Below are positions 1-64,000 of a stretch of DNA of 64,000 nt, piece by piece. The stretch comes from Favolaschia claudopus. Taxonomy: Eukaryota; Basidiomycota; Agaricomycetes; Agaricales; Mycenaceae. The translations under genes were made by a program, and so were the position numbers. The notes under the pieces are model-generated. The model did no database searches, was not told where the DNA came from, and was given only the letters and a program-made list of their open reading frames with translations. The stretch lies in NCBI GenBank assembly GCA_037176885.1, contig JAWWNJ010000188.1:186001-250000 (forward strand), written 5' to 3'. Position 1 is the first letter of the stretch, and each line of letters opens with the position of its first letter.

Positions 1-224
1 GAATTGTGGGCCGCCTCGCCTGTACCGTCGTATCTGACGAGGAAGTTCAGCGCGGCCCAACGGATAGTGTGCTGACCGAAGGTGTCTGTTTATGGGATGG
101 AGTTTCGCAATGGGCTTATTGGGATGATGAGCTGACTGACAAGGAAATCGACCTCATCTGTGGTGTCTATCACATCTCAACGGGTAAGCTGTTCAATTTC
201 AAATTTCATGATTAAATACTGAGG

Positions 225-518
225 TGCAACGCAGGCCAAACCGATTCTACTGCGCTATCTGGGCAACAAACGACTGCAAGGTCTTGGTGGCCTCGACCGT
301 CGGCGATGGCGAATTCTGGTCTCAATGTTGGATGGTGGACACCTATGTGTGAGCAATGGTTCCAGCGGCGGCTCGCGAGTCTGGAGGCTCCGCAGCCCGC
401 CAACCTCGTTACGCATGGCGCATGGAAGCACAATTTGAAGCTCGAGAGGAGATGTCCACCATTGGCCGAGGCAGCTGAGCGAGTTGCGGCGCAGATATTG
501 GAGACGATGCGGCCATGA
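225..518 (+). other. Open frame, possible 3' end of a gene cut by the window edge
   Basis: An open frame of about 95 codons runs to a stop at 516-518. It lies in GC-richer sequence than the AT-rich DNA that follows. I recognise no domain, and the opposite strand is also open over much of the stretch. It could be the last exon of a gene that starts left of the window, or chance. From 519 to about 1600 I see no convincing gene, only short frames in both directions. Confidence 0.15.
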
Positions 519-1619
519 TTTTTTTTATACTGTATATATATCAAATAGTTGAACTTTGTAGTACTGAGCTGTATCTTACGCAAAAGCCAATGTTGTATAT
601 AATTTTATTGCGAAGAAAAAAAATCTGGTGTGACTTCCAATTCAGGCTAGCTTACATAATAATTCTGAGCCTTTCCTCCTGCGGTCTTGCTCGAGGTCAC
701 ACAATGCCTACGTTGTGGACCTCAGCAGGAACCCAGAAATCTTTCATACTGCTGTACGATGCATGCGTCGTGCTAGCTTGACCTTCCTCCACTTCCCTCT
801 CGGCTGGTGCTCGAGATTACTCTGCGAAAAAGTAATCAGCGTCGAAACCCAAGCTCGTGAACCAATTCTCTCTTCTACTATGCATATATTGCGCTTGAAG
901 TATGTCTACCCCTCATACAGTAGACGAAAAGCTCAACACACTTCACAGAGTACGCTGTTTGCCTCGGGATCCTTCAACATCGTTTTGGTGCCATACCCAC
1001 AGCAAAGCTTCGACTGTCCAGGATATTGAAGTAGGCTGGTTGCCGGTCATTTTGATCAGAACCTCCTAGTTCTAGGTTTGTATTCTCGCATCTTGAAAGA
1101 TTCTTACACTGATTCTTAGTTTGACCGCAACAAGGCGCTGAACTGTATTGACGGCGAAGTCGATGCTGAGTGCTCCGCGTTCTACTAGGATCGTAGGTCT
1201 GCCTACCGTTGGTATTGTGCTCCTACTGACTATTCCATCGTAGTCTACGAGATGCTGCTTGCTGGCCATGACATGTCCGAGCCATATCTTGCCAGCCAGC
1301 TTCGCAAGTTCCAGAAAACCAATCGAGAAGGGTTGCGAAAGAAGCTGAATCTCACTGTCAGAGTAAATGCCATGTATCTTTATGTAGTCACAATCTTGAC
1401 CTTTTGCAGCGCTCCGGATACTTCCTTGGCGTAGTCGACCGCTGTAACGTATTAAAAGAGGCGAAGTATATATCAATATACCTATTCGAGGCGGGCCATA
1501 AGTTGGAACAGTCGCACTCACACGGAATCCGACATCCAGATGGTGAATATGGGGTCGGCTGCTTGCAGTGCTTAGACTCACAGTCATAGGTGTTCGGAAG
1601 CTGTCAATCGACCCGAGCT

Positions 1620-2531
1620 CAAGCGTTTAACGGTAAGATCGTTCTCGACATGTATCCTGTTGCTGAGACTGTTTTCTGACCAGTCTTCGCCTGCGAAATG
1701 CCATTGAAGTTGACAAGGAAGCAAGTGAGTCTTTCTCTTTAGTTGACTTGTTCTGTTCCTGACGATATCGCAGAACTCCAGGAGCATGACAGTCGGCGCG
1801 CTGACACGGTGAACCATCGCAAGGCACTTTCCTCGTACGTTCTCACCCTTTTGTGATACTCTTTACTCATGCTGAATTATAATTATGCACTCAGCAATCG
1901 ACAATGTCCTCGAATACACCCCAAAATATCTACTCGAAGTTTCGGCGTGGTATCTAAGCTTTCCCCTGGATCTCGTGGACTGCATGCTAACCAACCTTGC
2001 GCTCAGGTATGTCACGGGCTATAGCAACGGCAAGCAGTCTTTTGCGTGGCTCGGGGGTCGATGGCTGAATGCCATAAAAACTTGTATGTTCTTTGGTTGG
2101 TGTGTCTTGTTTCTGGGTCGTTTACGCCTTTGCAGCGAGCTGCGGCTACATCCCCATCTCAGTTGGTCCTAGGTCTACACCTTTGACCGGCGCTCTTGTT
2201 CAAGCGCCTTCAAATGCTCCACCGAGCCGATTCCGACCGTATCTACGACGACAGAGCCAGCGCCTGTGGTGCACAAGCACCCCCTTCCCGTCATGTTCCT
2301 GTACAACCGCAAACTGAGACGCTGTTCCCTGCGAGTGGGTCGGACACAGAAACCGACTACCAGGATGTGGACAGCGATGAGTTTGAGGCTATCGACCGGG
2401 AGAGTGTGTATGACACTGCTGCTGAAGATATCGTCCCCACTGTCGCTCCACCCCGCATCAATACCACTCGACCAACCCGCCCACTTGTGAGGGACAACTC
2501 CGATGATGGGCGTCGAAGGCGGACGCGATGA
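1620..2531 (+). CDS. Unidentified multi-exon gene or gene remnant
   Basis: Several short coding-like pieces can be linked by plausible small introns. One runs from a GTGAGT donor near 1726 to a CAG near 1772. Another has a GTATGT donor near 2082 and a GCAG acceptor near 2137. The piece at 1885-2080 is rich in Leu, Trp and Tyr. The last piece, ending at 2531, is acidic (runs of Asp, Glu and Ser) and finishes in an Arg-rich tail. I could not assign a family, and the joins between pieces do not all keep one phase. It may be a decayed gene. From 2532 to 3250 there is only low-complexity sequence with no supported gene. Confidence 0.3.
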
Positions 2532-3255
2532 GCCCGACGAAGGCGGTTCCGATGAAGAACTTGACGAGGAATACGAGGGCGGTCCCGCTGTGTATAAGGA
2601 GAGTTGTCTGTGGTTATGAACGGACTTTTTAGTCTCTGTTTGGGTTGCTGACCCGCGTTGAGTGCGCCGTCGGTGCTTTCGGTCAAGAAGGCGATGCAGA
2701 CGTATGCACGTCAAAGGAGGAAGAAGAGCCGGAGGTGGTGGTGCATGACGAGTTGGTCGGAGTGGATGCGTTTTGCGGGCTGTGTAGGGGGATAGATGGT
2801 GATTAGCGTGTATTAAAAGCAACGAGTTGAGAGGGACGAGAAATGGGCGCCGAAGAAAAACAAGCAGGAAAAAAAGAGAGATGAAAGCTAAATACAAAGA
2901 CACGAAAACGAAGCAAAAACCCAAACCTTTCACCCGCCCGTGACCCACATACACGCACCCGCACCCCACTTCACCCCATCCCCATCCCCGTCCCCCATAA
3001 TTTCATCCCAACCCGCCCATGTTTCCCTCTCGTCTACGATCGTATTCGCGATGGTGTTCATCGATGGCATTGGAGTCGATATTGGAAGAGGACGAGGGGA
3101 GGTAGAGGGGGTCGAGTCGAGGATTGAGTGGTGCGAGCGTGTTGTGGAACGAGGGGAAGGGGCCGCGGCGTCGGCGTTGCGCAGGCGATCGAACGACGGC
3201 GGGTGGGGTTTGTACACTCGGAGGGAGGGAGTGATGTACGCTAGCGAAGACGCAG

Positions 3256-4100
3256 GTGTCGTCAATAGGGTGCAGGAAGGTGGTCCTCGACGTCTACCTC
3301 TCCGCCCCTGGCGACGCTTCCCCGCTGCTCCGCAAATGGGCGGGGGTGCTGTATGCTCCCGGCCGTCAACCCCGCGTGGTACAGGAGCGCCGCGTCGAAG
3401 CAGGTGCAGCTCATGGCCGTAACACCCCCGTCTTCCTCAGCACCATCCTCGCCGGGCCCGTCTTCACCCTCACCTTCTCTTCCTCCTCCTCCGACTCCTC
3501 TTCCTCCGCCAAGGGCGAGCGGCGGGACGACGACGGTGATCCCGCGACGCTCTCGGGCATTTTGCACCACGCGCTGCCACCGGGGAAGAAGCCGCCATCC
3601 TCCTCCCGCTGCTCTTCGTCGCCCTGTGCGTCCTCGCGTACCTCAAGATGAGCCGAGCGCGGGTGTAGGCGAAGCGCTCCGCGTGGAGCGAGAAGCTCGA
3701 CAAGCGCATGTCGACGATTAGCGCGGACTGGAAGTCCATCACCCCGGCGGCGCGCGCGAGGGTGCCTCCATTGCCGTCGGGCGTTCGTCCAGTTCGGTGT
3801 ACGGGTACGGGAGCGTCGGCAATATCGGGCAGGTGGAGGGGGAGCCCGTCGTGATGGGCGAGAAGTCCTCCGGCGTCAGCGTGCACACTGCGCGCGGAGG
3901 GAGCATTGAGATCAACGAGAAGGGTCTGCCGCGCACCTCGCTCGGCTCTGGGTCTGCGTCCTCGGGTGCCGCGCGCCAACCCGCCCGAACGCGCGAATAG
4001 GGTGGTGTCGTTTGCGGAGTCGGCGCGGTGGGCGTGCGGATGAGTTGCGGGAGTCGGGCGTTCCATACAGCGAGTTATGCGGGGGATGACGAGAATGGCG
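3256..4100 (+). pseudogene. Frameshifted single-pass membrane protein gene
   Basis: Pieces in three frames read as one protein. First comes an extracellular segment (about 3256-3590, frame 1) with a beta-rich VVLDVYLSAPGD stretch and a Ser-rich linker. Next comes a hydrophobic helix (AILLPLLFVALCVLAYL, about 3593-3650, another frame). After that is a basic cytoplasmic segment with KLDKRMSTISADWKSITP (about 3690-3740), and finally a tail in a third frame (3770-4000) that ends near SRAFHTASYA. From memory, this order and the MST-I-DWKS-TP signature match an uncharacterised basidiomycete membrane protein family. A TAG lies just after the helix, and at least three 1-nt shifts are needed. The gene is either a pseudogene or affected by indel errors in GC-rich sequence. 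No biochemical function is known to me. Confidence 0.5.
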
Positions 4101-4614
4101 AATTTTTTTTCGTGTGTCGTTTTTTTTGCGATTTCTCTGGGGTTTTTTTCTTCCCTTTGTTCGATATGCATTCGTACTTGGCTGCGTTCGTTCGTACCCT
4201 CGCTCTTGTTATCTGCCTTGATACCTTGCGATACGATACGATTCCATGCACTTGGAGAAAGTTGACGCACCTTAATCCCTGTGTATTCCATACTTTCTGT
4301 AGGTCCGAGGCGCGTGCTTGGGCGGGCTGCTTGAATCGGGTACCGCAGCCGATGCGTTGGTGGATGAAGGTGGTAGTGGGCGGGTGTGTGAGGAGAGCGA
4401 GAGGCGGAAGGTGCGAATGAGGAGTCAGTAGTTCGCGTCAAACGCTGGCGATGAATCGTTTCGTTTGGTCTTGATTGTTGTCATCAGCAACCTCTCTCTC
4501 CATCTACTCTCTGTCCCGTTTGCTCGCGTCACCCTCAGCTGGGTAGGTATCAATTGTGTCTACAAAACTTCTGCATTACTTGAACTAACGCAGCTTCAGA
4601 TCCACGCAATTCGC

Positions 4615-5322
4615 ATGCTACAATCGTTCTCCGCCGCCTTTCTCGGGATTGCCCCGTGTGTCCCCGCTGTGTACGCCTCGCTATCGTGCATTTTCAGTGT
4701 CTTTCCAGTGTTCTAATTTCGCTACAGACGCACCATTTCAACCTTTCAAACACTCGCGGCGAATTTCAATTGCATTCGGACGCCAAACCACTACAACGAC
4801 GGCCAGGGCTCTATTTACCATGTGGCACTCGTCAACCGAGACGATATCGTCCAATTCAAGAACTCGGACCGTCACTTAAAAAGCCCAGAACGTTTGTTAG
4901 CCGCGACCACCATGAAGTTAGGGTACACGAAAGATTTATCACGCCACTTGAGGACCTACGAGCCATGCACGCGAAGTGGTAGTCTCACTTTACTTTGGAT
5001 GGGTTATTATCAGGTGGATCGACGCATCTTCGACGGTACGATGTCGTCTCTTCCTCATCGTTTCTTCGCTAATGCTGATACAGAAGCCTACCTTCACTAT
5101 GTGTTGGAACATTCCAATTTACCGCGCGTCCCCTTCATGTGTGAATGCGGCACTGTCCACCGCAAATTCCATCGATTTCCGGGATTGGGGCACTGGGACC
5201 AGCTCATGACAGGAGGTCTGACGTCTCTCGGGGTCAAAGCCTCTAAGATCTGGCTTCCCCCGAGCTCTTTGTCTCTTTCGCCGGAGATGCGGGACGCGTA
5301 CGAAATCATTTGCAAGTCGTGA
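4615..5322 (+). CDS. Uncharacterised small protein, possibly mitochondrial
   Basis: The open frame around 4770-5322 reads through NHYNDGQGSIYHVALVNRDD without a break, so it clearly starts upstream of the internal Met at 4822. The likely start is the ATG at 4615, which encodes a hydrophobic, Ser-rich leader that could be a targeting peptide. A TAA at 4714-4716 lies between leader and body, so an intron there is probable. A 48-nt segment at 5036-5083 has GTACG and ACAG ends and may be an intron, although it keeps the frame if retained. The C-terminal part has a CEC motif followed by a Gly/His/Trp-rich segment. I do not recognise the family. Confidence 0.45.
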
Positions 5323-5529
5323 GCGAGACCGCTGTGCCTAATGCAATGCTCACTTTGCTTTCTTTCTTGGCTGCTAGATTTCACTGTAATTACTTTAGCA
5401 TCTACTTACTTCCTTACTTCTTTGTAGCTAGTTCGTTCAGACGCAGACTACGTATTACTTAGCGCATACAACTTTGAATGTTATGGTTTTCTAATTGTGT
5501 TATAATAAATTGATTTAAGTCAAATAAAT

Positions 5530-5780
5530 TAGCTACAGCTGGGCGGTATGTCACGCTGCAGCTCAGCTGTAGCCGAGCTGCAGCTGAGTTCCGGTCGACC
5601 CAAAACAATAACTTTTGGAAACCGTTTTGGGAACGACCAAAACGGTTGCCGAAACTTATTGTTTTAGGGCCCCCGAAACCGTCGCCAAAACTTTTAGTTT
5701 TAGCAACCGTTCCGGGGGCCCCAAAACAATAAGTTTTGGTGCTCCCGAAACCCCTCCCAAAAGCAAATGTTTTGGAAAGG
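5530..5780. repeat. Inverted GTTTTGG/CCAAAAC repeat block, left of the non-LTR element
   Basis: The block has many short direct and inverted copies of CCAAAAC and GTTTTGG, with ACCGTTCC and its complement between them. It is preceded by a palindromic run built on CAGCTGCAGCTGAG. The strand could fold extensively. A similar block lies at 7990-8155, on the other side of the reverse transcriptase gene. The two may be subterminal repeats of one larger element, or two pieces of a satellite. Confidence 0.6.
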
Positions 5781-5986
5781 GTTTAGGATAAGACTCAGGA
5801 TAATATTAAGCCCGGCATGGTCCCATTTCGGAACGCGCCAGGGTGTAGTAAGCAATACATCGGCTGCCAGTATATACAATGTACTGTACTACGCCACTAA
5901 TTCACAACCGCGGACGAGCTCACCTTCAAGAGGCGGTAGATCCCCGGCCATGAAAGAGCAGCTAGAAAAAGATTTACTAAACATAA

Positions 5987-7914
5987 CTACGCACCGTCCG
6001 GCCAGACCATGGGCTCTTCTGCAAAAATACCGAGAACTTTATGAGCCACCTTGGCGACTTGACAGACCGAAACTCGAGAGAAGATCAGTGAGCGCAAAAC
6101 CGACGTGGCGTTCCAAGGGCCAACGTTCCGAATAGCATTTCCCTGATCAGGCACGGCATCGGCCAGCCACTCTCTCCACTCTATCAACTCTACCTTTCCG
6201 CGGCAGAAAAACAGTGCATGCTCAACAGTCTCGACGGAACGGCAACCAAACCGACAAAGCCTCTCATCGCGCGGGACCAGCACGCGATGATATCGCTGTT
6301 TATAACGCATCCTCTCAACGGCCAGAGGGTGTTGGCTAAGAAGGAGACGCGTTATTGCCTTCCGGTGCGAAGCATTCACCACGAGTTCCAAATAATGTCG
6401 CAGCACAGCTGTCACCTTCTTCGGCGGCTCGTCCTCAAATGGCTCACGCCTCGCATGTAGGAGATAGAGGCGCGTCGAGTTGTCGATTTGGCCATCCAGA
6501 CTTCGCATTGCGGAGGTGTAGACAGCCTTACCGAGTTCGGAGCATATTGCGGGGGTTAGAGATTGGAGAGGGGGGAGAACGACTGGAAACTCGAGCTGCT
6601 GGAGGGCATAGACAAGGTCAGTCCAATACCCTTGACCCGCGTTCAAAAACAGCTGATAAGAGTCTTCCAGAGCCGCACGAGCATAGTGTCCAGCCGTTAA
6701 ACCGACGAGGTAGCCGAGGTAGCGGAGCGCTAGAATGAGTCGACGGTAGCGTATAGGGACCAGCCCAAGTTCAGTAAATAGCGGCGCGCGAAGGGAGTAG
6801 GGTCCCAGACCCAAGAGACGGCGTAGAAAAGCATGCTGGACCTTCTCGAGATGATCCAGAGCGGATTTATCGACATCGATGACAACATCTGCCCCGCTCA
6901 CAAGGTGCGGATCCACGCATGACATGTAGAGCATTCGTCCCTCCTTCGGAGGCAGAACACCCACATAAGCCTCCACACCAAACACAGCAAATCCAGCCTT
7001 GCGCGCCTTAGCAGCCTTAGCAATATAGTGAGATCGAAAGATATTTCGAGCCGTAGATTGGAAAGTGATGCCAACGTAGCAGAAGCAATCGGTGTATCCG
7101 ACCTGATGCCCGTTTAGAAAGAAAGTAGGAAGATATTGAGGGAGTGGACCGAAAACCATAATCCATGACTTCGACGCATTTGCTTCGAGGAGATTGTCAC
7201 CACACCAGTGTGCGAAGGTTTTGAGATGATGCCGCAGACCATCCGACGTATATGAGACCACAGCCATGTCATCGGCATGCTCCAGATGGGACATGACGAT
7301 GTTCAGGAGCAGAACATCATCGGAATCTGGATGCAGCTTGAAATCCGAGAAGAACAGGTCCCAGAAAGTCGGGGAGGCAGGATCCCCTATGAGGACACCA
7401 ATGTCGGACGAGAACGCTGACGAGTAAGCACCGCCAGCCGTCACGACGTACTCCATTCTTCCGTAGAGCATCCGCATCCAGTCAAACAATTTGCCCGAGA
7501 TTCCCATGCGGTACAATTTTAGCCAGAGTAGATCCCGATTTGTGGACGGAAACGCATTCGTTATATCCAAGAATGCTACCCATAGCGTGCGACCCTCTGC
7601 GCGCGCTCGCTCAATCATGCAGCGAAGAATGAAGCCGTTGTTGTTGGTCCTGTAGCCCTCGCGAAAGCCGTTCTGGGATGGAGGGAAAATGTTCCGTCCC
7701 TCCGCCCAGTCATAAATTCGCTTGTGAATAAGAAGACAAACGAGCTTTAGAAAGCAGCTCTCGAGCCCTATGGTGCGATATGAGTTGGCGTCCGAGAGAG
7801 GCTTGTCCTTCTTCGGGATAGCAGCAATCAACGTTGTAAACCAGAGCAGAGGAGCATCACCGCGGTCCAGGCATTCATTGATGAGCTTACAGAGAACATC
7901 GTTCTCAATTGAGA
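5987..7914 (-). mobile_element. 5'-truncated non-LTR (LINE-type) retrotransposon, reverse transcriptase and zf-RVT
   Basis: A single frame of about 640 codons is open from 7914, where an in-frame TGA stops it upstream, to the stop at 5987. It has no ATG near its 5' end. It encodes a LINE-type reverse transcriptase: the fingers motif IAAIPKKDKPLSD, SQNGFREGYRTNNNGF, FLDITNAFPST, and a catalytic HADD (EHADDMAVVS) where YADD is usual, with both aspartates kept. A C-terminal zinc-binding domain follows, with CRFGC and then H and C spacing. The endonuclease and ORF1 regions are missing, as expected for target-primed insertions that stop early. I found no poly(A) tail or target duplication. The coding frame itself is intact. 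Confidence 0.8.
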
Positions 7915-7989
7915 ATCAATATTATCTGCTTCGCCACCGAGAATGTTGAGTTATCGAAAAGCCTAATTCAGTAGGTGCGTCTCATTCTT

Positions 7990-8155
7990 TTCCTTTCGGA
8001 CTTTCGGAAACCGTTGCCGAAACTTGATGTTTTGGGAACGGTTTTTTGTTGGTCCTTTACTTTACGTTTTTGTATCAGTTTAGGGCCTACTTACTTCGTT
8101 GCCAAAATTTTAAGTTTTTCTTTCACTTTAGGACGATCCTAAACTTCGGTTTTTG
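7990..8155. repeat. GTTTTGG-type repeat block, right of the non-LTR element
   Basis: The block has GAAACCGTTGCCGAAACTT, TGTTTTGGGAACGG and CCAAAATTTTAAG, all variants of the units at 5590-5770. Matching blocks on both sides of the reverse transcriptase gene are unusual for a simple LINE insertion. Confidence 0.5.
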
Positions 8156-8739
8156 CCGAGTGATACTACGGATCGGAGGAGCGTTGGGGAGAAAAGCCTA
8201 CCACTGACGCGTGCAATACTATCACGGTTTCGGAAAAGTGCGTCTCTTGGATCGTCTTTCGTGTTCTTTCGCTTACCTTGACCTCCAGAGAACGTCGGGA
8301 GCAACAGAAACATGTCGAGGTTAGCAAATCAACGTAAAGTGTCCATTTTAGGAAAAAAATCGGCCGTGCCCTAAGTTCCGCAAACAGCTGTAAGACTGAA
8401 TCCAAGCATACTCAAGTCTCACAATCGGTACGCTCGCCCTAACATCCTTCGTCCTCCCTTCACGTTCCACGCTGTCGCCAGCTCGTTCTATTCTTTTTCT
8501 GACTACATCCTGTCTACTCCACGCTCCTCTGAAATTGCTTTTTTGGCTTCTGACTTTGAGGTCAACGCTCTTCAGGCTCTCGCTGGCTCAACATCGACCG
8601 TGACAATGATCGTTCTGTTCAGGTTTTCCAGCATTGACTCTCCCAAATTAGTAGCCAGTGAACTGGCTTCTATAAAGTGTAAGTCAATCTCACACCCCCA
8701 ACATCACACCCGCTGAAATCATCTGACTTGCAATAGATT

Positions 8740-9660
8740 ATTCCTGCTTGGCGTGAGTGGGTGTAAGTTTCGCAGAATTTATTACCGTTCTCTCGCATTC
8801 ATCCCGTCCCTAACTTGGACTTTGCTTGATTGTTGCCGTTCGATTCGGATACCGAGCGTTCGCATGTGAATTCGAGATCTTTTGCTTCCCGCACGGCACG
8901 AGTGAGTGCTTTTGACTTCATGCGCAAGTCCACCCGTCATTCTAATTTCCTTCAAAATCGGTGTGCATTCGATTATTCTTGTTTGGCGTGGGTGGGTGGT
9001 ACGCAGGTACGAGGACTCTTTTGTTGTAGCGTCTGTCTACGAGAGACTAGGTGGGTGGGTGGTAGTTTCGCAGATTTGATTGCTGTTCTCGACACGTCTG
9101 CAAGAGCTCGGTCGTCGCAGCTTGCGCGTCCGTCATTAACTTGGTCATTAACTTGGCCATGGGCTTTGCTTGATTGTTGCCGTTCGATTCGGATACCAAG
9201 CGTCGTGAATAAACACGAGGCATCACTTTTTTTCTTGTGTTTTTGCTTCCCGCACATCACGAGTACCCTTGACTTCATGCGAAAGTCCACCCGTCACTTC
9301 AAACTTCAAGTTAAATCATCATCAACACCGACGGTGTTGCATGTCGGCTGGTGGAATATCCATTCGATTCAAAGGAAGGCCGGCCTGGGGTTGTGTCTCA
9401 AGTCTTACAGTAAGTGTGAGTGGAACTTTCGCAAATTTATCGTAATGCAGTCTCATCCTGCCTTGAATCCTGTAGCTCGGTCGCGGTGGGCCGGGCATCC
9501 CCATCCATGTGTCGCAATCCCTCAATGTCCTGATGTTCCCGTTCGATTCGGGTACCGAGCTTCCTCCTCTAGTTCGTAGCAATTGTTTTCTACGATTTTT
9601 GGCTGGTCTTTTTTTGCTTTCCCCGCATCGCATCCTCACACGATTCCAGTACTTGTGCCT
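8740..9660 (+). repeat. Diverged three-copy tandem repeat, about 350-bp units
   Basis: Three units share the order GGCGTGAGTGGG-type, then TTTCGCA, then CGTTCGATTCGG-TACC-AGC, then TTGCTT-CCCGCA, then TGCG-AAGTCCACCCGTCA. The third unit is degenerate at its end. The anchor CGTTCGATTCGG falls at 8837, 9181 and about 9540, so the spacings are 344 and 359. Each unit holds potential GTAAGT or AG signals, but no frame is shared. I see no gene in 9660-10410 either. Confidence 0.65.
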
Positions 9661-10413
9661 TTGCGAACCGAGCAGTACAGATTACATCTACACGACTTGC
9701 CTCGGGGTATTGAATAAACCAAAAGCCCAAGTAATATCCAGATTCCTGGACGAAGAGACCTAGGCCTGGCGTGCTTCAGGACAGAAAACCAATTCGAAGA
9801 CGGTCCAGGAGAAAGTGAGGTATACCTTGTTTGAAGGCGGGCGGTCAAGTATGTTGGCTCGATGAGATTTGATTTTTGGATACGCCGTTGAATTCATTTG
9901 TCCCTTGAACCTTCGTGCAATGCACGATGTCAGACCGTTTGAGAGTTTGTTGTTCTTCCCAATGGCGGAGAGCAAACTAAAGCGCTGGTCGACGTCGACA
10001 TAAGACGTACCAATCGAACGAAACTATGCAGTAAGTACTCTCTCAGCAAGCCTCTGGCAATGGATCTGCATCAGACCAAGCTGCTAATGACATCCTCGCA
10101 CGAAATCGAAAACACTGATACCGGAGTGCACGAAATTCGTCTTCCCAACGAGAACTATTTCACAGCGAACTCGCCGCACCGACTTCCGAATCACACCAGA
10201 ATCTCCCTGGGGTTACAAGTAGCGAAACAGTCGCAACAGGTCGAAGTGGAGGACATCGTATGAATTGGTATAGTACAATATGCAATTGATAGAACAAGGC
10301 GTACATGCAGACGAGTGCTGTGGATATATAGAAATAAATGTCCTTTGAAATAAATATCCATTAGGTAGTAATAAAAGAGAAAAGAACTGGGTATCGAAAT
10401 CCGTTTTCATCTC

Positions 10414-13400
10414 CTACGAAGTAGGCTTCCGCCAACTGGACGGCGGCGGCGGTCGCCTCGAAGCTCCCGCGTTTTGAGAGGGATCGGCAGGCTGGCTGGC
10501 AGTCCTCTGCCGAGGCTGCATCTGCATTCCCCCTCGCCCGCGAGACGGAGAAGCTCCAGACGAAAGAAAGCTGGTCGACTCCTTTGCCCGCCGACCCGCC
10601 ATCACGCTGAGATTGGTATTGCTACCACTTCTCGCATAACGCTCCGTCGAGGGACCGAACGATTCCCCATACACACTCCGCGACGAGCTCCAATTACCTC
10701 CTCCTCCTCCTCCTCCTCTGCCGCCGTATTCACTTTGCGCTCCTCCGTACTCACTCCGCGCACCTCCCCCTCCACCATACATGGATTGCGGGCCAGGAGG
10801 GAACAACGAGAGTCCCCACCCGCCCATTCCACCACCTGCGCCATAAACGCTCCCCCCACTCCCTCCGTACACACTCCCTCCACCTCCGCCACCATACACG
10901 CTCCCACCCACACTCGAACCCCTCTCCCACTCCTCCCCCGCCGCCGCCATCGCCTGCTGCCCGACCGCCGTCAGATACGCCTGTTTCGCGATCATCATCG
11001 CCTGCTGGTGCGCTGCATAGAAGCTGGGATCCGGCGGTGGGGGAATGATGAATTGCTGAGGATTGAGCGGGCTGCGGCCCCATCCTGCAGCGGGAGATCC
11101 GGGGTGAGATGGGAAAGCAAAGCCCGTGGGCATATTCATCCCCATGGCCGGGGTCATAGGCATGTTCATCGGCATGTTTGCGCCCATGCCCATGCCCATA
11201 GCACCCATCATCCGTGCTTGATTGAGCGGGAGGTCGTCTGTATCGAAACTACCCTCGTCGGTATCGTCACTCACGAACTAGGAGTATCATTAGTCAAGCT
11301 AAAGGGGTATGAAAAGCGACGCAGGCCGTACCTCAATTCCTCGACTCACTCTCTGATCCTTCTGCACCATCCTCCCCTTCCCCCGCCCCACGCCCCCGTA
11401 TCTCCCACCACTCCCAAGGCCATCGCTCGAGCTAACGCTCACATTTCTCCTCCTCACTCCCCCTCGCCTCGCCACCAACTCACGCACCCCACCCCTCCAC
11501 TGCCCCCTCTCTTCCCCGCTACTCCCGCCCGTATCGCTCCAATCCCACGGCGTCAACAGCGCCGGGTCGCTGCTTGATTCGCCCGTTGAGCTGGTGGGGC
11601 TGATGCGGCCGGATGGGACGAATGGCCGGCGAGGGGGAGGAACGGCGCTGATGCTCGCCGGAAGCTTTGACGAGGCAGAAGAGAGCGAGCTGTTGCTCGC
11701 GACGGTACGCAGCGACGGAGGCGCGAGGTTGGCGCGGGAGGAGGATGGATTGAGTGACGTCGAAGGTGTATGGGCAGTAGGAGGCAGAGTACTGCTTCGA
11801 GAGGTTGGTGGCATGGTCTTCAGCTGGGATTGCTGGATCAGGGGCGTCATCGTACTACTCCGCTGACGAGGCTGACTCTCCCGCTGTACAGATAACGTTT
11901 TCGCCGACGCACGGACGTCAGCGAAAGGCGTCGAAGAAGAAAATGCTTGGGGAGGGGAACCTAACCTCGCTGTAGACGTCGAAAATGACGCAGTCGATGC
12001 TTCAGATCTCTCCAAACGACCGTATATACCCGGCAACGTCGATGACGAAGACGAAGCAGGTGGAGAGAGCGTGGTGCTGCTCCTCTGCCTCGTCTGCAGC
12101 GCCATGTCATTCCTCCTCCCGCTGCTGTCACCGAGCTCTACCCCCGCCCCAACGCTCCTCTTATGCGTATGCGCAGGCCGCGACGTAACGCTAAACGCAG
12201 GCGAAGGCGAGCGTTGGTGGATCACAATCGGCGGCACGACACCACCACCACCACCTCTCTCTTCATCCAAATCTTCAGCTCTCTCCGCTGCCGCCGCCTC
12301 TCGAGTACCAGCAACGCCGTCGAATACATCCCCACCTCCACCCGCATAATCTTCGTCATCCAAACCAACGCTGACGAGGGCGATGCCACCGCCGAGCATC
12401 GCCGCCAAATCGCCCGCCAAGACGCTATCGCGATAAGGGTCGGATGCGACATCGTCCGCCCAGGTACGTTTCGGCGCAGTAGAAATGATATCGCTGGAAG
12501 AGCGCCGGTGCAAGGTTTTACGGGCCGCGGTGGTGGAAGAGGAAGATGGAGAGGTGAAGGCGGGTGGTGGAGGAGGGTTTGGAGCGCGTTGGGACGAGGG
12601 TGTCGTGGTGGTGGAGGAGGAGGTGAGTTTCTTGGGATTCTGAGAATTAGCTGGTATTGAATACGGCGTCGATTTGACAAGCTCGGCCTCTACCCTCTTC
12701 CCATTCCCATCGCCATCCCCACTACCTGCCACCGCCCTCAACGTCTCGTCCCTCTTCATCGTCACACCTGCGCCCGTCGACGACTGCAACGGTGGTGGCA
12801 CCTCCCTCACCGGACTCGAAGGCGGCGACGGGAAATGCATCAAGCCCGTCTTCGGCGAATCCGCGTCGGCCGTCAAGCTCCTCACAGGCGGCGAGCGCGA
12901 TGACAAGACACGCTCATTCGCAAGCATCCCCGCACCAGTGAATCCATCCCCATTCTCCTCCTTCTTCACGCGCGCCACACCGGGCTTGGTGGCTGTTAAC
13001 GCTGCGATGTCGATTAATGGTTTCGGCTTCGGCCTGGGGCTTGTGTGTGAGCTCGACGCGATACTAGCCTCCGACCCCGCCGACATCGCGCTCCCGGGCC
13101 GTCGAGGCGGGAGGAGCGTCGCGAGAGGGGCGTTGTCAGAGTCTGAGTGGCTTTCGTCTTCGGAAGTGGCGGCGTCGGTGGGTGTGGCGGAGGCAGGAAG
13201 TTGTCGGCGTGGACGAGCGGCGGCGATAGGGGGATGAGGAGAAGGAGAGAAGGAGCGGGCTGGTGTAGATGAGAAGGAGGGTTGAGGGGTGGCTGGGAGG
13301 AGAATGGGTTAGTTACTGGGGTATAAAAAATCATATAAAGGAAGAAATGAAGGGCCAGGATAAATTGTCAAAGGAAACGAAAATCATGAGATGAATGGAT

Positions 13401-14380
13401 GAGGAAAAAGACTCACCGGTGGCTGAAACTACATTGGATACCGTCGATCCAGGTGCTCCTCCTACCCCAAACGACGGCGACGTCCTCCCCGTCTCCCTCT
13501 CCCGCTCTCTCTTCGCCACCGCCTCCCGAAACGCCGCCACGCTGATGCGGCTACTCGCGTTACTGGCGTCGCTCCCTCCTCTCTCCCTCGGACGCGGTCG
13601 TCGGGGTATATCGTCTTGCGAGTACGTTGGGGAGGGAGAGGCGTCGGGAATGGGTGATGGAGTGGGTCCGATGTGGCGGAAGGCGCGGAGATTGAAGGCG
13701 TCCCCGCCTCCAACGTCGTCTTCGTTCCGTCCACCTCCGCCGTTCGGTTCTCCGTCTTTCGTCAAGGAATCCTCCGCACCCCGCGTCCAAAACGCGAACC
13801 GCCGCCCGCTCTTGCCACCCACACTCTTACCCGTATTCCCCGACGATTTATCACGCGCGACCATCTCGCTCGACAGGGGCGAGAGCGGATGTAGGGGTAG
13901 GTTCGAAGAGGAGGCAATCTGCAGCGTCGGCAAGCTTCTCGTACTCGGCGCAGTTCCCGTGCGATGAGGGGGATGCAGCGTTGATACGGCAGGCGTCGGA
14001 GACGCATAGGAGCCCGAACGCGCCGTCAACGCCGACGACGTAGAGGGCCGAGAGAAATACGCCGGCTGGATCTCTTGCTGCACGTAGTTCGGCGGTGGTA
14101 GAGGTAACTCGGTCTTGCTTTTCTTCCTGCCAAAAAAACCGCCGAGACCATTCCTGCTGGATGAATTTTTGTTCTTGCCGTTTGGGGACGAGGGTATGGG
14201 CTGAGCAGGCACTGGTAATAAGAGGGAGTCTTCCGCGGTGATTACTGAGCTCGCCGTCGACGTCGATGAGGAGAAGGCGGGGAGTTGTGAAGTAGATGAC
14301 GTCGGTGATCCACGCGAATGAGATTGCTGCGATGAGGAATCGTTTTGGCGGCGCGTAAAGATGTCGGCAAGACGAGGCAT
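10414..14380 (-). CDS. Long disordered Ser/Pro/Gly-rich protein, three exons
   Basis: Exons are 14380-13417, 13292-11332 and 11277-10414. Both introns (GTGAGT donor at 13416; GTACGG donor at 11331) keep the frame and give 1262 residues. The ATG at 14380 is chosen because the frame is open and phased to exon 2. The protein has almost no globular sequence. It has a Ser/Thr-rich head with a basic GFFGRKKSKTE patch, many RSS and SP sites that suit kinases, and an acidic EDESHSDSD run. Near the C-terminus are a Met/Gly-rich stretch (MGAMGMGMGANMPMNMP), a Gln/Ala helix (AAHQQAMMIAKQAYLTAVGQQAMAAAGEEWERGS) described here only in part as AAHQQAMMIAKQAY, and repeated SVYGG/SEYGG units. The Q/A helix recalls the tail of Caf120/Skg3-type proteins, but I see no PH domain. 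Function unknown. Confidence 0.8.
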
Positions 14381-15439
14381 TGTCGACTAGGGTTTGTGGT
14401 ATTGAGTTACAAGATTGAGAGTACCGTATTCGCGCTACAAATATAAATATTAGCCTTTGAAAAGATTTCAAGAAAGTAGACAACGTGCCAAGTCCCGCAC
14501 ACCAGCCTGAACCGTTATATCCTTCCAATTATCCAGCTAGATCGTATACCGAGCCTCCAGGAGTACTTGAAGCGCAGAAAAAGCGAAAGAATGTTGTGGT
14601 CATGGAAGTCAAAACCAGGAGCCCATAGCGAAGGGTTAGGGTTTGACCTGATCAGCTTCCGAAAACAACAGCTATAAACTCCCTTTCCTTGCTTTCGAAC
14701 CACCACCTCGATTTTAGGACTTGTTCTCTGGCGGCTGAATGTGATGTTATGAAGCTCTGGGACATCATGATTGACGAATAACACCATTTCTATACAAATT
14801 GAAACAACTTGCAACACGCTACTTAAATTTTCCAAATTCCTCGGTTTTGCCTCGCTGTAGCCTAACTCGGGGAACGTTGACTGTTTTAGCTTGCTTTCCG
14901 TACTTCTCTCAACTAGGCAGCATTTCAGCTTGAACACCGTCGTCTCAACTTACTGTACTGGTCCCGAATTTGATTTCTCTGGCGCGTTTTGTTGGCGTGA
15001 AGTCAGCAATTTTGCCTTGCGAATTTGGCTCGCTTTCGACGTTGCTCTTCAACAACCGATGTCGGAATATATGTGTGTCCTTTGTCGGGGATCAAGGAAA
15101 TCTGGTGCTTTGTGGAAGAGCGTGAGTCGGGCCTTCTTCTCATTGCTTGGGCTCTTTCAACCCGATTATTCTTGCTTCACTTCGCATCCGGTCGTCTTAT
15201 CGACTGCACTGCTACTGACGGTCTTTTTTGTCGCACTCAGAACTGAAATCCAATCGAATATCTTTCGAGCCATCTATCCTGCCTCTTGTCCCATTTTCTG
15301 CGCGTCTTCGCTCTCGTTTATACTCTCCACGAACTGTTTTCACCACGCTTCGCTCGGTGCGCGTTCACTGGCCGGATTCCAATATCACATTCCAGGCACA
15401 CAAAGTCGCTGGGTTACTGACAACTCTGTTCCAGATCTA

Positions 15440-15535
15440 GTCAGGGCCGATGGTATATATTCGCAACGTAGTTTGTAGACGCAATTTGTGTCTCCCTACG
15501 TCCAGCCGAGTTCGACTCTCGGGGACCCTCTAATG
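15440..15535 (+). other. tRNA-like T-arm, probably a tRNA fragment
   Basis: A perfect 5-bp T-stem with the loop TTCGACT (CCGAG-TTCGACT-CTCGG) lies at about 15508-15525 and is followed by GGACCCT. The upstream 70 nt could supply an acceptor (AGGGCC), but pairing is imperfect and I cannot draw a full cloverleaf. This may be a tRNA pseudogene or part of a SINE. The rest of 14400-16300 shows no supportable gene. Confidence 0.25.
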
Positions 15536-16319
15536 CTGTACGTTGAGTTTTGGTTCTTTTTTCGACATGATCTGTGTGCATATGGTCTGGTAAGAGTATT
15601 GACCTCCTGCTGCTCGTGCTTGCACCGAACCTCCTCCATTAAATAGCTAGCCTCATCTCTATTATCGACTTGCCACGAATCCACTCTACCCGTAAGTCAA
15701 AACTCTTTTAACATTCATGACATTGAAAGCTAACATCACCTCTTCCTTTCGTCGGGCTGAGTCGGGGGAAGTTGCACTCGACGACATCTTCTCGGCTTCG
15801 CATTCCAACAGACCATCATGATTGACTCTGAACCGTGATTCTACGAATGGCCCAACTCACCCCAAGGAAAATTACTGAAATAATCCATTGGGTATCAAAT
15901 CAGGCCAGTTACTTTTACCTCTGTTCGCGGAGTTTCAAATCTGACAATGTGCCTACCCTCAATAGCAATTCATCGCCATTCAATCAAAACTTGCGTGAAG
16001 TGTTCACTTCACGATGACAATCCCCCTTGATCCCGGCTCAACGCAATGTGAAACACGATTCACTAAATTGGGGGAAACATTGATAGAGATAATTAGTTAA
16101 AAGTTTGACGAACAATGCAAAGCTGCATCCATACGCACGACATTCGACATTTGAAACTATCGGTGTATCGCTGTACATTAACTCACGCTTTCGAAAGACC
16201 AGGGAATGTTGCTGCATGGCAAGCGCAGACCTGGTCGCGCTGAGAATACTACTTCGGCTGATCATGAATTCATGAATTCAGCCTCGCCTTACGCAGAGCT
16301 AAATATCCATTGAACGAAA

Positions 16320-17400
16320 CTAGGCGTGACACCGGCGAAGAAATATAAGTGGACACACCGTACGATTTCCATTTGTTAGCTCTTCCTGAGAACACAATTC
16401 AGTGTGTTGCCGGGCGTCCAGCAGCAACAATCTGGGGGCGTATATGCGGGCGGCTATCGAGAAGAAATTTGAAATTTGGAGAGCGTTGGGGCAGGTCAGA
16501 GCGAGACGGGAATGTCTTTGAGGCAATTAAAAAACTGGATCGGTCGTCAAAGGTAGGAACCACACGAACCGGTGCTGAAGCCGCAGGACGTTCATAGGTT
16601 GCCCGATCAGAGAGCGGAGGAGGTCGTAGCCCGTCGCCGTACCATCGTTCGAACGAAAATTTGCTCCTCAGAAATTTGCGACGCACAAACAGGAAGGAAG
16701 AAAGGAAGTTAGATAGCCAAGGGTGCGACGACCGCGCAGAAGAATGAGGCGCTGATGGTGCAAATTGCAAATATCAATGAAGATCGCGATGTCCAGAGAA
16801 ATAAACCGAGGGCGGAACAGATGTAGATAGTAAATCCACTGGAGGTTTCGTGCGAAAGGCTTCCAGTAGTTGCGGTGCAGTACTTACTGTACGTCTCCGA
16901 GAATCCGAGTCGACACGACAATACGAGAGCAAGAAAGCTCCGAAATTGCGAGATAAAGCACTAGAGGAAATTGAATTAATTTATTCAGTTCGGCTGTCGG
17001 AGACATCGAGAGAGAACGCACCGAATTCCCCTTCCGAACCACGCAGCTCACAAAATCCTCCGCACTCAGAGCCACCTTGATGTTCAGTATTGTTCCGAAT
17101 CAGCGCTCCTCTCGAGGGGGAGAGGTTGGCAGACCCCGAGGAAACGGGAAAGTCAGCGATAATGGAGGGGGAGACTGTACGTAGATTCGACGTCGCCAGC
17201 GATGATGGATTCAGATGGAAGAGTGGTTGTTTGTCCGACGATGGCCCTGCTTGGCGGCACACTCCCATCAAAGCAATCGCCTCTTGACCTCCACGCTCAT
17301 CATCTTCGTGGATACTTATCCTCGACACCTCTGCTTTACGCTCTATTTGAACTTGACCAGCTTGACTCAGACTAACAGTTATCAATCTGGCTTCCTTCAT
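16320..17400 (-). other. Possible membrane-protein gene, unresolved
   Basis: On the minus strand a hydrophobic segment at about 16710-16840 (FTIYICSALGLFLW then ISASFFCAVVAPLAI) is followed in another frame by a basic, Pro/Ser-rich tail (16399-16700). A Ser-rich frame lies upstream (16981-17400). The pieces could be exons of a membrane protein with a cytoplasmic tail. I could not find splice joins that keep phase, and the plus strand is also open in parts. Nothing convincing lies between 17400 and 17800. Confidence 0.2.
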
Positions 17401-17810
17401 GAATGGACCTGTAACTATCTAGTATCCTTTTTGTGCTACCATGAATCCGGATCGCTCTCTCGCTGTTTGCCTCGCCGGCCCTCCCATCTTTCACAGTGTC
17501 ACAAATGAGCATCGTGATCATCGCTGGCTACTTGAAGGTCGATAACTTCAACCTTCCAGCTACATCCGAAATCATTACCATCTTTGCTATCCGCTTGCTC
17601 TTCAGTCGAGTCCAATTATTAACAGCTTCACGTTTGAAATTGCTGCGATGTACCCCGCTGGACAGACCACATCTCCTGTCGCATTCAATCCTGACCGAAA
17701 CACGAATGATCCGCAGAAGTGGACGTGATTATTGATATGAATCCACATTTTTAACCAACCCTTAGCCCCCAATCGCAACTATCCTTCGCTCGCCCACACA
17801 CCCATACTGC

Positions 17811-19134
17811 ATGTCTTCCCTGTCGATGCAGTTCGTTGGCTACTGGCTCGAAACACTCTTCTACGGCATTTATCTTACAACATGTGTTTCCTGTATCCGT
17901 GCCTTACTTCTTATTCACACTGGGTCGGAAGTGCGCTGGCGAACTCGTACAGAAGTCAAGTGGTTCTTCCTCGTTATTGGTACATTGTTGTTTATGGTTT
18001 CTATGTTTGAAATCATCGTAAGTTCCGAGTTTTTGCATTCGACTTTTCAAAGAAAACTGTTCTCTGTTTAGGTCGGCCTTCTGGTAACGATGCAATTGTT
18101 CGTTGGGGGGAATGCCCGCCAAAATGTGCCGCCAGATGGCTCAAGCGCTTTTAAATTGTACACTATAGCTTCCTCGAACCCTTCTAGATGGGTCACTATA
18201 GTCACAGTGAGTTCTGACTCGCACACAAAAATTGCCATGGGAATTTGCTCATCTCAGAGCGAGATTGCGCCCCAAATCATCCAATCGCTGCTGGGAGATC
18301 TTGTTCTGGTACGTCTGTGTCTTCTCAGTTCACTTTTTGGCCTTGATACTGCGTTACAGGTCCACAGGTTTATCTCGCACCAGTTTCACATCGTTGATCT
18401 AACCTGTAAGTATCCTAGGTTCTTGATTTTCTATGGGCGTTGCTGGACAATCGTGTTACCATCCGTCCTACTTTATATCGCCGACGTCGCCCTCGCCGTA
18501 GCCTTCATAGTCGGGACTATCCTAGCTGCGGATGGATCCCGAGGGGCGGCTCTCGCTACACTGCCATGGTTGTGGTACTTCGTGGTTACTTTTTTTGCAG
18601 TTGCAGCGGTACGTCATTTTCGCAAGATTTTCCAGAATCGTTGATTCCATTCACCAGTAGTTTCAAAACATCTTAACGACATGTGCGTGTACAAATCAAC
18701 TGAACCCCTTCTCCGCTAATCTCGGCCTCCAAACTCTCAGGGCTGCTTATACGGCGCATCTGGAAAGTCGATCAACAAGCCAGAAAGGTTGGAGGAATTT
18801 CTCAGCCTGCTTCTCAACGCTCGCTCCGCCACGTCATCCGAATCTTGGCTGAATGCGGACTATGCTACACCGCAATGATCGTTCTCACCCTCGTAGTGAG
18901 TTTATTCCCCAACAACGCAATCTATCCGATCTCCGATGTGGTGAGTGAAGGTTGTGCACTGTGATTAATATAAACTCACACTTTTCATCATCAAAGACGC
19001 TCCTGGCCGCCGGGATCGCATTCAATTTCATCATTATGCAGACAGCTCCAAGTGTTGAACGGACAACATTGCTTTCAGAAGACGGTGTTCAAACGTCGTC
19101 TTTGCGCTTTCATGTCGCTTCCACCACTGAGTAG
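17811..19134 (+). CDS. Multi-pass integral membrane protein of a fungal 7TM-like family
   Basis: Seven or more exons join in phase. Examples are 17811-18017, a second exon from 18072, a VHR|FLIFYGRCW join across a 51-nt intron near 18370-18420, and FQNILTT|WLLIRRIWK across an intron at about 18685-18741. The product has about seven hydrophobic segments: YWLETLFYGIYLTTCVSC, WFFLVIGTLLFMVSMFEII, SVLLYIADVALAVAFIVGTI, LPWLWYFVVTFFAVAA, AECGLCYTAMIVLTLVVS and LLAAGIAFNFIIMQ. A basic RRIWKVDQQARK loop precedes the last pair. The plan resembles membrane-protein families expanded in agaricomycetes and annotated only by DUF numbers. No ligand or reaction is known to me. The tail after residue VERT is Ser-rich. 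Confidence 0.8.
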
Positions 19135-19349
19135 TTATCGAAGATAGCTAGATGGACCTGTCGCAGAGCTGAGGGTGTTGGCAGGGGACCTGAATTCTAT
19201 TGCTCACCGTCTACAAACTGCCCTTAGATTTTCGTCCGTACAATGTGATGTGTAGGTATCTGTCTTATCTCAAGATTTCAAGTCCCAATGACTAAAAGGC
19301 CGTTGACGGTGGAACACAACAAAACACAAACCAAAAAGGCTACACACCA

Positions 19350-19455
19350 GTTATACAGGAAGATCGCCGAGAATCGAACTCAGCTCCGAGGCAGCAGCGG
19401 GTAGTGAAGGAATGTGCCCTGTCATCCTTTCGATGCTCTACGTTGCTTCGAAGCG
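19350..19455 (-). other. tRNA-like fragment
   Basis: On the minus strand a T-arm-like hairpin (CTGAG-TTCGATT-CTCGG) is followed by CGATCTTCC and preceded by sequence that could form an anticodon arm. I could not complete an acceptor stem. A tRNA pseudogene or SINE head is possible. Confidence 0.2.
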
Positions 19456-19594
19456 AGTAGATTGGACGGTTAAGTAAGTGCTAGGCAATGGGATACGTTC
19501 CCTATTCCACACGAACATCGGGGAATGGACCATGCTTAAAAGCGTTAACGCTGATGCAGATTCTTGGTCGCGTTCGACCCAAATGCCGACGGGG

Positions 19595-19760
19595 GACGGT
19601 TACCAAAGTAACTTGTCAAAATTAACTTGGCCTGCCAAAACTAACTTTACTTTACTTATGGCTGGGGATGTTAACTTGGTAAGTAAAAGCACAGTATAAG
19701 TCAAGTTAAGCACCTTTAAGTTGATAAAAGTTACAGGAAGTAACTTTAAGTAGAATGTCT
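19595..19760 (+). mobile_element. Terminal fragment of the GACxG...AAAGTAACTTG transposon family
   Basis: The stretch starts GACGGTTACCAAAGTAACTTG-like and runs through an AACTTTACTTTACTTATGG core. Its complement is found at 39650-39728, the right end of the 2.3-kb insertion in the large retroelement. It is therefore a solo end or short deletion derivative of that TIR family. Confidence 0.6.
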
Positions 19761-19796
19761 GTGGGGCGTATTTACCGTACTTATTACTTGTGGGTA

Positions 19797-20835
19797 GCGG
19801 GCCGTCGCGTTGCGCGGCAAAACTCGTACTGTAACATTTTCACAACAATCCAATAGCAAGCGACAATCTATTCTCTTGCTATTCCGAGTCTCCCTTAGAC
19901 TGAGATTAGCAATGTAATTTAGCACGTTTGGCGTTGTACTAACAGTACTGTTTACTTACTTACCACGTACAGTATGCCTCCTCAGTCCTGGCAGTATGCC
20001 AAAATGCTCATCAGCCTTTAGATTGCTGAATCCATTGGAAAATGTCATGTTGTGACCAACTTGTTGCTTGTACTCCTTCAACCTGGCACGGGGGGCATGA
20101 CCCACCGCTTATAGGACAATAAGCGACAGTCGCTCATGTCCCGCTGTTGTCTCGCAGGTTGCTCGCTGTTGTCTTGCTTATTGAGTTCTGCCTCATGTTT
20201 TCCGTATGTTTGATTTGACAGTCTGTCATCTCAGAGTATGTCATGACTTTCCGAAGTAGATGGCAAAAAAATGTTCTGAGCTCAAATTTGCTTGAGCAAT
20301 GAGCCGGAAACATCCGGGGGCTAGTGCGGGGCCAGGGAGGCACTCATTGTATGGCATAAAACAATTTTTCAATGCCCATGGAACCCACCTTCAACAATTT
20401 TCACCGCTCTAGGCTTGGATCGGCACAACGGACCGGCTTACACTGCCACGAGGTAGCGATCAATAAGCGAGCAACCTGCGAGACAACAGCGGGACATGAG
20501 CGACTGTCGCTTATTGTCCTATAAGCGGTGGGTCATGCCCCCCGTGTGGCCGTCGTCGCAATTGGCACGGCATCGGAACATGCCGAAAGCCGTGCCCATC
20601 AATAAAATTTCTGTAACTTATGGTTAGGGTCTATTTCACCGAGTCAGATTACTCTCACGGTCACAAAACTGAAAACCATTAGCTTTCTTTCTAATGGGAT
20701 TCGAAAACTCGTTAGAAAGAGCGTGGGAAAAAAGGGCACTTTTCGTTGTTCGTTCGTGAGGACACTTTTTGACTTTTTCGGGACCCTCTCAAACGTCATC
20801 TGAGATGTGAAAAGAACGAGTACATAAAGTACTCG
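19797..20835 (+). mobile_element. Non-autonomous repeat element, copy 1 (paired with 44040-44777)
   Basis: The element begins GCGGGCCGTCGCGTTGCGC and ends in the hairpin GAGTAC-ATAAA-GTACTC-G. Both ends and a roughly 230-bp right part match the copy at 44040-44777. It holds no ORF. The flanks here are TA on the left and TAA on the right. A second transposon (20087-20546) sits inside it. No obvious TIR is present, so the class is unclear. Confidence 0.7.
20087..20546. mobile_element. CACTA-like MITE, 460 bp, nested
   Basis: Inverted ends of about 80 bp start CACGGGGGGCATGACCCACC and end with the complement, CATGCCCCCCGTG. The flanking TGG at 20084-20086 and 20547-20549 is a 3-bp target duplication. 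CAC-starting TIRs with 3-bp duplications are typical of the CMC/EnSpm group. There is no ORF, so it must have been moved in trans. Confidence 0.75.
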
Positions 20836-21031
20836 TAATAGCCGTGGGATACCGCGATTCTGCTGCGAAACAAAGGGAATGGAGGCTAGGGAGACTATAG
20901 GAAGTATACTGATGTCCCGATCGAGTTGAGTTATATAGTGTCATATCCGAGCAACGAAGGGTATTGACCCAAGTAAGACCCAAGCAAGGAGTAAGTAAAC
21001 GGCAAGAGCGGAGTTTCGGCATCGCGGTCAT

Positions 21032-24000
21032 GTGAAACATCAACATGTCACGCGTGACCACTGGTTTGTTCCTCTCCCCTTTGTTCTCAGCGCTCGTGCG
21101 GCGTGTACGGCGTGTATCTTAAAGTTCTTCTTTCCTTCCTCGCACCAAGACGAATCGATACCCCTCCAACGTCCAAGAAAATACCCTCGTACTTCGGAAT
21201 CACACTCTTTTGCTCCGGATCCTCGTTTTCGTCAAGATGTCTCGCCGCATTCTCGGAATTTAGACCCTTATAATCAGAACAATCATTACTTCCACCCACA
21301 ACAATACATACCACCACAACCTGCCCCCTTTCCAGCGGGATATTATGGACATCCAGTACCGCCGACTCCTCCCAATTTCACGCCGGGATTTCAGCGTATG
21401 GAATTTCTATTTACTTCAGTACATTGATTTTCAGCTAATGTATAACCAAGCCAACTACTTTGGTTCCAATTCAATCCCTGGGTTCCGAATGTGCCCGTAA
21501 TGCATCCAGTCCACTCAGGGATATATCCGCCGCCAAACTACCCACCCTCTGGCTTTCAAGGACATATTTCAAATGATCCTGTCCCTCCGAGGTTCGCTTC
21601 AACTGTTGAACAGACACCTGCTCCACATTTAGCCGGAAACACGAAATTGTCGGAATCCGAAGGTAAGTTTAATCGGTCTATTGTTTGAATATTTGCTCAC
21701 ATTGATCTGAGATGCACCGAATCCGTCTACGCTCGACTTTCCCATAGGTTATGCTCGTCGCGAGTGTATGAAGGGTAAAGAACCAAGACACTGGGATAAA
21801 ACCAAGTGGGTATGGCGTTCACGGGGCGATGTGTGGCACAATGACCAGTCCGCCGAAGTACGAAACTGTCAGGGCGTCTTTCGATGCGGCGGCTGTGATC
21901 GATTGACCCGTCCGGCCACTCAAGCTCCTGCACAAGAGAAGCAGATCAGAGCTGGCTGCACCAATCGAACATGTTCTATAGAACAGCCGCTCCTGCACGA
22001 TACTTGCGAAGCTCGCGTCTTTCGGTACTTAGTTCAAACGGAAGCTGGCACGAAATGAATCTGGGAGCATTATGGAGATCATTCGACGCATCGGTGACCA
22101 CCGGGCGGCGGTTTATCGAAAGTCGAGGAAGATGAGTTAGACGTTCAAGTTTCTCGCAGGCAGGGAGCTACTGCGCACGAGTTGAGAACTGGAGATATTA
22201 ATCCAGGTTTGATCCCGCTGGCCGATATTTCCCCCACGCTCGCAAATCCGAAGTCGGCTCGCTACGCTGTTGGGAAAAGTCAGGCGCGTCTCGGAATCAC
22301 CTCCCATTCTGCGAAAGGCGGCCTTGCTTCTATTGGCGCAATCGGCGATCTTGAGGAACGTCTTCCAACACCGTTCATTATTGCGTCTAGCTTGGCAAAA
22401 CCGACGCATATAACCTTTCAAACTCCGGTCATGGACGAGATTATTGGCGAAATGGTTGATTCATGGCTTCGAGACTATTCTGCCGGGCCAACTGCTGGCC
22501 GTCACGGCCTCATTGTTGATGGAGACCTTTCCTTTTTTCAACTCGGCACCCTCCTTGCCACCTGTGCCTATAGTATGATGTCCAACGAATGGACTGTGGT
22601 TCTGTATTCCTGGATCAGTCACCAGGATGCTGCACACCATCGACCACATTTCGCTCACCTCTTCAAAGCCATTATAAAGCATGCGGGCGCGCGATTTGAG
22701 CGAAAGCTACTTCTTTCAGTCAGTTCATCCCTATAATTCCTCGCTTGTAACTTAACACATCGCTCAGGTCATGGACTATTCCCTTGCGCAACGAGCGGCA
22801 CAAGCAGAAGAATATGCAGACGCGATTATTTCAACTATACCCTCGTTCTCTTCGCTGTCTCGTGCAGCGCAAGCTGCAGAGCGGCAACAGCTCGTCAAAG
22901 AAGCAGAGGAAGCTGTGGTAGGCTGCGAAGTTCACTTTTGGCGCAGCGCAGATCGCATTAAGAAGACCCATTACCTTGTCCCTCCCAAACAGACACATAT
23001 CTTCGAAGACGGATTGAGGGAGCTTATTTCTCCGAATACAACCTTGGAACGATTCAACATAGTTGTGCAAGAGCTCAAGGGAGCTTTTCCTCGAACAGTT
23101 AACTGGTTCTCGTGGTGGGATCGGGGTTCTGTAGCCGCGATGATTTTTCCGGCGAGACGTACTGTGCCATCCGAACTCGTGCGCAAAGTCCCCTCTACAA
23201 CAAACCCAATCGAACATCAGCATTCTCTTTTGCATCATGGCGTCGGAAAACATCAAGAACTCATTCCTGGCATCGAAAAGCTGTACCTTCATGTCCGAGA
23301 GATGGAGAAAAAACATACGGCGATAAACGGTGCACTCAAAATTGCGCCTCAAGTTGAATTATCTGATTGGTGCCTGCAGACGGCCACTTTGATGCTTCTG
23401 AGCCCCGAAATCGCAAACCACCCAAACCTCGACCGCTGCAATTCAACAATGGGCGTGCCCCAGACACCCTTGAGGCCTTAGGCTTGACCGTGATTGATCC
23501 ACGGGTTGAAAATCACATTGCACCACCCCCAACGCAGATGATCAGCTTTCCCCACTATTTTCTCAAGTCGTACAAGTGGGATTCGCCCAATTCTTGCTTC
23601 TTTGACAGCGGAATGGAGCTCTGGTTCCGCGCATTTCTGTGCTGGCAGAACAATGAGCAAACGGATTTCTTATCCCTGCTTCCATCGAATTCTGCTCTCG
23701 CCTACTTTTTCTATCATTTCCAGCGTCGGATGAAGAAGATTACTGGACGACAAACCCCGGGAAAAACTGACCACGAACACGAACTTGGTCTGGCTCAATC
23801 AAGGGCAAGAAACTTCATTTTCAACCGTTGGAGACTCTACCTCAATCCCAATGACTATGGATGTGCAACGACCTGGATGTATCATGCCATACACGTGAGT
23901 TGCTTATCCCGTTCAATTTTTGTGGAACTGACAGTGTGAAGGACTCGAATACCCCTGAAGCTGTTCATTCAGTCTTTGGGGTGGGCCATCGGCTTTTAGG

Positions 24001-25437
24001 ACACTGTCCAGCAAACCATCCTGTCAATCTGCCTGTGGGTGGGTTCCAAACATTCTTCCGACTTAATGTCTTGGATATTTGGACTACGAGACACATTCAT
24101 GGCGCTAACGCGACACTTACCGACTATTTTGCTACGGCAATACCACGGAAAGATGGGGGCAATCTTCACAATGGGACAGATGTGATTCATTCCGCTGAAC
24201 ATCCGCGATGCACTCATCCCAACTGTGCTCAATCTCCGCCTCTTCCGACCATGGAGACCATCGAAACATCGTGGCCAAAAATACTACATCTGAGGCCGGA
24301 AACTTGGACGCTTCCCCGTTTCCTTCTTGCTACCAAGTCCGAAATTGACGATGGAGCGGGTGGTCTTGTCAAATATGAACTCGTCGGAACAATTTCGTTT
24401 CAAGCATCACGAGAACATTGGACCTCGAGGTTCTGGATTGATGACACAACATTCACTTACGACGATATTGCGCATGAAGGATATCTTGTCCAACGAGGTC
24501 AAGGTGATTTGATCACTATCCCAGACAACACGGAAGTAGTGTGGATTTATCATGGTAGTTCGACTATTTCCAAGGTAAAACTCCATTTGCTGTGCCGATT
24601 AGACAATCATTCACCTGCCGCAGAGTACAAAATCGTTCGCAGAAACCGTTTCAGCATATCAAGCCGCACTTGACGTTGAGAATCAGCGTCCAAAAACTCC
24701 ACCAATTGAAATCCCGGACACCCCTCGACCGAGAGATGGTCTCGAGCTTGAAGATTCAAATGATGAGGAAGATATTCTGATGTCTGAATCTCACCAAACC
24801 CCCGAGTTCCCTCTAAATCTCTTGCCGATTGACCAACCTCCTCCCACTCCGCCTCCGATCGGTCCTGAATTTCCTCCTCCGTCTGATTGGTGCACGGAAT
24901 GCAAACAGTTTTGCGATCGCGCCAAACTGGACTTAGTTCCGCTCGTGAAGTGTCCGGGATGTAATTTCTCCTCCCATGTTCAGTGTATTGCTCATCAACG
25001 ACCGGACAACGACTCCGAATGGCTTTGCTCGCGCTGCACCATAGTCGTTGACCCAGAGCCCGTGTGGACGGATGACCTGTAAGCAAATTTGCGTACCAAT
25101 GTTCTCAACTAAGTAATTCCGCAGGTTAGATACTTATGCCATGTTTCCGAGTAGAAGACACACAATCTTCTATCTAGCCCGATTTGCCTCGCTGACCAGC
25201 GATGGTAAAATTCGTGTTGAGTGGTACAGAGACAATTGCTACGCTTCTCACGATGAACCGTTCGAGAGCGAGTTTGTCCTTACACCGGAGGAGTGCGCCA
25301 AGGCGGCAGAAGTAAACGTCGATGTGAAATATTCCAAGGTATTATTTTTCAACCGAAACTGATCATGTATCTCAAATGCAATAGGGCAATTGTGCCATCA
25401 TCAAATATCCCTATCGACTGGCTGAACAGGCACACGA
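21032..25437 (+). pseudogene. WRKY-GCM1/MULE transposase with USP-like and PHD domains, 5' part
   Basis: Domains run in this order. A Pro/Tyr/Gln-rich N-terminus occupies about 21160-21660. A WRKY-GCM1-type zinc finger lies near 21860-22095 (NCQGVFRCGGC, then C and C, then HDTC and WEHYGDH). A MULE DDE core has D near 22518 (IVDGDLSFF), D in VMDYS near 22772, GCEVHFWRS, and E in TTNPIEHQHSLLHH near 23210. A ubiquitin-protease-like fold has Cys in PNSCFFDSG (about 23595) and His in REHWTSRFWIDD (about 24410). A PHD finger (C-x2-C ... H-x2-C ... C-x2-C) lies at about 24890-25045, and a WYRDN-containing segment follows. Introns are short. In-frame TGAs at 22056 and 22095 and a frame change near 23400 make it non-functional as read. 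The gene is cut at 25437 by the LTR element and resumes at 47803. Confidence 0.8.
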
Positions 25438-27273
25438 TGATACGCGTGGTCAATTTTGCGCGTATTTATCTAGCTTTTGTAGTGACTTGTGGCACAAATA
25501 CCCATATTAGCTGCATGGCACTAAGGGCTTTACTTGACTATCAATAGGAAGTCAGTACTCCTGTTCATGGTGACTTGAAGGAGGATCAGAGTGAGCTCCG
25601 AGCTGCTGGTTGTAACGTTACTGGAGATAATCATAGAGGCCCGCGGCACACGGAGTAACCCAAGGTTTGGGTGTTGCAAGAGTAACAGATGAAGACTGAG
25701 TTGAAGTGCAGTCTGGACTTGTAGTAAAGCAAGACGGAACATCGGAGGAAGGCCCGCGGAGTATCCAAACGAAAGGTCTATGAGATGCATAGACGCCGCG
25801 GACCTGCCGAAGACTTACAGACGAGTTGCCGCACCAATGTACTTTGAACATAAGGGTGCCGGACGTTGGATCAACGGCAGGGTGATGCCTCAGATCTGGA
25901 ACAGTGATTGCGGACATCCATCATGTCACGGAGAATACTCCGCGGACTCGGCATGTACATCACGGAAGCACTTTCCTGTATGCCGCTGATGAGATAGTTT
26001 GACACTGAAGCATAGGAATGTCTTAGACGGTGATCTGATGGTCTGGAAACAGAACTAGAGATCTAGAAAGGTCTAGACGGAGTGGAGCAACCATATGATT
26101 TAGAGGATCTACATGGATGCCGGGGAGACACGTCGGAGCGGAACAGTGATACACATCCGCGGATGACCAAGATAGTGATTCAACCGTGAGATGGTCAGAA
26201 TAGATGACTTTTCATGGACGGATCGTGACGATTCAGAGCGGCAGACGGCTGCTAGACCTACGTATACCCAATCCCAACTCAATTGTTTCTGTATCTTGAC
26301 TCAGATTTGTTTACATCATGTATTTTCTTGGCATTAGTATAAAAGGCCATGTATTTCTCGTCGTTTGTCTAGTTCATCGCGCGCAGGTCATTGACGGCGT
26401 TGGTGTACTCAGGCAGGGACGTAGAGGCATTTAAATTGGAGTTATCTGCTTGCTAGTTTTTGTCTTCATTAGGAACGATTTGTTGAAGTTCAGACAAGTG
26501 TGAATTAAGACTTAAGTTTCTAGAAGCGTTCACCCGCGGAAACTTTGGACTGTGGAGTCTTGTCGTGGCATAGCCAACCCAGTAACCTTCCAAGGACTTG
26601 GCCCGTTTGAGCATTGCTCGCCCCCATTTACCAGTGTTGCGTTTGACTGGTCCACTTAACCCGCGGACTACTCAGAATCAGTTGAAGTGAAAGTGTGCTT
26701 AAGAGTGAACTAGTATCTCCCCAAGTTGAAGAGAGTAGACGATCTATCCGCGGACGCATCGTGTTCAGACTTGCCTGCACGTAACCTGACGGGATACGAT
26801 TAGTGCCTTGGAGCTTGTGCTATATAAAGGAGTGTCAAACGTACCTGAGAGCTTGGAAGTTCAGGTCTACAGTCGCAGTGGCACTGTAAGAAGTGTGTGT
26901 ACGAGGCATTTCTAGCAATTGGCTGGTGTCTAATATATTCAATTCGCCCTGACTGTTGGAGTTCCTCCCAGTCTTGTATCCTAAAAACCAATATACCTTG
27001 TTCATTGGAAAGTCCGCGGACGGATTTCCTCTAAACTATAGTCCGTAAAGAACTTGTTTTGCGTCAGTTCAGACCAGTAGACGAAGTTGAACTACATCTG
27101 GATTTCGGATTGGACCCCACGAACTCAATAGGAAGCACTTGGTGTATCTTGTTGAGACATATATAAGTGTTGGAGTGTTGTGTGTGTTGGTTGAGTTGTT
27201 TGTGTGTTTTGTAGTGGATTAGTCCATTGCGCACTTTGCATCTCATATCGATATATTCAAGTGCAGCGTTTCA
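25438..27273 (+). repeat. 5' LTR
   Basis: The LTR is 1836 bp, starts TGATACGCG and ends GCAGCGTTTCA. TATA-like boxes are TATAAAAGG at 26338-26346, TATATAAAGG at 26821-26830 and ATATATAAG near 27160, so the start of R is uncertain. Nine CCGCGG palindromes are present, at about 25641, 25754, 25796, 25940, 26157, 26534, 26661, 26748 and 27014. Small ORFs on the minus strand are the same in both LTRs but show no domain and are probably chance. Confidence 0.95.
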
Positions 27274-27275
27274 TC

Positions 27276-27296
27276 TGGAGCCCACCGCGAGGGATC
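27276..27296 (+). promoter_or_regulatory. Primer-binding site
   Basis: Two bases after the LTR the sequence reads TGGAGCCCACCGCGAGGG. It starts with TGG, the complement of a tRNA CCA end, as in most LTR elements. I did not identify the tRNA. Confidence 0.7.
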
Positions 27297-27351
27297 CATT
27301 TGTCTCTTGGTTGTTGAAGCAAAACAAGTTGCTATAGTTGGGAGAGTCTAG

Positions 27352-29214
27352 AAGAAGGACTTTCCGGGAAAAGTTGAACCAGTCAACATTTCCGCCCCTC
27401 GAAAACGAAAGAGTTCGGGGAAGAGCAAACACCAGCGTAGCCCGTCTCCATTAAATACCGGAGCAGGTTCAAGGAGTTTGCTAGAGCAAGCCAGGGTTGC
27501 ACTACAAGAACCCGCTCAAGCGTCGACTTCAAGGAGCAGTCTTATACCAGAGACAGTAAATTGGGGATCCTCGGCGTCTGGCAGAAAACCCCGTACGACC
27601 AAAAACTCCAGTACCGGACGGTCGTATAGTTCATCTCCTGTTCGCAGAAGAAGAAGAGCAAGTTCCGCGGAGGAATTAGACTTGACAGAAGCGTTTCCTT
27701 TCCAAGGACAGGCTATCCCTTCGGACGGCGAGCAGTCTGATCATTTGGATCAGAACCTTGAGGCTATTTCGAACTCAGTAGCCAATCAAAACCCCCTACA
27801 ACAAAACACTATGGCCCAGCATGTCGAACTAGATAAGACCAAGATTCCTGACTTGTTTGGGAGACATAACCTGAAGTTTGAAGATGACTCCGGGGATTTG
27901 CCCAAGTACTTGTCGGGGATTGAGGATCTGTTTGAAAAGCAGGGGAACATTAGTGACACAGCCAAAAAGTGGCTAGCGCAACACTATGCGAACAGTAAGA
28001 TCCAGAAAGAGTGGACTGCGTTGTCGTCCTATAAAACTGGAACTTATGAAGATTGGAAGACGGATGTGATCAATTCGTATCCAGAAGTACGAGCAGTTGA
28101 GAAAGGCTCCCGCGCGGGATGGGCCTCCTGGCTTAAAGGCTGGAGGAATTGTCCTGTGAGACTTGGCGAAGAAAATAAGTTGTCAACTTTTATTCGCGAG
28201 TTCCGCGGACGGGCAGGGACCATGAACCAAGATAGGGAATGGTTATCTCAGAGAGAGTTGGCGAGAGATTTTCTTGAGGGTATTCACCCTACGTTCAGAG
28301 ATGATCTCCGTTCAATTATCATAACCAAGTCTCCCACGGAGTTGGGTTCCTACCAGCGTGCTAAAAAGGAGTTTGAGACTGCAAATCCAGGCAAGGTGTT
28401 TAAGGCACCACAAACGCACCAGGATGATTTGTACGAGTGGACGGACTTCGAGGATATTTTGACGACTCTCATGAAGAACAACGACTCAATATTCTTTGGA
28501 GATACATCCGACGGAAGACGAAAAGCGACAGTGTTGTATGGAGCAGAAGAGGATGAAGGCGAGAAGTTGAAAGCTCGTCTTGATAGACTGGAGAAAGAGA
28601 CTCAGGCGAGTCAAGAGCGCATCTCCAAGGATGTGAAGGATAATGTCGAACAAGCACTTGCTGGACATCTGGATAAGTTCACCGCGGACCAGAAACAGAT
28701 TATGTCCAAAATGCATGAGGCTTTGGAGAAAGGCACGTCCAACAATCCGGGGAGGTCTGGCGATAGATCTGATTATAGAAGTCATAACACTGGTGACAAG
28801 CGTCCTAGAAGGGATGAGTGTTATTACTGTTGGGAGCTATATCATTATATTGGGAACTGCAAGGAGCGAGCGACGGACCTAGCGGGTGGAATTCTTTCCC
28901 TCTCCAAGGATGGAAAACTTCAGACCTTCGATGGGAAAAATATTCCTATTGAACCACGCAATAAAAGTCCGATGACCAAAGCGCGCGACTATTACAGTCA
29001 CCGAAATAATAGCTTCCTGCATGAGGATCATTTTGCTGTTTTCTTTACGTCGGCTGGTTCTACCGCGGCGGACGCAGAGCAAAGTTCAACTCCGCGGGAG
29101 TCTCCTGGGAACACGGGAAAGCCCGCGCAGGATGAACAAATTGCTAGGCTCGAAAACAACCTTGGGGAACTTAGGCAACTAATTCTTCAAGGAGGACGGG
29201 ATTTTACCCGGTGA
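27352..29214 (+). CDS. gag: Gag polyprotein
   Basis: The frame opens after a TAG at 27349-27351 and has no ATG until 27811, so an upstream non-AUG start, a leader splice or the ATG at 27811 must be used. An Arg/Ser-rich basic head (RRRRRASSAEE) precedes a helical capsid-like region (about 27830-28400: KYLSGIEDLFEKQGN, WLAQHYANSKIQKEW, FIREFRGRAG). A coiled-coil-prone segment follows (about 28560-28740). A CCHC knuckle (C-x2-C-x4-H-x4-C) lies at 28819-28860. It ends at UGA 29212-29214, and the frame stays open beyond. Confidence 0.85.
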   Translation, partial: KKDFPGKVEPVNISAPRKRKSSGKSKHQRSPSPLNTGAGSRSLLEQARVALQEPAQASTSRSSLIPETVNWGSSASGRKPRTTKNSSTGRSYSSSPVRRRRRASSAEELDLTEAFPFQGQAIPSDGEQSDHLDQNLEAISNSVANQNPLQQNTMAQHVELDKTKIPDLFGRHNLKFEDDSGDLPKYLSGIEDLFEKQGNISDTAKKWLAQHYANSKIQKEWTALSSYKTGTYEDWKTDVINSYPEVRAVEKGSRAGWASWLKGWRNCPVRLGEENKLSTFIREFRGRAGTMNQDREWLSQRELARDFLEGIHPTFRDDLRSIIITKSPTELGSYQRAKKEFETANPGKVFKAPQTHQDDLYEWTDFEDILTTLMKNNDSIFFGDTSDGRRKATVLYGAEEDEGEKLKARLDRLEKETQASQERISKDVKDNVEQALAGHLDKFTADQKQIMSKMHEALEKGTSNNPGRSGDRSDYRSHNTGDKRPRRDECYYCWELYHYIGNCKERATDLAGGILSLSKDGKLQTFDGKNIPIEPRNKSPMTKARDYYSHRNNSFLHEDHFAVFFTSAGSTAADAEQSSTPRESPGNTGKPAQDEQIARLENNLGELRQLILQGGRDFTR

Positions 29215-30564
29215 GGGAGACCCGATCACGGAAGGCTCCTGAGGAACCAAAGACGAAAGACCGTGAAGAAAATGATAAAAATACAAAAAAAACAGTCAGA
29301 CGAGCGTTCGAGTGGAAAGAAGTCCAAGAAGCCTGAGATAGAGAATCGAGTTGAAGTTGTAATGGAGAGAAGGAATCCCCCGCGGAGACCTAGAGTTACT
29401 GTGGAGGAGGTCAGCGACTCCGAGGACGAGTCAGCGGATAAGAAAAAGGCGACAGAGAAGGAACTTCCCTTCAAAGATGTTAAGCCTCTATCTGACCCCG
29501 CGCCTCGACCTGCACTACCCAGGAAACCCAATGATGAGCAACCTGTTAAGCCAGGACCAGTTGAGCGAAAGCCTCGAGCGCCGCGGGACACGCAGCGTAA
29601 AGATGCCGCTACGGCAGAAATTGTCAAGAGCATTCGTGATACTGTAATTCCGGTGAAGTTGGGGGCTCTCTTGGATAGTAATGACAACCTTCGTCGTACA
29701 CTAGAAGGCGGTAGCAAGAGGAAAAATAGGAGTCGGTTCTTGAAAACAACTTCAGGCGAGGTTATTCCAGCTAGGGTCCAGAATTTTATGGTTCAACGAG
29801 TCTCTGAAGAATCTGAGGAGAGCTCCGCGGACGAAGATGAAGGACTAGAAGATAATGTGCGGGAAGAAGAAACATCTTGTGTGACGGTTGACGAGTCAGG
29901 AGCGACTGTCTCAGTGCTATACTTTGACACCTACCCAGAGTTAGTTACCTCCGGGGACGGGGACCTTCCGCAAGGAAGTGTGATCTGTGGTGACCCAGTA
30001 TTGCAGTACTTTGAGTCGTTACCAGCTGGAAAAGAGCCTAGGAAGGTGAAGGTTCCTTCAGTGCCTTCCGCGGTGAATTCTGGAGGACTCCAGTGTGTTC
30101 GCCCAACCATAAACGGAAAATTTGTGGAAGCCATTACTGATAGTGGGTCACAAATCGTGTCCATGAATGCCACTCTTGCAGAAGAGCTTGGTCTGAAATG
30201 GGATCCTAAAATCGTTTGTGATATGGTGGCCGCCAACAACCAAACTCAGACAACCATGGGGTTGGCGAAAAATGTGCCGTTCAATTTCAATGGGATTGTG
30301 ATGTACCTTCAGGAGCACATACTACCAAGCGTTCCCTATGAGGTACTTCTAGGGAGGCCTTTTGAAATTTTGGCGGAGACAGTTTTCGCAAGCAAAAAGT
30401 CCGGCGAAGTCGAGGTTACAATTACAGATCCGTATACAGGACGCACTAGTACTTTTCCTACAGTGCCCCGCGGACGTAAATTTAATCGAGACACTGGAAA
30501 ATCTGAACCACCTGAACCTGCTAAAGCCAAACAGGATTTTCAGAGGTCTTCGAGGAACTCGTAG
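29215..30564 (+). CDS. Retropepsin-type aspartic protease region
   Basis: The region lies in the same frame as gag, directly after its UGA. The first ATG is at 29263. The long Lys/Glu/Pro-rich front half is probably disordered. The protease domain is at about 30090-30410, with the catalytic ITDSGSQIVSM (DSG) and the VLLGRPFEI C-terminal motif. It ends at a TAG at 30562-30564, overlapping the pol frame. Expression needs UGA readthrough, reinitiation at 29263 or splicing. Confidence 0.85.
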   Translation, partial: GRPDHGRLLRNQRRKTVKKMIKIQKKQSDERSSGKKSKKPEIENRVEVVMERRNPPRRPRVTVEEVSDSEDESADKKKATEKELPFKDVKPLSDPAPRPALPRKPNDEQPVKPGPVERKPRAPRDTQRKDAATAEIVKSIRDTVIPVKLGALLDSNDNLRRTLEGGSKRKNRSRFLKTTSGEVIPARVQNFMVQRVSEESEESSADEDEGLEDNVREEETSCVTVDESGATVSVLYFDTYPELVTSGDGDLPQGSVICGDPVLQYFESLPAGKEPRKVKVPSVPSAVNSGGLQCVRPTINGKFVEAITDSGSQIVSMNATLAEELGLKWDPKIVCDMVAANNQTQTTMGLAKNVPFNFNGIVMYLQEHILPSVPYEVLLGRPFEILAETVFASKKSGEVEVTITDPYTGRTSTFPTVPRGRKFNRDTGKSEPPEPAKAKQDFQRSSRNS

Positions 30565-33500
30565 AGGGGGGAGAAGCCACTGTAGCGTTTGAGTTGGATG
30601 AGCAGGGGCAGTTGATTTGCATTGGTTATGGATTTCCTAAGTCGGGTGATGTTGTGACGCAGGCAGACCGTCAAATGGCGTATTTGATGGCCTCTCAGCA
30701 GAGTTTTAGTGGAGATAAGGACGCCTCCGTTCTGTTGAACCAGTACGCTGGAACAATGGAAAAAGACAAGGGAATGGATATTTTCTTGTTTAAAGAGGAC
30801 GGTCCGCCGAGTAAGCCGAAGAAGCGGTCGAAAAAGTTGAACCGTGGAAAGAAGAAGAATGCCAAACGTAAGGCTAAGCGCGCGGAGGCGGCTCTTCTGA
30901 CGGCAGAGTCAACAAATGTGGCAGCAGGTGGTGCCGAGGAGCCGATTGATCCGGTCCGCGGACTACCGCCTAAAAATGTGGTTCACTTAGATTTGCCTGT
31001 ACCTGATACACCCAGGCAGCAGTTCGTAATGGAGCAGCTTGACCCCAAGCCTGAACCAGAGCGGGTGTTTGCTAACAAGTATAAGCCCGTGGCAGACAAA
31101 GTGAGGCCCATTTTAGGTCGAGTTGATGAGAAGTTTAGGATAGTGCGGAATATCACTGGTGATCCGCTGAAGGACATGCCGACGATCAGTCCGCATCCTC
31201 CAGAGTTTGCACCTATTGGGAGATATACCGCGGAGCGGAAGGAAGTGTTCGACAAAACTCATGATAATGGCTTCTTATTGCCAGAAGAAATGAAATTGTT
31301 GAATCACTTCATGATGGAGCATAATCAGCATTTTGCTTGGGAGGAAGACGAGCGTGGACAATTCAAACATGAATTTTTTCCGCCCGTGGACATGCCTGTG
31401 GCGCCTCATACGCCTTGGGTATGCTCGCAAATTCCAATTCCCCCCGGACATTTTGATGAGTTCTGTCGCATCATTAAAGCTAAAATTGATGCCGGCGTGT
31501 ATGAACCTTCGAACTCGTCTTACAGATCGCCGATTTTTGCTGTCATCAAGAAGGATGGAAAATCTTTACGGATTGTACATTCGTTGGAGAGGCTCAATGA
31601 AGTAACCATTCAACACTCTGGAGTGCCCCCGGGTACTGAGAAACTGGCAGAACATTTTGCTGGCAGAGCTTGTGGTGCTGCATTGGACATGTTCGTTGGA
31701 TATGATAACAGGGATCTCGCAGAATCCTCCAGGGATTATACTACGTTCCAGACACCTTTTGGTGCGCTGAGGCTAGTTAAATTACCCATGGGTTGGACAA
31801 ATTCTGTTCCTATCTTTCATGATGATGTTACCTATGTCTTGAGAGATGAGATTCCGCATGTTACAATACCTTACATAGACGACGTACCGGTCCGCGGAGG
31901 TCCAACGAGGTATGAGACGGGAGACGGAGATTGGGAACGGATTCCAGAAAACTCCGGCATTCGCCGATTTGTGTGGGAACATGTTCAAAATTTGAACCGT
32001 ATTGTTACTCGCATGAATTATGCTGGTGGAACGTTCTCAGGGAAGAAGTTGGTGCTCTGCGCTGATGAGTTTGAGGTGGTAGGACATTTATGTTCGTACC
32101 GCGGACGTCTGCCGGATCCCAAAAGGATTGATGTGATAAACAATTGGGGCCCCTGCGATACTTTTACGCAAGTAAAGGCATACTTGGGTACTGTTGGAGT
32201 CTTGAGGAGCTTTATTGAAGGGTACGGTGACATAGTCGCACCTATCAATGATCTTACCAAGAAAGACATCGTCTTTAAGTGGACCGCGGAGTGTGATGAG
32301 GCGCGGGCAAGGATTAGGCAGAGGTTGAAGGATTGCCCCGCGCTCAAGCCTTTGAGATACGATTGGCTTTCAGATATAGTATTACAAGTGGATACGTCTT
32401 GGCGAGCTATTGGTATAATTATCTACCAGCTTGACTCAGACGACCCTAAGAAGAAATACTATGCGCGGTTTGCGAGTATAACGCTGGGGCAAACTGAAGC
32501 AAACTACTCACAACCCAAACGTGAATTGTATGGGATGATGAGAGCTCTTGAAGCCATGTACTACTGGATTTTCGGAGCAAGGAAGCTTGTGGTTGAAACC
32601 GATGCGTTGTACATCAAGGGCATGTTGAAAAATCCTGGAATGGGTCCAAATGCTACAATAAACCGTTGGATTGAGAAAATTCTCATGTTCCATTTTAAGT
32701 TGAAGCATGTTGCTGGCGAAAGGTTCGCCCCCGATGGATTGTCAAGGAGAGATCCTTTCCCCGGGGATGAACAGTTCAAAAACTCCGAGGAGGGCTATGA
32801 TCAGAATGAGCCTCCCGAGGACCATGAAGATGTTGTAACGGACGGGCAACAGCCCTTGGAATTTGAAGAGTTTAAGCACCTTATTGATAAAAGGGGTGGT
32901 TACCTTCTAATGGAGCCTGAAGCGTTGAGTGTTGAAGATTTCGCGGAGGAGTGTATGCTCGCTGCGTCCGCGGAGGCAGACATCGCAAAGGCAAGGCAAG
33001 CGGCCTATGAAACGGATGGAAAATCAGTTCCAGAGTATATTCTAATGATGGAACCATTAATTCCTGACTTAGAATTGAAGTGGAACAAAGATAAGCGTGA
33101 ACCGTATGATGAAGAGCATCGCACGGAGTGGATGAAAAAGAGAGACGCAAAGTTACCATTAATTAAGGAATGGTTAGCGGACCCTTTAATAAGGCCCGCG
33201 GGGATGAATGACGACCAAGAATATCGAGCTTTTGTCCGCTCTGCCTCTCATTTCTTTTTGAAAGGGGGGAGGATGTATAAAAAAGCGATTGGAATGGCTC
33301 ATCAATTAGTAGTTGACAAGGAACACCGTATGTTTATGATGAAGGCTGCTCATGATAGCCTAGGACATCGCGGAAGTTATGCCACTACGGAGTTAATTTC
33401 ATTGAGATTCTGGTGGCCAGGATTGGAGTGTGACGTTTATTGGTATGTGGCGACTTGCCTACCATGCCAAAATAGGCAGCACACCTTGATCAAAGTCCCG

Positions 33501-34059
33501 CCTGTGGTAACGGATACACCAAGTCTTTTCCAAGTAATCCATACCGATGTGATGGTGATGGGACAAGTCTCAAATAAATGCGGACTTGTGGTTGATGCAA
33601 GGGACTCGTTGAGTTCCTGGTTAGAGGGAAGACCATTAGTAAGGGATTCCGCTCAGGCAATTGGAATGTTCCTGTTTGAAGATATTATCTGCCGTTGGGG
33701 TTGCCCAAAGCGGATTGTAACGGACAACGCGGGGCAGTTCAAGAAAGCCGTGGAGTGGTTGAGGCAGAAATATGGAATAGCCAATGTTCAAATTTCGCCT
33801 TATAATTCGCAAGCTAATGGCAAAATTGAGTCTGGACACTTTCAAATGAGACAAGCGTTGTTCAAGGCGACTGGAGGGAACCCCGCCAAATGGTTCTGGT
33901 TCTTCCATGTGATGCTTTGGTCCGACAGAGTCACAGTGAGAAAGGGTCTGGGGTGTTCACCATATTTTGTGGTAACAGGAGCGCATCCAATATTACCGTT
34001 GGATGTTGAGGAAGCAACGTGGTTAGTGGAGTTGCCAGACCGAGTGTTGACCACCGCGG
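30525..34059 (+). CDS. pol: Pol polyprotein, 5' part: reverse transcriptase, RNase H, integrase core
   Basis: The frame lies -1 relative to the protease and overlaps it from 30525 to 30564. The sequence GGATTTTC at 30534 could serve as a slip site. RT lies at about 31380-32000, with LPMGW and catalytic YIDD (near 31875). RNase H spans about 32390-32740 (QVDTS, ETDALYIKG). The integrase has HHCC (HDSLGHRG and CLPCQ, about 33350-33470) and DDE (HTDV near 33545, VTDN near 33720, KIESGH near 33830). The frame is cut by a TG...CA insertion at 34060 and resumes at 35392. Confidence 0.9.
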
Positions 34060-35387
34060 TGAAACGCTGACTATAGGGCAACTATGGAAAACACCCAAGA
34101 AATGAAAGGAATTAAATCCCTAATCAAATCTTAAATATAATCCTAACCACTATGAGATCGACGTGCGAGGTTCGGGGTTCCAGTCCAGTATAGACTGTGG
34201 CAATCCAACTATTCTAACAGTCAAAATATACTAACTTAAGCTTTCGCGATTGCTGACTTTGTACAGAGAACGTCTATACGAGTCCTATGTTGACACAGGA
34301 AGTGTGGGTTTCAACAAGGGTTTGAGATGTAACTCTTCTCAAGAGGTTTAGGTGTTTAAGTCGCTTGTTAAGCCAATATATTCCACGCGTAAGATGTCCG
34401 ATAACTGTTTCACGCGTCCCGTAGGTCAAAAGTTCTTATAATTCCACGCGTAAGTTCCCAAAATTTCCAATATTCCACGCGTACAATTCAAGAGATGATC
34501 CAACAGACAATATATATTGACGAAACAAACCAAAGAAACAAATAAGCTTCTGGAGTTTATCTCGAATGGAGTCCAACGTCTAGTTGTTCACGAAGCCGAC
34601 ACTGGCTTGACGCTCACAGCTAGAGGAGGGAATCCACTAGAGTACCAGTACAGAAACGATGCCTTTTATACCTTTCACTAATAAATAATAAGAGACCGAA
34701 CCATTGACAAACGGGTATAATGTGAGAGAAACTAGGGCCCGCTATGCCCTCGCCCTATCCTTGGTGGCCAGAACAGGAAATAGATCAAAGGTTCATTCAA
34801 TCCAAGTCCTTATCCCGATCATTATGTTATGACAGTGGGCCGCAGCGGCCCAATCAATATTGCCCAACTTGGCAGTAATACCCTTGGTATCATTGTCCCT
34901 CTTCGGACCTTGCTCCGTGATCGTAATACGGCGGCAGCCAACTTGGCATGACGTGTAGTTCCTTTGTAGGAATATTCTACTTCCGCAAATCCCTCGCAAT
35001 TGGTTTATAGAATTATTCGTGAAAGCCTCTTGCCTCCAGGAAACACTCCTTCTGGCCTTTCGGCAGGTTCTTATAAGTCCCAAGTTATATCCCACTCATT
35101 CTGCCTTTGGTCGGAACACAGGGTGACTCCCAATCCTATTCCGGATGGTTAGAGACCTATCGTGATAGGTCTGTTCTGGAATATTATAACTTCCACGTTA
35201 TACCAGCGCAGTCGTAGACAGTGCCAGACCTCCCACTTAGTGTATAATCCTTTAACTGGCCGCTCAGGCAAACGCCAGTCCTCATACGAGCGTATTCCCG
35301 TGGTATTTAATGTATTACGCTTTTAATACAATAGCACTTGGACTGAAAATGAATAAATTCAGCCCTGGCCCAATACCGGGTCTATCA
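34060..35387 (+). mobile_element. Solo LTR of another retroelement, inserted in pol
   Basis: The insertion is 1328 bp, begins TGAAACGC and ends GTCTATCA. The target duplication is GCGG at 34056-34059 and 35388-35391. Removing it and one GCGG rejoins pol exactly as VLTTAELIGYRAQA. There is no coding sequence and not a single CCGCGG. It carries a cluster of ACGCGT boxes, listed separately. Confidence 0.9.
34385..34482 (+). promoter_or_regulatory. Four ACGCGT boxes
   Basis: ACGCGT lies at 34385, 34412, 34446 and 34477, three of the four inside TTCCACGCGTA. Spacings are 27, 34 and 31 bp. ACGCGT is the MluI cell-cycle box bound by the Mbp1/MBF family at yeast G1/S genes. Its role here is inferred. 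Confidence 0.6.
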
Positions 35388-35391
35388 GCGG

Positions 35392-36026
35392 AGCTCATTG
35401 GGTACCGTGCGCAAGCTCTAGCCAAGCATGTCTCCCATGTTGAATATATGAGAGAGCGTGTTGACCATGCAAAACGACTGGCAGTTCAGAAATTTGAACG
35501 GAACCATAAGCATGCAATCAAAGGCTATGACTTTAAGCCGGGAGATTTAGTTCTGGTGCGACACACGGAGGTAGAAAAGTCATTGAACTCGAAAATGGAA
35601 AAGAAAGGAAGGTACCTCGGACCTATGGTTGTGATAAGACGCACCAAGGGAGGAGCGTATATCCTTGCGGAGATGGATGGGTCTTTATTCCAAGACAGAA
35701 TCGCTGCAGGAAGGGTAGTCCCTTACTTAGCGAGGGAACGAATCCAAATTCCGAAGAACATTCAAAAGTTCATTGATATCTCTACGGAGGCATTGGAAAA
35801 ACTAGTAAACAACGAGCCCGCGGAGGGTACAGAAGAGAAGAATAAAAGGTCTAAGAAGTTAAATGACATTGCCTTCGACAAAGTCAACATCAGGGTATCG
35901 CCCCAAGACTTCGAGGATACAGAATCTTCACAATCTGAATCTGAAAGCGAGGAGGAAGAGTCGTTTGGACTAGATGATGAACAGGAACGAGTGGGCCCGC
36001 GGAGGTCCAGGAGAAATAGAAAGTGA
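35392..36026 (+). CDS. pol: Pol polyprotein, 3' part: integrase C-terminus
   Basis: This part continues the integrase after the solo LTR. It has a helical linker (VEYMRERVDHAKRLAVQKF), then KPGDLVLVRHTEVE and a GPY/F-like fold (GRYLGPMVVIRRTKGGAYIL). An acidic and Ser-rich tail and a basic RRSRRNRK end follow. The TGA at 36024-36026 directly touches the stop of gene A on the other strand. Confidence 0.9.
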
Positions 36027-36981
36027 TTAAAGGTTGTGGCCATATTTGCCCCTACCGAACAAATAATCATGAGTATATTTCTTGGAAAATATGGAACGAA
36101 GACGTACTTGTCGGGAGATTCCACGGACTTGGGATGGATCCCCGGAGGAATGAGTTCAGTGATGCGAGCTAAGACGAGCTCCTTAGCAGAGTCGTCGTAC
36201 ATGTTGATGTCGAGTTCTTTGCGGAGGTAGGCGAGTTCGTGAACATCTGTGATCTGAGAAAGAGCTTGAACGAAGCCTTCCTTACGATACCGGATGCCCC
36301 GCTGAAGGAAGTAGAAAGCGAGGTCGAACTCTTCTGCGAGCTCACCAAAGTGGAACTTGTCGTTGCCAAACATGATAACTGGGGGGGGGATTCAGCAATG
36401 AATAAAACCCCGCGGAGAATTTTGGAAACGTACCAGGGCCACCGCGCTCGTGGAAAACGGTGAACATATTGTTCTGCTCAGTAAAAGGGCAAGTGCGAAA
36501 CTTGCGGAGGCAAGTATCGCAAGGAGCGCCCCAAGCCTGAGGATTACAAGTCCTAGAACCGTGCTCCGCTTCGCAGCAAGAACAAGCAGCAGTAGGCTGG
36601 AAGAATTCCCCTGAGTAAGGAGCGAGATTTTGGAGAAGAGCAGAAACGCACCTTGTTATCCGCAAGGAACGCAAGCGTATAGCGGAGACGTTCGCGGACC
36701 TCCAGAATCTTGGGCTCCCTAGTGGTGGATGCATCGTAATTGTAGCCAAAAACGCTACGAAGAGCACCTATCTCATCCATGGGGAAGAAAGGAGCGTCCC
36801 ACTCAGGATGAGGCGAAGGAGTGGAGTAGTAGTAGTCGCCGTAGTCAGGTGGTAAATTCTCCTCGTCGTATGGGTCGCAGCACATAAAAAGAGCGGAAGG
36901 GGTATTTGGGATTTGGAAGCTCCGCGCAGCTGTCTTTAAGTCAGGCAGGGCTGCTGAGACATTACCCAGCACTTTGGACAC
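36027..36981 (-). CDS. Cassette gene A: Zn2Cys6-like zinc-cluster protein
   Basis: Four exons in phase (36981-36652, 36596-36434, 36378-36108, 36051-36027) give 262 residues. Exon 1 is acidic and Tyr-rich (DPYDEENLPPDYGDYYYS) and ends FLADNK. Exon 2 opens with a cysteine cluster, C-x2-C-x8-C-x8-C-x2-C-x6-C (CSCC ... CDTCLRKFRTC), close to the Gal4-type binuclear pattern. Exon 3 is a helical region (FDLAFYFLQRGIRYRKEGF, ELAYLRKELDIN). Donors of introns 2 and 3 read GTACGT, and intron 2 contains a CCGCGG. The gene is convergent with pol. A homologue of exon 1, including the donor after DNK, is at 63774. DNA binding is inferred. Confidence 0.75.
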
Positions 36982-37431
36982 TCAGGAGTGTAGTTGTGAT
37001 CGGTTGACTGAGCAATCACAGCTTAAATGGTTCAACGCAGTGCCGTCGGAGCGTTTTGAATGGTATCCAGCGGAAAGAAACCCAATTTGTAGAGAAATTG
37101 AGGCCCGCGGACCCCTCACTACGGATGACAAACGTTGCGGAGAAGGAAACAGTTAAGCCTGGAACGGAGTACCGGTTGAAGTCGATGATATGGCCATCAT
37201 TAATTCTGAATTGGAGTATGTAGGGAATCAACCAGCGTAAGCAATTGAAGGCTAAGACGCTAAGGCTCCCGCGGCTCTTTTAACGAAGAAATGAGAGGTT
37301 GTTCAAAGTCAGAGACGTAGATTTGGCGCCCCGCGGAGCGGAGTTTCACTCTCAGAATTGAAGAAAGCAAGGGAAATCACACAGGAATGGCTTGACAAAA
37401 CAATTGTATTGCAAGCACTACTGAAATACGA

Positions 37432-39728
37432 GACCGCAAAAAGTAACTTGAGGCGGCTAACTTGTACTTTGATGGCTGCTTCCCCTGGCTGAGCGTACTT
37501 TACTTAACTTTACTTGACTTGACATAACTTTTCCCGCGCTTGGCAAATCTAACTTGTACGTAACTTGTACTTGCACGCTTGTAATATTATCACTAAGATA
37601 CAGTAGGATACAGTCATATCCCATCTCTGTGATCCTTGGGCCCTTATCCTACGAGTTTGAGTTCTTCCTGTTAGTTGCTTACCTGCTAAAATGATGTTGT
37701 CTCTCATGTTGCGATCTCAGTATTGGCTGATCGTGAGATTACAAGGTATTCTAATGGGAACAAAGTTAGCCAGAGTTGAATCGAGTACTCATTCACCATT
37801 TGAACGACCTCGGCGTGCTCATAGGGTGTGTTATTGGTCGGGTTAACTCCATATTGCTGGTAAAAATTAACCAAACATCGGGTAATTGATCAAACCTAAC
37901 TTGAAGCACCGATTACGGTGCGAGACAGACATTGGGCACCGATTTTTGCTTTAATGTGCTCGAATGTAACTTGCGCGTACTAATCTTGGCTTCCGGTTGC
38001 CTCTCTATACTTCGATTGACTTTGATGCGCTTATATCTCGATCCACGGGAACCCGCAATAAGCTTCGGTGCTATGGAATCATCCCGGTTACCGATGTTTT
38101 ACTCGAGTTGCACTTTTATGAAGCTTTCTTAGGGCTATCGCGTCAAGGCATTCATCAGTCCTATTAGTTGATAGTAGTCGTTCAAGTTAGCGCGTAACTT
38201 ATGTTTACTTGGAGAGTACTTTACTTGGCTCCGTACTTGACTTATACTTAGAGTCTGCTTTAGCTTGCACTGTACTAAACCTTGTACTCTACTTGTACTT
38301 GGGTATTTTGCTTCGCTTGACTTACTGTGGAGTTTACTTGGCGGCTCAAGCAAACAGTGGTGTACGTAGCTTAACCTAACTTTTACTGTACTTGACTTTA
38401 TCTAAGTCAACCTTTCACTGTACTTGCTTAGTGACTTACTTGCCGCCCAAAGCTCGCATCATCGTAGCCGAACTTGCGGCACAGTTTTGAAGGTACGCCA
38501 ACGACTGCACGGCAAGATGCGGCATGCACCGGGTCTCGGCATCTGTCGGCCTTTGTTCGGCGGCAAGTTGAACATGCAAGTAAATGTTTGAGCTAGGGTG
38601 TTGAGGGCTGAGGGACTGAGAGTTTCATCTCAAGTGCAGATTCCTGTACTCCCCTCGCATGATATCAGTCAACTATAACTATACTGACCCAATGTTCAAC
38701 CGACTACATACTATTCCGCATGATTCAAACATTAGGAATTTTACCCCACAAGATAACTAGAAGCGTGATAATTAGGGTAATATCACTGTCTCAATACCAT
38801 AGCAAAGTATATCTTTGAGCCGAATACTTGTTTAGAGTATTTCCCTTCACATAATTAATCGAGCCCTCCTTGATGCTACATTGGTTTACTTAGTAGAACA
38901 CTCAGGCTGTGACTTGTATTTAACTCAACTTAACTTGTCAAGTGAGCTTACTTTACTTTACTTAGCTTGACATGTACTGCTTGATCTACTGGGTACTTCG
39001 AAGGCCCAGCGTTGGAGCTCAAGAAGGCAAATGATCTCATTCAACTGACAGAATGAGATCGAGCCTTGAGTCGCGATGGTATGATCTCAATCAATTTTCA
39101 ATAAAGTGAGGCGGCGGCTGGGTGCTTAGAAGTGACGGCTCGATGCTTCCAGAAAGTTGGATCGAGGCATACGTGCGTCTCCCAGGTAATTTGAGGGATA
39201 TCATGCTAAAAAGTAAGTTCAACAAGTTCACCCGAGTAATTTTCGTTGAGTATCCCCCGTCAAGTTAGATCAGCACAAGCACTCACTTATCTGATACCAT
39301 TAGGTAGTTTAAACCGATTTGACTTGTTCAAAGTTCCTACCATCCGACTTTCCACCCACCGATGAACAAATCTTGGTTGAACGATTCAATCCCGCTATCA
39401 CTATCATGACTATTACACAGAGCCATCGGATTGATCCATAAGTTCAGGCCTATTATCACTCAAAACACTTACAATCCTCATTTCTAGCAGATTTAGAGGT
39501 ATACAAATGAAAACATGGAGACAAGTACAGTAAAGTATAGTAAAGTACACCCAAGTAACTTTCGTTGATCGCGCCCGCCAAGTTAGATCAGCGAAAGTTA
39601 CTTGGGCCATCAGATGGCATCAAATACTTGCGGGATTTACTTACCAAGTTAACATGCCCAGCCATAAGTAAAGTAAAGTTAGTTTTGGCAGGACAAGTTA
39701 AATTTTCCAAGTTACTTTGGTAACCGTC
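37432..39728. mobile_element. 2.3-kb MULE-type non-autonomous transposon
   Basis: Ends are GACCGCAAAAAGTAACTTG on the left and the complement of GACGGTTACCAAAGTAACTTG on the right. The 11-bp flank CTGAAATACGA is duplicated at 37421-37431 and 39729-39739. Long 9-11-bp duplications suit the Mutator group. Subterminal sequence is rich in ACTTGACTT and AAGT repeats. There is no transposase and no CCGCGG. It sits between genes A and B. Confidence 0.85.
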
Positions 39729-39869
39729 CTGAAATACGATACGCCCGGGCTGATAGAGACTGTGGTTGCTGGTTGAGCAGCGGAAGTGTGTCTGTTGAAG
39801 ACACATGTGTCTGTTGAAAACACGAATATAAAAACGGAAACTTGTAGCTAAATAATCCTAGCAAGGGAT

Positions 39870-41569
39870 TTAAGGCTGCGAGGGCGCGTTAAGCTGAGAC
39901 CAGTGCGCAAAGAAGAATTTGCGTACACCATGCGCACTGTGCGGACGACGGATAGGCCTGTCATCAGGATACTTCTGGTAGAAGTCCAGTGTAAGCTTCT
40001 CGAGATGGTCGTCGTACTTATTGTATTCCGACAACCAGAAGCGAAACTTGAAGGCCGCGGAGCGCATGCTGTGGCGAAGAAACTCCGACTGAGTACGAAA
40101 GTCGTGGGGATCCATTTCTTCAGCATGGACATTGGCGTTATGAACCGCTTTGTCCATGATCGCAGGGTCTGTGATGACAATGAGATCATGATGAAGATCT
40201 ATTGAATAATGAGGTGAATAACGGAGTAAGGGACGTTGAAACGTACTCGGGAAAGTGGGTTCGTGGAGCATATCGACTGCCGCGTCCGCCAGACGAGTAC
40301 GCTTGCGACCACGAGCGGCATCATCAGGATCAGCGATCTCCGCGGGAGGCTGGGGACGAAATCAGTGAAAGGGAGTTGTATAACGAAAAATTGGACTCGC
40401 CTGAAGGCCCGCGGGAGGTTCCACCTAGTACGACTTGCGTATTAGAGGGATTCAACCGTGAGAAGTTGATTACGTACCATTGAGTCGTCCTGGTCGAGAA
40501 AGGCTTGTTCCTCTTGAGCGGCCTGAGCTCTGAGCTTGCGCTGAGGAAAAGAAATTTTCAGTGAGTAGGGTGCATGGAGATGGAGCGTACAACAGTGCGA
40601 CAAACGTTTTGGAACATCTCCTCTGGAATCGGATCGTCAACGATTTCAACTGACGCATCGCGTTTCTTGTGCGCCTTACCCTCGGAGATTTTGGAGTCCT
40701 TGGGTTTGACGGGGCAGGCGTCAATACCGTGTTGAGTCGATGAGCAAGACCCACACACGTTGATCTGCTCGAGAAATTAGATGGACGGACAAGAAAAGAG
40801 AGAATAAAGCGGAGCGTACTGTTCCGCGGGAGTTATTCTTCTTGTTGTTCTTGCCACCGTTGGTCTTGTTGAACGAAAGACCTCCGGGGACCGCGCCAGA
40901 ACCTGCACGGTAATTGGCCCCGTACGCGGCAAGCAAGTAGGGAGTAATATTCATACCTTCCTCCTTGTCAATGTCCATCTGTAGACGATTAAAGTGAATC
41001 GTAAGGTGGAGAACGCCTAGAGAATACCTGGTCAGCGACAGACACCTCATCCGCGGAGTCGTCACCGTCGGTATCCTCGGCAGCCTCCTTGGACTTGTGC
41101 TGAAAGGGATAAGTCAGTAGAGAAGCTAAAAAAGAGGGATAAAATAACGAGGGCACACCTTGGCCTTTTCGTCCTTCTTCTTTTTCTTCTTAGCATTGTG
41201 GTAGCGGTTGATCAACTGGTTGAGTGTAACGTTGTGGCTGCTAGGAATGCGGAAGCCGTGCTCATTGACAGCGAGTTGAAGCTGGTCAGGGAGTCCTAGA
41301 ATGATCTGGGTGACGGTAGCATTCTGGGGATGCTGGAGCGCGGAGGCCATTGGGAGAAATCCGGTCTGGAAGAAACCCCGCGGGTCAGCATAGTAGTGAG
41401 TAGCGGAGTGTAGCGGACGTACGACGCGGTCGAGCACCGTGTCGAGCGCTCTGTTGCAGATCGCATCCGAGAATTTCGCCTTTCGGAGACCACGATATTC
41501 AGTGTGAGCCGCTTGAATGCCTTGGATTGCTGTCTGGAGTGCAGGCGGAGGGTGGCGGTCAGGCGCCAT
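39870..41569 (-). CDS. Cassette gene B: Gag-like protein with CCHC zinc knuckle
   Basis: About eight exons join by short introns, most with GTACG donors. Exon 1 starts MAPDRHPPPALQTAIQ at 41569. The next exon (about 41160-41365) is capsid-like (GFLPMASALQHPQ, IILGLPDQLQLAVNEHGF, LNQLINRYHN) and ends in a Lys run. Later come an acidic exon, MDIDKEEGMNITPYLLAAYG, and a knuckle CGSCSSTQHGIDAC (C-x2-C-x4-H-x4-C) near 40740. DDPIPEEMFQNV follows, then a basic RGRKRTRLADAA, then a helical C-terminus (FRTQSEFLRHSMRSAAFKFRF). Two introns hold CCGCGG. The knuckle and helices suggest a nucleic-acid-binding, Gag-derived protein. A homologue lies at 62284. Confidence 0.75.
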
Positions 41570-42611
41570 TGCATGGAAGTGGTCAGAACTAGACGAAGTT
41601 TAGCGGAGCGGACCTCTGGCTTTTATGTGCAAAAGGTCCGGGGAGTTACGATAACTTGGTTACAAAGGCGCAAATCGTTGGAACACGCCAAGACGCATGG
41701 CAACTCAATTCTTTCGCTGATATAACTGCATGCGAGGACGCATGTTTTATTTTAGTTGGGGGGAGAGAGGGAGCCAAGACACGGAGTGGGCGGTGTGCCG
41801 TCCGCGCGTCCATGCGTCTGTTACCATATCTAGGCTTGGAGAAATTTGTTTCACCAAGAATAGGCGATTGAGGCCGATGTTTTCAAAATCGGAAGTCATG
41901 GAATCCTGATTGGGAGGATATTGATGATCGGTTTCTACATGCAGTGACTTGCGACACTGATTGATGGAGAGCCGCGGAGACGCGTCAGACGGCAGGTCCC
42001 CGGAGTTCACCAGGAAAATAAGGTGGCGAGAGCTAGCAGGAAATTGAAGATTCAATGAGACTTCATTACTTGAACAAAAGTTGAAGTTGAAACTCCACGG
42101 AGCAGAATCGTGCAAAGAGTTAAGAAGTGGAAGTCTTGCTGCTATGAAACCAGTAATTTGAATTGAAGATCGACATATGATGACTCAATTGGAATTATAA
42201 GAGCGGTTGGGACTTGGTGAAATTCGCACTTGGTTGAAAAGCTGAGTGGCGGAAATCACCGTGATCGGATCATATTGGATGGATCCGTTGATCGGCCGGA
42301 AAGAAAAAGTTGCCGGAGTCCGAGAGACCCAGGCGCTGAAACAGGCGCTAACGTTGGCGCTAAAGTAGGCGCTAAGACATCTCTCATAAGGAAAAAGGTT
42401 CACACGGTTGAATCAAGTACAACGATTTGGCGCCTTGGGCGCTAATGCATTCATGGGTCGTTTACATGTTTACAGGAAATTCTACCTAAAGTGGGTAAAC
42501 TATGTAAACGACCGGGGACGACTATTATATATACAATTTTTGGCTTGTTTCAACGCTGAAGCCTACAGCACGACGAGCAGATTATTGTATGTAGATAAAA
42601 GAGTCCAAAGT

Positions 42612-45126
42612 TCACGACGAATCAGAGTCCGACTCTTGATGGCGCGTGGAACGGCGCAGCTGCATCCCACCGGTGCTGGATCCCTCTTCAAATTCTGGGC
42701 GCTTTCCCTTGTCAGATGCTTTGGCCACTTCGGCGGGACCAAACGAAGGTTTGTCCGGCGGAGCAGACGCAAAGATCGCAGCAATATCTTGCGACAAAGG
42801 GGCGCTGGAAGGATCGACCTTTGAAAAATCAACCGACGACGACAGCTGAAAGTCGGGATTTGCCAAAGGCCGAGGAAGGGTGCCCGGCGCCAGGGAGGAA
42901 TCAACCCGACCAAACGATGGTGCGGGGACAATGCGCGTGGACAACAAAGGGGCGTACGTGCCGCGAGTCCCGGGGAGCGCGTCGTCGGGCGGAGGAATCA
43001 CCGAGGACGTTGGGTGATCCGCAACGGTGTCGTTGATGGCGGCCTGTTCCAAGACGTTCTTGAAGTAGGCGTCCGCGATCCGCCGCATGCGATCACCATC
43101 CGAGGAGTCCTCAAACATGCTGTCAAAGGCAGCGTCGACCATGGCGGAATCGGAGTTGCGGATGGCAACAGCGACGTCTTGCGCGGCCAAATGTTGAGCA
43201 CTGAGCGAGCGAGCATGAAGAAGCGCAGTGTATTCCGCGTCGACCGTCGTCTGGTAGAGGCGCTGCAGGAAGGAAGCCATTGAATGAGGCGCAACGTTGT
43301 GATAAGGACAGATGTGCTCGAAGAATTTCATTAAGTCGGCTGGCGTCCAGTTGAAGGAACACTTCTCCTTGCGGAGCGCGCAGCGAATGCAAGAAGAAGA
43401 ACGGGTGGAGCGATCGATGCCGGGGCAAGTGATGAAGTTGAAGGCGCATTCCGTACAAGGGAGCGCCTCGGGATTGTACAACGGCGGGTTGAGTGCGTCC
43501 GTGACGTAATGATGCGGAATGCGCATCAGCGCGGGAGTCGGTGCGCCCGCCTCGGGAATGGAATACAAAGCGTCGGTGATCTCACCGCGGGAGGAGATCT
43601 CGATAACTCGCGGATCCGCCGCAGCAGGAACGACGCGTGGAGGAGAAGACACCTCAACACGACGACGTTTCTGGGGCAGGGTCGACTCAACGACGGAAAC
43701 TGACGCGCCTGGGTCAGCTTCGACATCGGAATCGGCAACGAATTTAGCACGAGCAGGGGCCTTGAGAATGTGAGGAAGACGAAAGTCCGGAGAAATGATG
43801 TCGGCACCCTTGTCGATGTTGTATTTTTGGCGGAAGGCAAGGACGGGGCGGCCAGCGCGGTATGCGTCGAGGAGAAGTTTGGGAGACTCCATCTTTGAGT
43901 TAACGAGCCCTTCGTGAAGGCATTTAAGGAGGCGAGCTGTGGTCCAGAGAAAGAATTCAACCTCGTCGGGAATTTCTTCGCGTTCACGATAACTTTGCTG
44001 TAGAAATACAGCATAGTTAGCCAACTAAACTTGTGGTAAGCGGGCCGTCGCGTTGCGCGGCAAAACTCGTACTTTTATTTTATTTTTCCCGCAAGCAGCC
44101 GAAAGCAAACTGATAAGATAATGTTATCACTGTCCGCGTGAGCGGATCATAACCAAAATCCTCCTTGACAGCGCACACCTCCTTCCGTTCTCTCATCTTC
44201 TTGGACCCTCGAGCTCGTTCAAAGCTTTACAACGGCATACAACAGCGTCAAGGCCTTCACAGATGTATATGACACCAATGCCTTCAATATCACGGCTGGC
44301 ACTCAAATCGGCAGGCGGCGGCACGGGATACGGTACGAGAATGACAGCGATCATTTGAAATTCAACTGTGCTGCGATTAGCAAAGTTGGTTTGCTCAACG
44401 TCGTAAGATGAAGTATTGTCTATTGTCCTTATCCAGCATGCCAAATAGCTCACTGACCTTCAGATTTTGGAAATCTCAGCGTTCACGGGAAAATGATTCA
44501 ACTCCTTGGCGGCTTGACAGGCATTGGAACACGTCGGCGTGGAACCATCAATAAATATTCTGTAAGTTAAGGTTAGGGTCTATTTCACCGAGTCAAACAT
44601 CTCTCACGGTCACAAAAGCGAAAATCATTAGCTTTCTTTCTAATGGAATTCAGACACTCATTAGAAAAAGCGTGGGAAAAAAGCGCACTTTTCGTTGTCC
44701 GTTTCGTGAGGACACAATTTCCGGACCCTCTCAAACGTCATTTGAGAAGTGAAAAGAACGAGTACATAAAGTACTCGTAAATGGAAAAGGAACAAAAAGG
44801 AAACGTACCAAGATGGGAGCGAACTTCTTGGCTCTCTTCAGCTGAATCTCGAGAGCGGGCTCCGGGTCCAAGTACTCAAGTTCGAGGAAAGCTCGGGAGC
44901 GTTTGTTGTCGAAAGGTGCCCAGAACGGAGCGCGAGGATCGGAAGCGGCCAACGAAGCAGGCATCCCGGCCAAGCGCAGACCGGCAGGCGACAAGAGCGG
45001 ATTCATACGCGTGTCGGCTGGAGGAGGAACTGGTGCTGGGGCAGAGACTGGCGCTGATGGCGGAGCCTGCGGCGGTGGTGGTCCAGGACGATTGCGAACG
45101 GTTTTCTTGGGAGACGACGGCGGCAT
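42612..45126 (-). CDS. Cassette gene C: Zn2Cys6 zinc-cluster protein
   Basis: Exon 1 (45126-44809) and exon 2 (43997-42612) join in phase 0 and give 567 residues. The N-terminus is Pro/Ala-rich, followed by PFWAPFDNKRSRAFLELEY. Exon 2 has a helical part, a basic QKRRRVEV patch and, at residues 287-319, C-x2-C-x6-C-x11-C-x2-C-x6-C, which fits the Gal4-type binuclear zinc cluster. Helices follow (FLQRLYQTTVDAEYTALL), then a long Pro/Ser/Asp-rich tail that ends in RRSTRHQESDSDSS. The intron has swollen because a 738-bp repeat lies in it. A TATA-like box is near 45320. It is the best candidate to bind CCGCGG. The known family role is transcription control; the actual role here is unknown. Confidence 0.8.
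44040..44777 (-). mobile_element. Non-autonomous repeat element, copy 2, in the intron of gene C
   Basis: It matches copy 1 (19797-20835) at both ends and along most of the right part. TAA flanks both sides (44037-44039, 44778-44780), a likely 3-bp target duplication. It lies wholly inside the gene C intron and leaves donor and acceptor intact. It contains no CCGCGG. Confidence 0.8.
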
Positions 45127-45539
45127 CTCCACCGACGACGAGCGCCAGGGAGAGCAGTTGGTTGAAGTCGGTGGGAGTTGAACGACGTGGGCGTCGGACA
45201 ACGGGAGCACAAGAAACCAAGAAGCAGCAAAGAAGACGGCCACACAGTGCAAAGCACTTTATGTGGGTGGTGGTAGTAAGAGGGAAAGAGCAAGTGGGCG
45301 CCAAGGAGCACCCCGCAGGTATATATGACGAAGCGGACTTAGGAAAATTTCCTGGAAGTCCTGGACGCCGCGGCCACGGATATATTGAGATCTCATCGGA
45401 GTCTCGATAAGGGAACCTAGAAGCCCGCTATTTTTAGCAAGGTTTAGAAGAGGTTCTCCGCAGTGAACCTTGAAAAACTTTGTTTTTGATAGAAGAAATC
45501 AATTATATTGCGTCGGTAAAAACCGATTAAATGGAGGCC

Positions 45540-45620
45540 CAGACCTAGGGTTGAGGGTTTAGAGGGTCAGCGAGTGGTCCAAGCGAGTAATCGCGAGCGT
45601 AGGGTTAGGGTTAGCCAAAG
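45540..45620 (+). repeat. Short telomere-like TTAGGG tract
   Basis: TAGGGTTAGGGTTAG at about 45600 and degenerate AGGGTTGAGGGTTTAGAGGG at 45545 lie in the spacer between gene C and the 3' LTR. TTAGGG is the common fungal telomere unit. The tract is too short to claim function. Confidence 0.4.
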
Positions 45621-45950
45621 AAAAATTGGGACTCTACCGAGAAATGAGCGGAGGAGTGCAGACAGAGTGTACACCCCTGTCCTGATAAAAGTCAGACAGA
45701 AAGTGTCAATTACGTAATGATCGACGTCCGCGGAGGCAATTGTCTAAAAATAGATTTTGCTGAGCGCAAGTTGAGACCAACGGACTTGGTTGAATTCTGC
45801 TTGCGGATTCAAAACCAGTAGACGGTGAAAAAGTGTGCATGTGTGTAGGCGCTATAAAAATAGAACGTCTAGCTGGACGCAGTCAGTCCGCGGACCACTC
45901 AATATCTAGTACACTGAGGGCTACAAATGGTAGACCGAGGACGGTCTAGA

Positions 45951-45966
45951 TTTAGTGAAGGGGAGA
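45951..45966 (+). promoter_or_regulatory. Polypurine tract
   Basis: GTGAAGGGGAGA directly precedes the TG of the 3' LTR, the expected place for plus-strand priming. Confidence 0.75.
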
Positions 45967-47802
45967 TGATACGCGTGGTCAATTTTGCGCGTATTTATCT
46001 AGCTTTTGTAGTGACTTGTGGCACAAATACCCATATTAGCTGCATGGCACTAAGGGCTTTACTTGACTATCAATAGGAAGTCAGTACTCCTGTTCATGGT
46101 GACTTGAAGGAGGATCAGAGTGAGCTCCGAGCTGCTGGTTGTAACGTTACTGGAGATAATCATAGAGGCCCGCGGCACACGGAGTAACCCAAGGTTTGGG
46201 TGTTGCAAGAGTAACAGATGAAGACTGAGTTGAAGTGCAGTCTGGACTTGTAGTAAAGCAAGACGGAACATCGGAGGAAGGCCCGCGGAGTATCCAAACG
46301 AAAGGTCTATGAGATGCATAGACGCCGCGGACCTGCCGAAGACTTACAGACGAGTTGCCGCACCAATGTACTTTGAACATAAGGGTGCCGGACGTTGGAT
46401 CAACGGCAGGGTGATGCCTCAGATCTGGAACAGTGATTGCGGACATCCATCATGTCACGGAGAATACTCCGCGGACTCGGCATGTACATCACGGAAGCAC
46501 TTTCCTGTATGCCGCTGATGAGATAGTTTGACACTGAAGCATAGGAATGTCTTAGACGGTGATCTGATGGTCTGGAAACAGAACTAGAGATCTAGAAAGG
46601 TCTAGACGGAGTGGAGCAACCATATGATTTAGAGGATCTACATGGATGCCGGGGAGACACGTCGGAGCGGAACAGTGATACACATCCGCGGATGACCAAG
46701 ATAGTGATTCAACCGTGAGATGGTCAGAATAGATGACTTTTCATGGACGGATCGTGACGATTCAGAGCGGCAGACGGCTGCTAGACCTACGTATACCCAA
46801 TCCCAACTCAATTGTTTCTGTATCTTGACTCAGATTTGTTTACATCATGTATTTTCTTGGCATTAGTATAAAAGGCCATGTATTTCTCGTCGTTTGTCTA
46901 GTTCATCGCGCGCAGGTCATTGACGGCGTTGGTGTACTCAGGCAGGGACGTAGAGGCATTTAAATTGGAGTTATCTGCTTGCTAGTTTTTGTCTTCATTA
47001 GGAACGATTTGTTGAAGTTCAGACAAGTGTGAATTAAGACTTAAGTTTCTAGAAGCGTTCACCCGCGGAAACTTTGGACTGTGGAGTCTTGTCGTGGCAT
47101 AGCCAACCCAGTAACCTTCCAAGGACTTGGCCCGTTTGAGCATTGCTCGCCCCCATTTACCAGTGTTGCGTTTGACTGGTCCACTTAACCCGCGGACTAC
47201 TCAGAATCAGTTGAAGTGAAAGTGTGCTTAAGAGTGAACTAGTATCTCCCCAAGTTGAAGAGAGTAGACGATCTATCCGCGGACGCATCGTGTTCAGACT
47301 TGCCTGCACGTAACCTGACGGGATACGATTAGTGCCTTGGAGCTTGTGCTATATAAAGGAGTGTCAAACGTACCTGAGAGCTTGGAAGTTCAGGTCTACA
47401 GTCGCAGTGGCACTGTAAGAAGTGTGTGTACGAGGCATTTCTAGCAATTGGCTGGTGTCTAATATATTCAATTCGCCCTGACTGTTGGAGTTCCTCCCAG
47501 TCTTGTATCCTAAAAACCAATATACCTTGTTCATTGGAAAGTCCGCGGACGGATTTCCTCTAAACTATAGTCCGTAAAGAACTTGTTTTGCGTCAGTTCA
47601 GACCAGTAGACGAAGTTGAACTACATCTGGATTTCGGATTGGACCCCACAAACTCAATAGGAAGCACTTGGTGTATCTTGTTGAAACATATATAAGTGTT
47701 GCAGTGTTGTGTGTGTTGGTTGAGTTGTTTGTGTGTTTTGTAGTGGATTAGTCCATTGCGCACTTGGCATCTCATATCGATATATTCAAGTGCAGCGTTT
47801 CA
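45967..47802 (+). repeat. 3' LTR
   Basis: The LTR is 1836 bp and lies 20529 bp from its partner. I see four differences from the 5' LTR, all after 47640. All nine CCGCGG sites are kept (about 46170, 46283, 46325, 46469, 46686, 47063, 47190, 47277, 47543). Confidence 0.95.
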
Positions 47803-48716
47803 ACGAGCTATACGACTACCAGGACCCCGCAATCTCACAGGCTCTCCTCCATGCTCAGCAGCCAATCATCAACATCATTACCGGTGAAGCATCTCATCCG
47901 ATTCGACTTGACTACGATAATTGGGTGGGGGAAGGAAGCCGATCCAAGAAAGACAAAGGAGCCGAAACCTTTGCGGACCAATTCTTCGATCTTCGTATCC
48001 TTCCTGGTGATGCATCCTTCATTGAAGCGCCTGTTCAACGGGTGCTGAACATCATATTTCCACCACGCGATGATCCAGAGTTCTGGCAAAATGTGAACCT
48101 GGATCTCCGCCGTTATCTGATGACCGTGACCCCTATCCTCTTCCAACTAGTCATCCTTCGCCTCTATTTGCGTCGTCCAGCAAGTGACGATTTGCAGATC
48201 TACTTCCTATCCCGCTATTTCACTCGAAAGGAGTTGATTCAACTGGAACACGACGATCCATACGCCGATGCGAAAGAGGGATCAATTGTTCGCAACCTCA
48301 CAACTCCCGAGATTGTCTTGAACACTCCCGAGAACAACCAATCTGGTCTAGTCATCTCATACCAATTTAGCAAAATTCGCATCAAGCTTTCGACTAGCGC
48401 GGCAGCACATATTCCTCCGAGTTTCGAATTGGCAAATGCCTTCAGCATAGGTGGCAATGAATATGTGTGGCGGCCGTCTGACTCGCCTGGGCTATTTGCC
48501 GAACTTATCAGCACACCACCCTCCAGCCCACTGTCTTCTCTTCCTGAGATAGACATAGAGTTTGACACTAAACCATCGCCCAAGGAAAACGGGGCAGGGA
48601 AAAGGAAACGTTCTGACGATGATCTGGGGGGTAGGGAGGAGAAAGGTAAGAAATCTGTGGCAAAGACAAAAGCACCAGCGGTGAGAAGAAGTACCAGGAA
48701 CAAGAAGAGGAGTTAA
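47803..48716 (+). pseudogene. WRKY-GCM1/MULE transposase gene, 3' part
   Basis: This continues the gene broken at 25437. After the duplicated ACGA the frame resumes as ELYDYQDPAISQALLHAQQP and stays open to the TAA at 48714-48716. The region is mostly alpha/beta with no named domain. It ends in a basic tail with GKRKRSDDD and RRSTRNKKRS, likely nuclear localisation signals. It has no start of its own and is probably not expressed as such. 48717-49390 shows no supportable gene. Confidence 0.75.
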
Positions 48717-49394
48717 TGTCTTCCATTTACATTCTTTGATCGACCTCTAACTACCCGAGATACCACTTATAATGTACTTAGTTCCTTTCAAAATATTCAC
48801 AGTCTTCACAACTTCACATCGAAAACAGGCAAATATCATATACCAACCTCTTCCTTTTAATTTCTCATTCTTATCTGTATACTCTTCTCTTCATAATACC
48901 CAACTCTTGTTTCTTTTGCTTGCCCAAGACAATCGTAGCGAACGAGTTGAACCGTGGAAATACAATCTGATCGCAACTATGTTGCGGTCAAGGGAAGCAC
49001 TAACTTACCACCTGTACCTACTGGTGTGTGCAATAGGTCAATATATACCTTGAGCTGCGCTCCTCCCATGAAATACTCTGCATTCTGAGCAACCACAAAC
49101 AACTACGCAGATTGCCTAATTCGGAAATTATTCATGCCAGCGTAATCGCGAATTGGGTGGTTGATCACATTGTTCTGGGTCCTTTTGATAACTTATTTGA
49201 CTCCCTTTTGTGTTTGGGCAGACTTACAGAGGCACCTACCGCTTCGTACAATTGAAATCAGCTGCGAACAACGCGACAAGGATATTACTGTTCTAAAATA
49301 TGACTTACAAGGAGAACTGAGCACCTGGAAGACCAAGTACTGCCTATAAATGACTGAGAGATGCGTCAGAAATGGTCTCAGATGTCTCAAATTG

Positions 49395-49570
49395 CATCAC
49401 ATTATAACCGTACAAGTACAAGTTAGTTTCGCCAAGCGTGGGAAAAGTCAAGTCAAGTTAAGTAAAGTCAAGTCAAAAGTAAAGTCAAGTCAAGTTAAGT
49501 AAAGTAACCGCAGCCAGCGGAACCGTCCATCAAAGTACAAGTAAGCTCACCCAAGTTACTTTTTGCGGTC
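49395..49570 (-). mobile_element. Terminal fragment of the MULE-type TIR family
   Basis: The right end reads as the complement of GACCGCAAAAAGTAACTTG. It is followed inward by a long AAGTCAAGTC/AAGTAAAGT tract, like the left end at 37432. I could not find the other end. 49570-50390 shows no gene. Confidence 0.55.
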
Positions 49571-50390
49571 TCCCGACGGGGTGAATTAGCCAAGGTGAGG
49601 ATTAGGCAGCTCAGCGAATAGTTTGTTGGATTCACTCGGAAGGGACGCCTTACGAGTAAGGATGACGACAGAGAGCGGCAAAACAATAGATTGAGAGAAA
49701 CAAGAAACAAGGCTGAAGTATTAGGGATGGCCCACCACGGAAGAATATTGGCCCACGGTGAATTCACTCACCTTTGCAAGGTATCGTCAGTCTCGAGCCC
49801 GCTTATTTGAGCACGAAAAGGATGCCAACGTGCGGATAGTCCAGGGCTTCACAAACCGATAATACGCCTCGATAGAAGTGGAATCAAGAAGAGAAAGATT
49901 CAATGGAGAGGTCTAGAAGTAAATCTTGAATTGATTTTCCTCACCGTGACTCTAGTTCTTAAAATTTACAGTATTTAGAAGAAGGTTGGAGCTCACCATA
50001 AGGAATATCCAAGATGCTGACTTACTCGCAGGGAAGATCATAGTTTACCCCGAGGTTTCAGAAGAACCGAATGACCAGAAACTAAACGACTAATACTATC
50101 GAATCAGCAGAAACAAAGATTCAATCAAAAACAGACTCTACCCACCGAAATTTCCTGAAACAAACCGCACCGAAGTCAGTCGCCAAATATACATTAGGCC
50201 ACATATCTAAATATTCGAGCCACTGAGCTGCAGTGAGAACACAATAAATTAGATAATTGTCGACGGACAGGAGAGAAAAGGCCGCACCAAATCCCACATG
50301 ATAACACATTTCTTCAACCTCAGCTTTCCCTTTTTTAAGTTGATTTCCTGCGTCGACGAGTCCCGCGTATGAGCGTGATCGATTGATCGC

Positions 50391-53300
50391 TCACGGCTGC
50401 ACCCCCGGTATCAAATCCGGCCAAAACTCCTCCCCACCAAACTCGAACTCCTTTCTGTTCAATTCCAGCCCCGCGCCCAACCCGTCCACGAAACTCAGAT
50501 TCAATCCTCCCTCCTCTCCGACCGACATCGGAAACCGGAACTCATCCAAGCCCTCCAACATTCCCTCCCCACTATCCAACACCGAATTCTCAAAACTCAG
50601 GTTGACCTGCAACTCCATATACCGCGCCGTGGTCTCCAACACCGGATCCGCTACATACGTTTGCGCGATTGACGCATTGAGCTCGCGCATCCACGCGTCG
50701 ACCTCGTCTTCCCCGCTGCTGGGACTGTCGCTGCTATTGTTGTCCGTTGAGAGCGCCCGTTTAGCGGGGTGCTGTTGTTGTTGTTGGTGGAGAGGCGCTG
50801 GCAGTGGACCTGCTGGGGGAGGATAGGTGGGTTTCGTCTTGACGCGCTGACCGACGTCCGTCGTCCCCGCGAAGATCTCTCGATCTTCATCTACCTTTCT
50901 GTCCATGGGCAGGATCATCGACTGGCCTGTCCTCGGATTCAGAGGGGCACCCCGATTGCAGATCGAATGCAGTTGGACGGCTTTGTCTAGATGTCCGCGA
51001 AGGATTGTCTATGAAGCAAGGAATTAATCAAATAGGATGCGTAGGGAGAACAGGGAGGAAAAACAATCAATCATACTGACCAGAGGATGCTCGACCTCTC
51101 CGCCCAACTTCTCGAGTAGATCTACGGCGAGGAATAGTCCGAGGAGGGCGTCCGGATGGTGTGGTTTGCGAGACGGGTATCGCATCGCCAATGCCCCAAT
51201 AATCATCTACAGTCGCTTGTTCAATTCAAGACTGAACCGAGGAGAGGAAACACAAGGAGAACTCACCGCTGCGTTCAGAACTTCGGCAACAAATTCAGCA
51301 ATGAAGTGTCTCGAATCAAACAACGAGAGAAAAACAAACTTACGACTATCCCGAATCGGCCACCTATGAAAGAGAAATCAAGCACTGCACCAAATCAACA
51401 AGTAAACCAAATAGACCACTTACCACCGCCGATACAACTCCCTATGCGCCGTGAAAATCTGCTTATGCCTCCGGATTGTAGGTAACACCGTCATCCACGC
51501 TGCTGCGAACGAATGCGTGTACACCGAGTCGAACGGGTGTGCGGCGTTGTCGCGGATGGCTTCGACGAAGGAGACGGCATGGATGTACATGATGTCTAGC
51601 AGAACAAGTAATTAGCTTTCATTCATTCGCGTTTTACGCCCTCAGCGAGGTCGAAAAGAAGTGGAAGACATACGAAACGCACTCACGAAAATTCGACATC
51701 AACGGCAACAACTCCCTCTGCGCATACGCCGACGGCGGCTCGCCCTCGACCTTCGGGAACCTCGCGCACGGACACGTGTGCATGTGTTTGCGAATGAGTT
51801 GATCCATCACGAGGACGGTTTTGTAGGAAGGGCGGGTGGTGGTGGTGAAGTGTTCCATTATTGGGGCTGTTACCTGCGGAGATGAGGTGAATGGATTGAG
51901 ACGAGATTTAGCAAAGGAGGAGGGATGGAAGCAAACGAACGTACGTTCTTGACAAACTCCCAACGAGCATGTGAATCTGTCATAGATGCCACAAGCAACC
52001 GACCCATTCACGATCGAACGGACGAACGAAAAAGAATAACACTCACACCCGGGAAACAACTTCAGAAATGGCTGCGTATCTTTGCTCTCATCTGGCGGGA
52101 GGGGACAGTCGATCTCGGCGAGGAGTGTTCCTGTTGGTCGGCCGAGGGAGAGTCCCTGTTCAATTTCAAGTTGGTTCACGTTAAATCCGAAGACGGGGTG
52201 GAGAGAGGAAGGACTTACAAACATCGTTTCGATGAAGAAAGTTTCCCAGAATAAAGCCTGTCGTCGGCTCAGTGTTACGGTCTACGATTGAAGACGGAAG
52301 AACGAAGATAAGAAACGCACCCGACACCGCGTGGCCAATTTCTCTGATAACTTCGCACCGTAACTTTCTCGGTCTATTTTTTTAAGGGAAAGTGAATTAA
52401 TTTAGACGCGGCGGACGTAAAACGAAGCAACTCACATAGTCCAAGCTATGAAAAAGAAGAACGAAATTAACACGATGAAACCCACGACGACTCGAAAGAA
52501 ACAAAACACGCACCTTCTTCGCAACCTGCCCCGCCAACGACACCATCCCCCACGCCGCAGCCATACTATACCCCCTCCCCCCATGCGCATGCCAGCAAGC
52601 AACCAGCACCAACGCCTGTACCCTCTTCACCCCGCCTCTCCCTTTTCCGTCCCCTTCCTCCTCCTCATCGGAACGGAAAACTGAGTCTATCGACATGGCA
52701 GCGGAGGCTAAATCGAAGTATTGTTCTGCCTCACGGTTGTACGCGGGGAGGTCGAGGTCCACGAGGGCGCCAAGGGCGAAGATGAGGTAGATGAGGGCGA
52801 GTTGGGTGGGGCTCGCGAGCGGGGTGTCATCGTTATCGTCACCTTCCAACGTTGTAGACTTTTGATCGAGACGAGGAAGGAGACGGCGTATGGTCGAACA
52901 GATTAACGTAGTTCCGCGGCATGTACACCGGCGGCGCGATGTCAATGTCGTGGTAGATGAGCGAGAGGAGCTCGACCGTCTGCGATTGCAAAACGGGCAT
53001 GCCGGTCCAGCAGCCATTGCGGTAGTAGAGGTCCCAGAGGGACCAGGCGCCAAGGGGTGTTCACCGGCAAAAGCCGAGACACCGCCTTGGCAGGGAGGGT
53101 GGGTCCCGGACCTCTTATTTCACTTTTCGGACAAAGTTGCAGAATGCTTCAAAAACACGTTTGGGAGGGTCAAGGAAAAAAAGAGGAAAAAATGTAATAT
53201 ATTACATAATACTAACTGTTCGCCGAGTTCCCCGACCCAAGCCAGATGCAGGAAATCTTCTGCCAGAAAGACGCAAGAAACCAAGGGATCATTTTGCTAT

Positions 53301-54497
53301 GGGTTTTTTGCGGCAAAATATTCCCAAACCAGGCACTTTCGAGCAAGAGTATTCTCGGATTGTGAGAAAACTGTCAATAAATTACTGTATTAGGCAGGCT
53401 TACATCAGCATTACGTAGCCAGGGAGGGGTCAGAAGGGTCTTAAATCACTTTTCCGACGTTGTATAGAAAATTTCAAGATTGAATACCCCTTGCCAGGCG
53501 CGGACTTCTGGCGGGAGGAGCGCGAGGAGGTGGGTTGTGGCGGAGGGCGTGGACCAGGGGGGGACGGCGCTTGTGGGGTGCGTGGTGGAGAAAGGGGAGG
53601 GAGAGAAGGGGAAGGAGGAGGTGAGGGCGGTGAGGAGGAAGCGTTCGTTTTCGGGAGAGGAGGGGTCGGGTGGGGTCGGGGAGGTAAAGAGGGCCTGTCG
53701 TCGAATTAATTCCGTTGGAGTGTGAAAGAGAACGAGAGAGTAAGGATGAGGATGAATGAGACGCACCGCACATCCCGCCGTCGGCCCGAAATATACTGTA
53801 TCGCCGTCTGCGTTTACCCTCAACGATCCCGTCACGGCGCCGGTTTGCGAAGGCGTAGAGTCGGCGATGTTGCGGATGTCTGCTTCCATGAAGATGTGTT
53901 GTTTGTGTGGGGGGATGCCGGCGTTGAGGAGGCTTCTTGGAGGGATTGGATGTGCTTGCCCATGCGCGCAATGACGGTGTTGAGTTCCGCTACTTGGAAG
54001 ACCATAGACCTGGGGATGTTTAGATTGTAAGAGAAGAATTAATGAGGGAGGAATATTTTGCACACCGTTTTCCTCGTCCGGAGATGAATAATGTTCCTGT
54101 GATTATCAATTTTGGCAGATTGAGAGGCCGAAGTTATGCGATTTAGACGCACCGTCGGGGCATATGCCCTCACAGCCGCGAGATACTGTACATATGAATC
54201 AGCAGATGAGAAGACAAGAGAAATAGCGACACACCACATGAAGTACACGGCGGCCCTTTCTTATCGCATTTCAGCTTCAATCTAGCGGATCCCTTCATCA
54301 ATCATTTCTCTGAATCTCTTCTGAGCCTCTTGTAGCTTGCCTGATACATTCCGCACAAGAATTCTGGACGGTTAATACATAAGAGATCTTTGAAAACTCA
54401 AGCCGTCCGAGTCGTGAAAGGTGCACACATCGCGGATGGACGAGTGAACGTTGGCGTCCCGGCGTCGTTGTCGAGAGGCCGTGGAGGGCGTTGTCAT
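50391..54497 (-). pseudogene. Zn2Cys6 transcription factor with fungal regulatory domain, disrupted
   Basis: Small exons encode MTTPSTASRQRRRDANVH (54497-54429), then the zinc cluster across three tiny exons (54363-54341, 54281-54235, 54185-54153): C-x2-C-x6-C-x6-C-x2-C and VSRGCEGIC. A linker GTLFISGRGKR and an AELNTVIARMGKHI coiled coil follow, then the regulatory domain: LYYRNGCW, LALIYLIFALGALVDLDLPAYNREAEQYFDL described only by its start LALIYLIFALGALVDL, then ALVLVACWHAHGGRGYSMA and SLGRPTGTLLAEIDCPLP. The C-terminus is acidic and ends at 50391. One frame change near 53970 is not resolved. A 443-bp hAT-type insertion splits the exon reading PEVRAW|SLWDLYYRN, so this copy cannot make the full protein unless the insert is spliced out. 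Such proteins bind CGG-type sites in promoters. Confidence 0.85.
53051..53493. mobile_element. hAT-type MITE, 443 bp, inside the transcription factor exon
   Basis: The ends are inverted, CAAGGGGTGTTCA against CAAGGGGTATTCA. The 8-bp duplication CCAGGCGC lies at 53043-53050 and 53494-53501. Both features fit hAT transposons. There is no ORF. Removal of the element and one duplication restores the host frame. Confidence 0.9.
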
Positions 54498-55577
54498 TCC
54501 TAGCGTCGGCGTCGGCGGACAGGCGGACGGGGAGGTGGAGGTGGTGGTGAGTTTGACAATGAGAGGGGTGACTGGTGATTCGTCACTTGATTTTTCGGCC
54601 GGGGCTGCCGATACGCGGCACGCCGACTGATCTCGTTGCCATCAGTAGCCAAATATATACATTGGCACTTGTACATCACTCAAACATCACTTGTCTTCTC
54701 CCGCCATCGCTCGTCGCTGTCCTAAACGGCAACGAGACGCGCGACGCCGACAATGACCACATTCGCGTTGCCGAACTCTGTATTTCGTCAGGGATGCTCC
54801 TCGAGCCCCTCCTTCTTCCTTACCTCAATCCAACCTCAATCTCCTCACTGCTTGGCTCGGCGGTTTTTTCTATCATTCATTTCTGCCTCCTTGTCGACGT
54901 TTCAACTGAATCTCTAGAACCTAGCTACTTCACCATCTATGCGAAGATAATAGCTGCTCTCATTGCTCTACAATAGCAATGTGTCACCTTCGAAGTGTCT
55001 GAGTCAATACATCCTAAGTTTGTCAATTCAGTCTCTCTCGAGCGCCTCCCACTGTACAGTCGCCTTGGAAAACTCATCGTCCAATCTTCGAATTGAGTGC
55101 TGGAATTCACAGAACTCTCGCCGAAATTCTCTGACGATTCATCTGTACTATTCAAGGTCGATCTCTTTCGATTCCCTTGAGCTCTGTCTGTGCCGTCCCT
55201 ACCAAACTGACCGAAATGGGGACAAAATTCAACAGAAATCTGACGCGCCGAACTGTCGACGCTTTGTGACGCTGAATGGTTGCCTTTGCAGGTAGGCTAA
55301 AAGGGCTCCCAAATGCTGAGCAACTGGAGAGCATTTCAGACTACATCAAAATTTTGTTTTTTCCGGTGTGACTAGTACAACCTTCAACAGAGGAAGCTGA
55401 TGATTGGATGTGTGCAACTCATTGCTATCAAGCCATGTTATTACAATTCCAATACAGCTTGTATGTGAGCAGAATTCAATCAGATTGAATGGATTCCTGT
55501 AACAGCTTCATTGAGCTGTTTAAACTCCTTGCCTTCAGGCCTCAAACTCCCTCACAAAATTATATCTTCCCCTCAAT
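54498..55577. other. Intergenic, no supported gene
   Basis: A 133-codon open frame at 54575-54976 on the plus strand has no recognisable domain and no support from context. The region separates the divergent-side 5' end of the regulator from the 3' end of the TPR-CHAT gene. Confidence 0.4.
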
Positions 55578-58500
55578 TTACTTACGTACTCGCTCAGGAA
55601 GAAAGAAAGCGAAAAAGAAGGGTGGATCAGTAGTCACTTCACAACCCCAATGATGTAAGACAAAAATCACAGAACAAAAAGCTTCTTGGCGAGTTCCTGG
55701 AATGTAGGTTTGCCCATTGGCTGATGGCTGGCTCACAGCAAGAAGTTGCAGTTCAGTTTGTGGGGTAGATCTCATTTGTTGCCCTTCAATCAAAGCAGCC
55801 AAGGATGGTGTGTAGGATGAAATCACAAAGTCTGATAACTTTGAGCCAAATGGATGATCCTTTCCATCCTGATCTTTCCCATACAACCCTGCAGCATGAA
55901 TGGGAAGAAATGCAAGAGGTCCAGTAGGACACCACCAGATACGCTCAGGATCATCGGTTGGGCGCTGCAATGAGATGTGAATAGCAAATGACAGTTATAG
56001 CTGGATCACTCACAGTAATTGCAATTGCCTTCAGAATGGGTTGGACAATTTTGATCCACAGCTCTGAGAGTATGCGGGAAAATGATTGGTCTGGGGTCAA
56101 TTTTCCTTCACGAGACCCTTGCAACCTCTCAGCACACACAGTGGTCCCTCGAATAGATTCGAGAAGCTCATCAAACTCATCCGCATGTGAGAATGTGTGT
56201 TTTCTGGGTAGATGATACATAACTTCCCCTGCCAATGTCTCAATATGTCTATCAGTTCCCAGAGTAGATGCTAGAAGCTCAACCAGCTCTTCAGCACATG
56301 ATGATGTGAAGCTTGGTAGTGGTACATGGATAACTTCCTCTTGAAGGTCAGGGAGGAGAATTAGGCCATCACATTGGTATCCACTGATATTCAAGATGAC
56401 TACTGGCCCAGAGTCTGCAGCATGGGAAAGATGTGATATGGACTTTGGTAATAAGAACTGTTCAAACCCTGGCTGTTGCCTGATCTGGGCAAGAACATTC
56501 TCTCTTTTATGGACAATTTCATGGAAATTCTTTGTCCGAACATTGGTTGACTTTGGTGTGATATACTCATCGATTGAAGTTGTTTTAGTTCCAGCAACTT
56601 CCAATGTTTTAGAGTAAGAGATGAATTGTTCAGCAAGCTCAGGGTGGCTTTGCTTCAATTTATCAACAGGGGTGCGTAATTCAAGGAACTGACCCCAGAT
56701 TATGCTTCGACCCTGTTCAAGCCACTCAACTGATTTTTGATAATCTCCAGCCGCAATCGCAGCAGCTGCACCATCTCTCACAAGCTTTCCAACAGTCAAA
56801 AGACGGTGATGCCTATCAGCTATAGACAATGCGAGCCAGGCCAGCTCAGGCAAAATGGCAATAGCAGTGGTATATGCTTTGAGAATAGCTGAAGGCTGAC
56901 AGGCACGAGCAAATGTAGCCCATTTCTCTGCTGCACTAAATCTGAACCAGGCAGCACCAGATGACGAGCATGCAGCTGAAGAGAATGAATATAACAGCTT
57001 TTGACAATCTTCATCCTCCCTGGAAGAAAGATAACAGCAAGAAAGCACACACCCAAGGTTGAACAGCCTTGAAGGCTTCTCCAAGTGGTCGTCTGGTAAT
57101 AGATGAACAGCAGCCTCGATGTAGGTGATACACTGGTCAAGATCATCAAAATCCCACAGGAGCACAAAGCGGTGGCAAAAAGCCCCACCAAGGGTGGCTA
57201 GATATAGAGAGTTGCCAGGATGGTGTTCTACTGCTGCTGCTGCACAAATTATAGCTCGGTTGACATCAGCAGGGTTTCTAAGCCGCAGAAAGCGTGTGCC
57301 GAGTGCAACAGCCAGATTGTGCAACACTTTAGGTTTGCGGGTGTGCCCATCAGGGGTCAGCTCGACACAAGCTTCAAATTGAGTGATACACTGGTTGAGA
57401 TCAGCAAGGTTCCCAAGTCGATCAAAGCGCCAGAGAAAGGACTCTCCAAGACTGCTCAAAAACATAAGCTTGTCTGGGTGACAATCTGCAGTGAAATTTA
57501 CACCAGCTTTTCCCTGAGCAATAGCTTTGTTGAGGTCATCAAGATCTCCAAATTGGCGAAAGCGAGCTGCAAGTAGAATATTCAGACAATTTAACTGTCC
57601 AGACTTGTCTGGGTGGCCATCTGGCGTGAGATCAAGTCTAGCTTCGATATAAGTCACTGCCTGGTTGAGATCACCAAGGTCACCCAGGTGCTGAAAACGG
57701 TGGTAAAAGGAATCACCAAGCATACCCAAAAACGAAGGCCTGTCAATATGGCCATCTGGAATGAGTTCAAGTGCGGCTGCCCTGCAAGTGATGGATTGAT
57801 TAACATCATCAAGGTTTCCAAGCTGCTCATAGCGTTTCAACAGGGCACAACCAAGGTGGTTCAACTGTTTAGATCTGTCTATGTCGTCATCTGCAATGAG
57901 ATTGACCACAATTTCGAGATAGGTTATAGATTGGTTGAGATCGTCAAGGTCACCCAGGTGAATGAAGCGGTTTAGAAAAGAAAGGCCAAGGTCACCCAGC
58001 CACGAAGACCTATTGGGATGGCCATCTGGAGTGAGATCAACAGCAGCCTGTGTATAAGTCATAGACTTGACAGCATCATTAAGGTCTTCAGTATGATCAT
58101 AGCGACGTAGCAGGGCATTGCCAAGGTGGCCCAAGAAATCAGGTTTTTTAGGATTGCTATCAGAAGCAGAGTTGACACAAGCTTCAAAGAATGTGATAGC
58201 TTGGTTGAGATCATCAAGGTTCCAGAAATTATAAAACCGAGAACCAAGAGAGAGGCCAAGATTGCTCATCCACGCAAGCCGATCTGGGTCATTATCAGCA
58301 GCAAGATTAACAGCAGCTTCCATGTGAGCAATACACTGGTCAAGATCATGACGGTTCCCAAGTCGCTTAAAGCGCCAAAGAAGGGAGCTGCCAAGATTGT
58401 TCAACCGTGAAGGCTTGTCTGGATGGCCATCAGGGGTGAGATGCACACTCTGTTGCAGCATTTTGATTGCTCTGGTGATGTCTTCCAACCTCCGCAATTG

Positions 58501-59551
58501 CTTAACACGGACCAGCAGTGCCACTCCTAGATCAGCAAGAAAGGTAGGTGACATCAAGTTGTCAGGGTCGATTGAGTTGTCCCGCACAGCATCAGCACAG
58601 GTGCATATTGTCTGGCTCAAATCCTGGATGGACCCCACAGAGTTGTATTTCTTCATGCCAATATCACCAAGAATATTCAGCAATTGAGCCCTCTCCTTGC
58701 CCTCCTGACAACCCAAAAGAATCCTCTCATGCATCAGCCAGATGTTAAGAGAATTTGTAGTGAGCTGTTCCATATTTGAGTTTTCCCAGGCCTGTTGCAA
58801 ATCGTTTGTCACAGTTTCACTTGCAACAGATGCAACTATGTGAAACATTAAAAGTTGAGTCAATACTCCAAGCTCAACTCACTCTTGCTGTCAGGCAAGG
58901 CAATGAAATCCGATATTGATGGATGGTGACAGGAGCTTTGAGAAATTGCAAAACCAGCTCCCAATCTTAGGGTGGGGCCATCAGAATTCACAGTATTGAG
59001 TAAACATTCAAAGGCTGCATTGTGTCATCAGCAATCATGACTAATTGAAGGAGAATCACATGCAAGATTTCGATTCTGCCAGTTTAAGAATGTTATCTCT
59101 TTGAAGTGTTGCATGGCCAAGCAGCCGAGTTCCACCCAGTGCACTGTGCCCTAGAAAGACAACTTGGAACATAGCAGCCTGGGCTGGGCTGACAAATCGT
59201 GTGAATGTCACTCTACAGTGTTTTATTTGAATTTCTCACATGTTGCAGCCAACTCTCAGTTTCCAACTCTTCCCACTAGGTTCCGACTTCACCAACTGTG
59301 TGTGTAACCAGATATATTGGTCAATGATGAGCTGAGCAGACATCTTCATCCCATCTGGAAGATCCTCGTGCGGGTAGATCAGAGACTCAATATGGAGCTC
59401 TATGAACAAAGGACACAGTTAAGTGTAATACAGTCTCAATAATGTTGCCAGAAGCTTACCGTGGAGTGTGATACTAGTTCAATCACAAAATCGAATCAGC
59501 TTTTGACAAGGAGTCAAAATAGTGTGCTTACACTGTATGCAATTCTGACAT
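55578..59551 (-). CDS. TPR-CHAT protein with C2-like N-terminus, CHAT domain truncated
   Basis: It starts MSELHT at 59551. Exon 1 is 20 nt and exon 2 is 14 nt (59473-59460), and the joins keep phase into HELHIESLIYPHEDLPDG. An N-terminal beta-rich C2-like part (FVSPAQAAMFQVVFLG, GTRLLGHATL, DGPTLRLGAGFAIS) precedes a large exon (to about 56012). That exon has about eleven TPR-like repeats of the form HPDKP-LNNLG-LL-RF-LG-L-DLNQAI. A linker follows, then CHAT (DGLILLPDLQEEVIHVPLP; LAFLPIHAAG with the His; SSYTPSLAAL). The frame ends after the PGTRQEA motif. The downstream HFACHG-type cysteine segment is absent, so peptidase activity is not expected. TPR-CHAT proteins are caspase-like and linked to cell death in other systems. 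An inactive or decoy form is inferred. Confidence 0.8.
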
Positions 59552-59559
59552 TGTAGTAG

Positions 59560-62280
59560 AAGACAAGCGAGGGGAGGGAGGAAGAGACTTCGGAGCGACA
59601 GTGATTGTATAAATGCCCAGCTGGCAGCGGCATTTCAAGGGCTGTCAAACACGAGGCTGATGTTGGGCTGATGATCTGAGATTGCAAACACTTCCTTGAC
59701 GTGGATTAATATAATAAGTGCTGTAAACAATCTCTCGGAATATAGCATGCCTTGGGTAACGATGACCACCCGCAACAGCATTAACGGGGATTCGAGTGAT
59801 AGAACTATCGGTCAAATGCTCACGCTGACGGTTGGTTTGAAGAGAAATTCGTTGAAGTCAAATCAATAGTCAATATTTCTTTCCGACTCCAGAATCAGTC
59901 TCGCATTCAAATATCTCAGATCTTACAGCACTAAGTTCCAGAATAAACAACGAACATGCTGTCCACACAGCGGCATGCTCGGAGAAATGTACTAATGCAC
60001 AGTGCCTTCTGATCTGACACTCTAAATGCGCGCCAATCTCAAGCACGTTCATTAGATTTACACATCCCGGCGCTTCGAATCGGAGATTAGTTAACACCCT
60101 AAAATTTTAGCTGTTTAGGATCTGTACCGATATAAGTAGAATGAACAGCAAATGACCCTCTACCGTGTTAGCCGTTCAATAATCAGCTCGACCGCTGGTA
60201 CATATCAGCGAATTCATCGTGACAAGCGCTTCGTCGCGTTCAGCAGGGACTACGCTAAAATTTTAGTTAATATATCAATCAAGAGTGTGTCGACGGGAAA
60301 GATTGAGCGCTTAAGGTGAACTAGTCAACGAGTTTAAATTCGGCGCTGAGTGGTTTCTATGAATCGTTGACAGCATAGATGTGATGCGTGCTCGTGCTCG
60401 CCATTTGTACAGTGCCGTTGTTGTCGCCGTGATCAGAAATGGGGAGCGTCGTTGAGATTGAACACGCCGGAGAATTCAATATTTATTGGATCTCTTCTCG
60501 TTCCGACACCGTAGATGAGCGCTGAAGAGCGTGATGTGAGTGTATAACCGGGAATATTAATCGTAACGACGTACCAAGCCGTTGGGTTATCATTCAAACA
60601 TGTTCATCATTCTTGGGCGGTTGACAGATTCTGAAACGGTATCGAGATGATATGCACTTGTTTAATGAAGTTGAGACGGACGGAAAGAGTTCGAGGACTC
60701 CAACTTTCAATCTATCGACTCTTTGGCGTTCGACGGACGTTACTGATAAGAAACTGATTGAGTTGATATGACCGCACTGGATTTTGGTGAACGAAATTGA
60801 AAGTGGACGTACTGAATGAGTTTGGAACTGTGTCGGGAGGAGGGCAAAGGTTAGAGGTATTGCATGCGATGAAGGAGGAATAATTGCAGGTGCATCCGAG
60901 GGTGTTGCGAAAATCGCGTCGCAGCGAAGGTTGCTGTCCAGCGAGCGCTATGATTTTTCGGCTATCGTAGCTGGGAGAGAACCACGGAGCAGAACAACCT
61001 GAAATTTCAGTCATTGCCAATTGGACTGTCCGAGATGGGACTTCACAATTCAGAAATCCGAGCAGAGAAGCGGTCTAAAGGCTGAGCGTCGCAGCATTGG
61101 CAGATCTGGTTTGAGGATCAGGACCTTTACTACGCTACGAAAGTAAGTCTTCCCTCCATGGGCAGAAGGTCTTGGAACAGTCGCTTGACACATCCATAAT
61201 TCACATCAAGCAGTCGGAAGAGGCGGGAACGATTGCCGAGCAGCATTTGAACAGAGATTCAGCCTTCCACGCACAGGTAGACGAGACAGATCAGGGCACA
61301 AGTTTCGCTTGTGGTGGCGGGAAGCAAAAGGCAATGATGGATGGCATCAGATGGGCAAACATGACAAAAGACATTTTCTTGAATGAACACGATACATTCG
61401 AGTCAGAATAGCTGAGCTTTACTTGGCCTCCTCCGGATCCGTCTCTTTCCTTTGATTTCTTGTTTCCGACCGCAAGTGAAACACGGACACGGCTTCAAAC
61501 AACGCGTTATTTGCATCTATGTACGCGATTGATGGACGCACGTGGTCATTTTGCTTGATCAACGTCCGCATCAACGTCGACGACGGCAACGTCCAAGCAG
61601 TTCTCCTCTGGCTCCAACGCTCCCGGCAACTGGCTACTTTCCACGGACTCGCTACTCCTAGCTGGCTTTCGGTCGATGGGGGCTCGAAGAGGCCTTGGAA
61701 GATGAAGATACACCGTGATTCGCCTGGCTCGCATTCCTTGATGAGCTGAACTCCTAAGACATCTCTCGGCTTGGAATCACTATGCTAGTCTTCCATAATC
61801 GCCACCTTCCTCTGTCAATGCCCATACAAATGGGAGGTGGTCTGAATACCTGCTCGAGTACCAGAAGATTGGGATTGGGGAAGCAGCATCCCACCGTCCA
61901 TCGTCGATGAAAGACAGCTAGAGCTTGCAAGTGCGATTAATTACAAGGGTCGTCGCGTGCGTCTCTCCCCATCTTATATCTTCCATGATCGCAGTGATGC
62001 TGAGCCTTTTTGTTGTCAGTGATTTCCACGGTCGTTTGGAGGATTCGCGTGCACTTTGCGTTATAACGAGCCACGCGCTGCACTACATTCCGATTCGACT
62101 TTCATCGTCTGGGTCCCCATTTGCCCCAACTACCCGCTCTACACGAGCGACGTCGATGACCATCCGTTTGACCCCCACACGCCTATCCGTACCGCCCTCC
62201 TCGCTGTCTCGTTCTGAGATGCTCCTCGTCCCAACAAACCGTCAGCCACGCATGCTGGCGCCAAAGCTGAATCAAAGTGT
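59560..62280. other. Gene-poor stretch, possibly decayed transposon
   Basis: I see only short open frames without domains, for example 61172-61411 plus and 60712-61020 minus. The segment at 62080-62280 leads without a clear start into the gene B homologue and may be its decayed 5' end. No LTR was recognised here. Confidence 0.4.
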
Positions 62281-62283
62281 CCT

Positions 62284-63150
62284 ATGAGACGATGCGGCAC
62301 CTCCACCTTCCTCACGGACGACAAGCGCTGGAGCGCCAATGCCACGAAGATTCGCGGTAGCCGCTTCTCGTCGTCCTTACGTCACCGAGGCATTGACGAT
62401 CCCGTTCCAGAGGACATGTTCAAAAATGTTCGTAAAGTCCCTGTGCGTTCGCCTTAATTTTCCTCGTGCTATTTTTATAACATCGTTCCAATAGCCCAAA
62501 GGCCCCAAGGCGAAGAACTCCGACACATCTTCCACTTGTCCTGACGAAGACGAGAAGGTACGTAACCCATATCTCACGGTTGAATTCTCGCTTAACGTTC
62601 ATCAATTGTTATAGATGGCGCCCGCGGAACCACTTATGGTGCGTGAAATATTCGTCAACTCTGTTTCTTTGCTTATTTCCCGCTCATAGCCTGCCTTGTC
62701 GTTGAACCCCGTGTCCAACCGCAGCAACAAGCGTTCCCGTACCGAACTGGACGACGTCGACCTCGACTACAAGCCCAAAGTTCCTGGTACGAGTCTTTTC
62801 TCTCCTTGGTCTAATTTCGTCTAAAATTTCTTATAGACAACATGGACAAGGACCTCATCGCCATGATGCATTCTGACGATGTCAACAAGACTTGGAAGGC
62901 GTCTACGAACGCACTCAAGCACTTGGATGCGCAAGGTTTGAAAGCTCGGGAGCGCTACCTCCGCCGCAACATGGCCGCTGCCTCTTTCAAGTATCGCTAC
63001 TGGCTTCGCGCCTACGAGGAGATGGATGACCAGCTCGAGCAGCTTGTGAAGATCCGTCAGTCTGTCACCGTTCGCCCTGCCAGCTCCGCGGTATGTTTCT
63101 GCGTTTATTTTTATAGCTCTCCAGTTGAACCTTTCCGCCTTTAGACTTGA
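62284..63150 (+). CDS. Homologue of cassette gene B (partial 5' end)
   Basis: About six exons: MRRCGTSTF at 62284, DDPVPEDMFKNV (gene B has DDPIPEEMFQNV), an acidic exon, MAPAEPLM, a basic NKRSRTELDD, and NMDKDLIAMMHSDDVNK leading to LRRNMAAASFKYRYWLRAYEEMDDQ in part (gene B: LRHSMRSAAFKFRFWLSEYNKYDD). It ends at the TGA at 63148-63150. Introns fall at matching places, including just before NMDKDLIA. The capsid-like front and the CCHC knuckle are missing or decayed. Three CCGCGG sites lie near (62623, 63086, 63161). Confidence 0.7.
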
Positions 63151-63773
63151 TCGTCCTTCCGCGGTCTATATACCTATGTGCCTTCACTCGTTAGACACAT
63201 AAACCGTCGACTCTCAGTGTTCCCCATCGTATCGTTGTGCGCTCAACCGCACATATTTGCTGTTGAACCAGCAATAGTTCGCTGTTCAACCAGCATTGTC
63301 CAAATCCCCGGGTGTCTCGTATATACTTATCAGCGCTTGCAATACAATTGTTTTGTCAAGCCAACTTCGTCCGATTTCCCGCAGTAACTTGAACATCTCA
63401 GGAGTCCTGTAAGACTATTTCTCCGCTCTAGACTTCCAAAAATAGAACGCCAAATTTCCAGTCGTTTTCGACCTTTTACTACTTACAAAAGGTCTCAACT
63501 CGCCGCGGACGCCTTTTATAAACGGCCTCGTTGTCGTTTCTTGGTTGACTTCCTACATGCTTGTTGAGGCTCTCTCTCCAGCAGCTCCTTTTGCGCCTAA
63601 GTCTCGGCTAGTCCAGACTTCAAGTCTCACTCCTTTACTTTCTTCCGCGCCGCGTATGATCAATACAAAACTGATTCAAATAATCACAGGCAAAAACATC
63701 TCCTCAGCAGTGTTTACTATTTAAACAGTGCTTCATAGGAACGTCTTCTTCCCATAATATTCTCCTCTCCTGT

Positions 63774-64000
63774 ATGAGCATCCACGGCTTAGACGACGAA
63801 GAGAACGACGACTACTACGACTACCTCTACGTCAGCACCGACTCCCTTGCATCCAGCGGAATCGATCCTGCCATCATCGAAGGCTTTGAACACGACATCA
63901 TGGTGCCTGTCAACGAGCTCCTGCCCAAGTTCCAAGCTGCCATCTATCTTATGGAAGATAATAAGGTGCGTCCTTAGCACTTGCTACTTTCAACCTTGAC
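63774..64000 (+). CDS. Homologue of cassette gene A, cut by the window edge
   Basis: Exon 1 is 63774-63965. It is acidic and Tyr-rich (DDEENDDYYDYLY) and ends LMEDNK before a GTGCGT donor, exactly as gene A ends LADNK before GTGCGT. The zinc-cluster exon would lie beyond the window. B then A on the plus strand mirrors the B then A order on the minus strand of the large element. A second cassette-bearing element in the opposite orientation probably extends to the right. The 620-bp spacer 63151-63773 has a CCGCGG at about 63502. Confidence 0.7.

Follow-up and report, generated by a model that had tools for sequence, protein, structure and literature searches.

CCGCGG is enriched along a Ty3-type LTR retroelement of Favolaschia claudopus that carries a hypervariable antisense gene

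Results

A Ty3-type LTR element with an antisense gene cassette

The window, which is the whole 64,000-nt stretch of DNA analysed here, lies on contig C188 of the Favolaschia claudopus assembly (264.6 Mb) and contains a Ty3-type LTR element at 25438-47802. The element begins and ends with TG...CA, the 4-bp target-site duplication ACGA flanks both ends, and the two LTRs of about 1.84 kb each differ at 4 of 1838 aligned positions, so the coordinates proposed in the initial annotation are right. Pfam places the domains in the order protease, RT, RNase H and integrase, which is the Ty3 order; protease, RNase H and H2C2 score above their cut-offs, and RVT_1 in pol reaches only 23.6 bits, below its cut-off of 29.6. 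The gag ORF has no Pfam family above its cut-off. Between pol and the 3' LTR lie three genes in antisense orientation, A, B and C, here called the cassette. Gaps in the list below are relative to copies of the element on contigs C227 and C28, and the sister family is a related family of elements, compared here through its element on contig C1.

25434-25437, target-site duplication ACGA, left copy (right copy at 47803-47806)
25438-27273, + strand, 5' LTR, 9 CCGCGG sites; LTR pair 99.8% identical
27478-29214, + strand, gag-like ORF, 5 CCGCGG sites; C-X2-C-X4-H-X4-C knuckle read by eye
29263-30564, + strand, protease ORF, 5 CCGCGG sites; gag-asp_proteas 32.3 bits, cut-off 28.2
30594-34059, + strand, RT, RNase H and integrase part of pol, 8 CCGCGG sites; RT_RNaseH 49.2 bits and Integrase_H2C2 59.3 bits, both above cut-off
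34060-35387, nested insertion 1, a gap relative to the C227 and C28 copies; 0 CCGCGG sites of its own
35388-36026, + strand, integrase tail, 2 CCGCGG sites
36017-36885, - strand, gene A, three exons (36652-36885, 36435-36611, 36017-36379; approximate, read by eye and from the sister-family homologue)
37435-39728, nested insertion 2, a gap relative to the C227 copy; 0 CCGCGG sites
39873-41569, - strand, gene B, several exons; CCHC-type knuckle C-X2-C-X4-H-X4-C read by eye
42612-45126, - strand, gene C, exon 2 at 42612-43997 and exon 1 at 44809-45126; the intron holds nested insertion 3
42573-45121, hypervariable module; the C227 and C28 copies have a diverged C allele in its place; a single CCGCGG site (43585)
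44025-44790, nested insertion 3 within the gene C intron, limits approximate; 0 CCGCGG sites
45967-47802, + strand, 3' LTR, 9 CCGCGG sites

Nested insertion 1 splits pol at a CCGCGG site, and nested insertion 3 has a repeat partner at 20596-20838.

Domain evidence for the cassette proteins

Genes A and C had initially been taken to encode Zn2Cys6 proteins. For gene C this reading stands in part: six cysteines (CX2CX6C...CX2CX6C) with Zn2Cys6-like spacing are invariant in 7 of 7 proteins and are followed by predicted helices, but Zn_clus (PF00172) scores gene C at 7.4 bits, below the cut-off of 21, and matches 3 of the 7 members at E <= 10 (best 0.89). The residues between these cysteines shift from RKEK to THKS-like among alleles. 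A model of a C fragment resembles GAL4-type domains weakly, with unrelated helical proteins ranking above GAL4 (VIA); Foldseek gave no match at E <= 0.001, PDB sequence searches with gene C gave no match, and the full-length C model (mean pLDDT 44) was set aside. Weak matches of C members to PIN_9 (2 of 7, best E 0.0088) and DEAD_assoc (1 of 7, 0.0024) were judged to be chance. Among the matches listed, a protein search with C returned at least 8 different proteins, all from Favolaschia claudopus, and a search with B returned no protein. The C protein is about 30% identical between the window and sister families.

Gene A has a six-cysteine stretch of the form CX2CX8CX8CX2CX6C and a sister-family homologue that is 44-45% identical in two exons. 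It has no Pfam match at E <= 10, and the basic residues of its cluster are not conserved (LRKFRTC versus LIQFHPC in the sister family). Gene B resembles Lin-28A-like zf-CCHC_2 at 15.5 bits, below the cut-off of 27.

CCGCGG is the most enriched hexamer of the element

The whole element with both LTRs contains 53 CCGCGG sites, about one per 400 nt, and 17 occurrences of the 8-mer TCCGCGGA, a recount that reproduces the numbers first given. With one LTR counted and the nested inserts removed, CCGCGG occurs 44 times against a mean of 3.08 and a maximum of 10 in 500 dinucleotide shuffles, and TCCGCGGA occurs 13 times against a mean of 0.26 and a maximum of 3. CCGCGG ranks first among all hexamers in the element (44 versus 3.1 expected, log10 p about -34). 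Divided by part, the observed and expected counts are 9 and 0.1 in the LTR, 18 and 1.0 in gag-pol, and 15 and 2.0 in the cassette, within which the gene C stretch (42573-45121) has its single site.

The three nested inserts, about 4.3 kb together (4,315 nt), contain no CCGCGG, and the window outside the element contains 11 against 9.2 expected. The initial annotation was thus borne out on the excess over dinucleotide-preserving shuffles, the site-free insertions and the near-background remainder of the window. Four of the 11 outside sites (62622, 63086, 63159 and 63503) lie at the end of the window, where 62391-64000 is related to the sister-family element. Fifteen random 10-kb samples of the genome, 150 kb in total, contained 33 CCGCGG and 1 TCCGCGGA. 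Across the genome TCCGCGGA occurs 4423 times, compared with 2551 for the reversed control, and 16 of the first 50 places listed for it on contig C1 lie within one 30-kb stretch that belongs to the sister family. As a control, 20 segments (15 random and 5 from the window) were searched for palindromes, and the strongest was CTTAAG, with 13 versus 1.7 expected. The CTTAAG-rich segment is a short element with inverted ends.

Whether elements lacking the cassette are equally enriched was answered in part. There was no enrichment in the three nested inserts or the 15 random samples, and no listed TCCGCGGA lay within 12 kb of the 3 listed integrase matches on C1 (8-mer only; 150 scored of 1278 candidates).

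Only the exact palindrome is strongly enriched, in coding and non-coding parts alike

To characterize the motif, CGG pairs were counted at 13 spacings each in everted, inverted and direct orientation. Only the everted pair at spacing 0 is strongly enriched, with 44 versus 3.2 in the window element and 42 versus 3.0 in the sister element, in line with its first description as an everted CGG pair. The next departures are small (direct spacing 11, 15 versus 6.7; direct spacing 0 in the sister, 14 versus 5.9). The 18 one-letter neighbours of CCGCGG sum to 84 versus 63 in the window element and 68 versus 58 in the sister, and modestly raised among them are CCGGGG (10 versus 3.5) and CCGCGC (8 versus 2.7) in the window and CGGCGG (10 versus 3.5) in the sister. 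Near-background spacings and neighbours rule out a half-site or looser motif; both halves and their exact order matter, as expected for a DNA-bound dimer.

The main rival to a reader encoded by the element is a host factor of the Pdr1/Pdr3 kind. A host Zn2Cys6 regulator would read CCGCGG, the element would have gathered sites for its own activation, and A, B and C would act otherwise. In its favour, Pdr1 and Pdr3 bind the yeast PDRE, whose sequence is TCCGCGGA (excerpts of PMC11111045), and the motif does not vary where C does. However, the tolerated PDRE variant core CCGTGG stands at background (4 versus 3.7 and 4 versus 3.1), gag-pol and the A/B region are as site-dense as the LTR and the sites are thus not promoter-limited, and the motif is common to two families that share the cassette. 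We regard hijacking of a host regulator as unlikely.

The sites are spread over LTR, gag, protease, pol, introns and spacers. In the four + strand ORFs together they fall in all three codon frames, which rules out a codon-frame explanation and agrees with the earlier view that coding constraint is insufficient, although pol alone lacks frame 0 sites. The sites are spaced a little more evenly than chance would place them (p 0.08 and 0.04; p 0.19 and 0.014 in a bin test).

In LTR and gag-pol, the + strand leans to CCGCGGA, with 22 A-only versus 4 T-only sites for the two families summed (p 0.0005 versus an even split, strand composition not being allowed for). The cassettes show no such lean (9 versus 6, p 0.6). 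A signal in genomic RNA, in which CCGCGGA would be read by the zinc knuckle of Gag or B for packaging or dimer formation, could produce the lean in LTR and gag-pol; it would also account for sites all along the element, antisense-gene introns included, and knuckle motifs are seen by eye in the gag ORF and B. Such a signal is improbable, since a perfect DNA palindrome needing both halves is not expected of it, the lean is missing from the cassettes, and in each of 6 comparisons local folding predicts the same accessibility at the sites as at planted ones (p > 0.1 throughout).

A diverged sister family keeps the density while sites turn over

Identity between the window element and the sister family on C1 is 61% in the LTR and 70% in gag-pol, and the A/B/C cassette is present in both families. 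The sister element has 42 CCGCGG versus 2.9 expected, and in each family no motif ranks above CCGCGG. Within the sequence examined, the enrichment is specific to these two families. The sister cassette alone has 19 versus 1.7 expected, though its DNA hardly aligns with the window cassette.

Aligned parts contain 29 of the window sites, and the sister shares 14 of these, compared with a conservation of 12-18% over all hexamers. A diverged sister with 42 sites, only part of them shared, shows that density is kept while individual sites turn over. In the better aligned parts, CCGCGG is shared at 10 of 18 sites versus 16 of 78 for all-GC hexamers (p 0.006) and 39 of 114 for two-CpG hexamers (p 0.11). 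A pooled test gives 20/34 versus 78/263 (p 0.0015), with shared sites counted from both sides, and the one-way tests are preferred. Among close copies, retention is high and not clearly above two-CpG controls, at 85/96 versus 587/666 and, in the other direction, 85/92 versus 587/728. These counts leave out L002, L005 and L008 (3 of 12 comparisons) and include L030 (on C47), a decayed copy with 1 of 6 sites kept.

Taken together, these sequence comparisons indicate that the motif is maintained by selection and not by inheritance alone. It is most improbable that the sites arose without any reader, as a side effect of mutation, gene conversion or composition. Nothing direct speaks for such an origin beyond the relatedness of the families and the inheritance of part of the sites; composition nulls fail, the sister family gained sites anew, and one-letter neighbours remain near background.

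Gene C is exchanged between near-identical backbones

Across gag-pol and gene A, the C227 and C28 copies match the window at 97-98% identity; for the LTR the figure is 98.6%. Their DNA alignment with the window is poor between 42573-42577 and 45121, which are the two ends of gene C, and the C protein is 44-47% identical. Identity is intermediate, at about 76%, in the adjoining 0.5 kb past the start of gene C. Sites outside C are nearly unchanged in three closely compared copies (18/19, 18/19 and 17/18), although their C is a replacement protein of 44-48% identity with other residues around the cluster. Synonymous divergence in pol is 0.06-0.20 with dN/dS of 0.01-0.06 (4 copies), whereas C exon 2 has a synonymous divergence of 1.5-2.0 with dN/dS of 0.09-0.26 (3 copies). 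High synonymous divergence in C over low divergence in pol, with low dN/dS, points to old, constrained C alleles on young backbones.

This pattern was surveyed in 36 copies, window included, chosen by a gene B at least 93% identical. Gene B DNA is 97-99% identical in 32 of the 36. Gene C DNA is at least 94% identical in 4, 81-84% in 11 and 70-71% in 8; in 4 it is 64-66% identical over part of its length, and in 9 it was undetected. Scanning with a short degenerate pattern places a C homologue at the expected distance in 7 of these 9. The copy on C92 has a C homologue 18 kb off, and C16 has none in the stretch examined. In the sister family, pol is at least 98% identical in all of at least 19 copies paired among the matches listed, and gene C in those copies is at least 93% identical in 5, 76-81% in 7 and 72-74% in 7. 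Some of the copies counted may be two haplotypes of one locus, because 86.8% of BUSCO genes are duplicated in the Favolaschia claudopus genome (265 Mbp; excerpts of PMC10905254). Judged by these alignments, gene C is a hypervariable module exchanged between near-identical backbones, and this makes the finding richer than first stated.

One explanation of the swaps casts C as an allele-specific repressor or interfering factor acting against copies with the same C, and CCGCGG as a common operator. Rare C alleles would then escape, and C modules would be swapped and kept diverse. Consistent with such immunity groups, each family has several deep C lineages on backbones that are nearly identical, the swap limits coincide with the ends of gene C, and C is under purifying selection. 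However, no allele-specific target was found, the operators are constant, and host-driven diversification would look alike; we consider this explanation quite improbable.

Discussion

We give an even chance to the reading that selection has made CCGCGG a docking site, present over the whole element, for a dimeric protein that reads CGG and marks copies as self. A dimeric protein would read the two CGG half-sites back to back and load along the whole length of the retroelement, tagging its copies. In two diverged families, both of which have the A/B/C cassette, the palindrome exceeds chance about 14-fold, and the reader is probably encoded by the element. It could be C, with its Zn2Cys6-like cluster and helices, or the more constant A or B. 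The bound protein may keep copies expressible or otherwise regulate them. A self-recognition system of this kind is plausible, and the anti-silencing role also proposed initially is hypothetical. C may have a role beyond the address, such as partner choice, effector function or being the target of a host counter-measure, under diversifying or frequency-dependent selection.

Several observations stand against this docking-site reading. The best candidate for the reader, C, is the most variable of the proteins, against a motif that does not change. The change in residues around the C cluster beside a fixed motif argues against C as the sole reader, unless all alleles have one specificity in common and vary in their partners or in what they recruit. 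A symmetric dimer does not predict the CCGCGGA strand lean, close-copy retention is no better than that of two-CpG controls in one direction, and a host factor could be the reader. The sub-cut-off Zn_clus score, the empty Foldseek search and the ranking of unrelated helical proteins above GAL4 also count against it. The initial annotation was sound as an observation and partly right in its interpretation.

The VANC proteins of Arabidopsis VANDAL transposons had been offered as a parallel. As described in excerpts of PMC5735166 and PMC10398659, VANDALs are mobile elements with element-encoded accessory proteins and a short motif over-represented in their own copies, whose density is a mark of self, and this much of the parallel holds. 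Here, by contrast, the element is an LTR retroelement with unrelated proteins, and the motif is dispersed, in coding DNA too, not in tandem repeats. The parallel predicts joint change of motif and reader, and VANC targets differ between related families according to the same excerpts, whereas the motif here is the same in two families and across differing C alleles. The comparison fits in logic and not in membership, since element class, motif placement and co-evolution differ.

Sireviruses are LTR retroelements that likewise have repeated CGG/CCG palindromes. Excerpts of PMC2829016 describe these in CGG-CCG order, for the most part upstream of the TATA box within the LTR, with letters that vary between elements; here the order is CCG-CGG, in one fixed hexamer over the whole element, and the Ty3 domain order sets the element apart from the Ty1/copia plant Sireviruses. 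The yeast PDRE, read by the zinc-cluster activators Pdr1 and Pdr3, shares the same 8-mer, TCCGCGGA, an everted CGG pair without spacer. In excerpts of PMC11111045 it is a host promoter element in few copies, and its working variant TCCGTGGA is not enriched here.

No published report of the system described here was found in the literature searched. An element-encoded reader would mean that a fungal LTR retroelement recognizes itself, by an address that extends across coding DNA; both kingdom and element class would differ from those of VANC. Exchange of gene C provides a natural experiment with one backbone, one address and many readers or effectors. Self-marking over many kilobases, and competition of same-family copies via accessory-gene alleles, thereby become testable questions.

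In lambdoid phages, the immunity region with its repressor gene is exchanged as a block in otherwise near-identical genomes, and the operators change along with it. A fixed CCGCGG address combined with many old C alleles swapped as whole modules might by analogy define retroelement immunity or compatibility groups within one genome, a rather unlikely extension. The block swap is alike in the two systems, but here the motif outside the block stays unchanged.

Gene C and CCGCGG sites in element copies

At window 42573-45121, the stretch of gene C, diverged alleles were found to be swapped in as a block in two element copies, L029 and L031, that are otherwise near-identical. Gene C is likewise block-replaced by diverged alleles among otherwise near-identical copies of the sister family. 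The sister element on contig C1 (L009-L013, about 23.1-54.6 kb) is arranged LTR - inside - LTR - inside - LTR, and the second of its two inside parts is shortened.

Nested insertion 1 is flanked by GCGG on either side (window 34040-34062 and 35385-35400) and breaks a CCGCGG site that is whole in the near-identical copy on contig C227. Four of the 11 CCGCGG sites outside the element fall in window 62391-64000, a reversed piece akin to the sister-family cassette (85% over 1.4 kb).

Other repeats and composition

A short element with 62-bp inverted ends (L018:51-1401) carries 13 CTTAAG palindromes against 1.7 expected; these are confined to near the element ends, an ordinary contrast case. Perfect 81-nt inverted repeats separated by 298 nt lie at window 20087-20546, and the pair resembles a small inverted-repeat element. 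Window 56001-60000 differs from the rest of the window in its strong CpG depletion (observed/expected 0.36-0.44), which surrounds a minus-strand 970-aa ORF with internal repeats.
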